The notes below the pieces were generated by a model. The model did not search any database. It saw only the letters and a list, made by a program, of their open reading frames with translations, and was not told where the DNA came from. Positions 1 to 54,575 of a stretch of DNA of 54,575 nucleotides are shown here, in pieces. The DNA comes from an uncultured Eubacterium sp. GTDB lineage: Bacteria > Bacillota > Clostridia > Lachnospirales > Lachnospiraceae. Location: assembly GCA_947385775.1 (NCBI GenBank), contig CANDMI010000016.1, positions 1 through 54,575 of the forward strand. The letters are read 5' to 3'. Within the stretch, counting starts at the first letter, position 1. Each line of letters begins with the position of its first letter. The position numbers and the translations under genes were made by a program.

Positions 1-24
1 AGCCAATCAGATTTAGGATTGGCT
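1..24. repeat. Short perfect hairpin at the window edge
   Basis: An 8-base arm at 1-8 is the exact reverse complement of 17-24, with an 8-base loop. No T-run follows on the + strand. It could be the terminator of a gene lying to the left on either strand, but that gene is outside the window, so the role is unknown. Confidence 0.35.
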
Positions 25-252
25 TCATAAAACAACCAATTTCACGGATTCAGGTCTTTTTTAATGTGTAGTTCTAATCTGTTATATTATCATAATACAG
101 ATCATAAATCAATTATTTATGCTAATTCTGTTTATTTTAATAATTTAATTTGCTGTTAGATATATTCCGCCATGATCAATGATATTGGTCAAAGATTTGC
201 ATTTTAATATAGTATTTTTATGAGAATGTACATTTGCTTTTTTCATTTGCGC
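25..252. other. AT-rich non-coding stretch
   Basis: No reading frame with a plausible ribosome binding site was found on either strand in this very AT-rich stretch. It leads into the promoter at 253-282 and is probably intergenic DNA upstream of the glycan cluster. Confidence 0.5.
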
Positions 253-282
253 TTGTTAATTTATGGATGTTTATAGTATATT
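253..282 (+). promoter_or_regulatory. Candidate sigma-A promoter for the loaP leader
   Basis: TTGTTA at 253-258 and TATATT at 277-282 are separated by 18 bases. The stretch lies in AT-rich DNA and is followed by a purine-rich ribosome-binding-like sequence and a hairpin. It is the best-placed promoter for a long leader transcript running into loaP. It was found by eye only, so other start sites in this AT-rich DNA are possible. Confidence 0.45.
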
Positions 283-309
283 TTCAATAGAAGTAGTGTG
301 GAGGAAACG

Positions 310-372
310 ATGTATATAAATAATGCCTGCATTTCCATTCGAAATGCAGGCATTATACATACTAAATTCTAA
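310..372 (+). other. Perfect hairpin with a 20-codon ORF inside the leader
   Basis: The arms 321-335 and 341-355 are perfectly complementary (15 bp, 5-nt loop), and six outer bases at 310-315 pair again with 355-360. The same DNA reads as a 20-codon ORF (ATG at 310, TAA at 370-372) with a GGAGG sequence ending seven bases before the ATG. No T-run follows, so it is not a classical terminator. It could be a translated leader peptide, an mRNA-stabilising 5' hairpin, or chance coding across a palindrome. Confidence 0.4.
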
Positions 373-434
373 ATCATCCACCGATGTGATAAATCAGGGA
401 TATATCAAAACTGATTATATATTCTTTCTTAGAT

Positions 435-680
435 TAGCTTACTCTACGAAAAACACAAATCTTAGAATTAAACACTAATTGTATTATAAGCATTGACGCA
501 GAAAAGTCAACCCCTAATTTTTCCCACTCCAAAAAAACGTAAAACATAGCAATGAATCCTACGCAAAAATAAAGTGGTATTTTAAAGTGATAAGTCGGCG
601 GGATAAGTCGGTTTGACGCAGCCGGGGGCTTTAGATAAAAGGCCCCCGGCTTTTTTCGCAGAGTAAGCTACTCTGCGAAA
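435..680 (+). repeat. Three copies of a short element in the loaP leader forming alternative inverted repeats
   Basis: Bases 435-453 are complementary to 652-670 over 19 positions with one mismatch (446/659). Bases 654-665 are also perfectly complementary to 669-680 across a 3-nt loop. The segment 654-670 can therefore pair either with the distant upstream copy or with its immediate neighbour, and it overlaps the U-run of the terminator at 621-656. This fits a switchable RNA leader. A small element with terminal inverted repeats (about 236 bp, 435-670) is the other reading, but no target-site duplication is visible. Confidence 0.45.
621..656 (+). terminator. Intrinsic terminator upstream of loaP
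   Basis: A GC-rich arm at 621-629 pairs with 642-650, with an A-rich loop, and is followed at once by six T (651-656). It lies about 40 bases upstream of the loaP start and downstream of the candidate promoter, so it would attenuate loaP transcription unless overcome. It could instead end an unseen upstream transcript. Confidence 0.75.
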
Positions 681-694
681 GTAAGGGCGTATAT

Positions 695-1354
695 ATGGAA
701 AGCCAGGGATACCATTACAGCGTGCTGTTTGTCAGGACGCAAAAGCAGTTGGAGATGCAAAGGGCGCTTTCCGGCGCGTTCCCAAAAAGCAGGGGAAAAA
801 TCTTTTTGCCGATGAGGGAGTATTACAGGCGCGACAGGAAGGAGACTTGCGTGAAGCCGCTCTTTCCAGGATACCTGTTTGTTTATTCGGACATGGGCCG
901 GGAGGAGCTGCACAGGTTTCTTACGGAAAGCCGGCTGGAGGCGGTTTCTTTCTTAAAGGAGCTTGGGATGGAGCGAAAGGCTTTGGAGGAAGGGAAAGGA
1001 GAGGCGCATGGGAGCGGGCTTTTTGACCTGACAAAGGAGGAGAGCGATTTTTTGGACGCGGTCTTAGATCAAGACGGAGTTTGGCGGATGTCGGCGGGCT
1101 ACCGGGACGCTGGCGGCAGGGTCACGGTCATGGAAGGGCCGCTTACGGCGTTTTCCGATCGGATCGTGCGGGTGGACCGGCATGAGAGGGTCGCCTACCT
1201 GGACTTAAAGCTCCGGGAATTTGACATCATCGCGGGGCTTGAGATAAAGCCGAAAGGGAGCTTTCTCCCAGGCGAAAAGGACACGCCGGCGGAGCTTTGG
1301 GATGGGACAAAAGTGGATTTGGAGGAATTAAAAAAAAGGATGATGCAAGCGTAG
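695..1354 (+). CDS. loaP: LoaP-type NusG paralogue (transcription antiterminator)
   Basis: This 219-residue protein resembles NusG. An N-terminal NGN domain spans about residues 6-105, with the family-typical KPLFPGYLF stretch at 54-62. A KOW-like domain follows at about 140-172. Such specialised NusG paralogues bind elongating RNA polymerase and let it read through terminators in long operons. In Firmicutes the LoaP branch sits next to polysaccharide or antibiotic clusters. The gene is the first of the cluster and has strong hairpin terminators both before it (621-656) and after it (1378-1451), which fits antitermination of the downstream operon. The ribosome binding site is weak (AAGGG around 683-687). 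It is GC-rich like the next two genes. Assignment as LoaP instead of another NusG paralogue rests on position and general likeness. Confidence 0.85.
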   Translation: MESQGYHYSVLFVRTQKQLEMQRALSGAFPKSRGKIFLPMREYYRRDRKETCVKPLFPGYLFVYSDMGREELHRFLTESRLEAVSFLKELGMERKALEEGKGEAHGSGLFDLTKEESDFLDAVLDQDGVWRMSAGYRDAGGRVTVMEGPLTAFSDRIVRVDRHERVAYLDLKLREFDIIAGLEIKPKGSFLPGEKDTPAELWDGTKVDLEELKKRMMQA

Positions 1355-1377
1355 TCGGTTTACCGCTCTTTTGACAG

Positions 1378-1451
1378 AATCCGGGCATAGCGTTCGCGCA
1401 GCGTGGGGCAGCAGCCCCGGGCATGGCGAAGCTATGCCCGGATTTTTTGCG
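1378..1451 (+). terminator. Nested hairpin terminator between loaP and the glycan operon, probable LoaP target region
   Basis: The 14-base arm at 1378-1391 is the perfect reverse complement of 1431-1444. The stem continues with 1393-1397 pairing with 1426-1430, and an inner hairpin pairs 1405-1409 with 1414-1418 around a 4-nt loop. A run of T starts at 1443, followed by a second T-run. It lies 24 bases after the loaP stop and about 60 bases before the next gene, so most transcripts should end here unless LoaP modifies the polymerase. The inner hairpin could serve as a recognition element; that part is inference. Confidence 0.75.
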
Positions 1452-1508
1452 TTTTTATGCCGAAAGCCGCGCGCATCATCTGCATGAAAGGCGATATGGA
1501 GGGAAGCG

Positions 1509-2891
1509 ATGACGGAGATTGCGGCGAGATGCGTAAGGGAGGAGCCACGGTTTTTTGGGCTGGAGAGATTTGACAGAAAAATATGGCTGTCGTCCCCGAC
1601 GATGCACGGCGAGGAGCTGGAATACGTCAAAAGAGCGTATGAGACGAACTGGATGACTACGGCGGGGGAGAACGTTGAGCGGCTGGAAGAGCTTGCGGCT
1701 TCTTATATCAGCGTAAAGCATGCGGTTGCGCTAAGCAGCGGGACGGCGGCGATCCACCTAGCGGTCAAGCTTGCGGCGGAAAGGATTTACGGCAGCCGCA
1801 GCGGGATCTCCACGCCTGGCGGGCTTGGGCCTGGCGGGAGCCTTTTTGGGAAGCGGGCGTTCTGCTCGGACCTTACGTTTGCGGCCACGGCGAACCCGAT
1901 CCTTTATGAAGGGGGCGAGCCGGTTTTTATCGACTCGTCGCCGGAGGACTGGGGCATGGACCCGCGGGCGCTGGAGCATGCGTTCCAGATGCATCCGGAG
2001 GTGAAGCTCGTGGTGTTCGCCCACCTGTACGGGTTCCCGGGGCAGGCCGATAAGATCAAGCGGATATGTGAAAGGCATGGGGCGCTGCTGATCGAGGACG
2101 CGGCGGAGAGCCTTGGCGCGTCGTACAAAGGGAAGCGGACTGGCAGTATTGGCGACTATGGCATAATCAGCTTTAATGGAAATAAGATCATCACCGGAAG
2201 CTGCGGCGGGATGCTGCTGACGGATGACGGGCGCGGAGCCGCCAAAGCGAGGAAATGGTCGGCGCAAAGCCGCGAGAGCGCGCCCTGGTACCAGCATGAG
2301 GAGCTGGGGTATAACTACCGGATGAGCAACGTGGCGGCCGGGATCGCGCTTGGACAGTGGGGGCATCTGGAGGAGCACGTCGCTAAGAAAAAGCGGATAT
2401 ACGAGGCGTACGCGAACGGGCTGGAGCCGCTCGGAGCGGAGTTAAACCCGTATGACGCCGCTAAGGCGGAGCCAAACTACTGGCTGTCCTGCATGAGGCT
2501 TGCGCCAAACAGCCTTTGTCCGATGACGCGCTCGGACCTTGGGTACACATACGAAAGCGTCCATGGGAGGACCTGCCCGATGGAGATCTTAGAGGCGCTG
2601 GAGGCTTTTGGCGCGGAAGGCCGGCCGGTCTGGAAGCCGATGCATTTGCAGCCGATGTACCGAAGCCATGAGTTCGTCAGCGCGGAGGGCGGGCGAAGTT
2701 CGTCTGGCGGGCTTTGCAACGGAATGGAGGAACGCGCGGACGAAGGGAAAAGCCTGTTTGAGCAGGGGGTGTGCCTGCCGTCCGACATTAAGATGACGGC
2801 GCGGGAGCAGGAGCGGGTCATTGAGATCGTGTATGCCTGTTGCAATGGGCGTGAGTTTCAGCGGAGGGAGGCGTGGGATGCGGTCATGTGA
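1509..2891 (+). CDS. DegT/DnrJ/EryC1/StrS-family sugar aminotransferase (PglE-like)
   Basis: This is a PLP-dependent aminotransferase of about 460 residues that would transfer an amino group to a 4-keto nucleotide sugar. The cofactor-binding SSGTAA is at about 76-81, the acidic DAAES at 197-201, and the Schiff-base lysine is probably K226 in the stretch SFNGNK. The family is usually about 370-400 residues. Here a glycine/serine-rich insertion near 94-116 and another near 395-410 lengthen it. The start has a good GGAGGG about six bases upstream. The gene overlaps the PglC-like gene by 14 bases, an order typical of di-N-acetylbacillosamine-type loci. No 4,6-dehydratase gene is in the window to supply its substrate. 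The exact sugar is not determined. Confidence 0.85.
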   Translation: MTEIAARCVREEPRFFGLERFDRKIWLSSPTMHGEELEYVKRAYETNWMTTAGENVERLEELAASYISVKHAVALSSGTAAIHLAVKLAAERIYGSRSGISTPGGLGPGGSLFGKRAFCSDLTFAATANPILYEGGEPVFIDSSPEDWGMDPRALEHAFQMHPEVKLVVFAHLYGFPGQADKIKRICERHGALLIEDAAESLGASYKGKRTGSIGDYGIISFNGNKIITGSCGGMLLTDDGRGAAKARKWSAQSRESAPWYQHEELGYNYRMSNVAAGIALGQWGHLEEHVAKKKRIYEAYANGLEPLGAELNPYDAAKAEPNYWLSCMRLAPNSLCPMTRSDLGYTYESVHGRTCPMEILEALEAFGAEGRPVWKPMHLQPMYRSHEFVSAEGGRSSSGGLCNGMEERADEGKSLFEQGVCLPSDIKMTAREQERVIEIVYACCNGREFQRREAWDAVM

Positions 2892-3618
2892 GGGCGCGCG
2901 AAAGGCTGTAAGGACGTTTGGGGCGGTGCTTGCGGTCTGCCTGGGGCTTGGGGCCATAGTGGGCGCGGCGGAAAAAAAGCGCGGGAAAATCGGCTGGATC
3001 GACGGCCATAAGCCATATGGGATTTATGAAAGGTCGTTTAAGCGGGCGCTGGATTTTGGGCTGTCGCTTTTTGGGCTGTCGATCCTTTGGCCTGTGATGG
3101 CGGTCACGGCGGCATTGGTCAAGATAAAGCTGGGAAGCCCTGTGATATTTAAGCAAAAAAGGCCAGGGTTGGGCGCGGAGCCGTTCGAGCTTAGAAAATT
3201 TCGCACCATGCTTGAGGGGGACGGCCCTGACAGAGAGCGGCTGACGGGGTTTGGCAAGAGATTGAGGGCGACGAGCCTGGACGAGCTGCCGGAGCTTTGG
3301 AACATTCTAAAAGGGGAGATGAGCATTGTCGGCCCAAGGCCGCTTTTAATGGAGTATTTGCCAAGGTATTCCAAACGTCAGTTACGCCGCCATGACGTGA
3401 GGCCGGGGCTGACGGGGCTTGCGCAGGCTAACGGGAGGAACGGCCTGCCTTGGGAGGAAAAGCTTGCGCTTGATGTGGAGTATGCGGGCCGCATCTCTTT
3501 TTTGCGCGATATGAGGATATTGCTACAGACGGCGGTGGCTGTAATGGGGAGAAGGGGGATTAGCGGCAAGGGTTCAGAGACGATGGAAGCGTTTGTCGGA
3601 AGCGAAAAAAGAGAGTGA
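2878..3618 (+). CDS. Initiating sugar-phosphate transferase (PglC/WbaP-type phosphoglycosyltransferase)
   Basis: This enzyme would transfer a sugar phosphate from a nucleotide sugar to undecaprenyl phosphate at the membrane, the first step of repeat-unit assembly. About 246 residues are read from the ATG at 2878, which has GGAGGGAGG upstream; an earlier start at 2821 lies deep inside the previous gene. The bacterial sugar transferase domain shows the hydrophobic re-entrant segment (RALDFGLSLFGLSIL), the KFRTM motif, the catalytic Asp-Glu in SLDELPELWN, and IVGPRPL. An extra hydrophobic stretch of about 18 residues precedes the domain, so the N-terminus may carry an additional membrane segment. 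The DNA is GC-rich like loaP and unlike the genes that follow. Confidence 0.88.
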   Translation: MRSCEGARKAVRTFGAVLAVCLGLGAIVGAAEKKRGKIGWIDGHKPYGIYERSFKRALDFGLSLFGLSILWPVMAVTAALVKIKLGSPVIFKQKRPGLGAEPFELRKFRTMLEGDGPDRERLTGFGKRLRATSLDELPELWNILKGEMSIVGPRPLLMEYLPRYSKRQLRRHDVRPGLTGLAQANGRNGLPWEEKLALDVEYAGRISFLRDMRILLQTAVAVMGRRGISGKGSETMEAFVGSEKRE

Positions 3619-3659
3619 CATTAATTGTTAGCGAAAAAGACCGCGAATAGGAGGGTGGC

Positions 3660-5258
3660 ATGAAGAAAATATTATTTCTTGGAGTTGGCCGCCGGGTTGA
3701 GCTGGTGCAGGCTTTTCGGAATGCAGCAATGGCGCTTGGCAAAGACATTGTTATTTATGGCGATGATATTGACAATACTGCCCCGGCATTGGCGTTTTGC
3801 GATAGGCATTTTAGGCTTTGCGGGATTAAGGATGACGGATACATAGATGAGCTGTTAGCGCAAGCGATGGAGGAACGCATAAATCTTATCATACCAACCA
3901 TAGATACGAATCTGATGATGCTTGCGGAAAATAGAGAGAGATTTCAACAATATGGGATTAAGGTTTTAATATCATTGCCATCAATGGTTCGGAGTTGCAG
4001 GGATAAAAATTTGACGCACCAATTTTTTGTGGATTGCGGATTAAGTTCGCCGACTCCTGTGAGTGATTGGAGAAAATATAAAAGTGGCTATCCGGCTTTT
4101 ATTAAGCCGAAAGACGGATCTAGCTCTGTAAACGCATATAAAGTTGAAAAGGAATATGAATTAGAAGCGTATGCTGGGCGGATTGATGATTATATTGTCC
4201 AGCCATTTATTGATGGAACAGAATATACGGTGGATATATTTGCGGATTTTGACGGAAATCCAGTGTACATTACACCGCGGGTAAGGCTTGCGGTAAGAGC
4301 TGGAGAGGTTCTTAAAACACAGATATCTCTTGATGGGCAAATAATAGAGGAGTGCTTAAAGATTGTAGAGCGGTTTAAACCTTGCGGGCCGCTTACAGTC
4401 CAGCTGATAAGGGATAAAAAAGGCGATGATTGGTTCATAGAAATGAATCCCCGTTTTGGGGGCGGAGCGCCTCTTTCTATGAAATCGGGTGCAGGAAGCG
4501 CGCAAGCGCTGTTGGAATTATTGGACAACGAAGCTGTTAAGAAAAAGATCTTTGTGGAGGATGGCGCAATTTATAGCCGCTTTGAGCAGTCAGTTCGAAT
4601 TACTGAGGGGAAGAGTGGGATTAAAGGCGTTATTTTTGACTTGGACGATACGCTTTATCCAGAAAAGGAATATGTAAGGAGCGGTTTTAAAGCGATCGCG
4701 CTATATTTAGGTGATGAGAAGATTGCAGATGAATTGTGGAAGGAATTTGAAGCGGGACGCCTTGCAATAGATGAGGCATTAAAGCAAATCGGCCGAGAAA
4801 ATGAGGTGGATGCATGTATTTGCGTATTCCGGGAGCACAAGCCAGACATACATTTTTACGATGGAATTCTAGAGTTCATAAGAGGATTGCAACACAGAGG
4901 CGTTAGAGTTGGGATTATTACAGACGGCAGACCAAATGGACAGCGAAATAAGATCAAAGCGCTTGGTTTGGATGAGTTGGTCGGTGAAACAAATATTATT
5001 ATCACAGATGAGCTGGGCGGGATTCAATTTCGCAAGCCCTGTGATGTCGCATTTCGTATCTTGGCGCGGCGATGGAAGATAAATTATGAGGAGATCGTTT
5101 ATATTGGGGATAATGTAAAAAAAGATTTCCAAGCGGCGCGGCAGTTGGGGATGCAGAGTGTTTGGTATCGAAATAGGGATGGACTGTATAAAAATTCGCC
5201 GCAGTTTCAGATCAGAGAAATTGAGAATATAAAACAATTGGATGGGATGTTTGCATGA
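3660..5258 (+). CDS. ATP-grasp ligase fused to a HAD-family phosphatase
   Basis: The protein has 532 residues in two domains. Residues 1 to about 310 form an ATP-grasp ligase of the CarB/PylC type, with the nucleotide-binding segment FIKPKDGSSSV near 148-157 and the metal-binding EMNPRFGGG at 261-269. From about 322 a HAD hydrolase begins, with DLDDT at 327-331 and the acidic YIGDN motif near 477. ATP-grasp enzymes form amide or similar bonds through acyl phosphates, so it may attach an amino acid or acid to a sugar. The HAD half would remove a phosphate. The substrate is unknown. It opens the AT-rich part of the cluster behind AGGAGG and overlaps the next gene by 4 bases. Confidence 0.85.
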   Translation: MKKILFLGVGRRVELVQAFRNAAMALGKDIVIYGDDIDNTAPALAFCDRHFRLCGIKDDGYIDELLAQAMEERINLIIPTIDTNLMMLAENRERFQQYGIKVLISLPSMVRSCRDKNLTHQFFVDCGLSSPTPVSDWRKYKSGYPAFIKPKDGSSSVNAYKVEKEYELEAYAGRIDDYIVQPFIDGTEYTVDIFADFDGNPVYITPRVRLAVRAGEVLKTQISLDGQIIEECLKIVERFKPCGPLTVQLIRDKKGDDWFIEMNPRFGGGAPLSMKSGAGSAQALLELLDNEAVKKKIFVEDGAIYSRFEQSVRITEGKSGIKGVIFDLDDTLYPEKEYVRSGFKAIALYLGDEKIADELWKEFEAGRLAIDEALKQIGRENEVDACICVFREHKPDIHFYDGILEFIRGLQHRGVRVGIITDGRPNGQRNKIKALGLDELVGETNIIITDELGGIQFRKPCDVAFRILARRWKINYEEIVYIGDNVKKDFQAARQLGMQSVWYRNRDGLYKNSPQFQIREIENIKQLDGMFA

Positions 5259-6409
5259 AAAAAATGCTCATGGTAGCCAGCGTTGCGCCTATGATAGGGA
5301 GCTTTCACATGAATCACATAAGTGTTCTTCAGGATATGGGATATGAAGTTCATGTGGCGTGTAATTTTAAAGACACAAGCGTATGGCCTGCGGAAAGGAT
5401 CAATGAGTTTGCCAAAGAATTGATAAGGGCAGGCGTTTTCTATCATCAAGTTGAGTTTAGCAGAAGCCCAAAAAATATAAAGAAGATACAGAAGTCTTTT
5501 ACACGAATGGATTTCTTGCTTAAAGATAACGAGTTTGATTTTGTACACTGTCACACACCGCTTGCCAGCGCAATAACAAGGATTATTTGTCATAGATACG
5601 GCGTGAAGGTGATGTATACAGCGCATGGTTTTCATTTTTATGACGGGGCGCCGGTTAAGAACTGGCTGGTTTACTATCCGGTTGAAAAAATACTTAGCCG
5701 TTTTACGGATATTCTCATTACGATAAATAAAGAAGATTATAAAAGGGCAAAGCACAGATTTCATGCGAAAAAGACCAAATATATACCTGGCGTTGGCGTA
5801 GATACAAACAAGTTTGCGCCTTCGTTATTGGGAAGAGAGAGGATAAGGAAAGAATTAAATGTTCCAAAAGACAGAACCGTATTGTTAAGCGTTGGGGAGC
5901 TGAATGAAAATAAAAACCACGAAATAGTGATAAAAGCGATCAGAGGGATGAATTTAACTTATGTTATTGTGGGTAAGGGAAAGTTGGCTGGCCGCCTTAG
6001 GTCTGTAGCGGAAAAATTGAATGTCGATTTACGGTTGATGGGGTTTCGGGCGGATGTCGCTGATTTTTATAATGCGGCGGATTTATATATTTTGCCAAGC
6101 TTGCGGGAAGGATTGAATGTGTCGCTTATGGAAGCGATGGCATCTGGACTTGCTGTGGCGTGCGGGCATATCAGGGGAAATACGGATTTAGTGTCGGTTG
6201 CATTATTTAATCCGCTGAACATAGACGAAATAAAGGCATCCATAAAATATGCTATGAAACATAAGAAAAGGCTTGGAAGCTGCAATTTAAAAAAAATACA
6301 GTCATTTGATATCCCGTCAGTTCAGAAAATGGTTATGGCTGTTTATCAAGAATGTCGCTGCATGTATCAAAAAGAGCAGTCTGTGCAGGAGGCGCAATTT
6401 GATTCCTAA
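5255..6409 (+). CDS. Glycosyltransferase family 4 (GT-B fold)
   Basis: This 384-residue protein has the layout of a capsule-type GT4 enzyme. The N-terminal half has VHCHTPLAS (97-105) and TAHGFHFYDG (122-131). The C-terminal half carries the sugar-nucleotide-binding E-x7-E pattern, with E285 and E293 in LREGLNVSLMEAMASG. It probably adds a sugar to the lipid-linked repeat unit on the cytoplasmic face of the membrane. It starts with ATGA overlapping the preceding stop, so translation is coupled. Sugar donor and acceptor cannot be read from the sequence. Confidence 0.88.
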   Translation: MKKMLMVASVAPMIGSFHMNHISVLQDMGYEVHVACNFKDTSVWPAERINEFAKELIRAGVFYHQVEFSRSPKNIKKIQKSFTRMDFLLKDNEFDFVHCHTPLASAITRIICHRYGVKVMYTAHGFHFYDGAPVKNWLVYYPVEKILSRFTDILITINKEDYKRAKHRFHAKKTKYIPGVGVDTNKFAPSLLGRERIRKELNVPKDRTVLLSVGELNENKNHEIVIKAIRGMNLTYVIVGKGKLAGRLRSVAEKLNVDLRLMGFRADVADFYNAADLYILPSLREGLNVSLMEAMASGLAVACGHIRGNTDLVSVALFNPLNIDEIKASIKYAMKHKKRLGSCNLKKIQSFDIPSVQKMVMAVYQECRCMYQKEQSVQEAQFDS

Positions 6410-7130
6410 AATAATACATTACTGTTGGTTTGGAGGAAAACGAAAACCAGAAAAAGTTCAGAAAAATATAAAAACGTGGCGTTTTCATATGCCTGATTAT
6501 GAGCTGAAAGAATGGAATGAAGACAATTTTAAAATAGGCTCGGCGTGTGATTTTGTAAAAGAGGCGTATGCGGCAAAAAAATGGGCGTTTGTTTCCGATT
6601 ATGTAAGATTAATGGCTTTATATGAATATGGCGGTATATATTTGGATACGGATGTAGAGGTTTTTAAATCATTTGACGACTTGCTTGATCATCATATGGC
6701 GCTTTGTTTTGAATCAAAGGATTATATTGCAACGTCAACTATATTATGTGAAAAGGGGAATCCTTTTATAAGAAGATTTATGCATTGGTATGACAGACGG
6801 TCTTTCATTAGAAAAGATGGGTCGTTGAAATTAAATATGACGAATGTGCGTATTTTGACAAAATTATTGAAAAAAGATGGGCTGGCATGCAATGGGAAAG
6901 AACAAAAGGTTGGAGACATTTTAATCTTACCTCAAAAATATTTTTCGCCAAATAATTTTTTGAATGTGTTTGGAAAGTATCACAGCGTAAATTATTGTTA
7001 CCATCATGCTGACGCCAGTTGGGAAACGGATCACAGATTTAATAAGGTCAATGGAAGGTTGAAAAGGTATGTGGTAGGCATACTTAGAAATAATATCGGG
7101 ACAGATGCGTTTTCAAGGATGCGGGGATGA
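6399..7130 (+). CDS. Glycosyltransferase family 32-like, DXD type
   Basis: This protein has about 243 residues and the GT32 hallmark PKIIHYCWFGG at its very start. The conserved SDYVRLMALYEYGGIYLDTD block carries the DXD metal/donor-binding motif. The start is taken as TTG at 6399 because AGGAGG lies at 6387-6392 with six bases between, and because the family normally begins just before PKIIHY. Longer readings from 6306 run inside the previous gene. It overlaps the previous gene by 11 bases. Related enzymes transfer mannose, galactose or similar sugars in capsules; the sugar here is unknown. Confidence 0.88.
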   Translation: MIPKIIHYCWFGGKRKPEKVQKNIKTWRFHMPDYELKEWNEDNFKIGSACDFVKEAYAAKKWAFVSDYVRLMALYEYGGIYLDTDVEVFKSFDDLLDHHMALCFESKDYIATSTILCEKGNPFIRRFMHWYDRRSFIRKDGSLKLNMTNVRILTKLLKKDGLACNGKEQKVGDILILPQKYFSPNNFLNVFGKYHSVNYCYHHADASWETDHRFNKVNGRLKRYVVGILRNNIGTDAFSRMRG

Positions 7131-7153
7131 AATGAAAGAGGAATCGGTGAAAT

Positions 7154-8065
7154 ATGGAAGATCATGAGATGAAAATATCCGTGTTTACGCCCACATATAA
7201 CAGGAAAAAGTTATTGGAGGATGCTTATAAAAGCTTGTGCGCACAAGATTATAAGAGCATCGAATGGGTTGTCATGGATGATGGAAGCATAGATGGCACG
7301 CGTGAGAAAGTCCTTGAATGGAAAAATGAGAATAAAATAAAAATTAAGTATGCGTATCAGGATAATCATGGCAGATTTTATGCATTCAATCATGCAAAAA
7401 GATACATTACGGGAGAATTATTGCTATTCCTTGATTCGGACAATGTTTTATTGCCTGGCGCCATTAAGCGGATATCGAGTATATGGAGGAGATTAGGGGA
7501 GAAAACAAAAAATATTTCAGGGATGATCGCATATATGGAAGCGGATGGGGAAATCGTTGGCAATAAATTTCCTGATCATGTTAAGATTGCGCGTATCTAT
7601 ACTTTGTATGACAAATACAAACTGTTTGGAGATAAGGCGCTTGTTTTTCGAAATGATATATTGCAAAAATATGAATATCCGGTTTTTGAAGGGGAGAAGT
7701 TTGGAGGAGATGCGATTTTATTTAATCGGATTAACGAAGACGCGCCTATGTATATATGGAGAAAACCGATCATAAAAAGAAGGAATCCAAAAGATTCTAT
7801 AACCAATAACGTAAAGAAACACCATCTTGCGTCACCGAATGGAATGCGTGAACATTATAGAGATTGTCTTTTGCATGAATCGTATGATAATTGGAAGATC
7901 ATGAAGCATTGTGCAGGATACATAGCATACTCACTGATGATAGGAGCGGACATATATGAGATCATAATGGGATCTTCAAAAAAGATTCGGACATGTTGCG
8001 CGTTTCCAGCAGGGGTAATGTGTTTTTTTAAGAATAAGTATGATGAAAGGAAGCTTATGAAATGA
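7154..8065 (+). CDS. Glycosyltransferase family 2 (GT-A fold)
   Basis: The protein has 303 residues and a classical GT-A N-terminal domain: SVFTPTYNR at about 9-17, the VVMDDGS donor-binding motif near 40, and LFLDSDN as the DXD-type metal site near 94. The C-terminal half is less conserved and probably sets acceptor specificity. It begins 23 bases after the GT32 gene and overlaps the next gene by ATGA. A second in-frame ATG lies 15 bases downstream, so the exact start is slightly uncertain. Confidence 0.88.
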   Translation: MEDHEMKISVFTPTYNRKKLLEDAYKSLCAQDYKSIEWVVMDDGSIDGTREKVLEWKNENKIKIKYAYQDNHGRFYAFNHAKRYITGELLLFLDSDNVLLPGAIKRISSIWRRLGEKTKNISGMIAYMEADGEIVGNKFPDHVKIARIYTLYDKYKLFGDKALVFRNDILQKYEYPVFEGEKFGGDAILFNRINEDAPMYIWRKPIIKRRNPKDSITNNVKKHHLASPNGMREHYRDCLLHESYDNWKIMKHCAGYIAYSLMIGADIYEIIMGSSKKIRTCCAFPAGVMCFFKNKYDERKLMK

Positions 8066-8932
8066 ATATATTTACTCAGGCTAAGGAAATGGTTCCGTTT
8101 TCTTTGAAATGGAAATTTTGGGAAATGGCTAAGCCAGTGCATTTGCTGATTTATAGGAGGCAGCTTGAGAAATACTATAAATTAATTGATTTAGACCATA
8201 TTCCTTTATTTAGAGATATTGAAATAGAAACATTGAATCGATGCAATGGCAAATGCACGTTTTGCCCGGTGAATGTCAACCAGCCTCAGCGCAAATATGC
8301 GAAAATGACGGAGGAATTATACCGTTCTATAATAGGGCAGCTAAAAGAGATAGGATTCAAAGGCAGGATCAGCCTTTCATCAAATAATGAACCATATCTT
8401 GATAAAAGGATATGTGATTTTTTAAAATATGCAAGGCAGGAGCTGCCGGATGCGTATTTGTGGATGTACACAAATGGAACCTTGTTGAATAAAGAAAATA
8501 TTGACCGCACTATGCCATACATAGACTATCTTGTGGTTGACTGCTATGGGGACGGCGTTCATATAGGAAAGAAGATGGAACGCATAAAGGGCTACATCTA
8601 TAAATCAGGATATGCATGCAAAGTGTTTTTTTCAAAAAGAAAGCAGGATGAGATTTTGTCATCACGGGGGGGGCGTTGCGCCGAATAAATGTGATGTAAA
8701 AGGGCTTAAAGCCGGTTGTTATGGACCTTTTACGAAGATGATCATCCGTCCTGATGGAAAAGTGAGCCTGTGCTGCAATGACCCGTTGGGAAATTATACG
8801 ATGGGAGATGTGGGCAAAGACGGCGTTATTCATGTATGGGAATCGGAGGAATTAAAAAAGATAAGGAGGGAGTTGAAGAAAAATAGCAGGTCTTCTTGCC
8901 GATTGTGCAAAAATTGCGATGTATTTGCTTAA
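8062..8932 (+). CDS. Radical SAM/SPASM protein, frameshifted at a G8 tract (phase-OFF as read)
   Basis: Residues 1 to about 203 are read from ATG 8062 and contain the radical SAM cysteines C61, C65 and C68 (CNGKCTFC). At 8666-8673 a run of eight G shifts the frame and translation stops at 8686-8688. With seven G (or ten) the frame continues as RGGVAPNKC into a cysteine-rich SPASM-like C-terminus ending at 8930-8932, giving about 289 residues. That downstream part reads as a normal SPASM domain with CCND and CRLCKNC. The enzyme would bind an extra Fe-S cluster and perform radical chemistry on a sugar or linked group; the reaction is unknown. The stop lies only 10 bases before the next gene. 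The tract is a probable slipped-strand switch, though a homopolymer sequencing error is possible. Confidence 0.85.
8666..8673 (+). repeat. G8 homopolymer in the first radical SAM gene
   Basis: Eight consecutive G lie between CAC and CGTT. This tract length puts the host gene out of frame; seven G would restore it. It is the only tract of the set not followed by TAT. Confidence 0.9.
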
Positions 8933-8942
8933 ATAAAGGATC

Positions 8943-10094
8943 ATGAAAATTTTTATGATGTGTAACCTGCCGGAAGGTTGTAGGGAGCTGAATGGCGCGG
9001 CTCGAAGGCAGATCGAATTGATAGTGGCTTTATCAAAATTTCATAAAGTGGTATTGTTGGGGGATAAACGGGAGCAGTTTTTAAATAATCACAATATAAT
9101 GCTCATTAAGGCTGATGTGGGAAAAAGAGGAAATCATTCTTATACATACAGCTGGTTTTTGTGTGGAGTTGAGAATAAAGAAAAGATAAAAAGGCAAAAA
9201 CCGGATTTGGCGGTAGCGTGGGGAGCGGAACAAGCGTTGCTTTTTCGGCTTATGGGACAGAAAAATATTGTCACATGCAACAGAGAAGATTCTGTTGAAT
9301 ATTTTAAAATTTATAAAAATGGGATTAGGCATTTTCCAAGATGGCTATGGATATGTATGTTGGACTATCTAACAGTGTTTTTTTCTAAAAAAATCATCGT
9401 GCAATGCGATTACGACTGTGAAAGGATTTTATCAAGGCATAAAGCGTTATTTTATTTAACCGATCATAAGGTGGAAAAACAGATCAATAATATTAATCCT
9501 TCCTGGATGTCTGGAATTCGTAGAAATGAAAATCGTAAAAACAAAATGGCGCATTTTGATCTGGCGCGTCCAAAGCTGCGTATAGCTTTTCTTACAGCGT
9601 TTGATAAGGGAGACATAAACACGGTGCACAGGAAAGGAAACCATATTTTATTTCCGGCGGTATGCAGGCTGATTGACGAAGGATACGATCTGAGACTTAT
9701 TGTTGCGGGAAAAGGCGAATCATTGAATAAATTTAAGGACTATTATAAAAAATATGAGCAGATTGAATTTGTGGGATTTGCCGATAACAAAGAAGTGTAT
9801 GCCAAGGCGGATATTTCGGTTACGCCTTCTCTGATCGATTCCTGTCCCAATGCGCTTCTAGAGGCGATATCCGCAGGCATTCCCGCATATGGGAGCGATG
9901 TGAGTGGAATCAGGGATATTTTAAGATGCAAAGAGTATCTGTTTGATCCAACGCAGGATGGCGTATATACGTTTTTAAAAGAAGTGTTGGACAGCAAAAG
10001 ATATTTACAGGATAGAGAGAAACAAAAGGAGATTTACGACAGATTATCGTTCGATTGGGGATATGAGATGTCGAAAAAGATTATTGGACAATGA
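8943..10094 (+). CDS. Glycosyltransferase family 4 (GT-B fold)
   Basis: This 383-residue protein has a divergent N-terminal half and a well-conserved GT4 C-terminal half. LRLIVAGKGE lies near residue 254, followed by FVGFADNKEVYAKADISVTPS and then SCPNALLEAISAGIPAYGSDVSG, which holds the donor-binding acidic residue region near 305-325. It probably adds one sugar of the repeat unit. It begins 10 bases after the restored radical SAM stop and ends overlapping the Wzy-like gene by ATGA. The donor sugar is unknown. Confidence 0.85.
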   Translation: MKIFMMCNLPEGCRELNGAARRQIELIVALSKFHKVVLLGDKREQFLNNHNIMLIKADVGKRGNHSYTYSWFLCGVENKEKIKRQKPDLAVAWGAEQALLFRLMGQKNIVTCNREDSVEYFKIYKNGIRHFPRWLWICMLDYLTVFFSKKIIVQCDYDCERILSRHKALFYLTDHKVEKQINNINPSWMSGIRRNENRKNKMAHFDLARPKLRIAFLTAFDKGDINTVHRKGNHILFPAVCRLIDEGYDLRLIVAGKGESLNKFKDYYKKYEQIEFVGFADNKEVYAKADISVTPSLIDSCPNALLEAISAGIPAYGSDVSGIRDILRCKEYLFDPTQDGVYTFLKEVLDSKRYLQDREKQKEIYDRLSFDWGYEMSKKIIGQ

Positions 10095-11344
10095 CGTTAA
10101 AAATTAGCAATCGCAGTATTTCACTGTTCACATTTTTTTTATATATGTGCGCACTGTGCGCACATCAGACAGATTCCAGGTTTGATAATTTTTTTATCAG
10201 AGCATCGTTTTTCTTATTTATTTTATCAGGCATGGTTTGTATTATAAATAGGCCAAAGCTTGATTTAAGGATCAGGATGGTGTTTTGGTATGTTTTGTTT
10301 TTTCTGTATAATATAGCGGCTACATTTTGGGCGGTCAATCAAAAAGACGCGTGGACGAGATCGTTTGTTTTTAGCAGCGTTATGATCCTTGGCACATTTA
10401 TTGCGCTTGCAAATACAGCGCGAACAAACAGGGACGTGACCTCATATTTGAAAATGATGTTGTATGCGATCGTATACATGTCTGTTTATGCTTTGCTCAA
10501 AACGCCTGAATTATTAAGCGGGATGTTCCGATTAGGATTTAATATAGGACAGAATCCTAATTTTATGGGAATCTTTACAGCTGTGGGAACGGTCCTTTCG
10601 CTTTATTTTGCAGATTTTAATAAGAAATACTATATTTTGTCTGTTTTTTTATCCATAGTGACGCTTTTTACAGGCTCTAGGACAGCTTTTGGAACGATTG
10701 TCATAGGATATTTTGTCTATATGCTCTGCAATTCGAAAACCCAAAAAAAGATGTTTAAAAATATCGGGATTGTAATCGTTGTGCTTGCCATGTTTTTTAT
10801 CCTTTCTTTTCGGATTGAATTGCTCTATAACATTATCGGCAATCGAATAGAAGCCGCGATAGAGGCGGTGCGGGGAGGATATGGGGATAGCAGCGTTGAT
10901 GTAAGGGAGTTTTTTCGGTCATACGCTATGCGGATGTTTGCCGAAAAGCCTGTATTTGGACATGGGGCGGGAGCTTTCAAATCAACAATGCGTTTGATAA
11001 AGTATACGCTTGTTGCGTACAGCCATTGTAATTATACAGAACTGCTGGCAAATGAAGGGATTTTTGGTTTTGTATTATACTATAGCCTTTCAGTTTTTGT
11101 TTTGCTAAAAGGCGTGAAAGCTTATAAATATAAGAAAAAGGATAAATCCCAAATGGCGGTTTTGATTTCTATTTTAATGGCATTTGTGTTTACCGACTAT
11201 TATGCGGTGACTTATGATTCGATTTTTGTTCAGACGGTGGTAGGGCTTTTGTTTTTATTATTGGTATGTCCGCAGGAAGATCATATAGTTGAAAGGCAGC
11301 GGTATAGAAATGAAGGTATTGTTTATTGGAACAGAGTTTTTTGA
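10091..11344 (+). CDS. wzy: Wzy-like O-antigen/capsule polymerase (integral membrane)
   Basis: The 417-residue protein is very hydrophobic, with roughly ten or more predicted membrane segments. A large external loop at about residues 245-330 contains the family-like FGHGAGAFKSTM stretch, and NPNFMGIF sits near residue 153. Wzy proteins polymerise undecaprenyl-linked repeat units on the outer face of the membrane. The family is recognised by topology more than sequence, so an O-antigen ligase (WaaL-type) assignment cannot be excluded. The Wzx-like flippase at 16355 supports a Wzx/Wzy pathway. The start overlaps the previous stop. Confidence 0.82.
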   Translation: MTLKISNRSISLFTFFLYMCALCAHQTDSRFDNFFIRASFFLFILSGMVCIINRPKLDLRIRMVFWYVLFFLYNIAATFWAVNQKDAWTRSFVFSSVMILGTFIALANTARTNRDVTSYLKMMLYAIVYMSVYALLKTPELLSGMFRLGFNIGQNPNFMGIFTAVGTVLSLYFADFNKKYYILSVFLSIVTLFTGSRTAFGTIVIGYFVYMLCNSKTQKKMFKNIGIVIVVLAMFFILSFRIELLYNIIGNRIEAAIEAVRGGYGDSSVDVREFFRSYAMRMFAEKPVFGHGAGAFKSTMRLIKYTLVAYSHCNYTELLANEGIFGFVLYYSLSVFVLLKGVKAYKYKKKDKSQMAVLISILMAFVFTDYYAVTYDSIFVQTVVGLLFLLLVCPQEDHIVERQRYRNEGIVYWNRVF

Positions 11345-12329
11345 CTATCCAAAGGCAATGGAAGCGGCGATATGTAAACTTGGGCATGAAGTGGTCAGTT
11401 ATGTGTTAAAAGATTGCTCGGACCAATCTTTTATACAGAAAGTGAAGTCAAAGTTATGGTTTATGAAGCATCGGATATCAGAGGAATTATGGTTTCCAGA
11501 AAAACATGTGTGGGAAGAGCAGAGTCGGAAGGTATATGAACTATATCAATCATTTCAGCCGAAACTGGTGATCGGTTTTGCGGCATATATACTTACATCG
11601 GATGTGCTTGAGAAAATGAATGGATGTAAAAAAATACTTTGGATCTATGACGCGATCCATAATTTGTCCAGGATAAAAGAGAATTTGAAGTATTATGATC
11701 AGGTCTATACATTCGAAAAAACGGACATCCCGAAATTAAAAGAGCTTACATCCAATGTTTGTTTTCTTCCAATCTGCGCGGACGGCAGGTATTACTATCC
11801 GCTGGCCCGGGAAAAAGAATATGATCTGTGTTTTATCGGAGCACTTTCGACACAACGCAGGCAGATGATCAGGGATATTAAGAAAAGGTTTCCAGATAAA
11901 AAGATCATAGCTTATGGAAAGTATTTGGGCAGATATGATCTATTTGGCCATTTTGCAAGATGTTTGAACGGCGATAAGGATGTTTTTACAAATCGCAATA
12001 TAGGGCAGAAGGAATCCAATGAGCTATATGCGAAAAGCAAAATATGCCTGAATATACACAAAAAACAAACAAAATATGGCGGAAATATGCGGCTTTTTGA
12101 ATTAATGGCGGCTGGAGCTTTTCAGATTGTAGATGAAAATGAATATATACGAGAAGAATTTGCAGGCTGTCTGGAGACGTATCAGGATTTTAACGAATTA
12201 TGCAGCAAATTAGATTACTATTGGAAAAATGAGGATAAGAGAGAGGCTATCGCAAAAAGAGGGTTTGAAAAGGTGACTGGTCATCATATGTTTATCCATC
12301 GGGTTCGCTTTATTTTTGAAAGGATTTAA
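11310..12329 (+). CDS. CgeB-like glycosyltransferase
   Basis: The protein has about 339 residues and resembles CgeB/Glyco_trans_1_2 proteins. LWIYDAIHNL, LCFIGALSTQRRQ, NIHKKQTKYGGNMRLFELMAAGAFQI and the C-terminal FNELCSKLDYYW pattern are typical of this group of GT-B enzymes. B. subtilis CgeB is involved in spore-surface glycosylation, but relatives are common in capsule loci. The start is taken at ATG 11310, seven codons inside a TTG at 11289. It overlaps the wzy gene by about 35 bases, as is common in this operon. Donor and acceptor are unknown. Confidence 0.8.
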   Translation: MKVLFIGTEFFDYPKAMEAAICKLGHEVVSYVLKDCSDQSFIQKVKSKLWFMKHRISEELWFPEKHVWEEQSRKVYELYQSFQPKLVIGFAAYILTSDVLEKMNGCKKILWIYDAIHNLSRIKENLKYYDQVYTFEKTDIPKLKELTSNVCFLPICADGRYYYPLAREKEYDLCFIGALSTQRRQMIRDIKKRFPDKKIIAYGKYLGRYDLFGHFARCLNGDKDVFTNRNIGQKESNELYAKSKICLNIHKKQTKYGGNMRLFELMAAGAFQIVDENEYIREEFAGCLETYQDFNELCSKLDYYWKNEDKREAIAKRGFEKVTGHHMFIHRVRFIFERI

Positions 12330-12332
12330 AAA

Positions 12333-12913
12333 TTGAAGGAGAAAATAAAATCTGTTTATTTTGCTTTGCAATATGTGATCCGTTTTGCATTACAGCGGTC
12401 TTGGAGATTTGGGCATGTTGGAATAAGAAGCGATATCAAAAAGGCGATGCGGATTGTTGGAGGAAAACATATTCATATTGGCAAAGAAGTTTTTATTATG
12501 GACGGGCTAAGGATGGAAGCGGTGGATGATTGGGGGGGTATTCCTATTTACCGAAAATAAACATCGGGGACAAGGTTCAGATAGGGCAAAACTGCCATAT
12601 TACCTGCGCTGGAAGTGTCCGGATTGGCATGGGGTGCTGCATTATGCCAAATGTGCTTATAACCGATATAGAGCACATTTATATGTGTGATAAAACCCTT
12701 GGGGAAACAGGCATTGAAGTAGGGGAAGTTACGATAGGAGAATATGCCGTCATTGGCGCAGGCGCAAAAATTTTAGGACACAGAAAAATAAAAATTGGAA
12801 AAAATGCAGTTGTTGGCGCGAATGCAGTCGTTATGGAGGACGTACCGGATAACGCTATTGTTGCGGGTATGCCTGCTAAGATGATTCGTTCCAGGGAGGC
12901 TGGATGTGAATGA
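12333..12913 (+). CDS. Hexapeptide-repeat acetyltransferase, frameshifted at a G7 tract (phase-OFF as read)
   Basis: This is a left-handed beta-helix acetyltransferase related to the next gene. From TTG 12333 translation runs to a run of seven G at 12532-12538 and stops at 12558-12560 after 75 residues. With eight G the frame continues as WGGYSYLPKINIGD through hexapeptide repeats (VQIGQNCHI, VTIGEYAVIGAGAKI, IKIGKNAVVGANAVV) to 12913, about 193 residues. The restored junction lines up with YGGQKFEPLIEIGD in the neighbouring paralogue, which supports one gene and not two. It would O- or N-acetylate a sugar. ATG starts are missing near the N-terminus, so TTG is assumed. The restored stop overlaps the next gene's start. 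Confidence 0.85.
12532..12538 (+). repeat. G7 homopolymer in the first acetyltransferase gene
   Basis: Seven consecutive G lie between T and TATTC. Eight G are needed for a full-length product. The flanking bases and encoded W-G-G-Y-S (in the eight-G form) are the same as in the methyltransferase tract at 23046-23053. Confidence 0.9.
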
Positions 12914-13553
12914 GATATTTTTAAAATGGAAAGAAATAGCGGGACAGGAAGACGGGATTCATAAAATCAAAGAAATATTGTTTTGGCGCTTGGGGGGGGT
13001 ATGGAACAGGCTTAAATATGGCAGTAAGTTTAAGAAATTTGGGACGGCGACGCAGATTATAAAGCCGGATAGGATGTTTGGAACAAAATATGTGTCATTG
13101 GGAAAAGGGGTATCTATTCTTCATCATATAAGACTTGAGGGGATCAGCAGATATGGAGGGCAAAAATTTGAGCCATTGATAGAAATTGGGGATAATACTT
13201 CTATAGGGCAGAATTTCCATATTGTTTCCAATGGAGAGTTAAGGATTGGAAAATCGGTTACGATATCCGGAAATGTTTTTATTTCAACTGCTGCGCATGA
13301 TTTTCGGGCGGTTGGAGTTGGGGTATTGGAGCAAAAGCTTACAACAGATAAGGTTTTGATCGGTGACTGTTCATTTATTGGATATGGGGCTGTTATCCAG
13401 CCCGGGGTTATTTTAGGGAAACGGTGTATTGTCGGTTCCAATGCGGTTGTTTTAGCGGGAAACTATAAGGATTATTCCGTATTGGCGGGCATCCCTGCTA
13501 AGGTCGTAAGAAGGTATGATCCAAATACCGGGGTGTGGGAAAGGACGATTTAA
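12906..13553 (+). CDS. Hexapeptide-repeat acetyltransferase with an in-frame G8 tract (phase-ON)
   Basis: This 215-residue left-handed beta-helix acyltransferase has repeats such as IEIGDNTSIGQNFHI and SFIGYGAVIQPGVIL, and the trimeric-enzyme tail VVLAGNYKDYSVLAGIPAKVVRRY. The catalytic histidine is probably in AAHDF. The start is GTG 12906, with GGGAGG at about 12893-12898. A run of eight G at 12992-12999 lies early in the gene and is in frame, encoding L-G-G-V-W. Gain or loss of one G would truncate the protein near residue 35. It is a paralogue of the preceding gene, so the two may acetylate different positions or sugars. Confidence 0.87.
   Translation: MNEIFLKWKEIAGQEDGIHKIKEILFWRLGGVWNRLKYGSKFKKFGTATQIIKPDRMFGTKYVSLGKGVSILHHIRLEGISRYGGQKFEPLIEIGDNTSIGQNFHIVSNGELRIGKSVTISGNVFISTAAHDFRAVGVGVLEQKLTTDKVLIGDCSFIGYGAVIQPGVILGKRCIVGSNAVVLAGNYKDYSVLAGIPAKVVRRYDPNTGVWERTI
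12992..12999 (+). repeat. G8 homopolymer in the second acetyltransferase gene
   Basis: Eight consecutive G lie between T and TATGG, in frame at this length. It lies about 90 bases after the start codon, so slippage would give an early null. Confidence 0.9.
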
Positions 13554-13558
13554 GATCG

Positions 13559-14422
13559 ATGAAAATATTAGTCACAGGGGCAAGTGGATATCTTGGAAAG
13601 GGCATAGTGGATTATTTGATAAAATGGGGAGGTGATGTGGTTGCGGCAAGCACAGACTTTCAAGAAGATGGATTTATGTCAGGGGCGACCTGTATAGAGG
13701 GAAATATATTTGAGGTTGAAAATCCATATGAGTTTTACCAAAAGCCGGATGTTGTCCTGCATCTTGCCTGGCGGGATGGGTTTGTGCATTATTCAGATGC
13801 GCATATTGAAAATCTTCCTAAGCATTATCAATTTATAAAAAAGCTTATTGAGTCGGGATTGCCTAGGCTGGCTGTTATGGGAAGCATGCATGAGGTCGGT
13901 TTTTTTGAAGGGTCTATCAAAGACGATTCACCGTGCCGCCCGTTGTCGCTTTATGGAATCAGTAAAAATGCTTTGAGGGATATGACGTTTATGTTGTCAA
14001 AAAATTGTGGAGGTAAGACTTGCATACAATGGCTGCGCGGATTTTATATTGTAGGAAGTTCAAAAGCTGGAAATTTACAAAAAGGAAGCTCCGTTTTTTC
14101 AAAGATAGCGCTGGCGTCGGAAACAGGGGAGAGAGAATTTCCGTTTACGCTTGGTGAGAATCAGTATGATTTTATGGAATATGATGATTTTTGCCGCTGT
14201 GTAGCCGCTACGGTGATGCAGAAGCAGATAAATGGAATAATCAATATTTGTTCGGGGAAACCAGAGAAATTAGCGGATAGGGTTGAGCGGTTTATCAGTC
14301 AAAACCACTATGGTATAAAATTAAAATATGGGGCATTTCCAGATCGTCCATATGATTCAAAAGCGGTTTGGGGAGATTCGAAAAAGATAGAGGCAATAAT
14401 GGATAGGATGTTTGAAAGATAG
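13559..14422 (+). CDS. NAD(P)-dependent nucleotide-sugar epimerase/dehydratase/reductase (extended SDR)
   Basis: The protein has about 287 residues and the extended short-chain dehydrogenase fold. The Rossmann motif GASGYLG is at about 7-13 (MKILVTGASGYLG), and the catalytic Tyr-x3-Lys is YGISK near residue 134. It acts on an NDP-sugar as a 4-epimerase, dehydratase or 4-keto reductase; the sequence does not separate these. It is shorter than a typical PseB/4,6-dehydratase, so it is not a safe source of the missing early nonulosonate step. The start at ATG 13559 begins directly with the Rossmann strand; a GTG at 13535 inside the previous gene is the alternative. Confidence 0.82.
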   Translation: MKILVTGASGYLGKGIVDYLIKWGGDVVAASTDFQEDGFMSGATCIEGNIFEVENPYEFYQKPDVVLHLAWRDGFVHYSDAHIENLPKHYQFIKKLIESGLPRLAVMGSMHEVGFFEGSIKDDSPCRPLSLYGISKNALRDMTFMLSKNCGGKTCIQWLRGFYIVGSSKAGNLQKGSSVFSKIALASETGEREFPFTLGENQYDFMEYDDFCRCVAATVMQKQINGIINICSGKPEKLADRVERFISQNHYGIKLKYGAFPDRPYDSKAVWGDSKKIEAIMDRMFER

Positions 14423-14464
14423 CAAAAAGAAAGATTTGATGACTGCTTAGGAGAGTGGATTGTT

Positions 14465-16336
14465 ATGTGTGGGATTTGTGGTTATTATTCTAAAAATGCG
14501 CCAAGCCGTTACCAATTTATAAAGATGAATGATTCTATGTGGCATAGAGGGCCAGATGACGCTGGCGTGGAAGTTATGAAGGCGGGAAACGGATACAGTG
14601 TAGGTCTAGGGCACAGAAGACTCTCCATCATGGATCTTAGTTTTGCAGGTCATCAGCCGATGAGTTCAACTGATGGACGCATCAGCGTTGTTTTTAATGG
14701 TGAAATATACAATTATCGTGAGTTGAAAAATGAGCTTATACATAATTATACTTTTCATTCAAATTGTGATACGGAGGTTGTTCTAGCTGCTTACATAAGA
14801 TGGGGCAGGAAGTGCGTAGAGCATTTCAACGGTATGTTTGCAATTGCTTTGTATGACAAAAATACAGAAGAGTTAATTCTTTTTAGAGATAGGATTGGAA
14901 AAAAGCCATTATATTATTGGCATGGAATAGAAGATTTTTGCTTCGCTTCTGAGCTTAAGCCGATTGTTTTATATCCGTTTTTTAACAAAAAGATAAATCA
15001 GGATATTATTCCTAGGTATCTATATAAACAATATATTTGTTCTCCAGATACGATATTTAAAGATGTTTATAAATTAGAGCCAGGCGGATATCTTGTATAT
15101 TCAAAGGGACGGTTGGAGAAAGGAGAATACTGGAATCTTGCGGATGTATATGCGGATTGGAGCAAGAGACGGATTAAGAATTATAAAGACGCAAAAACTG
15201 CTTTGGATCATGTTTTGTATGAGGCGGTATGTTGTAGGATGATATCAGATGTGCCATTGGGGGCGTTTTTGTCAGGCGGTTATGACAGTTCTCTTGTGAC
15301 GGCAATGGCGCAACGCAAACTAGGCATAAAAAAACTTAAGACTTTTTCAGTAGGGTTTGAGGATAAAGAATTCAACGAAGCAGATGCTGCGTATGATATT
15401 GCAAAGTATATAGGAACGGATCATACCGAGATATATTGTACACAAGACGATATGCTGGATTTAATTGATGATATGCCAATGTTTTATGATGAGCCGTTCG
15501 CAGATCCTTCTTTAATACCATCAATGCTTGTTTCAAAAATTGCGAAGGAAGATGTTACGGTGGTGCTTAGCGGTGACGGCGGCGATGAACTTTTTTGTGG
15601 GTATGGCATTTATAAAACGCTTTCTGTTGCAGAAAAGTTTGATGGAATCGGTAGATTGTTGCATTTTGTTGGCAACAAAACAGGTATGGAACGGCTATAT
15701 CCTCTTCCAGTGCGGGTTGTTTCGGAGAATCGTGATTGTAGAACAAAGACGCAGATTGGGAGTCAGATGTATGTTGATATGGTTAGAAAAATGGCGCTAG
15801 ACTCTAAAGCGTCAAAAGTAAAATATATATCAGAATTAAATTATGTAAAAAATTGGCAGATCAGACGGATGTTGCTTGATATGGATACCTATTTGCCTGA
15901 TGACATTTTAGAAAAGGTTGATAGGGCATCCATGAGATATTCACTGGAATGTAGATGTCCAATATTGGATAAAAATGTGATTGAATTATCGTTTAGATTG
16001 GAACATAAGTTTAAATATAGCAGAGGTATTGGCAAAAGGATTTTAAAAGATATCGCTAGTGATTATGTTCCAAGGGAACTTTTAGACAGGCCGAAAAAAG
16101 GATTTGGCATACCGTTGGATAAATGGATGAGAAATGAATTAAGAGATCAACTGTATACATTTTCAAATGAAAAATATCTAAAAGAGCAAGCGATATTTAA
16201 TCCGGCAGTAACGAGCAAGCTAATAGATTTTTATATAAAAAATGGTGATAAAGGAAAAGGAACAGGCAAGAATTACTCTGGTATTTGTTGGAGTTTTTTT
16301 GTATTTCAGAAGTGGTATCAGAAATATTTTGGTTAA
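14465..16336 (+). CDS. asnB: Asparagine synthetase (glutamine-hydrolysing) family, cluster-borne
   Basis: This 623-residue protein has both halves of AsnB. The N-terminal class II glutamine amidotransferase starts with the nucleophile Cys2 (MCGICG) and shows HRGPDDAG and FNGEIYNY. The C-terminal ATP-pyrophosphatase domain has the PP-loop LSGGYDSS near residue 270, followed by the conserved LSGDGGDE and RPKKGFGIP. Housekeeping AsnB makes asparagine, but copies inside polysaccharide loci commonly amidate uronic acids or related sugars; that use here is inference. The codon usage and AT-rich bases match the cluster. It begins 42 bases after the epimerase gene. Confidence 0.88.
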   Translation: MCGICGYYSKNAPSRYQFIKMNDSMWHRGPDDAGVEVMKAGNGYSVGLGHRRLSIMDLSFAGHQPMSSTDGRISVVFNGEIYNYRELKNELIHNYTFHSNCDTEVVLAAYIRWGRKCVEHFNGMFAIALYDKNTEELILFRDRIGKKPLYYWHGIEDFCFASELKPIVLYPFFNKKINQDIIPRYLYKQYICSPDTIFKDVYKLEPGGYLVYSKGRLEKGEYWNLADVYADWSKRRIKNYKDAKTALDHVLYEAVCCRMISDVPLGAFLSGGYDSSLVTAMAQRKLGIKKLKTFSVGFEDKEFNEADAAYDIAKYIGTDHTEIYCTQDDMLDLIDDMPMFYDEPFADPSLIPSMLVSKIAKEDVTVVLSGDGGDELFCGYGIYKTLSVAEKFDGIGRLLHFVGNKTGMERLYPLPVRVVSENRDCRTKTQIGSQMYVDMVRKMALDSKASKVKYISELNYVKNWQIRRMLLDMDTYLPDDILEKVDRASMRYSLECRCPILDKNVIELSFRLEHKFKYSRGIGKRILKDIASDYVPRELLDRPKKGFGIPLDKWMRNELRDQLYTFSNEKYLKEQAIFNPAVTSKLIDFYIKNGDKGKGTGKNYSGICWSFFVFQKWYQKYFG

Positions 16337-16354
16337 TTTATGAATTAAAAAGAA

Positions 16355-17737
16355 ATGGGAAAAAATAAAACAATCTTTTTTAATGTGCTAAGCGTTGTCC
16401 TGGTTAAAGGAATCACTTTTTTTACGGCTCCGATTTTTTCTAGGCTTTTAGGGGCGCACAATTATGGAATTGTTTCTGTTTATCTGTCATGGGTTGGAGT
16501 CATTACGATTGTGTTTCCTTTATGCGTGACTTCTACGATCGGGATAGCGACGAAGGAATTTCCAGCGCATAAGCAGCATGAATTTCAATCCAGCGCGCTT
16601 GTTCTTGGGATCAGCAGCTATCTTGCATTTTCCGCTATAGCGTTAATAATGATCGACTGGGTCAGGAAGATAACCCACATGGATAAGACTCTCATCTATA
16701 TAGCTATCGTTGCCGGTTTTTTTGGGTTTATCATAAATTTTGCAAATTCCAGGTATGTCTTTGAGTTTAAAGCAAATATTAATTTTTTGATTTCGGTATC
16801 GTCTTTGCTTGTTTCCATAGCGCTTTGCGTGGGACTGATATGGAACATGGATGCAGAAATCAATTATTTTGGGCGAATACTTGGAGGCGTGATATCGAAC
16901 GCGTTCTTTGGGCTGATACTGGCGGCTGTTATTTTAAAAGATGGGAAAATGTTTTATAACGCCAAGTATTGGAGGTTTTGCATTCCGATCGCGGTTCCAG
17001 TCATATTTCATGCATTATCCAATACGGCGCTAAGCCAGTCAGACCGGATCATGATACAAAGGATGCTGGATAACAGTTCGGCAGGAATATACAGTCTGGC
17101 ATATAATTTTACAGCGATACTAACCACGCTCTACAGCGCACTTAATGACAGCTGGATTCCTTTTTACTATAAATATTTAAGCGATGAAGACACGGGAAAG
17201 GTTATACAGCATGGGGATCATTACGTTGAATTGTATACGGTGGTCGCCGGGGGATTTTTGATGCTGTTCCCAGAGGTTTATCGGGTATTTGCAGGCAGGG
17301 AATATTGGGATGGGATAGATTACATACCGATGATTGTCATTGGCTGTTATGCAATGTTTTTATACAGCCTGTCCGTTAATTTCGAATTTTATTGTAAAAA
17401 GACAAAGTATATGGCTTTTATCACAGCTTCAGCGGCTGGGATCAATATTTTGCTGAATTATCTTTTGATATCAAAGTTGGGGGCATGGGGCGCGGCATTG
17501 GCAACGGCTGTTTCGTATGGATATGAGGTTGTGGTCCACTACATATTTGCGCGCTATTTCTGTGGACGGGAATTTCCGTTTCAGGCGAGATTTTATATCA
17601 AACATTTGCTGCATATGACGGCTATCTTGGCGTTGTTTTATATATTTCAGGCAGTTTGGATCGTTAGATGGAGTATAGGCGCATGGATGGGCGTGTATAT
17701 AATCTGTAAAATAATAAGGAGAAGAACTATATTTTGA
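16355..17737 (+). CDS. wzx: Wzx-type polysaccharide flippase (MOP superfamily)
   Basis: This 460-residue integral membrane protein has about 12-14 membrane segments. The N-terminal half (TFFTAPIFSRLLGAHNYGIVSVYLSW) and the middle SQSDRIMIQRMLDNSSAGIYSLAYNF match the polysaccharide-transporter branch of the MOP superfamily. It would flip the undecaprenyl-linked repeat unit across the membrane for Wzy. It starts 18 bases after asnB, and its stop overlaps the TTG start of the next gene. Confidence 0.9.
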   Translation: MGKNKTIFFNVLSVVLVKGITFFTAPIFSRLLGAHNYGIVSVYLSWVGVITIVFPLCVTSTIGIATKEFPAHKQHEFQSSALVLGISSYLAFSAIALIMIDWVRKITHMDKTLIYIAIVAGFFGFIINFANSRYVFEFKANINFLISVSSLLVSIALCVGLIWNMDAEINYFGRILGGVISNAFFGLILAAVILKDGKMFYNAKYWRFCIPIAVPVIFHALSNTALSQSDRIMIQRMLDNSSAGIYSLAYNFTAILTTLYSALNDSWIPFYYKYLSDEDTGKVIQHGDHYVELYTVVAGGFLMLFPEVYRVFAGREYWDGIDYIPMIVIGCYAMFLYSLSVNFEFYCKKTKYMAFITASAAGINILLNYLLISKLGAWGAALATAVSYGYEVVVHYIFARYFCGREFPFQARFYIKHLLHMTAILALFYIFQAVWIVRWSIGAWMGVYIICKIIRRRTIF

Positions 17738-19023
17738 AATCAGAAAGTGATCTTCGTATGAGTCAAAAGACAATGGAAAAAAGACTGAATGAGATAAGCT
17801 TTATTGGATGCGGCAATGTTTGCGTAGGTGACGTGCTGCATTTTCCGATAAAGTCAGCTAACCATTTTGACCATGGAGTGAAAAAGTTTTTTTTATCATT
17901 ATATTGCATCTTGAAATATGCTTTATTAAAGAGATATCGCTTCACTGTGCATGGAAATGGAAATACGATTTTTTTATTTTCGGATTCATATTCTAACAGG
18001 GTCGACCATTTAAAATCATTTAAAAAAGTAAGTTCCATTGTAGAAAATCGGATTGACGTAACAGCTGAAAAAAAAGAAATTGCATTTTCTGATCTTTACA
18101 CGGTTGGAATTTGCTTTCTATGGTTTTTACAAATGAGAACGATAGTGAAAAAGAAATCAGACAGGATTTATTTGATAGCGGAGTTGTATCATGCATTTGT
18201 TGACGACAGGCATATTAGGAGAATGATAAAAAAAATGAAGCTCGATCCATTGGCGATGGTTTCTTTTTGCGATGTGCATTCGATAGACAGTTTTATCACC
18301 CAAAGGATGGGTCAGCGTAATGTTCGAACAGTGACATTGCAGCATGGGGCTGTAATGGACACATGGGGGGTTAGGCATTTTAAAAGTGATTTTATGCTGG
18401 CGATAAGCGATTTTACGATAGACGCCGCCAAAAATGCGAAGGCGGATAAAATTGATAAAATGATTCCGGTAGGGTTGATGGCGTATTCGGATCACAAAAA
18501 AGACATTCCAAAGCCTAAGGGCTTTGAGATTGAAACAATAGGCGTTTTTTTGGATGATGAGCGTATGGGAATGCGTGAAGTCAATGAAAAAATGATAAAG
18601 ACAGTGCAGCAGTATGCCATTAAGAATAAAAAGAAGATTTTGTACCGGCCCCATCCGTTTACGGATGTAAAAAGTTATGGGAAGCTGGTTGGCGACAATA
18701 TCAGCGGAATGGATCAAGATCTTGGTGATTTTCTAAAAGGGATAGATCTTGGGATCGTGCATGACTCTACGGTCCTGCTTGAAGGGTTTTACGCGTGGAA
18801 GCCTATGGTGTTATTTGATTTTAAAAGTCTGTTAAAACAGTATGTGGATCAGGGCGTTGAAATCCTTAGCTTTAAGGATGCGGGAGGCTTGGAGAATGTA
18901 ATCTGCCAGATACAGATGGGGAAGCTGGACCATGTCATGAAAAAAGAAAGAAAATATTTTTGCACAGATGGGCCGGCATATGAAAGCTATCGAAGAGCCT
19001 TTTTAAGAGTGGGGGTAAAATGA
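17734..19023 (+). CDS. Unassigned GT-B-like protein, candidate nonulosonate (sialyl-type) transferase
   Basis: I do not recognise this 429-residue protein securely. Its C-terminal half looks like a GT-B transferase of the capsule type: TLQHGAVMDTWG (201-212), ILYRPHPFTD (302-311) and IVHDSTVLLEG (341-351). An HP motif followed by a Ser/Thr-rich site recalls bacterial sialyl- and polysialyltransferases and CDP-glycerol phosphotransferases. It stands directly before the CMP-sugar synthetase/PseG fusion and NeuB, and overlaps the former by ATGA, so use of a CMP-nonulosonate donor is a reasonable inference. The start is TTG 17734 with AAGGAGA at 17716-17722; ATG 17758 is the alternative. It holds a short G6 run at 18365-18370. 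Confidence 0.6.
   Translation: MKSESDLRMSQKTMEKRLNEISFIGCGNVCVGDVLHFPIKSANHFDHGVKKFFLSLYCILKYALLKRYRFTVHGNGNTIFLFSDSYSNRVDHLKSFKKVSSIVENRIDVTAEKKEIAFSDLYTVGICFLWFLQMRTIVKKKSDRIYLIAELYHAFVDDRHIRRMIKKMKLDPLAMVSFCDVHSIDSFITQRMGQRNVRTVTLQHGAVMDTWGVRHFKSDFMLAISDFTIDAAKNAKADKIDKMIPVGLMAYSDHKKDIPKPKGFEIETIGVFLDDERMGMREVNEKMIKTVQQYAIKNKKKILYRPHPFTDVKSYGKLVGDNISGMDQDLGDFLKGIDLGIVHDSTVLLEGFYAWKPMVLFDFKSLLKQYVDQGVEILSFKDAGGLENVICQIQMGKLDHVMKKERKYFCTDGPAYESYRRAFLRVGVK
18365..18370 (+). repeat. G6 run in the GT-B-like gene
   Basis: Six consecutive G lie between CAT and TTAGG, in frame. It is shorter than the other tracts and so probably less mutable. It is listed because its left flank (ACAT) is the same as at 26375. 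Confidence 0.5.
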
Positions 19024-20621
19024 AAATATTGGCTGTCATACCAGCGCGCGCTGGTTCAAAGGGGATTCCGAACAAAAATATAAGGATGGTATGCGGGCGG
19101 CCGCTTATCTATTATGCGATCAACAACGCGTTAGGTTCACGCTTCATAACCGATATTGTTGTGACGACGGATTCGGCGGAAGTGAAAATAATTGCTTCGC
19201 AAATGGGAGTCGCTTGCAGGTGGCGCGATGAAAAATTGTGCGGTGACGATGTGGCTTTGGACGCTGTTATATATGACGCGGCGCCAAAAGATATAAAATG
19301 GGATTATATTGTGACGCTTCAGCCTACTTCGCCCACACTGAAAGTGGAAACATTAGATAAGGGTATTTCCTATGCAATTGAAAACAGGCTGGACACGCTG
19401 ATTTCTGCGGTAAACCGCCCTCATCTTTCGTGGATGGATGAGGATGGAAGAAAAATCCCGGCTTATAAGGAGAGACGAAACAGGCAATTCCTTCCATCTC
19501 AATATATGGAAACAGGAGCGTTTGTGATCACGGATGCGTCTATCTTTTCTGAAAGGTCAAGGATCGGAGGGCGCATTGACATTTTTGAAATGCCCGAGGA
19601 TGAATCGCTGGATATTGATACATTTGAAGACTTAATGTGCGCGGATATCATACTTCGCAGAGAAAAAGTGGCAATATACGTCAACGGAAATAAGCAAAGG
19701 GGGATCGGGCATATATATCGGGCGCTTGAGCTTGCGGATGAATTTTTTGTAAAACCGGATATCTATTTTGACATAAATCAGACGGACAGTGAGTTGTTCG
19801 GTGGCACAACTCATAACCTAATACCGGTAAACGGCATCGCGGAACTGTACTCATGCTGTAAAAAGAAAGAGTACACAATTTTTATTAATGACATTCTCAA
19901 TACATCGATCGACTACATGATAGGGCTTAAAACGGTGGCGCCCCGCGCTAAGATCATTAATTTTGAGGACGAGGGAGAAGGATGCGTCAAAGCGGACATA
20001 GTGATAAATGCTTTGCTGTCTAATACAGATTTGCCGAACGTTTATGTTGGGGAAAAATATTATATGGCAAATAAGCTCTTCCTTTTGTACAATCCGATAA
20101 AAGTAAAGGATAAGGTGAAAAAAGCGTTTGTCTGCTTTGGAGGCGCGGACCCTAGGAATTACACCGACAGGATATTGACTATGATTACCAAGCCGGAATA
20201 TCAGGATTATGATTTTGTAATCGCCGTAGGCAGGGCAAAAGGCAATGTGGAGGAATTGCTTTTATATAATCGCTATGACAATATAGAAGTCATATACGAT
20301 GTGAATAACATGCCGCAACTGATGTCAGGCTGCGATGTGGCAATCTCATCCAGAGGACGCACCGCATACGAGCTTGCCATGCTTGGAATACCGACAATCG
20401 TCCTTTCGGAAAATGAAAGGGAAAAAAACCATGCGTTTGCATGCAATGAAAATGGGTTCAGTTACATTGGGATGGACCCGTCGGATGAAGTGATTGAAAA
20501 TAATGTTCGTATGTATTTACGTTTATCAAAGGAGAGCAGGCAAAAGTTTCAGGACCGTTTGCTTGAGCATAACCTTAAAGATGGGCGAAAACGTGTCATG
20601 GGATTGATCAATAGCATTTAA
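19020..20621 (+). CDS. CMP-nonulosonate synthetase (PseF/NeuA-like) fused to a PseG-like domain
   Basis: The protein has 533 residues and two domains. Residues 1 to about 213 form a cytidylyltransferase with the CMP-sugar synthetase motif IPARAGSKGIPNKN (7-20) and TLQPTSP (99-105). From about 217 to the end there is a PseG-like GT-B-fold domain with the GxGHxxR motif (GIGHIYR, 228-234) and SSRGRTAYELAMLGIP near 443-458. PseG removes UDP from the 6-deoxy diamino sugar before condensation, and PseF activates the final nonulosonic acid with CMP. The fusion joins steps on either side of NeuB in one polypeptide. It lies 14 bases before neuB. Pseudaminic or legionaminic acid is suggested, but the sugar is not settled. 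Confidence 0.85.
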   Translation: MKILAVIPARAGSKGIPNKNIRMVCGRPLIYYAINNALGSRFITDIVVTTDSAEVKIIASQMGVACRWRDEKLCGDDVALDAVIYDAAPKDIKWDYIVTLQPTSPTLKVETLDKGISYAIENRLDTLISAVNRPHLSWMDEDGRKIPAYKERRNRQFLPSQYMETGAFVITDASIFSERSRIGGRIDIFEMPEDESLDIDTFEDLMCADIILRREKVAIYVNGNKQRGIGHIYRALELADEFFVKPDIYFDINQTDSELFGGTTHNLIPVNGIAELYSCCKKKEYTIFINDILNTSIDYMIGLKTVAPRAKIINFEDEGEGCVKADIVINALLSNTDLPNVYVGEKYYMANKLFLLYNPIKVKDKVKKAFVCFGGADPRNYTDRILTMITKPEYQDYDFVIAVGRAKGNVEELLLYNRYDNIEVIYDVNNMPQLMSGCDVAISSRGRTAYELAMLGIPTIVLSENEREKNHAFACNENGFSYIGMDPSDEVIENNVRMYLRLSKESRQKFQDRLLEHNLKDGRKRVMGLINSI

Positions 20622-20635
20622 GGAGGAGGGCGATT

Positions 20636-21673
20636 TTGAGTAAACCATATGTGATCGCGGAAATTGGAGTTAACTTTTACGATACGGCGCGTGTGCTGGA
20701 TATTGTGCCCTTAGAGGCGGCGCTGCTTTATATCGATAAAGCAGCGGAAGCGGGAATTGACTGTGTGAAATTCCAATCTTATAAAGCGGGAATGTTAGCG
20801 TCTAAAAATTCACCCGCGTATTGGGACGTGACAAAAGAGCCGACGAAGACGCAGTATGAATTATTTTTAAAATATGACCATTTTGGTGAGAAGGAGTATC
20901 GGGAGCTTTCGAATCATGCCCATGCGAAGGGGATGGATTTCACATCCACCCCGTTTGATTACGTATCCGCAGATTATTTGGAAGACTTGGTGGATTTTTA
21001 TAAGATTTCATCCTCTGATCTGACAAACATTCCGTTTATAAAGCATATTGGGGCGAAAGGAAAGAAAACTCTTTTGTCGACAGGGGCGGCGAGTTTGTCC
21101 GAGGTGGACGAGGCGGTAAGGGCGCTAAAGGATTCTGGATGTGAGAACATCACGCTTTTACATTGTGTGCTGTCGTATCCTACCGCTCCAAAGGACGCAA
21201 ATTTGAGGATGATTGAAACGTTGAAGCGGGTTTTTCCAGAATGCACGGTGGGATTTAGTGACCATGTGGCTCCGGATGAGGCGATGTTGACGCTTGCGGT
21301 GGCATATATGCTGGGGGCGGAGGTGATTGAGAAGCATTTTACGCTTGATAAGACATTGGAAGGAAATGACCATTATCATGCCAGCGATCCTAAGGACTTT
21401 AAAAAAGCGATCGCAAATTTTCAGTGGATCGACGCTGTTTTAGGCTCTGGGGAAAAGACGGTTTTGGATTGTGAGAAAACATCAAGGCGTGAAGCGAGAA
21501 GGTCTTTGGTCTTAACAAGGGATATGGAGGCCGGGGAGGTGGTGACGCGCCAAAGCGTTATGGCAAAGAGGCCGGGTACGGGCATTTCGCCGAAGTTTAC
21601 AGATATCGTGGTGGGGAGACGGGTGAAAGAGAGTCTGAAAAAGGATACGATACTGACTTGGGAAATGATATGA
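20636..21673 (+). CDS. neuB: Nonulosonic acid synthase (NeuB/PseI/LegI family)
   Basis: This 345-residue enzyme condenses a hexosamine-derived sugar with phosphoenolpyruvate to give a nine-carbon acid. The TIM-barrel starts at YVIAEIGVNF and includes CVKFQSYKA, FTSTPFD, KISSSDLTNIPFI and VGFSDH. KHFTLDK and GNDHYHASDP carry metal/PEP-site residues. The C-terminal SAF/antifreeze-like domain runs from about 280 (SLVLTRDMEAGEVV). The GNDHYH variant differs from the GPDH-type sequence of classical sialate synthases and points toward a legionaminate/pseudaminate-like product, but this is not decisive. AGGAGG lies just upstream, and it follows the CMP-synthetase fusion by 14 bases. Confidence 0.92.
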   Translation: MSKPYVIAEIGVNFYDTARVLDIVPLEAALLYIDKAAEAGIDCVKFQSYKAGMLASKNSPAYWDVTKEPTKTQYELFLKYDHFGEKEYRELSNHAHAKGMDFTSTPFDYVSADYLEDLVDFYKISSSDLTNIPFIKHIGAKGKKTLLSTGAASLSEVDEAVRALKDSGCENITLLHCVLSYPTAPKDANLRMIETLKRVFPECTVGFSDHVAPDEAMLTLAVAYMLGAEVIEKHFTLDKTLEGNDHYHASDPKDFKKAIANFQWIDAVLGSGEKTVLDCEKTSRREARRSLVLTRDMEAGEVVTRQSVMAKRPGTGISPKFTDIVVGRRVKESLKKDTILTWEMI

Positions 21674-21687
21674 TAGCTGGAGGGAAC

Positions 21688-23004
21688 ATGGAAGAGGGGC
21701 GCAGGATGTATGGCCTTTTAAAAAAGATATTTCCGATATACAGGCATCTGACGGGCAATGGGGTTAGGCAGACGCTTTTTATTTTAAACGCGTTTTTGAA
21801 AAAGGAATGCGCGCCTTTGATCTCCATAAAGGAAATCCCATCGGGAGAATCTGTTTTTGATTGGACGGTTCCAAAGGAATGGCGGATTGAAGAAGGCTAT
21901 ATTGAAGATGAAAAAGGAAACCGCATTGTTGATATGAGGGACAATAACCTCCATATAGTAGCGTATTCCGTGCCGGTTGATGAATGGATGGAGCTATCGT
22001 CTTTGAAAGAACACATTTATACGCAAAAGGACCAGCCGCATGTAATCCCATACGTAACGTCTTATTATAGTGAAAGATGGGGATTTTGCATGAGCGATGA
22101 AAAAAAGGATGCCCTTTTAGAAGGGAGATATCATGCCGTCATTAAAAGCGAGCTGTTCGACGGATGCATGACCTATGGTGAGGCGGTAGTTCCAGGAGAG
22201 TGCGAAGAAGAGGTCTTTTTTTCGACTTATATCTGCCATCCTTCCATGGCGAATAATGAGTGCTCTGGACCGGCTTTGGCGGCAGAGCTTGTCAGGTTTG
22301 TATCCCGTTTAGCGAAGCGCAGATACACTTACCGGTTTGTTTTTATTCCGGAAACGATAGGTTCTATTGCCTATCTTGCGCATAAGGGGTGGCTTTCGCA
22401 TTTAAAGGGCAAGATGAAGTGCGGGTTTAACTTAACCTGCGTAGGGGATGACCGCAGCTATTCCATGGTGGAAACAAGATATGCGGATACGTTTGCCGAT
22501 AAGGTTCTTTCCAATGTCTTAAAATATCAAACAAAAGGCTGCTACAACAGATATTCCTTTCTGGAAAGAGGGTCTGATGAGCGTCAGTATTGCGCTCCTG
22601 GAGTGGACCTTCCTGTTGTCGGGTTTAGCCGTTCGCTTTTTCATAAATACCCGGAATACCATACATCGGCGGATAATCTGGATATCGTATGTCCGTCCGG
22701 CCTGCAAGGAGCCTTTGATGCAATAAAGGAAGCGATCTGCGGCATCGAGCATAATTATTATTACAAAACGAAAATCTTGTGTGAGCCGCAGCTTGGGAAA
22801 AGAGGGCTGTATCCGACATTTAGTCAAAAGCATAGTTCGGATGCGGTTTTCGATATGAGCAATTTTATTGCTTATTCAGACGGGAAAAACGATCTGTTTG
22901 ACATAAGCAATATCACGGGCGCGCCTGTATCCGTATTATATGGGATAGCTGAAATTTTGGAAAAGGAAGGGATTGTTGAAAAACATGCAAGCAGATGCGA
23001 ATGA
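21688..23004 (+). CDS. DUF4910/DUF2172-type aminopeptidase-like metalloenzyme
   Basis: The protein has about 438 residues and matches the DUF2172/DUF4910 M28-like peptidase family that recurs in surface-polysaccharide loci. Probable metal ligands are seen in STYICHPSMANNECSGP, in PETIGSIAY, and in the C-terminal HKYPEYHTSADN. Typical relatives are about 420-440 residues, so it looks complete. The start is ATG 21688 with GGAGGG at 21679-21684; an earlier TTG at 21658 lies inside neuB. What it hydrolyses is unknown. Its place between neuB and a methyltransferase suggests removal of an acyl or aminoacyl group from a sugar precursor, which is inference. Confidence 0.75.
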   Translation: MEEGRRMYGLLKKIFPIYRHLTGNGVRQTLFILNAFLKKECAPLISIKEIPSGESVFDWTVPKEWRIEEGYIEDEKGNRIVDMRDNNLHIVAYSVPVDEWMELSSLKEHIYTQKDQPHVIPYVTSYYSERWGFCMSDEKKDALLEGRYHAVIKSELFDGCMTYGEAVVPGECEEEVFFSTYICHPSMANNECSGPALAAELVRFVSRLAKRRYTYRFVFIPETIGSIAYLAHKGWLSHLKGKMKCGFNLTCVGDDRSYSMVETRYADTFADKVLSNVLKYQTKGCYNRYSFLERGSDERQYCAPGVDLPVVGFSRSLFHKYPEYHTSADNLDIVCPSGLQGAFDAIKEAICGIEHNYYYKTKILCEPQLGKRGLYPTFSQKHSSDAVFDMSNFIAYSDGKNDLFDISNITGAPVSVLYGIAEILEKEGIVEKHASRCE

Positions 23005-23848
23005 TAAGATGTATCGAAAGGTCGTTGGATGTCCGTGGTGTGCATGGGGGGGGTATTCTGTCTTGTATCATGCAACAGACGACTGTGAGGCGTTAAAATG
23101 TGACAGGTGCGGCATTGTGTATGCTTCTAAAGTTCTGTCGCGATATGGCATCGAGCATTATTGGCCGACGTATGAATCGATGGTCCACATGAAGGACGAA
23201 AAGCTGTCGCGGCAGAGAAAAGCGATGTATCAGATAGAGTATGATTTTATAAAAAGGTATATGGCGCCCCAGTCTGCGGTATTGGATGTCGGATGTTCCA
23301 ACGGGGATTTTTTGGATTATTTTAAAAAGGATGGGCATATTTGCGAGGGCGTAGAGTTTGGAAAAGATGCGTTTGAACAAGCGGCGAAAAGATATCGGGT
23401 ATATTATGGGGAACTGTCAAAGGCGGATATAAAAAACCAATATGACTTGATCGTGCTTAGAGGGGTGGTCCAGTATCTGCTCCATCCAAAGGATGATCTG
23501 AAAAAAGCGATATCCCTGCTAAAACAGGGAGGATTGCTTTACATATCCAGTTCTCCAAACGCGGATTCTGTCTGTCACAGGATATTTGGAAATAAGGCGA
23601 GATTGACTGTGGACCCAACAAATTATTATATGTTCACAGAGAAAATATTGTCTGATTTTTTGTCTTTTCATGGCATGCGTTTATTTGCGGATAAGGATTT
23701 TTATCTGAATACGCCATATGAAGATATTGAAAACGACATATGCTCTGTAGCCAAGGCGTTTAAACTAAGAAAACAGGATAAAGAGATAACATGGACAGCG
23801 CCTGCGTTTTTTGACAGTATGCTGTCGCTTGTGTATAAGAAGATTTAA
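22985..23848 (+). CDS. SAM-dependent methyltransferase with zinc ribbon and an in-frame G8 tract (phase-ON)
   Basis: Read from ATG 22985, the protein has about 287 residues. An N-terminal zinc ribbon has C16, C19, C39 and C42 (CPWC and CDRC). A class I methyltransferase domain follows, with SAM motif I in VLDVGCSNGD and a later LLKQGGLLYIS strand. Such proteins resemble NDP-sugar or C-methyltransferases. A run of eight G at 23046-23053 encodes W21-G-G between the zinc-ribbon knuckles and is in frame. A one-base change would stop translation early. The start is uncertain: TTG codons at 22973 and 22976 lie just upstream of the ATG and all overlap the previous gene's end. Confidence 0.82.
   Translation: MQADANDKMYRKVVGCPWCAWGGYSVLYHATDDCEALKCDRCGIVYASKVLSRYGIEHYWPTYESMVHMKDEKLSRQRKAMYQIEYDFIKRYMAPQSAVLDVGCSNGDFLDYFKKDGHICEGVEFGKDAFEQAAKRYRVYYGELSKADIKNQYDLIVLRGVVQYLLHPKDDLKKAISLLKQGGLLYISSSPNADSVCHRIFGNKARLTVDPTNYYMFTEKILSDFLSFHGMRLFADKDFYLNTPYEDIENDICSVAKAFKLRKQDKEITWTAPAFFDSMLSLVYKKI
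23046..23053 (+). repeat. G8 homopolymer in the methyltransferase gene
   Basis: Eight consecutive G lie between CAT and TATTC, in frame at this length. It is only about 60 bases into the gene. Confidence 0.9.
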
Positions 23849-23862
23849 AGGAGTGTCATCGA

Positions 23863-25668
23863 ATGGATATAACCAAAAGGCTGGAGGGCTGCTTATATAA
23901 TAGCTGCCTGTTTCATGAGCGCGTCAAAGCGTCAAAAGATTTAGATGAATATTTTCAAAAACTTGGGAAAAGGCTTTTGGAATATGAGAAGCTGGCGCTT
24001 GTATGCGATGCAAAGGTAGCCAACAGGTTTATATTAAAAACAGGCATAGGAGAGCGGGTCAGCGTGATCTTGGAAGCGGGAAATGGAGCTTTTCACGCAA
24101 GCAGATGGCTGACCCAGGTGTATGGGATAGACGTAGCTCCATATGAGGAAGCATGCAGGCATAAGGATTGCTTGTTCGTGGCGTTAGATGACAAAAATGG
24201 GAAAGAGCTTTTTAATTCCGTGTATTTTCATGCAAAAAAGATCCTGAATGTGCCAGACGACATAAAGGATAAGGGCGAACCCCTTTTTCTCTCTTATTCA
24301 GAATGGATGGCTGCATACAATACTCCCTTTGAGAAGATCATGCTTGATAGGAGAAAGTATGAGGCAGAGACAGACATAAGGAAGAAAAAAAAGTATCTTA
24401 TAAATTTGATATATGACCTGTTGCAGATAAAAGATTTCCATTCAAGCTATCAATATATCGACCGCTACATGGAAAGCGGCTTTGATCAAAACGGTGAGAT
24501 GGAGAAGTTCCGGAATGGGATTGACCGATTGTTAGCAGACATCTCGTACGCTTTGAAACAGCGAGATGGAAGAAACGATATTATCATGATTTGGAACGAT
24601 GGGTTACGTTACGACGAACTTAAAGAAATGCCCTATTTAGGAAAAGAGTTTGCGAATGACTCCTTTTGCATGGATCATGCGTTTTCCACAGTTTATGACT
24701 CTGAAGGCTCCCTTGGCTCCATGTTTCAAAAGAAATACCAGGTAGATGATTTTCATGTAAATGAGGGGGAAAGCTACAGCAGTATAAATTCTCCGGTTAT
24801 AAAATTGATAGAAAGCCATGGCTACAGGTTTAAAATGATTTTCCATTTTTATTTGGCGGACAGGGAGCACACGGATTTAATTGATTCTTTTGTGGCGGGC
24901 AGTGAAAAAATGTGGCTGTGCATACAAAATCTGCTGGACGCTAAGGAGCCGATGTTTTTCTTGTTACAAGAAAACACAGAAACGCATAATCCGTATCACA
25001 GCCCATATTTGGATAAGGACTATTATTTTATCAATAACTGCACTCCAAGCCAATATCAAAACCAGATAAGGATAAGCAGGTCATATTGGGATAGCCAGAT
25101 AAAATTTTATATGCGTTTATTGGATTATGATAATATGAAAATCGTGATGAGCGACCATGGCAAGCCGATGACGCTCCAGGACCTGTGCGTATTGGATTGG
25201 GGCTATTTATCAGATTATCTTCACATCGTATTGATGGTAAATGGGAAAAACATAAAACCCGGTAATGAGAAACGGTTATTTAGCGCGTATTACTTTAAAG
25301 AGCTGTTGGAGTATATTTTTGAGCCGTCCAAGGAGGGCTTAGAGAAATGTTTTCCACAGGAATATGTAAAGATCCAGTCGATCGACCGATATGATCCATT
25401 CGACATTGAACGAAAATTAAAGGCTGGCGCGGATAAACGGCATCTTATGTCTTATCGTGGCATTCGGACATTAGATGATATGTATGTAAGGATCGCAAAT
25501 GGGGAAGAGCGTTATTTTAAACTGCCGGATGAACGGACGAACCGGATATGCGATGATAAATATAAGGATAGGATAGAGGAACTAAAAGAACAGAATGCAG
25601 GGAATTTTCTTGATATTGAAACTATTCCATTTTTCCATGCATCCTTACAGCTATATAAAGACAGATAG
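23863..25668 (+). CDS. Alkaline-phosphatase-superfamily protein (sulfatase/phosphotransferase-like)
   Basis: The protein has 601 residues. The C-terminal half from about 245 looks like the alkaline phosphatase/sulfatase superfamily: IIMIWNDGLRYDEL carries the metal-binding acidic residue (WNDGLRYDEL, near 248-257), NTETHNPYHSPY carries central histidines, and IVMSDHGKPM carries the final Asp-His metal pair. The N-terminal 230 residues do not match anything I recognise. Members transfer or remove phosphate-linked groups such as phosphoethanolamine or glycerol phosphate. Together with the TagD-like gene at 26514 it may add a phospho-substituent to the glycan (inference). No signal peptide or membrane segment is evident, so it probably works inside the cell. 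Confidence 0.65.
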   Translation: MDITKRLEGCLYNSCLFHERVKASKDLDEYFQKLGKRLLEYEKLALVCDAKVANRFILKTGIGERVSVILEAGNGAFHASRWLTQVYGIDVAPYEEACRHKDCLFVALDDKNGKELFNSVYFHAKKILNVPDDIKDKGEPLFLSYSEWMAAYNTPFEKIMLDRRKYEAETDIRKKKKYLINLIYDLLQIKDFHSSYQYIDRYMESGFDQNGEMEKFRNGIDRLLADISYALKQRDGRNDIIMIWNDGLRYDELKEMPYLGKEFANDSFCMDHAFSTVYDSEGSLGSMFQKKYQVDDFHVNEGESYSSINSPVIKLIESHGYRFKMIFHFYLADREHTDLIDSFVAGSEKMWLCIQNLLDAKEPMFFLLQENTETHNPYHSPYLDKDYYFINNCTPSQYQNQIRISRSYWDSQIKFYMRLLDYDNMKIVMSDHGKPMTLQDLCVLDWGYLSDYLHIVLMVNGKNIKPGNEKRLFSAYYFKELLEYIFEPSKEGLEKCFPQEYVKIQSIDRYDPFDIERKLKAGADKRHLMSYRGIRTLDDMYVRIANGEERYFKLPDERTNRICDDKYKDRIEELKEQNAGNFLDIETIPFFHASLQLYKDR

Positions 25669-25690
25669 TAACAGGAATGGAGCGGAAACG

Positions 25691-26510
25691 ATGTCAAGCC
25701 ATATCAAGGAAGCGGTTTATTTGGCGTTCAAAAACCGGATTGATGTGCATACGCTGATCATGGTAGTGGGACAGGCATGCAGCCTGCGGTGCCGTGACTG
25801 CGCAAATTTATGCCCTTATATGCCAAAATCAGTGGCTTCCTATGACAGTGATAAGGTGATCACGGAATTAAAGGATGTTCTTGAAAACATCGACTCATTA
25901 AAAAAGTTTCAGATTCAGGGCGGAGAGCCATTTTTGTATAAAGATATCGATAAAGTGCTCTCATATGTGAAAAATGAGAAAAAAATTTCATATTGTATAA
26001 TAGCGACCAATGGAACGATCATTCCAAGGGAGCAAACGCTTCGGATACTGGAAGATAATAAATTTGATGTAAGGATCAGCCATTACGGCGTTTCAAACGA
26101 TAGAGCGGCGGAATTATCTGAAATATTAAAAACGCATAACATCCGTTATCGAATCTTTACATTTGACTCTTTTCAAGATAAATGGGCAAATACCGGAAAA
26201 GAGATTAAGAGGGACGAGGATACAAGACGTACAAAAAGAAAGTTTAAAAATTGTGCGTTTCGATATTGTCTGACATTAGAAAATGGATATTTGGCGTGGT
26301 GTTCAAGAGCGATAAACGCGCCTTTGGTGCAAAAGTTCAAACCCATGAAAAATGATTGCTTTAAAATTGAACATGGGGGGGGTATCAAAGAAAAAGCTTG
26401 GATGGTGGCTGGTCAGGCATAGATATATGGAAGCCTGTAGATATTGCAATGGCACGGATCATGTGGAGTTTGTAACTCCTGCTATCCAGTTGGAGGAAGT
26501 GAGAAATTAG
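25691..26510 (+). CDS. Radical SAM protein, frameshifted at a G8 tract (phase-OFF as read)
   Basis: Read from ATG 25691, the protein has the radical SAM cysteines C30, C34 and C37 (CSLRCRDC), QIQGGEPFLYKD as the SAM-binding glycine-rich motif, and further cysteines near the C-terminus. A run of eight G at 26375-26382 shifts the frame, and translation stops at 26420-26422 after a foreign tail. With seven G the frame continues through MEACRYCNG to a stop at 26508-26510, about 272 residues. That stop lies three bases before the next start codon, as expected for a tightly packed operon. It may modify a sugar by radical chemistry; the reaction is unknown. It is only distantly like the first radical SAM protein. 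Confidence 0.85.
26375..26382 (+). repeat. G8 homopolymer in the second radical SAM gene
   Basis: Eight consecutive G lie between CAT and TATC. Seven G would restore the C-terminus, which holds a CxxC pair. Confidence 0.9.
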
Positions 26511-26513
26511 AGG

Positions 26514-26966
26514 ATGGTTATAGGATATACGACGGGTGTATATGACCTTTTCCATATCGGGCATTTAAATCTGTTAAAAAATGCAAAGGGCTTATGCGAT
26601 AAGCTGGTTGTTGGCGTGACGGTGGATGAGCTTGTCCCGTATAAAGGAAAAAAAGCGATGATCCCATTTGAGGATCGAATTGAGATTGTAAGGGCTTGTA
26701 AATATGTTGACGCGGCGATCCCACAATATGATATGGATAAGCTTGAAGTTTGCAAAAAGCTTGGAGCCGCTTTGCTGTTTGTTGGAGATGATTGGTATGG
26801 GACAGATAAATGGCAAAAATATGAAATGGACTTTGCGAAGGAGGGAGTAAAAATTGTGTACTTTCCGTATACAAAAAGCATTTCTTCCACAAAGATCACA
26901 GAAGCGTTAAAGCAGGTTCGGGGCTGGACCAGTAAGGCAAGCGAAGCGGCAATGAACCAAGAGTGA
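26514..26966 (+). CDS. Cytidylyltransferase-like nucleotidyltransferase (TagD family)
   Basis: This 150-residue protein belongs to the HxGH nucleotidyltransferase family. GYTTGVYDLFHIGHLNLL contains the HIGH nucleotide-binding motif at about 14-17, and ISSTKI near the end matches the family's (R/S)TxxI signature region. Members such as TagD activate glycerol-3-phosphate with CTP. Others activate phosphocholine or sugar phosphates. The probable product is a CDP-activated group for glycan decoration; the exact substrate is unknown. It follows the restored stop of the radical SAM gene by three bases. Confidence 0.85.
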   Translation: MVIGYTTGVYDLFHIGHLNLLKNAKGLCDKLVVGVTVDELVPYKGKKAMIPFEDRIEIVRACKYVDAAIPQYDMDKLEVCKKLGAALLFVGDDWYGTDKWQKYEMDFAKEGVKIVYFPYTKSISSTKITEALKQVRGWTSKASEAAMNQE

Positions 26967-26989
26967 AGAATACTTTAGGGAGGTAGAAA

Positions 26990-28030
26990 ATGGTTGATAA
27001 AAAGCACTGTATGAGCTCTTACATGGCATTGCGTTATATTGAAAAGGACGATAGGGATTTTTATCCTGGAATGCGTCATAGCGTCATGCAGCCAATTCCA
27101 GATGAACAGCGCATATACGTCCATACAAGCGATGACATCGATAGAGAGATTGGAATGCAAATAGAGCAGTTTCAGGATAAAAAGAAAGGAATCCTTTTAT
27201 CTGGAGGCATGGATTCGGCAATTGTCGCATCCTATTTAAAAGGCGCCCACGCTTATACTTTCCGGTTTCTTGGCGGAGCGTATCAGAGAAAGGAGCTGGA
27301 ACGGGCGGAATATTATGCGAGGCGCTATGGGCTGGAGCTTCATTTTGTGGATATTGAGTGGGATATGATGCTTTTGCACCTTGAACCTGTTATGAAAGCA
27401 AAGGCGGCGCCGGTCCATTCCATAGAACCGCAGATATTACAGGCTGCTCTTCAGGCTAAGGAGGATGGGATTGAGATGATGTTCGTTGGAGAAAGCAGTG
27501 ATCTTGTTTTTGGAGGTATGGACAGGCTGCTTGCCAAGGATTGGACGTTTGAGGAGTTTATGGACCGCTATATATTCACAAAGCCGGAAGATGTGTTGGC
27601 AGAGCCGGAATCTATGCAGTATGTTTTTGAACGTTACCGTATTCATGGAGACAAGATTGATTTTCTTTCATTCATGGATGAAATCTATGCGATAGAATCT
27701 CCCAGTTCTTATATGAACGCGTTTGAAGTTGCAAAAATGCCGTATTATGACCCGTATGCCAGATTGAAAATGGCGGATGAGATAGATTTAAATCGTATCC
27801 GACATGGTGAGCCGAAATATTTGATCCGCGGCCTGATGGCGAAAAAATATCCTGAAATCCCAATACCGGATAAAGTCCCGATGCCCCGTCCTGTTGATGC
27901 ATACTTTCAGACATGGGAAGGCCCGCTAAGGCATGAATTTCGAAAAGACATTGATATGAAAAAGTTCACTGGAGACCAGAAATGGCAAATGTTTTGTCTG
28001 GAAAAGTTTTTGGAGATGAATGAGCGGTAA
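26990..28030 (+). CDS. PP-loop ATPase resembling the synthetase half of asparagine synthetase
   Basis: The 346-residue protein has the pyrophosphatase loop LLSGGMDSA near residue 69, then FVGESSDLVFGGMD and YLIRGLMAKKYPEIP, which match the C-terminal synthetase domain of AsnB. The glutaminase domain and its Cys2 are missing, so it needs ammonia from a partner or uses another nucleophile. The full AsnB at 14465 could be that partner, but this is only inference. It probably adenylates a carboxylate, perhaps that of the nonulosonic or a uronic acid. It is the last gene of the AT-rich cluster. AGGGAGG lies upstream of the ATG. Confidence 0.78.
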   Translation: MVDKKHCMSSYMALRYIEKDDRDFYPGMRHSVMQPIPDEQRIYVHTSDDIDREIGMQIEQFQDKKKGILLSGGMDSAIVASYLKGAHAYTFRFLGGAYQRKELERAEYYARRYGLELHFVDIEWDMMLLHLEPVMKAKAAPVHSIEPQILQAALQAKEDGIEMMFVGESSDLVFGGMDRLLAKDWTFEEFMDRYIFTKPEDVLAEPESMQYVFERYRIHGDKIDFLSFMDEIYAIESPSSYMNAFEVAKMPYYDPYARLKMADEIDLNRIRHGEPKYLIRGLMAKKYPEIPIPDKVPMPRPVDAYFQTWEGPLRHEFRKDIDMKKFTGDQKWQMFCLEKFLEMNER

Positions 28031-28301
28031 ATCTCATATTTCCTCCATCCAGACATCTTTTCATCTACAAGTCCCATTTCCTCAAACCGTTTGACAATCC
28101 CCACCCCCCATAGTAAAATATCCTAAATAAAATATGATAATAAAATAACAAATCCAGCGCCAGCCGCCAAGTGTTCCTCCGGGATGATCATGTGTGAACC
28201 GAGACACTGGCGATACGGGCAAGCCCGCACTCCTCCCGGAACTGGCGCTGGTTTGATTATATAACGAAACGGGAAAAAAATCAACTTGTGTGGGGGATGT
28301 T
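28031..28301. other. Non-coding gap with a long imperfect inverted repeat (28151-28254)
   Basis: Between the glycan cluster and the regulator gene there is no convincing coding sequence. CCAGCGCCAG at 28154-28163 is the exact reverse complement of 28242-28251, and several inner pairings exist (for example CGGGC with GCCCG around 28216-28227). The roughly 100-base element is GC-rich in AT-rich surroundings and folds on both strands. It could be a structured RNA, a dispersed palindromic repeat, or the end signal of the cluster; the T-run expected of a terminator is weak. Confidence 0.5.
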
Positions 28302-28988
28302 ATGCATACGATTTTGTTATTGGAGGACGATGAAAATTTAAACCGGGGGATCGCGCTTACTTTAAAAAAGGCGGGATATCGGGTGATCTGCGCCTTTTGC
28401 CTTGCGCAGGCGAAAGAGCGTTTTGACGCGGAAAAAGAAAAAATTTCTTTGATTTTATGCGATATCACGCTGCCGGATGGGAGCGGGTTAGAGTTTGGGC
28501 GGCTTGTGCGGGAGCGAAGCGATATTTTTCTGATTTATTTAACGGCTCTGGATTCGGAGGCGGATATGGTAAGCGGCTATGACGCGGGGGCGGATGATTA
28601 TGTGACAAAGCCCTTTTCCTTAATGGTTTTACTCCAAAAGGTGAATGCGTGCATCCGAAGGATCGGCGGCATGGAGCAGGGAGGAAGCGTCATGGTGAGT
28701 GGGGATTTAGAGGCGGACTGCCTAGATATGCGTTTGTATAAACGCGGAAAAGAGATTTTGCTAAGCAAAAAGGAATGGCAGCTTTTGCTGTATTTATGGG
28801 AAAACGCGGGTCAGATCGTTTCTAAGGAAAGCATCTTAGAGCATATCTGGGATGTAAACGGTCAGTTTGTGGATGAAAATACGGTGACGGTAAATATCAG
28901 CAGGCTGAAAAATAAGCTTGGCACGGATGCGATATCGAATGTGAGAGGTTTTGGCTATTTATGGACTGGAAAGGTGATCAAAAAATAA
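28302..28988 (+). CDS. OmpR-family response regulator
   Basis: The protein has about 228 residues. The receiver domain has the acidic pocket E8-D9-D10, the phospho-acceptor D54 (LILCDITLPDG), the conserved threonine in YLTALD and the lysine in VTKPFS. A winged-helix DNA-binding domain follows from about 125 and ends with VRGFGYLWTG. It is the cytoplasmic output of the histidine kinase that starts inside its last codons. The pair stands before a Bce-like ABC transporter, whose promoter region holds short repeats (30511-30568). The start is ATG 28302; a GTG four codons upstream is possible. Confidence 0.92.
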   Translation: MHTILLLEDDENLNRGIALTLKKAGYRVICAFCLAQAKERFDAEKEKISLILCDITLPDGSGLEFGRLVRERSDIFLIYLTALDSEADMVSGYDAGADDYVTKPFSLMVLLQKVNACIRRIGGMEQGGSVMVSGDLEADCLDMRLYKRGKEILLSKKEWQLLLYLWENAGQIVSKESILEHIWDVNGQFVDENTVTVNISRLKNKLGTDAISNVRGFGYLWTGKVIKK

Positions 28989-30286
28989 GAAGGCGGGTCG
29001 CCGCTTTTTTGGCGTTTGTGTTCTTTTTTTCTGTGTTTATGTTTGCGCTTGCAAGATATGAGAGCCGCTTAAACCGCCAGCGGCTGCTCCTGCTTTTGGG
29101 AAGCCATCCGCAGCTGGAGACGCAGATTGTTTCGGCATGGAAAAATACGAGGGCGTATCCGTTTTCGTTTGATCAGTTAAGCGGCGGGATGCGGGATGAC
29201 GCTTCTCATATCCAGATTAATCTGGAAAAGAAATATGGATATCGGTTAAACGACCTTTCTTCGCAGCCGGTTTTGTGGGCCTTTTGGGGATGCGGCATTT
29301 TTTTTGGCGCGTTGTTTTTTGGGGCGGCCTCTTTTTGGAATCTGCGAAAGGAAAAGGAAGATGCGCGCCTTTCGAGGAAGGAACGGGAGCTGTTTGAATG
29401 TCTGGAGCGGTTTCGGGCCGGGGAGTTTGATTTCATACCGGATGCGGGCGATGGCGGCGAATGGATGAAAATATGCGAGTCCTTACGGGAGCTTGGGGCT
29501 TATTTTTCCGCGTTAAAGGAACGGCTTTTGCGGGAGGAAAATAACACAAAGGCGTTTATTACGGATATTTCCCATCAGTTAAAAACGCCGATCGCCGCGC
29601 TAAAAATGAGCCATGAGCTGGCGGAGGGGAGCGGGATTTTTGATCCGGTTTTTGATTTTGAGTCTGATTTTGAGTCTGATCTTGATTTAAATCGAAAAGA
29701 AGCGTTTTCGGAAAAAGAAAGGCGGGATTTTTTTCGGCAGGAAGCGCAGGAAATTGAAAAGCTGGAGCTGCTATTAGACGAGCTGGTAAACCTGTCGCGC
29801 TTAGAAGCGCATATGATTCAGATAAAGCCCGTTATCGGAGGGTTAAAACGGATGCTTGCGGCGGCGGCCAGTCGGATTTATATGAAGGCGAAAAAGAAAA
29901 ACATCGAGCTACAGCTTGAAATGGAGGAGGATGTCTCTGCATACTTTGATCCGAAATGGACGCAGGAAGCCATCGTAAATGTTTTGGACAATGCGGTGAA
30001 ATATTCCGGCGAGCGCACGACGGTTTCGATGCGCGTGACCAGGCTGGTAAACAACGCGCTTTTGGAAATCGAGGACGAAGGCATCGGCATTTGCCCGCAG
30101 GAGCTTTCTAAGATATACGAACGGTTTTACCGCGGGATGGAAGCAAGCCACAGGGTAAAGGAAGGGGCTGGCGTTGGGCTGTACCTTGCCAGGATGATCC
30201 TGGAGCGGCAGGGCGGCACGATCTGCGCCAAGCGCAAAATCGAAAATGGGACGATTTTTAAGATCACGCTGCCGCTGCGCCTTTGA
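28961..30286 (+). CDS. Sensor histidine kinase
   Basis: The protein has 441 residues. Two membrane segments (about 12-31 and 105-126) flank a short external domain. H205 in ITDISHQLKTP is the phosphorylated histidine of the dimerisation domain. The ATPase domain shows the N box (NVLDNAVKYSG), DEGIGI and GVGLYLA. An acidic insertion with a near-repeat (FDFESDFESDLDL, 231-243) lies between the two dimerisation helices, an unusual place. The gene overlaps the regulator by 28 bases. It probably senses cell-envelope stress or an antimicrobial peptide together with the ABC transporter; the stimulus is unknown. Confidence 0.92.
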   Translation: MDWKGDQKIRRRVAAFLAFVFFFSVFMFALARYESRLNRQRLLLLLGSHPQLETQIVSAWKNTRAYPFSFDQLSGGMRDDASHIQINLEKKYGYRLNDLSSQPVLWAFWGCGIFFGALFFGAASFWNLRKEKEDARLSRKERELFECLERFRAGEFDFIPDAGDGGEWMKICESLRELGAYFSALKERLLREENNTKAFITDISHQLKTPIAALKMSHELAEGSGIFDPVFDFESDFESDLDLNRKEAFSEKERRDFFRQEAQEIEKLELLLDELVNLSRLEAHMIQIKPVIGGLKRMLAAAASRIYMKAKKKNIELQLEMEEDVSAYFDPKWTQEAIVNVLDNAVKYSGERTTVSMRVTRLVNNALLEIEDEGIGICPQELSKIYERFYRGMEASHRVKEGAGVGLYLARMILERQGGTICAKRKIENGTIFKITLPLRL

Positions 30287-30298
30287 TAAGCTTACGGG

Positions 30299-30322
30299 AA
30301 ATTAGCGCTTAAGCGCTAATTT
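30299..30322 (+). terminator. Perfect palindrome after the histidine kinase, probable terminator
   Basis: A 12-base arm at 30299-30310 is the exact reverse complement of 30311-30322, centred on the middle of the element. It lies 13 bases after the kinase stop and ends in three T. The stem is strong but the T-tail is short, so read-through is likely. A dyad binding site is the alternative. Confidence 0.5.
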
Positions 30323-30500
30323 TGGCCCGAATTTTTTATTCGCTTCTGTTTCATTTATGTCTATTTTTTCTACATAAATTTTCTTTATATCTATTTTTAG
30401 TTTCTCCAACCGCGAAAGCAACATCAGACCGTTTAGCTTGGGTTTAGCAGGACGGATGCGTAAAATACGTCGTCTTTCCATTCGAACCGGACGCATCGCT

Positions 30501-30568
30501 GTGACATTTCCTTACAAAACTGTTATAGTGGTGTAAGGCTTTTGTAATGTTAGCATGTTATAGTGGTG
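30501..30568 (+). promoter_or_regulatory. Promoter and putative response-regulator operator of the ABC transporter
   Basis: GTGACA at 30501-30506 and TATAGT at 30524-30529 are spaced by 17 bases. Inside the spacer, TTACA-AAAC-TGTTA resembles the inverted-repeat boxes bound by Bce-type regulators. TTACAAAA also pairs with TTTTGTAA further on. The 13-base word starting TGTTATAG occurs twice, at 30521-30533 and 30556-30568. These features fit control by the upstream two-component system, which is inference. Confidence 0.55.
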
Positions 30569-30595
30569 GAAACAACAGGAAAGGCGGTTATTCAT

Positions 30596-31279
30596 ATGAT
30601 CACGAATGGAAATAAAATTTTGGCGGTTGAAAATTTAAGCAAGCGTTACGGCGCGGGAGAGAGCATGGTAAGGGCGGTGGACCGAACGAATTTAACGCTG
30701 GAGCGGGGAAAGTTCACAGCGATCGTAGGGCGCTCCGGTTCCGGGAAATCCACGCTGCTGCATTTGATCGGAGGTCTGGAACGGCCGGATGAGGGAAAGG
30801 TCTGGATCGATGGGACGGATATTTTTTCGATGAAGGATGAAAGGCTGGCGCAGTTTCGAAGGAAGAAGGTAGGGTTTATTTTCCAGGATTTTAACCTGAT
30901 CCCATCGTTAAACGTATGGGAAAACATTGTCCTTCCCCTTGGCTTGGACAACAGGAAGGTAGATGAAAAGGACGTGGAGGCGGTTCTAAAAAAGATCGGG
31001 CTTATGAATAAGAAAAACGCGATGCCAAACACCTTATCCGGCGGGCAAAAGCAGCGGGTGGCGATCGCAAGGGCGTTGGTGACGCGGCCCGCGGTCATTT
31101 TGGCGGATGAGCCGACCGGAAACCTGGATTCCAGAACCGAGATCGAAGTGATGGGGCTTTTAAAAAGCTGCGTAGCGGACTTTGGACAGACTTTGGTTAT
31201 GATCACCCACGATGAGACGATCGCGCAGATGGCGGAGCGGATTGTGGAGATCGCAGACGGAAAGGTGGTAAATGGATGA
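30596..31279 (+). CDS. ABC transporter ATP-binding protein (MacB/Bce type)
   Basis: This 227-residue ATPase has the Walker A GRSGSGKST, the signature LSGGQKQR, the Walker B ILADEPTGNLDS and the switch histidine in ITHDE. The subgroup (LolD/MacB/BceA-like) powers mechanotransmission or lipid/peptide extraction by FtsX-like permeases. The start is ATG 30596 with AGGAAAGGCGG upstream; earlier GTG codons at 30563 lie in the promoter repeat. It overlaps the permease start by 4 bases. Confidence 0.93.
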   Translation: MITNGNKILAVENLSKRYGAGESMVRAVDRTNLTLERGKFTAIVGRSGSGKSTLLHLIGGLERPDEGKVWIDGTDIFSMKDERLAQFRRKKVGFIFQDFNLIPSLNVWENIVLPLGLDNRKVDEKDVEAVLKKIGLMNKKNAMPNTLSGGQKQRVAIARALVTRPAVILADEPTGNLDSRTEIEVMGLLKSCVADFGQTLVMITHDETIAQMAERIVEIADGKVVNG

Positions 31280-33750
31280 TGAAGATGACGACCAGGGTTG
31301 CATACCAGAATATGAAGTTTTACAAAAGCCGCAATATTTTGATCGGGATCGCGATCGTTTTGACTACATTGCTTTTATTTGTAATCCCGTCCGTAGGAAA
31401 AGGGATGGTGGACCTGCAATACGAAGCGGTAAACCAGACTTATCCGTCCTGGCACGCCCTTTACCGCGGCGTGGATGAAAACAAGATAGAGCAGCTTGCG
31501 CTGCGCCATGATATTTTACGTTATGGCCTTCGAAGCGACGCGGGGCAGATGAGCCTGGAAAACGCAAAGGTTACGATGCTTTATTTAGATCAAATCGGAG
31601 CGGAATTATATAAAATGCCGCTGAAAGCGGGGAAGCTTCCGGAAGCGGAAAATGAGATCGTAGTGTCAAATGGTATTTTGGACGCTTTCGGACAAAGCGG
31701 TAAGATCGGGGATACACTTACCGTCCCTTATCAGATATGGCGGGATGGCGAGCTGGATTTTTCCAAGACAAAGGAGTTTCGTATCTGCGGGCTTTTAGAG
31801 GACAGTGAGGCGGGACGAGAGCAAAAGACGTTTACGGCGTTGATCTCGCGGGAATTTTTGCTGCGGGAATTTTCGGAATCCGGCGCGGCGCAGCCGATAG
31901 AGTACCGATTCCTATTTCAGATCAAGGATACAAAGAATGCGACTACGATCGGAATGGAAGAAAAAATTTATGAAATTGCAGACCAGTTTGACATTGCAAA
32001 AAAGGATGTAAACGTTAACGAGGATTACCTTGGCGCAAACTATGTGGACCCTTCGCTGTTTCCAATCATTGCCTGCATTATGGCGATCATTATGCTCGCT
32101 GGCGTGATTACGATCTACAGCATCTATTATGTGTCGATGAATCAGAAAATACAGGAGTTTGGCAGGTTAAAGGCGCTTGGCGCGACAAAACGGCAGGTAA
32201 AGCAGATTATCCTAAGGGAAGGCATGTGCGTGGCGTGCATTGCGATACCGATCGGGCTTTTGATCGGCACGTTTACGGTCGGGGCGGTTATGAAGATGTT
32301 TTATCGCTTTTCCACAAATGACAGCGCATACATGGAAAGCGTAAAAATGCTTCTGGAAAAGGGGGAGATGACGTTTGGTTACTGGTGGGCGTATGCCCTT
32401 GCCGCGGCGGTGGGTTTGTGCACCGTATATGTTTCCCTGCTTCGCCCGATGCGTATGGCGGCAAAGATTTCTGAGATCGAAGCGATGCGCGCCCAGGGCG
32501 CGGGCGCAAAGCTAAAAAGCAGCAAAAAAGGATATGCGTATCTGAACCTTTTTCGGCTGACATGCAGGAATCTTACGGAGAATAAGAAAAAAAGCCTGAT
32601 CACCATATTATCTATGTCCGCCACCGGAATATTTTTAATGGTCGTGGCCACGGTTTTGGCCTGCGCGAACCCGAAGGAGAGCGCAAACGCTTCAATCGTA
32701 GGAAGTTATGAGCTTAGCCCGGTCGTAGAGGATGGAAATAAGGAGCATCCAGAGCGCAAATGGTCCGAAATCCAAAAGGACAACCCACTTTCCGACGCGT
32801 TAAAGCGGCAGGTGGAAGGGCTTCCTGGCGTAAAACGGGTGGATGTGTTTTCGAACGTAAGGGTAAACGGCGGCCCGTTTGGAGAAGAGGACATCCAGGA
32901 GATCAACGGCGTGCCCAAAGAGTATAAAGAGGAGCTGGAGGATGGGATCGAATCCGGAAATGTCACCTATGAAGAGCTAAAATCCGGGGATAAGGTCATT
33001 GCGGACAAAGCGCTGCTGCATTGGTATCCGCAGCTTGCAGTTGGGGATAAATTAACGCTTACCGTCCATGACGGGGACAGATCTTATGAAAAAGAGTTTG
33101 AGATCGCGGCGTTTGGAAGCTATACTTATGGATTTGCGAATTACGCGTATTTGATTATGGCAAAGGAAGCGGCGGATAAGCTGTGCCAAAACAGTTCTGA
33201 CACGTATTTCCATGTGATCGCGGACAGGCGGTATGACGAAACGCTTATATCTGCGTTAAACGAGATCGTTTCGGATTCGGGAAGGCTTATGCTTCGCTCC
33301 TGGAAGGAGGAGTATGACCATTGGAAGAAAACGCTTGCCGCCACAAGCGGGGCCTGTTATATCTTTATTGGGATTTTGGGCGTAATTAGCGTGATGAACC
33401 TTGTGAATACGATGATCAACAGCGTGCATGTGCGAAAAAGGGAGCTTGGCATTTTACAGGCGATCGGAATGTCGGATATCCAGCTTATGAAGATGCTGCA
33501 AATGGAAGGGCTGTTTTATACGGTATGCACATTGTTTTTGACCGTAGGGGCGGGAAGCCTAATCGGGTATCCGGTGTTTTTGTATGCGAAGGCGAACCAG
33601 TTGTTTGCGATCACAGATTATCATTATCCGGCGGTGGCGGCGGTGGCGGTGTCCCTGCTGCTTGTGGCGATACAGGGGATATTGGCGGTTTGCATTGGAA
33701 AGAGCGTGAGGCGGGAGTCGCTGATCGAGCGGGTGCGGTTTCAGGGGTAA
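31276..33750 (+). CDS. FtsX-like ABC transporter permease
   Basis: The protein has 824 residues with an N-terminal membrane segment, a large external domain of about 200 residues, a cluster of membrane segments near 255-390, a second segment near 435 with another external domain, and three final segments. The FtsX motif region GRLKALGATKRQVKQI and its second copy (RELGILQAIGMSDIQL) are the two coupling regions for the ATPase. This architecture is common in Clostridia next to VanRS/BceRS-like systems and gives resistance to, or senses, peptide antibiotics. The substrate is unknown. The gene is unusually GC-rich relative to the glycan cluster but matches its two-component neighbours. Confidence 0.9.
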   Translation: MMKMTTRVAYQNMKFYKSRNILIGIAIVLTTLLLFVIPSVGKGMVDLQYEAVNQTYPSWHALYRGVDENKIEQLALRHDILRYGLRSDAGQMSLENAKVTMLYLDQIGAELYKMPLKAGKLPEAENEIVVSNGILDAFGQSGKIGDTLTVPYQIWRDGELDFSKTKEFRICGLLEDSEAGREQKTFTALISREFLLREFSESGAAQPIEYRFLFQIKDTKNATTIGMEEKIYEIADQFDIAKKDVNVNEDYLGANYVDPSLFPIIACIMAIIMLAGVITIYSIYYVSMNQKIQEFGRLKALGATKRQVKQIILREGMCVACIAIPIGLLIGTFTVGAVMKMFYRFSTNDSAYMESVKMLLEKGEMTFGYWWAYALAAAVGLCTVYVSLLRPMRMAAKISEIEAMRAQGAGAKLKSSKKGYAYLNLFRLTCRNLTENKKKSLITILSMSATGIFLMVVATVLACANPKESANASIVGSYELSPVVEDGNKEHPERKWSEIQKDNPLSDALKRQVEGLPGVKRVDVFSNVRVNGGPFGEEDIQEINGVPKEYKEELEDGIESGNVTYEELKSGDKVIADKALLHWYPQLAVGDKLTLTVHDGDRSYEKEFEIAAFGSYTYGFANYAYLIMAKEAADKLCQNSSDTYFHVIADRRYDETLISALNEIVSDSGRLMLRSWKEEYDHWKKTLAATSGACYIFIGILGVISVMNLVNTMINSVHVRKRELGILQAIGMSDIQLMKMLQMEGLFYTVCTLFLTVGAGSLIGYPVFLYAKANQLFAITDYHYPAVAAVAVSLLLVAIQGILAVCIGKSVRRESLIERVRFQG

Positions 33751-33782
33751 AAATAAGGATAAAAATAAATCCCGGATTTTTC

Positions 33783-33811
33783 TTTTCATCCCTTTTGTAA
33801 TATGGTAAAAT
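33783..33811 (+). promoter_or_regulatory. Candidate promoter for fbp
   Basis: TTTTCA at 33783-33788 and TAAAAT at 33806-33811 are separated by 17 bases. They lie about 100 bases before the fbp start in the only AT-rich gap nearby. The -35 box is a weak match. Confidence 0.35.
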
Positions 33812-33910
33812 GTCCTCAAAGTATTTTTTGAGAAGTTTTTTGAAAGCTTTTGAAGTTTTTAGAAATTTATTGAAAATATGGAGGACATCCGTATTTCAAG
33901 GGAGGATAAT

Positions 33911-35803
33911 ATGGAATTTGATCAGGAAAAATATTTAACGCTGCTTGCGGAAAAATACCCGACGACGCAGTCGATATGCCGTGAGATCATCAATTTGAGC
34001 GCGATCTTAAACCTTCCAAAAGGGACGGAGCATTTTATGAGCGACCTGCATGGGGAGTATGAGGCGTTTTTTCATATTTTAAACAACTGCTCCGGCGTGA
34101 TCCGCGAAAAGGTGGATATGCTTTTTGAGGACACGCTATCCAGCGCGGAGCGCGAGGTCATCTGCACGCTGATTTACTATCCGAGAGAAAAGCTGGAGCT
34201 GATGAAAAAAGATATGATCAATATCCGCGAATGGTACAGCGAGATTTTAAGCGAGTTGATTGAAATCGCAAAGGCGCTGTCGTCAAAATATACCCGCTCC
34301 AAGGTGCGAAAAGCGATGCCGGAAGAGTTTGCGTATGTGATCGACGAGCTTTTGCATGTGCAAAAGGATGAGGACGACAACCAGGTCATTTACCACAAAA
34401 AGATATTAGAGACGATCATTGAGCTGGATAACGCGGATGAATTTATCGTGGCGCTTTCGGCGCTGATCAAGAGGCTTGCGGTGAACCATCTGCACATTGT
34501 CGGGGATATTTTTGACAGGGGAGCCTGCGCGGATAAGATCTTAGATCTGTTAATGGACTATCATTCGCTGGATATTGAGTGGGGAAACCACGATATTTTG
34601 TGGATGGGAGCGGCGGCGGGCAGCAAGGCTTGTATCGCGAATGTCATCCGCAACAATTTAAAATATAACAATACTCAGATTTTGGAAAACAGCTATGGCA
34701 TCAGCCTGCGCCAGCTGACCTTATTTGCGGAAAAGCTTTATCCGGGCATTGACCCGATGGCTGCCGCCGTAAAGGAGATTTCCGTTATGATGTTTAAGTT
34801 GGAGGGGCAGGTGATACAAAGGCATCCGGAATATGAAATGGACGACCGCAGGCTGCTGCATCAGATCGACTGGGAAAATTACACGATTACCATTAATGGG
34901 AGACAGTATAAGTTAAACGAAACCAGCTTTCCAACGATCGACCGAAACGATGTATACCGGCTGTCAAAGGAAGAAGAAGCGATCATGGACGAGCTTTGCA
35001 TGGAATTTTTAAACAGCGACCGCTTAAACCGCCATATCCGTTTTCTTTATAAAAAAGGCAGCATGTATAAAACCTGCAATGGGAACCTGCTTTACCACGG
35101 GTGCATCCCGTTGGATGAGGAAGGGAATTTTGAAGGGATCTGCATCGGCGGGCAGATGTACAAAGGCAGGGCGTATCTGAATTACGCGGATAAGACGAGC
35201 CGCCGCGCTTATTTTTCCGGCAGGAAGCAAGAGGATCTGGACTTTATGTGGTATTTGTGGTGCGGCAGGCGCTCGCCGTTATGCGGGCGCAATATCAAAT
35301 CTTTTGAACGCTGTTACATTGACGACCAGTCCGTCTGGCATGAGGAATCCGACCCGTATTATAAATTTTACCAGACCGAAAAGACCTGTAATATGATCTT
35401 GCGGGAATTTGGACTTTACACGTCCATGTCCCATATCATCAATGGGCATACGCCGGTGCGTACGGGCGAAGGGGAGCTTCCGGTGCGGGCGAACGGGAAG
35501 CTGATGGTGATCGACGGCGGCTTTTGCCGCAGCTATCATGAAACCACCGGGCTTGCGGGCTACACTTTGATCTATAATTCCCACGGCATACGCATCAAGG
35601 CGCACCAGCCGTTTGAAAATGTGTACGCGGCGCTTCGAGAAAATAAAGACATCGAGTCCAACAGCGAACTTGTGGAAACCGAGAGCGAGCGCATTATGGT
35701 AAAGCGTACGGACGACGGCAAAAAAATCATGGAGGATATCGACTGGCTTAAAAAGCTGCTGGAGGCTTACCGAAACGGCACGATCAAGCAGGGCCGGGCG
35801 TAA
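33911..35803 (+). CDS. fbp: Fructose-1,6-bisphosphatase class III
   Basis: The protein has about 630 residues, normal for this Firmicutes class. It hydrolyses fructose-1,6-bisphosphate in gluconeogenesis. Metallophosphatase-type motifs are in order: SDLHGEYEAF near 41, IVGDIFDRGACADK near 195, WGNHD near 220, and the C-terminal NGHTPVRTGEGE and VIDGGFCRSYH. The start is ATG 33911 with GGGAGG upstream, 11 codons inside a longer frame. The gene stands alone, with its own likely promoter. Confidence 0.95.
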   Translation: MEFDQEKYLTLLAEKYPTTQSICREIINLSAILNLPKGTEHFMSDLHGEYEAFFHILNNCSGVIREKVDMLFEDTLSSAEREVICTLIYYPREKLELMKKDMINIREWYSEILSELIEIAKALSSKYTRSKVRKAMPEEFAYVIDELLHVQKDEDDNQVIYHKKILETIIELDNADEFIVALSALIKRLAVNHLHIVGDIFDRGACADKILDLLMDYHSLDIEWGNHDILWMGAAAGSKACIANVIRNNLKYNNTQILENSYGISLRQLTLFAEKLYPGIDPMAAAVKEISVMMFKLEGQVIQRHPEYEMDDRRLLHQIDWENYTITINGRQYKLNETSFPTIDRNDVYRLSKEEEAIMDELCMEFLNSDRLNRHIRFLYKKGSMYKTCNGNLLYHGCIPLDEEGNFEGICIGGQMYKGRAYLNYADKTSRRAYFSGRKQEDLDFMWYLWCGRRSPLCGRNIKSFERCYIDDQSVWHEESDPYYKFYQTEKTCNMILREFGLYTSMSHIINGHTPVRTGEGELPVRANGKLMVIDGGFCRSYHETTGLAGYTLIYNSHGIRIKAHQPFENVYAALRENKDIESNSELVETESERIMVKRTDDGKKIMEDIDWLKKLLEAYRNGTIKQGRA

Positions 35804-35877
35804 AGCGGTAGGAAAGTTTTCATCGAAACGTGTGAAATAAGGATATGAATCAGGGAAAGGATAAATGAAAGAATAAA

Positions 35878-36351
35878 TTGAAGGATAAAAATAAGACGAA
35901 TGTCATGCGCGCGCTGGACCAAAAAAAGATACCGTATGTCAGTCATTCCTATGAGCCGGACGCTACGAAAAGCGGGGAAGAGATCGCGGCCATGCTTGGG
36001 GAAGATCCAAAGAAAGTGTTTAAGACGCTCGTGACCCGGGGAAAGTCCGGGCAATATTACGTTTTTGTGATCCCGGTGGAAGAAAAGCTGGATTTAAAGA
36101 AAGCGGCAAAGGCGGCGGGGGAAAAGGCTGTGGAAATGATCAAGCAAAAGGAGCTTTTGCCGTTAACCGGCTATGTGCATGGAGGATGCTCTCCGATTGG
36201 AATGAAAAAACAATTCCCGTCGTTTATCCACGAGTCCGCCAGAGCGTATGAAAAGGTGTTTGTCAGCGCGGGAAAGGTGGGCTTTCAGGTGGAGCTGCCA
36301 CTGGAGGGGCTTTTGGATGCGTCGGGGTGCGCGTTTGCGGATGTGGTGTAG
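35878..36351 (+). CDS. ybaK: Cys-tRNA(Pro)/Cys-tRNA(Cys) deacylase-like (YbaK/EbsC family)
   Basis: This 157-residue protein of the YbaK/EbsC editing family hydrolyses mischarged tRNA in trans. Family features are KTLVTRGKSGQYYVFVIPVEEKLDLKKAAKA with the conserved catalytic lysine region, TGYVHGGCSPIGMKK and the substrate-pocket segment FVSAGKVGFQVEL. The start is taken as TTG 35878 because family members begin just before NVMRALDQKKI. The ribosome binding site is poor, so the true start may be different by a few codons. Confidence 0.88.
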   Translation: MKDKNKTNVMRALDQKKIPYVSHSYEPDATKSGEEIAAMLGEDPKKVFKTLVTRGKSGQYYVFVIPVEEKLDLKKAAKAAGEKAVEMIKQKELLPLTGYVHGGCSPIGMKKQFPSFIHESARAYEKVFVSAGKVGFQVELPLEGLLDASGCAFADVV

Positions 36352-36393
36352 GAGATATTCGTAAAGTTAATGGAGGATGGAAGTATAATAAAG

Positions 36394-37992
36394 ATGAGGC
36401 GGCATTTTAATACGGCGGGCGCGTGTGATCCGAGAGAACATTATATGGTAGAAATCGGGACGCGCTTAAAAGAAATCCGCGGGCTTGTGGACGCTGGGAA
36501 ATATTTTATGATAAACCGGGCAAGGCAGTATGGGAAAACGACGACGTTAATGGCGCTGGCGGAATATCTAAAGGAGGATTATACCGTCCTTTTTATGGAT
36601 TTTCAAAAGATCGGGAGCGCTAAATTTGCGGATGAATATGTCTTTTCAGCGGCGTTTGCAAGCTATTTCATTCGAATTGCAGGGAATCGTAAAAATCCGG
36701 CAAAGGAGCTGGACGGCACCAGCCTGGCAAGCTTAGAAGCCGCGTCGAAGGCAGGCGGGCGGTTTGCGCTGGATGAACTTTTTTATTGGTTAAGCGTCCT
36801 TTGCGACACCGCCAAAAAGCCTGTTGTTTTAATGATCGATGAGGTAGACAGCGCTACAAACAATCAGGTGTTTGTGGATTTTCTTTCTCAGCTTCGGGCA
36901 TACTATCTTGACCGGAGACAAACGCCGACCTTTCAATCCGTGATACTGGCTGGCGTTTACGATGTGAAAAATCTAAGGCAAAAAATCATACCGGACCTAA
37001 GCGGACGGATGAACAGCCCATGGAATATCGCCGCGGATTTTGACATTGCAATGAGCTTTACAAAAAATGACATAGCCGGGATGTTAGCGGATTATGAAGC
37101 AGACTGCCATACGGGAATGGATGTGGAGCGGATTGCGGGCATGATCTACGCGTACACCTCTGGCTATCCGTTTTTGGTTTCAAGGCTTTGTAAGCTGATG
37201 GACGAAAAAGTGGCGGCCCAAGGGGTTAAGGACAAGGCGGCTTCCTGGACAAAAGAAGGGTTTCAAGAAGCGGTCAGGCTGCTTTTGATGGAAAAGAACA
37301 CGTTATTTGAGTCCTTGATCGGGAAGCTTTTGGACTTTCCAAAGTTAAAGCAAAAGCTGTATGACATATTATTTGGCGGGAAAAGGCGGCTCTATAATCC
37401 AGATGACCCTTTTTTAGATATCGCTGTGATGTTTGGATTTGTAAAAAACAACGACGGCACAGTTGAGATCGCAAACCGCCTGTTTGAAACAAGGCTTTAC
37501 AATTATTTTTTGCTGGGGATGGAAGATCGGCAGGATGAAATGTTTACAGCCGCCTGTGAGGATAGAAACCAGTTTATCAAACAGGGAAATTTAGATATGG
37601 AGCTGGTCCTTCGAAAATTTGCAGAGCATTTTGAAAGCATATATGGAAAAAATGCCGTTGAATTTGACGAGGAGGAGGGGCGCAGGAGATTTTTATTATA
37701 TCTGCGGCCGATCATCAATGGAACGGGAAATTATTATATTGAAGCGCAGACGCGGGACGCAAGGCGCATGGATGTGGTTGTGGATTATCGCGCCAGGCGC
37801 TATATCATTGAGTTAAAAATCTGGAGGGGGAACGCCTATAACGAAAGGGGAAAAGAGCAGCTTTTGGATTATCTGAAATATTTTGACGCGAAGGAAGGAT
37901 ATCTGTTAAGCTATAACTTTAATAAAAAGAAAGAAACCGGAGTGAAAAAAATAAAGGTTGGGGATCGAGTCATCATAGAGGCGGTCGTGTAA
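36394..37992 (+). CDS. AAA-like ATPase with C-terminal PD-(D/E)XK nuclease-like domain
   Basis: The protein has about 532 residues. It matches the family that begins FNTAGxCxPxxHYM and has an AAA-like domain: Walker A in RARQYGKTTT and Walker B in VVLMIDEVDSA. The C-terminal 80 residues (AQTRDARRMDVVVDY, then YIIELKIWRG) hold the D and E-x-K of a PD-(D/E)XK nuclease (DUF1703-like). The role of this family is not known to me; copies are numerous in gut anaerobes. The gene stands between ybaK and secG. ATG 36394 fits the family start; 36370 is an alternative. No partner gene is obvious. Confidence 0.8.
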   Translation: MRRHFNTAGACDPREHYMVEIGTRLKEIRGLVDAGKYFMINRARQYGKTTTLMALAEYLKEDYTVLFMDFQKIGSAKFADEYVFSAAFASYFIRIAGNRKNPAKELDGTSLASLEAASKAGGRFALDELFYWLSVLCDTAKKPVVLMIDEVDSATNNQVFVDFLSQLRAYYLDRRQTPTFQSVILAGVYDVKNLRQKIIPDLSGRMNSPWNIAADFDIAMSFTKNDIAGMLADYEADCHTGMDVERIAGMIYAYTSGYPFLVSRLCKLMDEKVAAQGVKDKAASWTKEGFQEAVRLLLMEKNTLFESLIGKLLDFPKLKQKLYDILFGGKRRLYNPDDPFLDIAVMFGFVKNNDGTVEIANRLFETRLYNYFLLGMEDRQDEMFTAACEDRNQFIKQGNLDMELVLRKFAEHFESIYGKNAVEFDEEEGRRRFLLYLRPIINGTGNYYIEAQTRDARRMDVVVDYRARRYIIELKIWRGNAYNERGKEQLLDYLKYFDAKEGYLLSYNFNKKKETGVKKIKVGDRVIIEAVV

Positions 37993-38010
37993 ATAAAATT
38001 TCAAAAACTA

Positions 38011-38039
38011 TTGAACTTACCGCCCGCATGTGCTATAGT
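38011..38039 (+). promoter_or_regulatory. Sigma-A promoter of secG
   Basis: TTGAAC at 38011-38016 and TATAGT at 38034-38039 are spaced by exactly 17 bases, about 50 bases before the secG start. This is a close match to the consensus. Confidence 0.75.
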
Positions 38040-38091
38040 AACAAAAGCTGTAAGTTTGCATGGATTTTGCATCAAAATGGAGGTGTGTATT

Positions 38092-38334
38092 TTGGCAGTT
38101 GCAAAGACCATTTTAGAGGTAATATTTATCATAGTCTGCATCGCGTTGACCGTGATCATCCTGATGCAGGAAGGGAAGTCTGCCGGGTTGGGCGCGATCG
38201 CGGGCGCGGCGGATACTTACTGGGGCAAAAACAAAGGCCGTTCTATGGAAGGGATGCTGGTGAAGATGACCAAGGCGCTGATCGTCCTTTTTATTTTGAT
38301 CTCAGTGGTTCTGAATCTTGGAGTTTTTAACTGA
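38092..38334 (+). CDS. secG: Preprotein translocase subunit SecG
   Basis: This small membrane protein of about 80 residues has two hydrophobic segments (ILEVIFIIVCIALTVIILM and ALIVLFILISVVLNLGVF) joined by the SecG-typical loop QEGKSAGLGAIAGAADTYWGKN. It assists SecYE in protein export. The start is taken as TTG 38092 because GGAGG lies at 38079-38083 and the family begins about there. A longer frame from 38011 would start inside the promoter. A clear terminator follows. Confidence 0.9.
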   Translation: MAVAKTILEVIFIIVCIALTVIILMQEGKSAGLGAIAGAADTYWGKNKGRSMEGMLVKMTKALIVLFILISVVLNLGVFN

Positions 38335-38340
38335 CCGATG

Positions 38341-38370
38341 AAAACTGTCGCGGCAAGCGACAGTTTTTTT
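38341..38370 (+). terminator. Intrinsic terminator after secG
   Basis: The 11-base arm at 38341-38351 pairs perfectly with 38357-38367 around a 5-nt loop and runs into seven T. It ends the short secG transcript. Confidence 0.9.
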
Positions 38371-38455
38371 ATCATGCGCACGGGCGACAAAGGAAATATG
38401 CGAGCAAAGCGCACGGCGCCTATCCGTTATTTATAAAAGGAAAAAATGAAAAAAT

Positions 38456-40609
38456 ATGGATCAAAAATTATTCGATGATAGAAAGAAAATGATATATGAG
38501 TTCGTCTGCGATGATTTGTACGTGCCAATGAAGGCAAAGGAAATGGCGGTGGTGCTGCAAGTGCCAAAGAGCCAGCGGGGAGAGCTTTTGGACGTATTAA
38601 ACGCTCTGGTGACGGAATGCAAGCTTTCGGTGTCTAAAAAAGGGAAGTATACGAAATACGAGGGAAAGATCCTTGTTGGCTCTTACATTGCCAACGCAAA
38701 GGGCTTTGGATTTGTGTCCGTGGACGGGCAGGAGGAGGATTTTTATATCGCGGCGGAAAACCGCGGCGGGGCGGTGCATTTAGACCAGGTGCAGGTGGAG
38801 CCGCTAAAGCAGCAGGGCGGCAGACGTAAGGAGGCAAAGGTCATAAAGATTTTGTCCCATGGCTTAAAAACAATCGTCGGGGTGTTTGAAAGCAGCAAAA
38901 ATTATGGGTTTGTGCTGCCGGACAACCAGAAATTTGGACAGGATGTTTTTATTCCAAAAGAATACACGAAGGGGGCTGTGTCAGGACACAAAGTCGTCGT
39001 AGAGCTTACAGGCTATGGCGCGAAAGGGAAGAACCCAGAAGGCAAGGTTGTGGAGATCTTAGGCCATTTGAATGACCCGGGGACAGATATCCTTTCGATT
39101 GTAAAAGATTATGAGCTGCCTATGGAATTTTCGCCAAAAGTCCTAAAGCAGGCGGAAAATGTGTCGAGCGAGGTATCCGCGGCAGATCGAAACGGGCGCA
39201 TGGATCTTAGAGACTGGCAGATGGTGACGATTGACGGCGAGGACGCGAAGGATCTAGACGATGCCGTCTCCTGTTCTATGGAAGGGGAAAATTACCTTTT
39301 GGGGGTGCATATCGCGGACGTCAGTAATTACGTGCAGGAAAACTCTGCTTTGGATAAAGAGGCGTTAAAGCGGGGGACAAGCGTGTATCTTGTAGACCGG
39401 GTGATACCGATGCTTCCGCACAGGCTTTCCAATGGCATCTGTTCGCTAAATGCCGGGCAGGAGCGGCTTGCGTTAAGCTGCCTTATGACCATATCAAAGG
39501 ATGGGAAGCTGCTTGGACACCAGATTGCGGAAACCGTGATCAAAGTCTCAAAAAGGATGAGCTATACGGCGGTCAACGCCATATTAGATGACCAATGCGA
39601 AGAGCTTTTAAAGGAATACGAAGATTATTTGCCGATGCTTTTTCGCATGAAGGAGCTTGCGCATATTTTGCGCCAGAAACGGATGCAGCGCGGCTCGATT
39701 GATTTTGATTTCCCGGAAAGCAAGATCTTATTAAATAAGGAAGGAAAGCCGATCGAAATAAAGCCTTACGAAAGACGCACGGCGCAAAAGCTGATCGAGG
39801 ATTTTATGCTTGCCGCGAATGAAACGGTGGCCCAGGATTATTTCTGGCAGGAAATCCCGTTTGTATACCGCTCCCACGAAACGCCGGACCCGGAGCGGGT
39901 GAAAAAGCTTGCCGCTTTTATTGCCAATTTTGGGCTTACGGTGCATAATCCCCATTCGGACATCCATCCAAAGGAATTGCAAAAGCTTTTAGGAAAGATC
40001 GAGGGCACGCCGCAGGAGACGCTGATCAGCCGCCTGACGCTCCGCTCCATGAAGCAGGCGAAATACACTGTGGACTGCATTGGGCATTTTGGGCTTGCGG
40101 CGCAGTATTACTGCCATTTTACGTCTCCGATCCGAAGGTACCCGGATTTACAGATACACCGGATCATTAAGGATAATATAAGGGGGCGAATGAATGAAAA
40201 AAGGCTGATGCATTATGAGGCGATCCTGCCCGAGGTGGCAAAACAGTCGAGTGAGCTGGAGCGGCGCGCGGATGAAGCGGAGCGTGAGACGGAGAAGTTA
40301 AAAAAAGTGGAATATATGCAGGGGCATATCGGGGAAACGTTTGAGGGCGTAATATCCGGCATTACGGCATGGGGGATGTTTGTGGAGCTGCCAAATACGG
40401 TGGAGGGCATGATCCATGTCACTTCCCTTACGGATGATTATTATCATTACATCGAGGACTCGTATGAGATGGTCGCGGAGCGCAGCGGAAAATGCTATAA
40501 GCTGGGTCAGCGCATACGCGTGCTATGCGCCGGAGCGGACAAGCTTATGCGCACGATCGATTTTGTCCCGGCGTTATCAGAGTTAGATGGGGAGACGGAA
40601 AATGGGTGA
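38456..40609 (+). CDS. rnr: Ribonuclease R
   Basis: This 717-residue 3'-5' exoribonuclease has the usual order: an N-terminal helix-turn-helix-like segment, two cold-shock domains (about 80-220), the RNB catalytic domain starting near 245 with DGEDAKDLDDAVS as the metal-binding acidic cluster, and a C-terminal S1 domain (FEGVISGITAWGMFVELPNTVEGMIHV). It degrades structured RNA and works with SmpB/tmRNA, and smpB is the next gene, overlapping by 8 bases. Length is normal. Confidence 0.96.
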   Translation: MDQKLFDDRKKMIYEFVCDDLYVPMKAKEMAVVLQVPKSQRGELLDVLNALVTECKLSVSKKGKYTKYEGKILVGSYIANAKGFGFVSVDGQEEDFYIAAENRGGAVHLDQVQVEPLKQQGGRRKEAKVIKILSHGLKTIVGVFESSKNYGFVLPDNQKFGQDVFIPKEYTKGAVSGHKVVVELTGYGAKGKNPEGKVVEILGHLNDPGTDILSIVKDYELPMEFSPKVLKQAENVSSEVSAADRNGRMDLRDWQMVTIDGEDAKDLDDAVSCSMEGENYLLGVHIADVSNYVQENSALDKEALKRGTSVYLVDRVIPMLPHRLSNGICSLNAGQERLALSCLMTISKDGKLLGHQIAETVIKVSKRMSYTAVNAILDDQCEELLKEYEDYLPMLFRMKELAHILRQKRMQRGSIDFDFPESKILLNKEGKPIEIKPYERRTAQKLIEDFMLAANETVAQDYFWQEIPFVYRSHETPDPERVKKLAAFIANFGLTVHNPHSDIHPKELQKLLGKIEGTPQETLISRLTLRSMKQAKYTVDCIGHFGLAAQYYCHFTSPIRRYPDLQIHRIIKDNIRGRMNEKRLMHYEAILPEVAKQSSELERRADEAERETEKLKKVEYMQGHIGETFEGVISGITAWGMFVELPNTVEGMIHVTSLTDDYYHYIEDSYEMVAERSGKCYKLGQRIRVLCAGADKLMRTIDFVPALSELDGETENG

Positions 40610-41066
40610 GGGAAATTTTAAGCTGGTCGCAAACAATAAAAAGGCGCGGCACGACTATTTTTTTGAAGAAACCTATGAGTGCGGCGTTTGCCTGCATGGG
40701 ACAGAGGTCAAATCCCTTCGGATGGGCAAATGCAGCATAAAGGAGGCGTATGTGCATATCGAAAACGAAGAGGTTATTTTATACGGAATGCACATCAGCC
40801 CTTACGAAAAAGGAAATATCTTTAACCGCGACCCGCTGCGTCCGAAAAAGCTTTTGATGCATAAGCGGGAGATCCGAAAGCTGCTCGGAAAGATCAAAGA
40901 AAAGGGTTATACGATCGTCCCGGTGCAGGTGTATTTTAAAGGCAGCCTGGTCAAGGTGCAGATCGCGCTTGCAAAGGGCAAAAAACTGTATGACAAACGC
41001 AGGGAGATCGCCAAAAAAGACCAGAAAAGGGAAGCGGAGCGGGAATTTAAGGTTCGAAATCTATAG
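40602..41066 (+). CDS. smpB: SsrA-binding protein SmpB
   Basis: The protein has about 154 residues. It binds tmRNA and directs trans-translation on stalled ribosomes. NKKARHDYFFEETYECGV at the start, LHGTEVKSLR, HISPYEKGN and the basic C-terminal tail (KKLYDKRREIAKKDQKREAERE) are all family-typical. ATG 40602 is chosen over 40587 because the family starts just before NFKLVANNKKA. The rnr-smpB order is standard in Firmicutes. Confidence 0.96.
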   Translation: MGEGNFKLVANNKKARHDYFFEETYECGVCLHGTEVKSLRMGKCSIKEAYVHIENEEVILYGMHISPYEKGNIFNRDPLRPKKLLMHKREIRKLLGKIKEKGYTIVPVQVYFKGSLVKVQIALAKGKKLYDKRREIAKKDQKREAEREFKVRNL

Positions 41067-41081
41067 GAGAAAGCTTGAATA

Positions 41082-41104
41082 TGCAGGGCAGGGATTGCCC
41101 TGCA
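41082..41104 (+). repeat. Hairpin between smpB and the VanZ-like gene
   Basis: TGCAGGGCA at 41082-41090 pairs perfectly with 41096-41104 around a 5-nt loop. No T-run follows. It may lower read-through or stabilise the mRNA. Confidence 0.45.
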
Positions 41105-41124
41105 TCATCGTCAGGAGAGATCAT

Positions 41125-41583
41125 ATGAGAAAAAAAGTTTGCTGGATTTTAGCGATATGCTGGATGGCGGTTATTTTTGCCTTTTCCGCCAGAAACGCTT
41201 CACTGTCCACGAAAGACAGCACGACTGTTGGAATGTGGATTGGAAAATTCCTTATGCCTGGATTTTCCGGCTGGGAGGAGGAAAAGCAAAAGGATTTTGC
41301 GGAAAAGATCGACCATACAGTGCGAAAAACAGCGCATGCCACAGAGTATGCCATTTTGGGCGTATTGGTCGCCGGAGGGCTTGTGGATGGGTCAAAAAAG
41401 AGGGCTTATCGTATTTTCGTCCCATGGGCGATCGGAAGCGTGTATGCGGCTTCTGACGAGCTGCACCAGATGTTTGTCCCGGGGCGCAGCTGCCAGCTTA
41501 CGGATATCATGCTGGACAGTTTTGGCGTTTTGGTCGGGGTTTTGCTTGCGCAGGCGGTTTGGGCGCGCCGCAAATGCGCCTAG
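41125..41583 (+). CDS. VanZ-like membrane protein
   Basis: The protein has about 152 residues. It has an N-terminal membrane segment (VCWILAICWMAVIFAFSARN), the VanZ-family HTVRKTAHATEYAILGVLV motif, the conserved SDELHQMFVPGRSCQLTDIMLDSFGVLVG and three to four membrane segments overall. VanZ itself raises teicoplanin resistance; family members generally have unknown envelope functions. AGGAGAG lies seven bases before the ATG at 41125. It sits downstream of smpB. Confidence 0.88.
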   Translation: MRKKVCWILAICWMAVIFAFSARNASLSTKDSTTVGMWIGKFLMPGFSGWEEEKQKDFAEKIDHTVRKTAHATEYAILGVLVAGGLVDGSKKRAYRIFVPWAIGSVYAASDELHQMFVPGRSCQLTDIMLDSFGVLVGVLLAQAVWARRKCA

Positions 41584-41587
41584 CCAC

Positions 41588-41616
41588 TTGAAAAAAAAGT
41601 TAAAATATGATATGAT
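41588..41616 (+). promoter_or_regulatory. Sigma-A promoter before the DUF234-type ATPase gene
   Basis: TTGAAA at 41588-41593 and TATGAT at 41611-41616 are spaced by 17 bases. An untranslated leader of about 100 bases follows. Confidence 0.65.
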
Positions 41617-41726
41617 TTGTAACGGTTCAAACAATTTAACAACGCTTGCGAGTTGGCGTGATTGGCAAATTTTAGCGATCGTGAGTATAGCTTACGGGTA
41701 TAGAATACAAGTGTCAGGAGAGAAAG

Positions 41727-43088
41727 ATGGTAATAAGGCATACAGAATTAAAAAAGATGGAGCAGCTGTATGAGGAAAACGGCAACCAGCTGGTTGTGCT
41801 GTATGGGCGCGAGGGCTGCGATAAGGAGGCGTTTCTCAAACTATTTTGCAAAGGGAAAAAGTTTTTTTATTACCGCGCGCGCCAGGCGTCCGAGCAGGAG
41901 CAGCGAAAACAGCTTGGAAGCGAGATTGAAAGGCGCTACAGCGTAAGCCTATCCAAATATACCTATGCGGAATTTTTCAGCCGTATCCGAAGCGGCAATG
42001 CGGCAAAGCTCGTCGTCATTGTGGATGAATTTCAATACATAGCAAAACGGGACAATGAATTTTTGGATGCGATATTAAAGCTGAAAGTGAAAAAATTATA
42101 TCCGGGGCCGGTCATGATCTTATTGGCAAGCTCCTCCGTTGCCTGGGTGGAGCAGGAATTGGACGCTCGGCTGGAAGATAACATAAAAAAAATCAACGCG
42201 AAGATCAAACTGGATGATCTTAAATTCATCGATATGGTACGCTCTTATCCCGAATACACGGTAAGCGACTGCATCAAGGCATATGGGATCTTGGGAGGGG
42301 TGTCTTCTTATATTACAAGGTGGAATTCGAAAAAAGACATACGCACAAATATTTGTAGAAATATCCTTAGTCCAAACGGATATTTGTTTGCCGAGGCGGA
42401 GCGGTTTGTCGGAAGCGAGCTACGGGAGCTTGCGATCTATGATACGATTTTAGCTTCGATCGCGGCGGGGCATCGAAAGCTGAACGACCTGTTTCATGCG
42501 ACGGGCTTTTCCAGGGCAAAGATAAGCGTTTATATGAAAAATCTGGCGGCGTTTGAGGTGGTGGAAAAGGTAAATTCTTTTGAAACCGGGGGCTGGGAAA
42601 ACGCGCAAAAGGGCATTTACCAGATAAGGAATAACTTTGTGAATTTCTGGTTCCGGTTTGTTTATCCGCACTTGTCGGACCTGTATATGATGACGCAGGA
42701 GGAATTTTATGACGCTTACGTCGCGCCGGATCTGGACGATTATATGAACCGTTATTTTATACAGGTATGCCTGGAATATTTAGAGCTGTTAAATATGGTG
42801 GACAAGCTTCCGGTCAAGATCCATAAGGCAGGGACATGGGTTGGAAAGACCGGAAACATCGACATTATCGTGCAGGACAGCGTGCGCAATAACCTGATCG
42901 GGCTTTGCAACTGGTCGCAGCCGAAGCTGACTTATGAAATGTGCGAAAAACTGTTTGACACGATGAAAAAAGCAAAGCTAAAGTCGAATTACTATTATCT
43001 ATTTTCCGCCAAAGACTTTGACGAAAAGCTGCTTGCGCTGTCAAAGGAGGACAAACGGTACATATTAGTGGACATGACGCAGCTGTAA
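41727..43088 (+). CDS. DUF234-type ATP-binding protein (AAA/archaeal ATPase family)
   Basis: The protein has 453 residues. The N-terminal ATPase part has a degenerate Walker A (YGREGCDKEAF, lacking the usual GKT/S) and a good Walker B (LVVIVDEFQYI). A winged-helix region follows near 245-290. The C-terminal part (about 310-450) is a DUF234/PD-(D/E)XK-like module with TGNIDIIV. Function is unknown for this family; relatives are numerous in Lachnospiraceae. The altered Walker A suggests weak or no ATP hydrolysis. AGGAGAG lies just before the ATG. It has its own promoter. Confidence 0.75.
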   Translation: MVIRHTELKKMEQLYEENGNQLVVLYGREGCDKEAFLKLFCKGKKFFYYRARQASEQEQRKQLGSEIERRYSVSLSKYTYAEFFSRIRSGNAAKLVVIVDEFQYIAKRDNEFLDAILKLKVKKLYPGPVMILLASSSVAWVEQELDARLEDNIKKINAKIKLDDLKFIDMVRSYPEYTVSDCIKAYGILGGVSSYITRWNSKKDIRTNICRNILSPNGYLFAEAERFVGSELRELAIYDTILASIAAGHRKLNDLFHATGFSRAKISVYMKNLAAFEVVEKVNSFETGGWENAQKGIYQIRNNFVNFWFRFVYPHLSDLYMMTQEEFYDAYVAPDLDDYMNRYFIQVCLEYLELLNMVDKLPVKIHKAGTWVGKTGNIDIIVQDSVRNNLIGLCNWSQPKLTYEMCEKLFDTMKKAKLKSNYYYLFSAKDFDEKLLALSKEDKRYILVDMTQL

Positions 43089-43135
43089 GCAGGCGTGTGG
43101 CTTCGGGAATAGATGAAACACAAAGGGAATAAAAT

Positions 43136-45172
43136 ATGTCAAAAGCGTTATACATCGCAGAAAAACCATCTGTGGCGCAGGAATTTGCCAAGGCGCTGAA
43201 AATAGAGCTAAAAAGGCACGATGGGTACCAGGAAGGAGCGGGCGCGGTCATCACCTGGTGCGTCGGCCATTTGGTGACAATGAGCTATCCGGACGCGTAC
43301 GATGAAAAATACAGGCGGTGGAGCTTGGCTGCGCTGCCGTTTATACCGGAGGAATTTCGTTACGAGGTCATCGAAGGGACGAAAAAGCAGTTTCAGATCG
43401 TCGCTTCGTTATTAAACCGCAAAGATGTGGACACGATCTATGTCTGCACCGACTCCGGGCGGGAGGGGGAATACATATACCGCCTTGTGGAGCAGCTTTC
43501 CGGCGTTTCTGGAAAAGCGAGAAAAAGGGTATGGATCGATTCCCAGACGGAGGAGGAGATTTTGCGCGGCATACGGGAAGCAAAGGACTTATCGGAATAC
43601 GATAACCTTGCGGCAAGCGCGTATCTGCGGGCAAAAGAGGACTATCTGATGGGAATTAATTTTTCCAGGCTTTTGACTTTAAAATATGGCTACGCCGTGG
43701 CGGATTTTTTGCATGAAAAACGGGCGGTCATATCCGTAGGCCGCGTCATGACTTGCGTGCTGGGCATGGTCGTGCGCAGGGAGAGGGAGATCCGGGATTT
43801 TGTAAAAACGCCGTTTTACCGTGTGCTTGCCGCCATGGATGTATCCGGGCAGCTAATGGAGGCGGAATGGAAGGCCGTGGAAGGCTCTATTTATTTCCAG
43901 TCTCCAAAGCTTTATAAAGAAAACGGGTTTCGAAAGGAAGAGGACGCGAAAAAGCTGATCGCGCATTTAAATCAGGAAAATCCCTGTAAGGCGCTCGTCC
44001 TTTCCGTAGAAAAAAAGAAGGAGACGAAAAACGCGCCGCTGCTTTTTAACTTGGCGGAGCTTCAGAATACCTGTTCGAAATTTTTTAAGATCAGCCCGGA
44101 GCAGACCCTTGGCATTGTACAGCAGCTTTATGAAAAAAAGCTGGTCACTTATCCGCGTACGGACGCGCGCGTGCTTTCAACTGCGGCGGCTAAGGAGAGT
44201 TCTAAAAATATAAGCGGCTTAAGGGGCGTTTCCGGGGTGCGGCAGTTTGCGGAGGAGATTCTGCAAAATGGAAGCTATAAAAATATCGCAAAGACCCGCT
44301 ATACCAACGATAAGCAGGTTACAGACCACTACGCGCTGATCCCCACCGGACAGGGGATAGGCGCGTTAAAATCTTTAAATGAGCTGTCTAAGAAGGTGTA
44401 TGAAACGATCGTGCGGCGGTTTCTTGCGATCTTTTATCCGCCCGCGGTATACCGCAGGTACCAGATCGCGTTCCAGATCCGTAAGGAGGTATTTTTCGCG
44501 GGATTTAAGGCGTTAAAAGAACCGGGGTATCTGCCTGTGATGGAGTATTCGTTTTTTAAAAAGAAGGAAAGCGGCGCGAACGGGCAGGAGGACGGCGCGG
44601 CGGGGGACCCCGCTTTGCTAAAGGCGGCGGACGCCTTAAAAAAGGGAATGTCCGTGGATGTGGCGAAGTTTTGGATCAAGGAAGGGGAGACTTCGCCGCC
44701 AAAACGGTACAATTCCGGCTCTATGATACTGGCTATGGAAAACGCCGGGCAGTTGATCGAGGATGAACAGCTTCGGGCGACGATCAAAGGAAGCGGCATT
44801 GGCACAAGCGCGACCAGGGCGGAGATTTTATCAAAGCTGGTGCGGATCGACTACCTTGCGTTAAACAAAAAGACCCAGGTCATTACGCCGACGCTGCTTG
44901 GGGAGCTGATTTTTGACGTGGTAAACGCTTCGATCAAGCCGCTTTTAAACCCGGAGCTGACCGCAAGCTGGGAAAAGGGGCTGACCTATGTGGCGGACGG
45001 CGAGATCACCTCGGATGAATATATGAAAAAGCTGTCCGATTTTATCATCCGGCGCACAAACGGCGTATTAAATCTGAATAACCAGTACCAGCTGCACGGA
45101 TATTTTGAAAAGGTAAGCGAATTTTACAAAAAGGCGCCGGCAAAAAAAGCGGGGCAGGATAAGAAAAGCTGA
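43136..45172 (+). CDS. topB: DNA topoisomerase III (type IA)
   Basis: This 678-residue type IA topoisomerase begins with the Toprim domain: AEKPSVAQ around the catalytic E9 and DSGREGE at 106-112. The nucleophile is probably Y339 in VTYPRTDAR. The GIGTSATRAEIL segment is also typical. It relaxes or decatenates DNA by single-strand passage. No C-terminal zinc fingers are present, as usual for TopB of Firmicutes. Plasmid and integrative-element copies exist, but the neighbours here look chromosomal. Confidence 0.94.
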   Translation: MSKALYIAEKPSVAQEFAKALKIELKRHDGYQEGAGAVITWCVGHLVTMSYPDAYDEKYRRWSLAALPFIPEEFRYEVIEGTKKQFQIVASLLNRKDVDTIYVCTDSGREGEYIYRLVEQLSGVSGKARKRVWIDSQTEEEILRGIREAKDLSEYDNLAASAYLRAKEDYLMGINFSRLLTLKYGYAVADFLHEKRAVISVGRVMTCVLGMVVRREREIRDFVKTPFYRVLAAMDVSGQLMEAEWKAVEGSIYFQSPKLYKENGFRKEEDAKKLIAHLNQENPCKALVLSVEKKKETKNAPLLFNLAELQNTCSKFFKISPEQTLGIVQQLYEKKLVTYPRTDARVLSTAAAKESSKNISGLRGVSGVRQFAEEILQNGSYKNIAKTRYTNDKQVTDHYALIPTGQGIGALKSLNELSKKVYETIVRRFLAIFYPPAVYRRYQIAFQIRKEVFFAGFKALKEPGYLPVMEYSFFKKKESGANGQEDGAAGDPALLKAADALKKGMSVDVAKFWIKEGETSPPKRYNSGSMILAMENAGQLIEDEQLRATIKGSGIGTSATRAEILSKLVRIDYLALNKKTQVITPTLLGELIFDVVNASIKPLLNPELTASWEKGLTYVADGEITSDEYMKKLSDFIIRRTNGVLNLNNQYQLHGYFEKVSEFYKKAPAKKAGQDKKS

Positions 45173-45229
45173 TTTAGTTTAAGAAAAGTAAATGAAATTA
45201 AGAAAAGTCAGGAAAGGAACTATTTTAAA

Positions 45230-45898
45230 ATGGAACAGTGTAAAATTAAAAATTTGTATGATTTAAACGAAACGATCGCGGCAGGGCTTTTTGAGGGGCT
45301 GGAGTATCCTTGGGAGGCCTTGAGCAAGATTGGCGGCTTTATTTTAGAGCTTGGAAAAACCTTAGACAGCGCACGTTTTGAAAAGCGGGGCGACAATATC
45401 TGGATTGCAAAGTCCGCAAAGGTTGCGCCAAGCGCCTGCTTAAACGGGCCTTTGATCATTGACGAGGACGCCGAGATCCGGCACTGTGCGTTTATCCGCG
45501 GAAACGCCATTGTTGGAAAGGGCGCCACGGTTGGAAATTCCACCGAACTTAAAAATGTCGTGATCTTTAATGAAGTGCAGGCGCCGCATTACAACTATGT
45601 CGGGGATTCTATTTTAGGCTTCCATGCGCATATGGGCGCGGGTTCGATCACGTCGAACGTAAAGTCGGATAAAACGCTGGTCGCAGTTAAGGATGGGACA
45701 GAGGAAATCGAAACCGGGCTGAAAAAATTCGGCGCGATGCTTGGGGATTATGTGGAGGTAGGCTGCAACAGCGTCTTAAACCCGGGCACAGTCATAGGCA
45801 GGCATACGAATATTTACCCGCTTTCCATGGTACGGGGCGTGGTTGCGCCGCATTCCATTTATAAAAATAAGGGTGAGATCGTGGAGAAAAGAGGTTAA
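45230..45898 (+). CDS. Left-handed beta-helix protein related to sugar-1-phosphate nucleotidyltransferases/GlmU C-terminus
   Basis: The protein has 222 residues. After about 60 N-terminal residues it shows hexapeptide repeats (VAPSACLNGPLIIDEDAEIRH, IVGKGATVGNSTELKN, VEVGCNSVLNPGTVIGRHTNIYPL). It resembles the acetyltransferase half of GlmU without the uridylyltransferase half. The presence of NYVGDSILGFHAHMGAGSITSN fits the group often named GlmU-like/NDP-sugar synthase. An acetyltransferase role is likely, substrate unknown. It follows topB by about 57 bases with GGAAAGGA upstream. Confidence 0.78.
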   Translation: MEQCKIKNLYDLNETIAAGLFEGLEYPWEALSKIGGFILELGKTLDSARFEKRGDNIWIAKSAKVAPSACLNGPLIIDEDAEIRHCAFIRGNAIVGKGATVGNSTELKNVVIFNEVQAPHYNYVGDSILGFHAHMGAGSITSNVKSDKTLVAVKDGTEEIETGLKKFGAMLGDYVEVGCNSVLNPGTVIGRHTNIYPLSMVRGVVAPHSIYKNKGEIVEKRG

Positions 45899-46024
45899 GG
45901 CGTTTTTATTCCGTTTGTGCAGCGGAATGAAATTGTTGTATTTTGCGTGTGAAAAGTTAAAAATTTGAAATTAAAAATTTGAATCTGAAATTTTGAATAT
46001 GAAATAGACAGGGAGATGGATATT

Positions 46025-47251
46025 ATGAGAGAAAGCAAGCTGGTTTTCGCGGCAAAGGCCGCCGCGTCCGTTGTACTTGCGGGGTGTCTGGTCGCAAGCC
46101 TTGGATTCAATATTTACCAGTTTAACAGGGCGGACGTTCAGGATAAGAAGGTGAATAAGTTTATTGATAACCAGCTGGAGCTTCAGGCGAAGGAAAAGGA
46201 AAAAGAAAACACCTACCAGGAAGACGGCTATAAGGTGGGGGATGAATATGAGATTATCAGCACAAAGCATATTTCAGACGCTTACCAAAACGGGGACGAC
46301 AGCAAGCTGGAAAGCGCAGAGGATAAAAAAACGCTGGAAATGGCATCGACCGTTTTAAAGCAGATCATAAAAGAAGGTATGGGTGACTACGAAAAGGAGC
46401 TGGCGGTGTATGATTGGATGTACAAAAATATCAGCCAGGGCTCCGGCTCCGCCATTTCTCTGCCAGGGGTTTCGAATGATCAAAATTACACGCCATACGG
46501 CGTATTGTCCACCAGGAATAACACAGTCTGTGTCGGTTACGCGACGACGTTTCGATTATTTATGAATATGCTTGGCATGGAATGCCATATTGTGCATAAC
46601 GAATACCATTCCTGGGATCTGGTGAAGCTGGAGGATGGAGAATGGTATCATGTAGACGTTTACTCCGATGTGCCAAGCAAATCCAAGTATCGCAATTTTA
46701 ATATGTCAGACGGCGTAGCAAAGGCTTCCCATGACTGGGACGGTTCCGCGCTTCCAGAGGCAAAGGGCGTAAAATTTTCCTATGCGGTACAAAATGGAAA
46801 AGAGCTAAAAGATATTTACGCAGTCCCTGCGGAATTTAAAAAGGCGATCGACAAAAAGAAAACCGCAGCGTTTTATAAGTTCAAAAAACCGCTGAAAAGA
46901 GAGCAGCTTGGCATCGCGGATTTGATGTATAACCAGATGAACGCGGCGTTATCCTCTATGCCTGGTTTTGAGTCCTGGTCGTTGTCTGGAAGCTGGTACG
47001 AGGATGAAAAAGGCGATTATATCCTGGGCCTTTTTGCGTCGAACTATGACGAGATGGAAGAAGGCAGCATAGATCCGGATTCCGAGGAAGGCAAGAAGGT
47101 GACGAAAGCGGTCTCAAAGGCGTTTGAGGTGGATAAGGATACGTTAGATGAAGGCGGGAATACGGCAAGCGTGGATGTGGATCTGGATATCTCGGACGAC
47201 GGAGGGACGCGGTATGAGACGCAGAATGGAGAAAGAGTGTTTGGTTTGTGA
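46025..47251 (+). CDS. Exported transglutaminase-like protein
   Basis: The protein has about 408 residues. A hydrophobic N-terminus (VVLAGCLVASLGF, about 16-28) contains LAGC, so it may be a lipoprotein or a membrane-anchored protein. The transglutaminase-like core has the triad C169 (NTVCVGYA), H196 (YHSW) and D211 (YHVDVYSD). Such bacterial enzymes are cysteine proteases or cross-linkers acting on the cell surface; the target is unknown. The C-terminus is acidic. The ATG at 46025 has a proper spacing to GGGAGA; the ATG at 46016 lies directly on it. Confidence 0.85.
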   Translation: MRESKLVFAAKAAASVVLAGCLVASLGFNIYQFNRADVQDKKVNKFIDNQLELQAKEKEKENTYQEDGYKVGDEYEIISTKHISDAYQNGDDSKLESAEDKKTLEMASTVLKQIIKEGMGDYEKELAVYDWMYKNISQGSGSAISLPGVSNDQNYTPYGVLSTRNNTVCVGYATTFRLFMNMLGMECHIVHNEYHSWDLVKLEDGEWYHVDVYSDVPSKSKYRNFNMSDGVAKASHDWDGSALPEAKGVKFSYAVQNGKELKDIYAVPAEFKKAIDKKKTAAFYKFKKPLKREQLGIADLMYNQMNAALSSMPGFESWSLSGSWYEDEKGDYILGLFASNYDEMEEGSIDPDSEEGKKVTKAVSKAFEVDKDTLDEGGNTASVDVDLDISDDGGTRYETQNGERVFGL

Positions 47252-47579
47252 CGGAGAATGGGGGGAGTGTGGAGATTCCGTGAGGCTGTATAAGTTAGGT
47301 CAGATTCCTGTAATTGTATAGTGGACTTGATCATGGAATTTCATAATCCGGTTTCTTTGCTTACTTTGTCTGCGATTCGAATAGAATAGGAAGTAGTATT
47401 ATATGCGGCATAGAGATAAGATAAAAACCAGGCAGCAGGTTTATCCTGTTGCCTGGTTTTCTGTGCACACGGTCGCCCAAGTGAAATATGTCAGCAGAAG
47501 CTGACGGTCGCCCGGCGCGCGAGCAGGGTAAGAAAAATCTTCCCCTACTCGATTCCGGGGCATGACGAACGTAAATATT
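47252..47579. other. Convergent intergenic region with terminator and repeats
   Basis: No coding sequence is seen between the transglutaminase gene and the activase. It holds a G6 run at 47260-47265, the terminator at 47424-47460 and two copies of ACGGTCGCCC about 35 bases apart, near 47469 and 47504. Confidence 0.6.
47424..47460. terminator. Bidirectional intrinsic terminator
   Basis: The 16-base arm at 47424-47439 pairs with 47445-47460 (one G-T pair) around a 5-nt loop. The arms begin with AAAA and end with TTTT, so the hairpin works on both strands. It separates the + strand transglutaminase gene from the minus-strand activase. Confidence 0.85.
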
Positions 47580-50500
47580 TTACGCATTCTTCTCCTTCGC
47601 CAAATTTTTCTGCGCCGTAGAAAGCATAAGCTTAATCCGGTTCAACTGGTTCACTTCGCTTGCTCCCGGGTCATAATCGATAGCCGCGATATTCGACATC
47701 GGATACCGCCTGCGCAGCTCTTTTATCACCCCTTTGCCTACGATATGGTTCGGAAGGCAGGCAAACGGCTGGGTGCAGATAATGTTGTTTACGCCGTTGT
47801 GCAAAAGCTCTAACATCTCCCCGGTTAAAAACCATCCTTCCCCGGTCTGGTTCCCCTGGGATACGATCGGCTCCGCGTATTCCGCAAGCTTTTCAATTCT
47901 TGCAGGCGCGTCAAAATGCTTGCTCTTTTGGAATTCGTCCTTTGCGGCTCCCCGCAGCCATTCAAAAAAGTTGATGCCAAGGTTTGCCATGCGCACAGAC
48001 TTTTTCGGATTTCCAAGTATTTCCGCTTTAAAATTCTGGTTGTAGAAGCAGTAGAGCAAAAAGTCGGTTAAATCCGGCACGACCGCTTCCGCGCCTTCCG
48101 CTTCCAGCAGCTCTACGAGGTGGTTGTTTGCGGCCGGCATAAATTTCACTAAGATTTCGCCTACGACTCCGACACGCGGCTTTTTCACGTCACGCCTTGG
48201 CAGATTGTCAAAATCCCGGATGATCTTGCGGCACATCTGCTTGTATTTGTGATGGGAAAGCAGCTTATCCCTTGCGATAAAATCAATGACCCGCTTCTTC
48301 CATTTTTGATGCAGCTCATTTGCGGAGCCTTTTACGGCCTCGTACGGCCTTGTGGCATATAAGCAGCGCATAAAGATATCGCCAAATTCCAGCGCATACA
48401 GGCCGTGCTGGATCAGCGCCGGGGTAAATTTAAAGCCCGGATTTTTTTCAAACCCGCTTAAATTAATGGAAATCACCGGCACGTTCTGGTAGCCCGCCTT
48501 TTCCAAAGCCCTGCGGATAAAGCCGATGTAATTGGAAGCGCGGCACCCCCCTCCGGTCTGAGAGATTAATATCGCCGTTTTTTCCATATCGTATTTGCCC
48601 GAAGTCACCGCTTCCATAATCTGGCCCACAACCATAAGCGAAGGGTAGCACGCGTCGTTGTTAACATATTTTAGCCCGACGTTTACCGCGGAACGGTTGT
48701 CATTGTCCAAAACCACGATGTGGTAGCCTGCGACTGCAAAGGCAGGTTCGAGCAGCTCAAAATGAATTGGCGACATTTGCGGGCAGAGGATCGTATAATC
48801 TTTTCGCATTTCTTCCGTAAATACGGTGCGCTCAAAATTCGACGGGATAATGCGGCGTTTTTCGTGGCGCATCTCCCGCACGCGTATCGCGGCAAGCAGG
48901 GAACGGATTCTTATTCTTGCGGCGCCTAAATTATTAACCTCGTCGATTTTTAAGCACGTATAAATTTTCCCGGAATTGGTTAAAATATCACTGACACAAT
49001 CCGTAGTAACCGCATCCAGGCCACAGCCGAAGGAATTAAGCTGGATCAGATCCAGGCGGTCGCATGTTTTGACGTAGCTTGCGGCGGCGTACAGGCGGGA
49101 ATGGTACATCCACTGGTCCATAACGATCAGCGGCCGCTCCACCTTGTGCAGATGGGAAATGGAATCTTCCGTCAGCACCGCGATCCCATAGGAATTGATC
49201 AGCTCTGGAATGCCGTGGTTGATTTCCGGGTCAATATGGTAAGGGCGGCCTGCGAGCACGATGCCCCGCTTTTTATGCTCCTTTAGCCAGGCAAGGGTCT
49301 CCTCCCCCTTGCGCTGCATATCCTCCCGCACCTGGTTTAGCTCCTCCCAGGCAGCGTCCGCGGCTGCTTCGATTTCCGCCGCAGGGATAGATAAGTGGCC
49401 GCTTAATTCTTTTACAAGCCGCGCCTTTAACACGTCCAGGCTGCTGAAAGAGAAAAACGGGTTTAAAAACGCCATTTTCCCGCTGGATATTTCATCTACA
49501 TTGTTTTTAATGTTTTCCGCGTAAGAGGTTACGATCGGGCAGTTGTAATGGTTGTTGGCGTCCGGAAATTCCTCCCGTTCGTACGGGATGCAAGGGTAAA
49601 AAATAAAATCCGGTTTTTGTCTGATCAGCCACGCAATATGCCCGTGGGCCAGCTTTGCCGGGTAGCATTCGGATTCGCTCGGTATGCTGTCTAACCCCAG
49701 CTCATAGATCCTACGGGAGGATGGCGGCGACAAAATAACGCGGTAGGACAGTTTTTTGAAAAATACAGCCCAAAACGGGTAATTTTCATACATGTTCAGT
49801 ACGCGTGGAATGCCCACCGTGCCGCGTGCGGCTTCCTGTTCCGGCAAAGGCTCATAGCCGAAAATCCGTTTGTTTTTGTACGCGAAAAGGTTTGGGATAT
49901 TTTCTTTATTTTTTTCTTTTCCAAGCCCGCGTTCGCAGCGGTTTCCGGTGATGTAGCGCCGCCCGCCGCCAAAGCGGTTTATTGTGAGCAGGCAGTGGTT
50001 TGTGCAGCCCTTGCATCTGGAAAGCTCGGTGTCAAAGGTAAGGGCGTTGATTTCTTCAATAGAAAGCATAGAGGACGGCTGTCCCGGCGTATGCCGTTCT
50101 TTTGCGATCAAAGCCGCGCCGAATGCGCCCATAATCCCCGCGATATCCGGCCGCACCGCGCACACCCCGGCGATTTTTTCAAAGCTGCGAAGCACCGCGT
50201 CATTGTAAAACGTGCCGCCCTGGACGACGATATTTTCCCCGAGGTCTTTTGCGTCCGTCAACTTGATTACTTTGAACAGCGCGTTTTTAATGACGGAATA
50301 GGCAAGCCCGGCGGAAATGTCCGCAACGCTTGCGCCTTCCTTTTGCGCCTGCTTTACCTTGGAGTTCATAAATACGGTACAGCGTGTCCCTAAATCAATC
50401 GGGTTTTGGGCAAACAGCGCCTCTTTCGCAAAATCCTGCACCGAATAGTTGAGGGACTTTGCGAAGGTTTCGATAAAGGAACCGCAGCCGGAGGAGCAGG

Positions 50501-51836
50501 CTTCATTTAACTGTACGCTGTCGACAGTCTGGTTTTTGATCTTGATGCATTTCATATCCTGCCCGCCGATATCTAAGATGCAGTCCACATCCGGCTCAAA
50601 AAACGCGGCGGCGTAATAATGGGATACCGTCTCTACCTCCCCTTCGTCCAGCATAAGCGCGGCTTTGGCAAGGGCCTCCCCGTATCCGGTGGAGCAGGCG
50701 TGGGCGATATGCGCTTCCTTAGGCAGCAGGGAATAAATTTCCTGGAGCGAGCGGATGCAGGCGGAAAGCGGGCTTCCGTTGTTATTTTCATAAAAGGAAT
50801 AAAGCAGCGAGCCGTCCTCTGCCACAAGCGCGGTTTTGGTAGTCGTAGACCCTGCGTCAATCCCAAGGAAGCATTCCCCTTTGTAGGTGGCAAGGTCGCG
50901 GGTTTTTACGTGGTTATTGCCGTGGCTTTCTAAAAACGAGCGGTAGTCCTCCCGGGAGGAAAACAGCGGCTCCATGCGTTCTACCTCAAATTCCATATGG
51001 ATGTCTGACGAAAGCTTTTTTTGTATCGTATTTAAGGTGGTCGCCGCCTCTTTTTTGAAATTAAGCGCAGAGCCGATAGCCGCAAAAAGGTGCGAATTTT
51101 CCGGCAGGATCGTGTGCTCGTCATCCAGCCTTAACGTGCGGATGAAAGCGGCGCGCAGTTCGGATAAAAAGTGGAGCGGGCCCCCTAAGAACGCGACATG
51201 GCCCCGGATTGGCTTTCCGCAGGCAAGGCCGCTGATGGTCTGGTTGACCACCGCCTGGAAAATAGAAGCGGATAAATCTTCTTTTGTGGCGCCTTCGTTG
51301 ATCAAAGGCTGGATATCGGTTTTTGCGAACACCCCGCAGCGCGCGGCGATCGGATAGATTTCCTGGTAATTTTTTGCATATTGGTTCAGGCCGGACGCGT
51401 CTGTCTGGATCAAAGACGCCATCTGGTCGATAAAAGAGCCGGTGCCGCCGGCGCAGATGCCGTTCATGCGCTGTTCCACGTTGCCGCCCTCAAAATATAT
51501 GATCTTTGCATCCTCCCCGCCAAGCTCGATCGCCACGTCGGTTTTCGGCGCGTTTTTGGAAAGCGCGCCCGCCACGGCAATGACTTCCTGGACAAACGGG
51601 ATTTCCAGATGCTTTGCAAGCGTCAGCCCGCCGGAGCCTGTGATTACCGGAGCTACGGCAAGCTCGCCAAGCTTACAGGATGCTTTTTCTAATAGGTTTT
51701 TTAATGTTTCCCGGATATTTGCATAGTGCCTTTCATAATCTGCAAACATCAGCTGGTCGGTTTCATCTAAGATTGCGATTTTTACAGTTGTGGAACCAAT
51801 GTCGATCCCAAGTTTGCATAATGATGTTTTACTCAT
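47580..51836 (-). CDS. Giant 2-hydroxyacyl-CoA dehydratase activase (double ASKHA, DUF2229, HgdB-like)
   Basis: The protein has 1418 residues. It holds two activase (BcrA/BadF/HgdC) modules: [14 protein letters not shown] at the N-terminus, and a second one starting [14 protein letters not shown] near 325. A cysteine-rich segment (CKGCTNHCL and NRCERG, near 645-680) follows. Then comes a DUF2229 region and a C-terminal dehydratase-D-like region ([20 protein letters not shown]). Classical activases inject an electron, using ATP, into a radical 2-hydroxyacyl-CoA dehydratase through a [4Fe-4S] cluster held between two subunits. No dehydratase A/B genes are adjacent, so the partner substrate is unknown. 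Large fused versions are widespread in Clostridia. It has its own promoter and runs convergent to 46025-47251. Confidence 0.88.
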
Positions 51837-51920
51837 ATTCTCACCTGTCGTATCATTGAATGGAAAAAATTTTCAGTTTCTACTTATTAAAATATGAATT
51901 GGTTTCCGAAAACATTCTAC

Positions 51921-51949
51921 ATTATACGACACTGTCCTTAAAAAGACAA
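51921..51949 (-). promoter_or_regulatory. Sigma-A promoter of the activase gene
   Basis: On the minus strand TTGTCT (51949-51944) and TATAAT (51926-51921) are spaced by 17 bases. The -10 box is a perfect match and lies about 85 bases before the start codon. Confidence 0.75.
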
Positions 51950-52090
51950 TTCACTTTTTTCAATTTTATGATCTTTTTATAATTGCTGGAAAGTTCTGTA
52001 ACTCATTTTTGTAACTATTTTTCCTGTCCCGCTCACTTTTTTTGGCGCGCGGAATACATTGTTAATATGAAGAAAAATGAGGTGTAAATT

Positions 52091-53422
52091 ATGGATCATT
52101 ATACAGCAGGGGATGACGCAAGGGCAAGATGCCGGGGCATCCTCCATGTAGTCAAAAAAGGCGATACCTTGTATAAAATAGCAAAAAAACACGGCGTGCC
52201 GTTGTCCCGGGTGATGTACGCAAACCCATATGTGGATGTATACAATCTACAGATAGGAGATGAGATCTGCGTGCCGGTATCTTACCGCCCGCCATGCCCA
52301 TGCAACCGCCCGGGCTGCTGCCCGCCGGAATATGGCTGCCCAGGGAACTGCCCGGGAGCGCGCCCGCCAGAATGCCACTGTCCAGACGACCGCCCGGGCC
52401 GCCCGCCAATGCCGGGGAACCGCCCGGGAAACCGTCCGCCGATGCCGGGGGATCGTCCGGGAAGCCGCCCGCCAATGTCAGGAAATCGTCCGCCGATGCC
52501 GGGGAACCGCCCAGGAAGCCGCCCGCCAATGTCAGAAAACCGCCCAGGGAATCGTCCGGGAAACCGCCCGCCAATGTCAGAAAACCGCCCAGGGAATCGC
52601 CCGCCAATGTCAGGAAACCGTCCGGGGAATCGCCCATCAATGCCAGACGATTGTCCAGGAAACTGCGCATCGATGCCGGGCGGCTGTCCAGGGAATTGCC
52701 CGGGAGGCCGTCCGCCGATGCCGGGGAATCGCCCGGGAAACCGTCCGCGGATGGAGGAAACCAGCCCGGGGAGCCAGACAGAAATGCCGGAGGAAAGCTT
52801 TGAAATGTCAGAGGGCTTTGAAATGCCGGAGAGCTTTGAAATGTCACAAGGTAATGGCGGAGTGAATTTAGAAATGCCAGAGGAGTCTGTAGGCGCGGAT
52901 CTGGAGACGTCCAAAGACTATGCCAAATTGCCGCAAAACCGCGACGGGGAAAATGGTTGGGATGATATGATAAGCAGCCAGCCATGGGAACGTATGCCGA
53001 AGTATCCGTCGATGTCCAAAGAGCAGGAAAACCCTCCGTATCCACAGGGGCCAGAGGATGAGGCGTATTTATCCGGCGAGCCGCAGCGGCAGGAAAATTC
53101 CTTTCCATCCGTAGGCGTTCGGCGAAAGGGGGAGCCTTCTTCCGCCACGCAAAATGGCGCAATTGAGCAGGCGCGGGAAAGTACGCTGGATGACGCGTAC
53201 GAAAGCGTGCAGGGGAAGCTTCAATCCGATGCATATGAAAATATGCAGGGGAATATGCCAGAGGATGCGTATGAAAATATGCAAAATAGTATGCGAAAAA
53301 ACACGCCGCAGCGATTTATGGACGGCATGGAACAGGATATGCCCTGGTTCAATACGATGAACTCTGAACGGATGGTAGACGAATATTTAATGGGTATGCC
53401 GCGTATGGAAAAGAAGAAATAA
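52091..53422 (+). CDS. LysM protein with Pro/Gly/Asn/Arg repeats, probable spore-coat or cell-wall protein
   Basis: The protein has 443 residues. A LysM domain at about 18-63 (LHVVKKGDTLYKIAKKHGV) binds peptidoglycan or chitin-like glycans. From about 65 to 225 there is a low-complexity region built from an 11-residue unit close to RPPMPGNRPGN, repeated about ten times, with cysteines at its ends. A Met/Glu-rich linker follows. Near the C-terminus (about 360-400) a second repeat, DAYEN(M)QGN-type, occurs three times. SafA-like spore-coat proteins share the LysM start and repetitive tail, so a coat role is inferred. GAGGTG precedes the ATG. It has no signal peptide. Confidence 0.8.
   Translation: MDHYTAGDDARARCRGILHVVKKGDTLYKIAKKHGVPLSRVMYANPYVDVYNLQIGDEICVPVSYRPPCPCNRPGCCPPEYGCPGNCPGARPPECHCPDDRPGRPPMPGNRPGNRPPMPGDRPGSRPPMSGNRPPMPGNRPGSRPPMSENRPGNRPGNRPPMSENRPGNRPPMSGNRPGNRPSMPDDCPGNCASMPGGCPGNCPGGRPPMPGNRPGNRPRMEETSPGSQTEMPEESFEMSEGFEMPESFEMSQGNGGVNLEMPEESVGADLETSKDYAKLPQNRDGENGWDDMISSQPWERMPKYPSMSKEQENPPYPQGPEDEAYLSGEPQRQENSFPSVGVRRKGEPSSATQNGAIEQARESTLDDAYESVQGKLQSDAYENMQGNMPEDAYENMQNSMRKNTPQRFMDGMEQDMPWFNTMNSERMVDEYLMGMPRMEKKK
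52390..52760 (+). repeat. In-frame 33-bp repeat array in the LysM gene
   Basis: About ten imperfect copies of a 33-bp unit encode the 11-residue repeat. Some copies are shortened or doubled, and the ends of the array carry cysteine-containing variants. The regular period keeps several other frames open too; those frames are not genes. Confidence 0.8.
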
Positions 53423-53437
53423 CAGAAGAAATAACAA

Positions 53438-53466
53438 TTGACAAAATATTGCACTATTTATATAAT
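53438..53466 (+). promoter_or_regulatory. Perfect-consensus sigma-A promoter
   Basis: TTGACA at 53438-53443 and TATAAT at 53461-53466 are spaced by 17 bases, a perfect match in both boxes. It drives the rhomboid-like gene through a leader of about 100 bases. That leader can form a stem (left arm near 53500, right arm near 53525). Confidence 0.85.
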
Positions 53467-53572
53467 GCAGGAAAGAGCATTGCGATTTTAAAAGGCTGTC
53501 AGTCCATGCCGTAAAAAGCGAAAATGGACTGGCGGCAAAAGAAACAGAAAATACGGTTTCATGGAGGTAAAA

Positions 53573-54436
53573 ATGAACTTTATAAGTAAGCTGGAGCGTA
53601 AATTTTCCAGATATGCGGTGAGCAATTTAACCCTGTATTTAATTTTTGGATATGTCGTTGGATATGTCCTGGGCTTTATGGCGCCGAATCTGTTAAATTA
53701 TTTAACGCTGAATCCATATTTAATTTTGCGCGGGCAGGTATGGCGGCTCGTAACCTGGGTTTTGATCCCGCCTTCTATGCAAAATATTATATTTTACGTG
53801 ATCATGATGCTGTTTTATTACCAGCTTGGCATGAGCCTGGAGCGGACATGGGGAACGTTTCGGTATAATGTATACATTTTTGGAGGAATCCTCTATACCG
53901 CGCTGGGCGCGATTGGGACATGGCTTGTTCTGACCGTGGTTTATGGAAGCGCCAGCGCAAACCTGATGGGCACGGTCGTAGGCATGCAGGTCAGCACGTA
54001 TTACATCTGTATGTCCATTTTCCTTGCGTTTGCGGCGTGTTATCCGAATATGCAGGTGCTTTTGTATTTTATCATACCGATTAAAATGAAATGGATGGCG
54101 TATGTGTATGCGGCTTTGATGGCTTATGATTTTATAAAGAGCGACTGGGTAGGCAGGGTTATGCTTGTGATGTCCTTGTTGAATTTTTTGATCTTCTTTT
54201 TGTCCACCAGGGATTTTTACCGCTATTCGCCAAAGGAGGTGCATCGAAAACAGGTATACCGTCAGGCGATGAAGCAGCCAAAGGGTGGGATCACAAAGCA
54301 TAAATGCGCCGTTTGCGGCAGGACGGAGTTGGACGACCCGTCGCTCCAATTTCGGTTTTGCTCAAAATGCGATGGAAACTACGAGTATTGCCAGGACCAT
54401 TTGTTTACGCACCAACATATAAAAAACTGTAAATAA
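53573..54436 (+). CDS. Rhomboid-like integral membrane protein with a C-terminal zinc ribbon
   Basis: The protein has about 287 residues. Five to six membrane segments cover residues 20 to 220, with the rhomboid-family-like WRLVTWVLIPPSMQNIIFYVIMMLFYY and GTFRYNVYIFGGILYT. The catalytic GxSG serine and membrane histidine of active rhomboids are not visible, so it may be an inactive or Derlin-like member. The C-terminal tail has a cysteine/histidine cluster (CAVC, FCSKC, CQDH, HQH) that looks like a treble-clef or zinc ribbon facing the cytoplasm. GGAGG lies eight bases before ATG 53573. The function is unknown. Confidence 0.7.
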   Translation: MNFISKLERKFSRYAVSNLTLYLIFGYVVGYVLGFMAPNLLNYLTLNPYLILRGQVWRLVTWVLIPPSMQNIIFYVIMMLFYYQLGMSLERTWGTFRYNVYIFGGILYTALGAIGTWLVLTVVYGSASANLMGTVVGMQVSTYYICMSIFLAFAACYPNMQVLLYFIIPIKMKWMAYVYAALMAYDFIKSDWVGRVMLVMSLLNFLIFFLSTRDFYRYSPKEVHRKQVYRQAMKQPKGGITKHKCAVCGRTELDDPSLQFRFCSKCDGNYEYCQDHLFTHQHIKNCK

Positions 54437-54539
54437 ATGTAAGATTTTTTTCAGAAAGGACTAGACGAATTTAGCGAAATATGCGAAAATATGCTTAGTG
54501 CGTCGAAGTATTATATATTCAATTGAAAGGAGTCTTAAA
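54437..54539. other. Short intergenic leader
   Basis: About 100 AT-rich bases separate the rhomboid-like gene from the last partial gene. No hairpin terminator is seen. A -10-like TATTAT occurs near 54509 but no convincing -35 box is present. Confidence 0.4.
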
Positions 54540-54575
54540 ATGATTTACACACAGGAAGTTCAAAACATGTGTCCG
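54540..54575 (+). CDS. Start of an unidentified gene, cut by the window end
   Basis: Twelve codons are present (MIYTQEVQNMCP). AAAGGAG lies about eight bases before the ATG, so it is very probably a real start. The fragment is too short to assign. Confidence 0.7.
   Translation, partial: MIYTQEVQNMCP

Follow-up and report, generated by a model that had tools for sequence, protein, structure and literature searches.

Why should five genes of one cluster in a member of the gut Clostridia each contain a run of seven or eight G, and why should three of them change reading frame at that run? The cluster lies in a window of 54,575 nucleotides, the whole stretch of DNA analyzed here, and the preliminary description had read it as a probable case of multi-locus phase variation, a kind of switching mainly known from pathogens. 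We conclude that the five tracts are very probably translational contingency (phase-variable) loci, forming a multi-locus poly-G set of the Campylobacter type. The finding is also larger than first described, since contingency-type tracts, as judged from sequence, appear across a whole genus of gut Clostridia. While the mechanism belongs to a known kind, the host group, the scale, the tract length particular to each lineage and the polar flank are new.

Five G tracts in a predicted surface polysaccharide locus

A count of runs places the tracts at 8666-8673 (G8), 12532-12538 (G7), 12992-12999 (G8), 23046-23053 (G8) and 26375-26382 (G8), all on the forward strand, as are all the features named below. 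As first described, the window holds no further G run of at least seven, with no C run above six and with two G6 and two C6 runs present, and all five tracts lie inside one AT-rich cluster (5000-28100; GC content 40.3% against 45.1% for the whole window). A G6 run at 18365-18370, with T on both sides and in frame within 17734-19023, falls under the length class of the other tracts.

Three tracts are out of frame and two in frame, in agreement with the earlier reading. The first falls within a radical SAM/SPASM gene and forms the junction between its two parts, which Pfam searches of the separate frame pieces place in different frames: the 5' part in its own frame (8062-8688) matches Radical_SAM (PF04055, E 2.8e-10, profile 2-101), and the 3' part in another frame (8675-8932) carries a complete SPASM domain (PF13186, E 1.1e-14, profile 1-67). 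The second, also out of frame, lies within a hexapeptide acyltransferase gene, between an upstream open frame of 67 codons with no Pfam match (12330-12530) and a downstream part (12530-12913) matching PF00132 (E 1.3e-12). The fifth is out of frame close to the C-terminus of a second radical SAM gene, whose frame as assembled runs from 25595 to 26422 (PF04055, E 3.6e-9) and whose likely last 41 codons, placed by eye and with no Pfam match, follow in another frame at 26385-26510. The two in-frame tracts are the third, at about codon 29 of a hexapeptide acyltransferase (12906-13553; PF00132, E 1.3e-10), and the fourth, in the start region of a methyltransferase at about codon 25 of its longest open frame (22973-23848; PF13489, E 1.8e-12); both genes are open across the tract. 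The Pfam matches bear out the assignment of the enzymes hit as two radical SAM proteins, two hexapeptide acyltransferases and one methyltransferase, and TAT does directly follow four of the five tracts. A shared W-G-G-Y-S coding context, proposed for two tracts, is literal at the fourth, whereas at the second it can be read only across two frames. Frame translations of the five tract genes revealed no break besides the tract itself.

The surrounding genes mark what domain searches predict to be a locus for a surface polysaccharide containing a nonulosonic acid. A LoaP-like antiterminator stands at its head (695-1354; NF033641, 82.6 bits, under its cut-off of 125), with an initiating sugar transferase (Bac_transf, 2821-3618; PF02397, E 1.3e-54), a polysaccharide flippase-type protein (16355-17737; PF01943, E 1.8e-21), a cytidylyltransferase fused to a PseG-like hydrolase (19020-20621; PseF and PseG matches under their cut-offs) and a NeuB-family nonulosonic acid synthase (20636-21673; PF03102, E 7.2e-74). 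The locus also holds a DegT-type aminotransferase that is LegC/PseC-like (matches below the cut-offs) and, from the domain searches, glycosyltransferases and DUF4910 and asparagine-synthase-like proteins. None of the 12 sister genomes contains a close counterpart of the entire cluster, the best match being 68% identity over about 650 bases. Positions 5000-29000 gave a single 44-base match to phages and none to plasmids, and no relative was found for the NeuB query among viral contigs or for the methyltransferase query among genome contigs.

The number of tracts in the window is unexceptional by chance tests, and the case for switching rests on context. Dinucleotide shuffles predict 9.94 GGGGGGG matches for the 9 observed and 2.52 occurrences of T-G7 for the 4 observed, while shuffling synonymous codons yields on average 2.73 runs of at least seven, with five or more such runs in 247 of 2000 shuffles. 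Within 5000-28100 the excess of runs of at least seven is marginal (5 against 0.95-2.22 under Markov models, P 0.01-0.06), and for runs of at least eight it is 4 against 0.23-0.63 (P <=0.01). What is locally unusual is the length of the tracts and the breakage of frames, not the number of tracts. Over-representation is not evident in the window alone, but is evident in the clustering and gene-class tallies of the genome to which the window belongs (G000).

Frame state and tract length in the genome and its sister species

This genome (3.98 Mb, 152 contigs) contains about 102 runs of seven to nine G (about 77 G7, 24 G8 and one G9), a count obtained by subtraction from overlapping matches, with two artefact-like runs of contig C59 excluded. 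We looked at 57 G7, the 24 G8 and the G9, in stretches chosen for G7 and G8 only; about 20 of the 102 tracts lie outside these stretches. Shorter runs there fall off five- to sixfold with each added base (1919 G4, 394 G5, 64 G6), followed by 57 G7 and 24 G8, a plateau in stretches that had been picked for containing such runs. Tracts are clustered, with 26 in contigs C16, C28, C53 and C54 (154 kb, picked for tract richness) against 3 in C1, C3 and C4 (389 kb).

Frame state was scored by one fixed rule for clear frames, which left 35 of 84 own tracts uncounted as not clear and under which 7% (G5) to 28% (T8) of runs are out of frame as background. The out-of-frame share was 11/35 for G7 and 9/14 for G8, against 20/271 for G5, 5/36 for G6, 7/49 for A8 and 5/18 for T8; the excess over G5 is significant for both lengths (P 1.6e-4 and 4.7e-7, respectively). 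Both states therefore occur among the 49 clear-framed G7 and G8 tracts, 20 of which are out of frame, and all three codon phases are used (19, 18 and 12 of 49). The in-frame tracts of the genome are mostly G7 (24 of 29, the other five being G8), whereas the two that are in frame within the window are G8, an observation that counts against the switching reading.

These figures bear on the possibility that homopolymer errors of assembly or sequencing account for the out-of-frame alleles of otherwise ordinary genes. Poly-G artefacts of the two-colour type are indeed present at contig ends (the start of C59 in our genome and the end of C98 in sister genome G007), so that individual consensus lengths may be in error; the consulted part of a Bifidobacterium breve study likewise warns that reference genomes can give incorrect G-tract lengths (PMC9187656). 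T8 runs are out of frame more often than T4 (5/18 against 17%), yet in the same assembly A8 runs show no more frame breaks than A4 runs (7/49 against 409/2778), and errors would not create the bias towards the coding strand, the clustering, the gene-class bias, the length peak at nine or the flank motifs. We consider error quite improbable as an explanation.

The sister species extend the pattern. Runs of at least eight G occur in all 12 sister genomes, with exact G9 counts of 79, 73, 58, 43, 35, 28, 22, 17, 12, 12, 7 and 1, compared with the single G9 of our genome. Sister tracts are mostly G8-G11 with a pooled peak at G9, and the histograms of the best-sampled sisters dip at six to eight and peak at nine or at nine to ten; the fetched stretches of G008, for example, hold 156 G5, 9 G6, 2 G7, 1 G8 and 20 G9. 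Frame counts cover 93 clear tracts, contributed by 10 of 11 genomes and mostly by G010, G003, G005, G008, G006 and G002. G004 was excluded because even its G4 runs are out of frame in 22% of cases, and the length and frame counts also omit the contig-end loci L081-L088, L101-L105 and L111 as well as the homology hits L121-L144. Out-of-frame tracts make up 36 of the 93, and frame state follows length closely, since 51 of 57 G9 tracts are in frame compared with 6 of 36 of lengths 7, 8 and 10-12 (P 9e-13). One orthologous tract, at what we take to be a Walker-A-like loop, is G10 in G005 and G8 in G003, with a paralogue carrying an interrupted run; a second tract orthologous between sister species is G9 in both.

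A further alternative sees the locus as a mosaic in which the broken genes are pseudogenes in decay and the G runs merely their weakest points. Such decay would suit a locus absent as a whole from the sister species, in which three of five genes are broken. However, among the 20 genes of our genome that are clearly out of frame, one frame remains open downstream of the tract for a median of 197.5 codons (13.5 in the next best frame), with a median of 175 codons in 20 out-of-frame sister genes; these long single frames argue that the genes are not old pseudogenes. That no second break was seen in the translations of the five window genes and that the G9 tracts of the sisters are so largely in frame also speak against decay, which we judge even less probable than error.

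In 162 of 176 cases the strand that carries the G run is the more open of the two, a clear coding-strand bias, and the tract genes are of a particular kind. The top Pfam families among 77 tract genes or gene pieces of our genome were methyltransferases (5, plus 3 FkbM), radical SAM (5), GNAT (4) and hexapeptide (4), and among 90 from the sisters methyltransferases (17), Acyl_transf_3 (7), hexapeptide (4) and FkbM (4). In 77 tract-free control ORFs, the first 77 of 90 drawn from the same stretches of our genome, GNAT had two matches and the methyltransferase, radical SAM and hexapeptide families fewer than two each. Compared with control ORFs, tracts are concentrated in glycan-modifying genes. 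Multi-locus phase variation, as first proposed, is thus the best-supported reading, on the strength of frame breaks at G7 and G8 far above those at G5 and A8, an in-frame length peak with out-of-frame neighbors in the sisters, the G10/G8 orthologous tract, the coding-strand bias and the enrichment in glycan-decorating genes.

The sequences themselves show where the tracts lie, their frame state, lengths and flanks, and the strand and gene classes that they favor, and from these we infer the slippage mechanism, its reversibility, the effect on the glycan and the selective agent. In this model of phase variation, strand slippage in replication would add or remove a base of a G run, and at a length that does not keep the frame, translation would stop early or continue in the wrong frame. 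The modifying enzyme, whether a radical SAM protein, a hexapeptide acyltransferase or a methyltransferase, would then be lost until the next slip restored the frame. Independent switches in one locus that encodes a flippase and a nonulosonic-acid pathway could produce many surface glycan variants within a clone, which might be shown to phages, host antibodies or mucus; the 32 glycoforms first suggested are an upper bound only. The five tracts of the window would be part of a genome-wide set of about 100 and of a habit of the genus.

Relation to known poly-G systems

The expectation that a set of this kind would be unusual in a commensal Clostridia locus needs qualifying, as tracts like these are the rule within the genus, the commensal life of whose members is itself presumed. 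Across the family the habit is patchy, and it extends beyond this genus: of 250 family genomes, 137 contain any exact G9 and most hold 0-5, whereas G173 (105 in 1.6 Mb), G134 (23) and G057 (20) are rich in them. Among the literature matches listed, a scope that left most subscription papers outside, no title dealt with poly-G phase variation in Lachnospiraceae; one match, PMC6437147, appears to concern toxins and Campylobacter.

In the portion of the PhasomeIt survey used here, Campylobacter strains have 5-81 phase-variable genes (PMC6321876), compared with the approximately 102 runs of our genome, which are candidates from sequence and are not all in clear genes. The same portion sets G7 at the bottom of the accepted Campylobacter tract range (PMC6321876), so that, while runs of G7-G8 do lie within five ORFs of the window, the G7 is borderline by Campylobacter standards. 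Our tracts differ from the Campylobacter loci in their host, gut Clostridia, and in that in-frame tracts mostly share one length in each lineage. A genus of gut Clostridia, taken as commensal, thus seems to possess a candidate poly-G set of Campylobacter size or larger.

A parallel in a gut commensal is the pilus switch of Bifidobacterium breve UCC2003, for which slippage was measured in culture and in mice according to the consulted sections of that report (PMC9187656). There, as here, the length of an intragenic G tract joins or splits two frames, although the sections describe two tracts in two pilus loci, whereas we find about 100 tracts, many of them in glycan-decorating enzymes (PMC9187656). 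Homopolymeric tracts have also been treated as general regulatory elements by Orsi et al. (2010), who, in the excerpts available, place poly-A and poly-T near gene starts (PMC2831843). Our tracts resemble those in being frameshifting homopolymers in coding genes, and differ from the excerpted cases in being poly-G at varied gene positions, with poly-A not broken above background (PMC2831843).

Tract boundaries, lineage lengths and tract origin

In our genome T precedes 45 of 57 G7 and 19 of 24 G8 tracts compared with 27 of 64 G6 runs, and T follows 39 of 57 and 17 of 24 compared with 15 of 64, an abrupt change at G7. T stands on both sides of 51 of the 81 tracts and before 64 of them (124/391 at G5, P 3.5e-15), and TA follows 35 of 81 (15/391 at G5, P 4e-19). 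For runs of 8-12 in two further genera of the family, TA follows 15 of 25 in G173 (control 4/69) and 7 of 9 in G134 (8/79); in the sisters with TAT places excluded it follows 35 of 73 compared with 21 of 568. These counts were not selected by TAT, unlike the stretches of G010, G005, G003, G008 and most other sisters, which were chosen by GGGGGGGTAT places and in which the TAT fraction is therefore itself selected. In the whole-genome G9 lists T after the tract is less pronounced (19/35 in G005, 36/79 in G008, 4/12 in G004).

Two lineage dialects can be distinguished. The first, T-G7/8-T, is that of our genome and of G001, in which T stands on both sides of 10 of 10 tracts over about 40 kb, five of them selected for the pattern and the other five also fitting it. 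The second is mostly G9 in G002, G003, G008 and G010 and G9-10 in G005 and G006, commonly with TA next; G9-TA is found in the better-sampled sisters other than G001 and in the genera of G173 and G134. The in-frame length is mostly single in each dialect, namely G7 in the first (24/29, our genome) and G9 in the second (51/57, sisters).

A cause at codon level was considered for the flank and rejected, as TA follows at frequencies of 0.66, 0.75 and 0.78 in the three phases (sister tracts, from stretches partly selected by TAT). The flank instead has a polarity relative to the coding strand and does not depend on reading frame, a property that would also suit tracts acting at the RNA level, where transcriptional or ribosomal slippage gives a full-length protein from a fixed DNA length. 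Programmed frameshifting of this sort, however, favors a fixed out-of-frame state, whereas the commonest length is mostly in frame (24/35 for G7, 51/57 for G9) and out-of-frame alleles occur at several lengths. Action at the RNA level is the least probable of the alternatives considered, and switching at the DNA level remains our preferred reading.

It is possible, if doubtful, that the tracts are more than plain homopolymers and act as tuned switch elements, each with a polar boundary (T-G7/8-T(A) or G9-TA), in which a factor or DNA property sensing the border between the G run and TA would set both length and switching rate, with the set-point shifted as a whole between lineages. The sensing might be done by a protein of replication or repair, or might rest on the weak TpA step. 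Poly-G loci in general may share part of the flank, since the tracts of C. jejuni ST-883 are also mostly T-flanked: by our reading of Table 1 of that study, T precedes 7 and follows 6 of its ten poly-G loci (PMC7173850). The table includes T-G8-TAT (Cj1318) and T-G9-TAT (Cj1335), with flanks identical to those of some tracts described here (PMC7173850). Together, the two dialects and the flank offer a handle on what sets the length of contingency tracts.

Loss of mismatch repair was considered as the reason for G7 rather than G9 in our genome. An HMM search found neither mutS nor mutL there, whereas both are present in all 12 sister genomes (with broken frames in G004). The gene order in G010 is an HI0933-like FAD gene, an FAD-dependent gene, mutS, mutL and miaA, and in G003 miaA likewise lies 3' of mutS and mutL; we presume the gene labels miaA, radC and mreB to be correct. 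In our genome the HI0933-like gene (C25) and miaA (C44) lie inside contigs without adjoining mutS or mutL, and the block is therefore gone from that place, a copy elsewhere in an assembly gap being possible. This absence fits a mutator background in our species. As an explanation of tract length it fails, because G001 has both genes together with T-G7/8-T tracts. Poly-A runs of our genome were also inspected by eye for altered lengths that might betray the loss of repair, and none were evident.

Recombination or shuffling at poly-G was likewise set aside, as a shared leader was found only in G007, where 7 of 7 copies lie at contig ends of an artefact-bearing assembly and where it is probably an assembly artefact. 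Insertion of tracts as mobile elements does not account for close pairs (about 68-80% protein identity), which show in-place substitution at unchanged length or an interrupted run in the partner.

When 36 tract genes were set against tractless homologues, using ungapped placements only, the border TA was present in 5 homologues and 17 tract alleles, a weak comparison since most of these homologues are distant (about 25-45%). The first tract of the window has a relative in its own genome (L024, 41-44% identity) without a tract at the same place. A tract at what we take to be the glycine motif of methyltransferases is G8 in our genome and G9 in both G010 and G008, with two further homologues lacking it. 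On these sequence comparisons, tracts appear to arise in place.

Probable assembly errors and chimaeras at G runs

The six-contig assembly of the sister genome G004 (stretches L076-L080) probably carries indel errors, because even among its G4 runs the out-of-frame fraction is 22%, mutL is spread across different frames, and where mutS matches, the reading frame stays open for just 193 codons. A second sister, G007, has one leader of about 44 bases that is common to seven contig ends (L081, L082, L101-L105) and is followed by G7-G9 and then by different sequence in each of the seven. The core of this leader was not found in any other of the 13 genomes, and its junctions are probably assembly chimaeras at poly-G. 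Long, impure G runs were also seen at contig ends, at positions 27-51 of C59 in the genome that holds the window (G000) and at the end of C98 in G007 (L111). These look like two-colour sequencing artefacts, and the lengths of tracts (the intragenic poly-G runs considered as candidate switches) close to contig ends should therefore be treated with caution.

G runs beside a repeat and in another genus

Near contig ends, G8-G10 runs that end in TAT have a repeat immediately after them in L053, L084, L085 (sister genome G010) and L088 (sister genome G002). The repeat shows approximately 79% identity between G010 and G002, and relatives of it without an adjoining G run occur in L036, L060 and L066. 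In G173, a genome of 1.6 Mb (68% complete) that belongs to a different genus within the family, exact G9 runs number 105; TA follows 15 of the 25 runs of 8-12 G in the stretches read (L145-L150).

The mutS-mutL block and the remaining window

In G010, the mutS-mutL block sits between an HI0933-like FAD gene and what we take to be miaA. The block is absent from the corresponding places in G000, on C25 (L009:12645-13898) and C44 (L023:4787-9973); there, the presumed miaA has a nucleotidyltransferase/substrate-binding pair as its upstream neighbour and, farther upstream, glycan-type genes bearing a tract.

Outside the poly-G finding, a 1418-codon open frame occupies 47580-51836 of the window on the minus strand.
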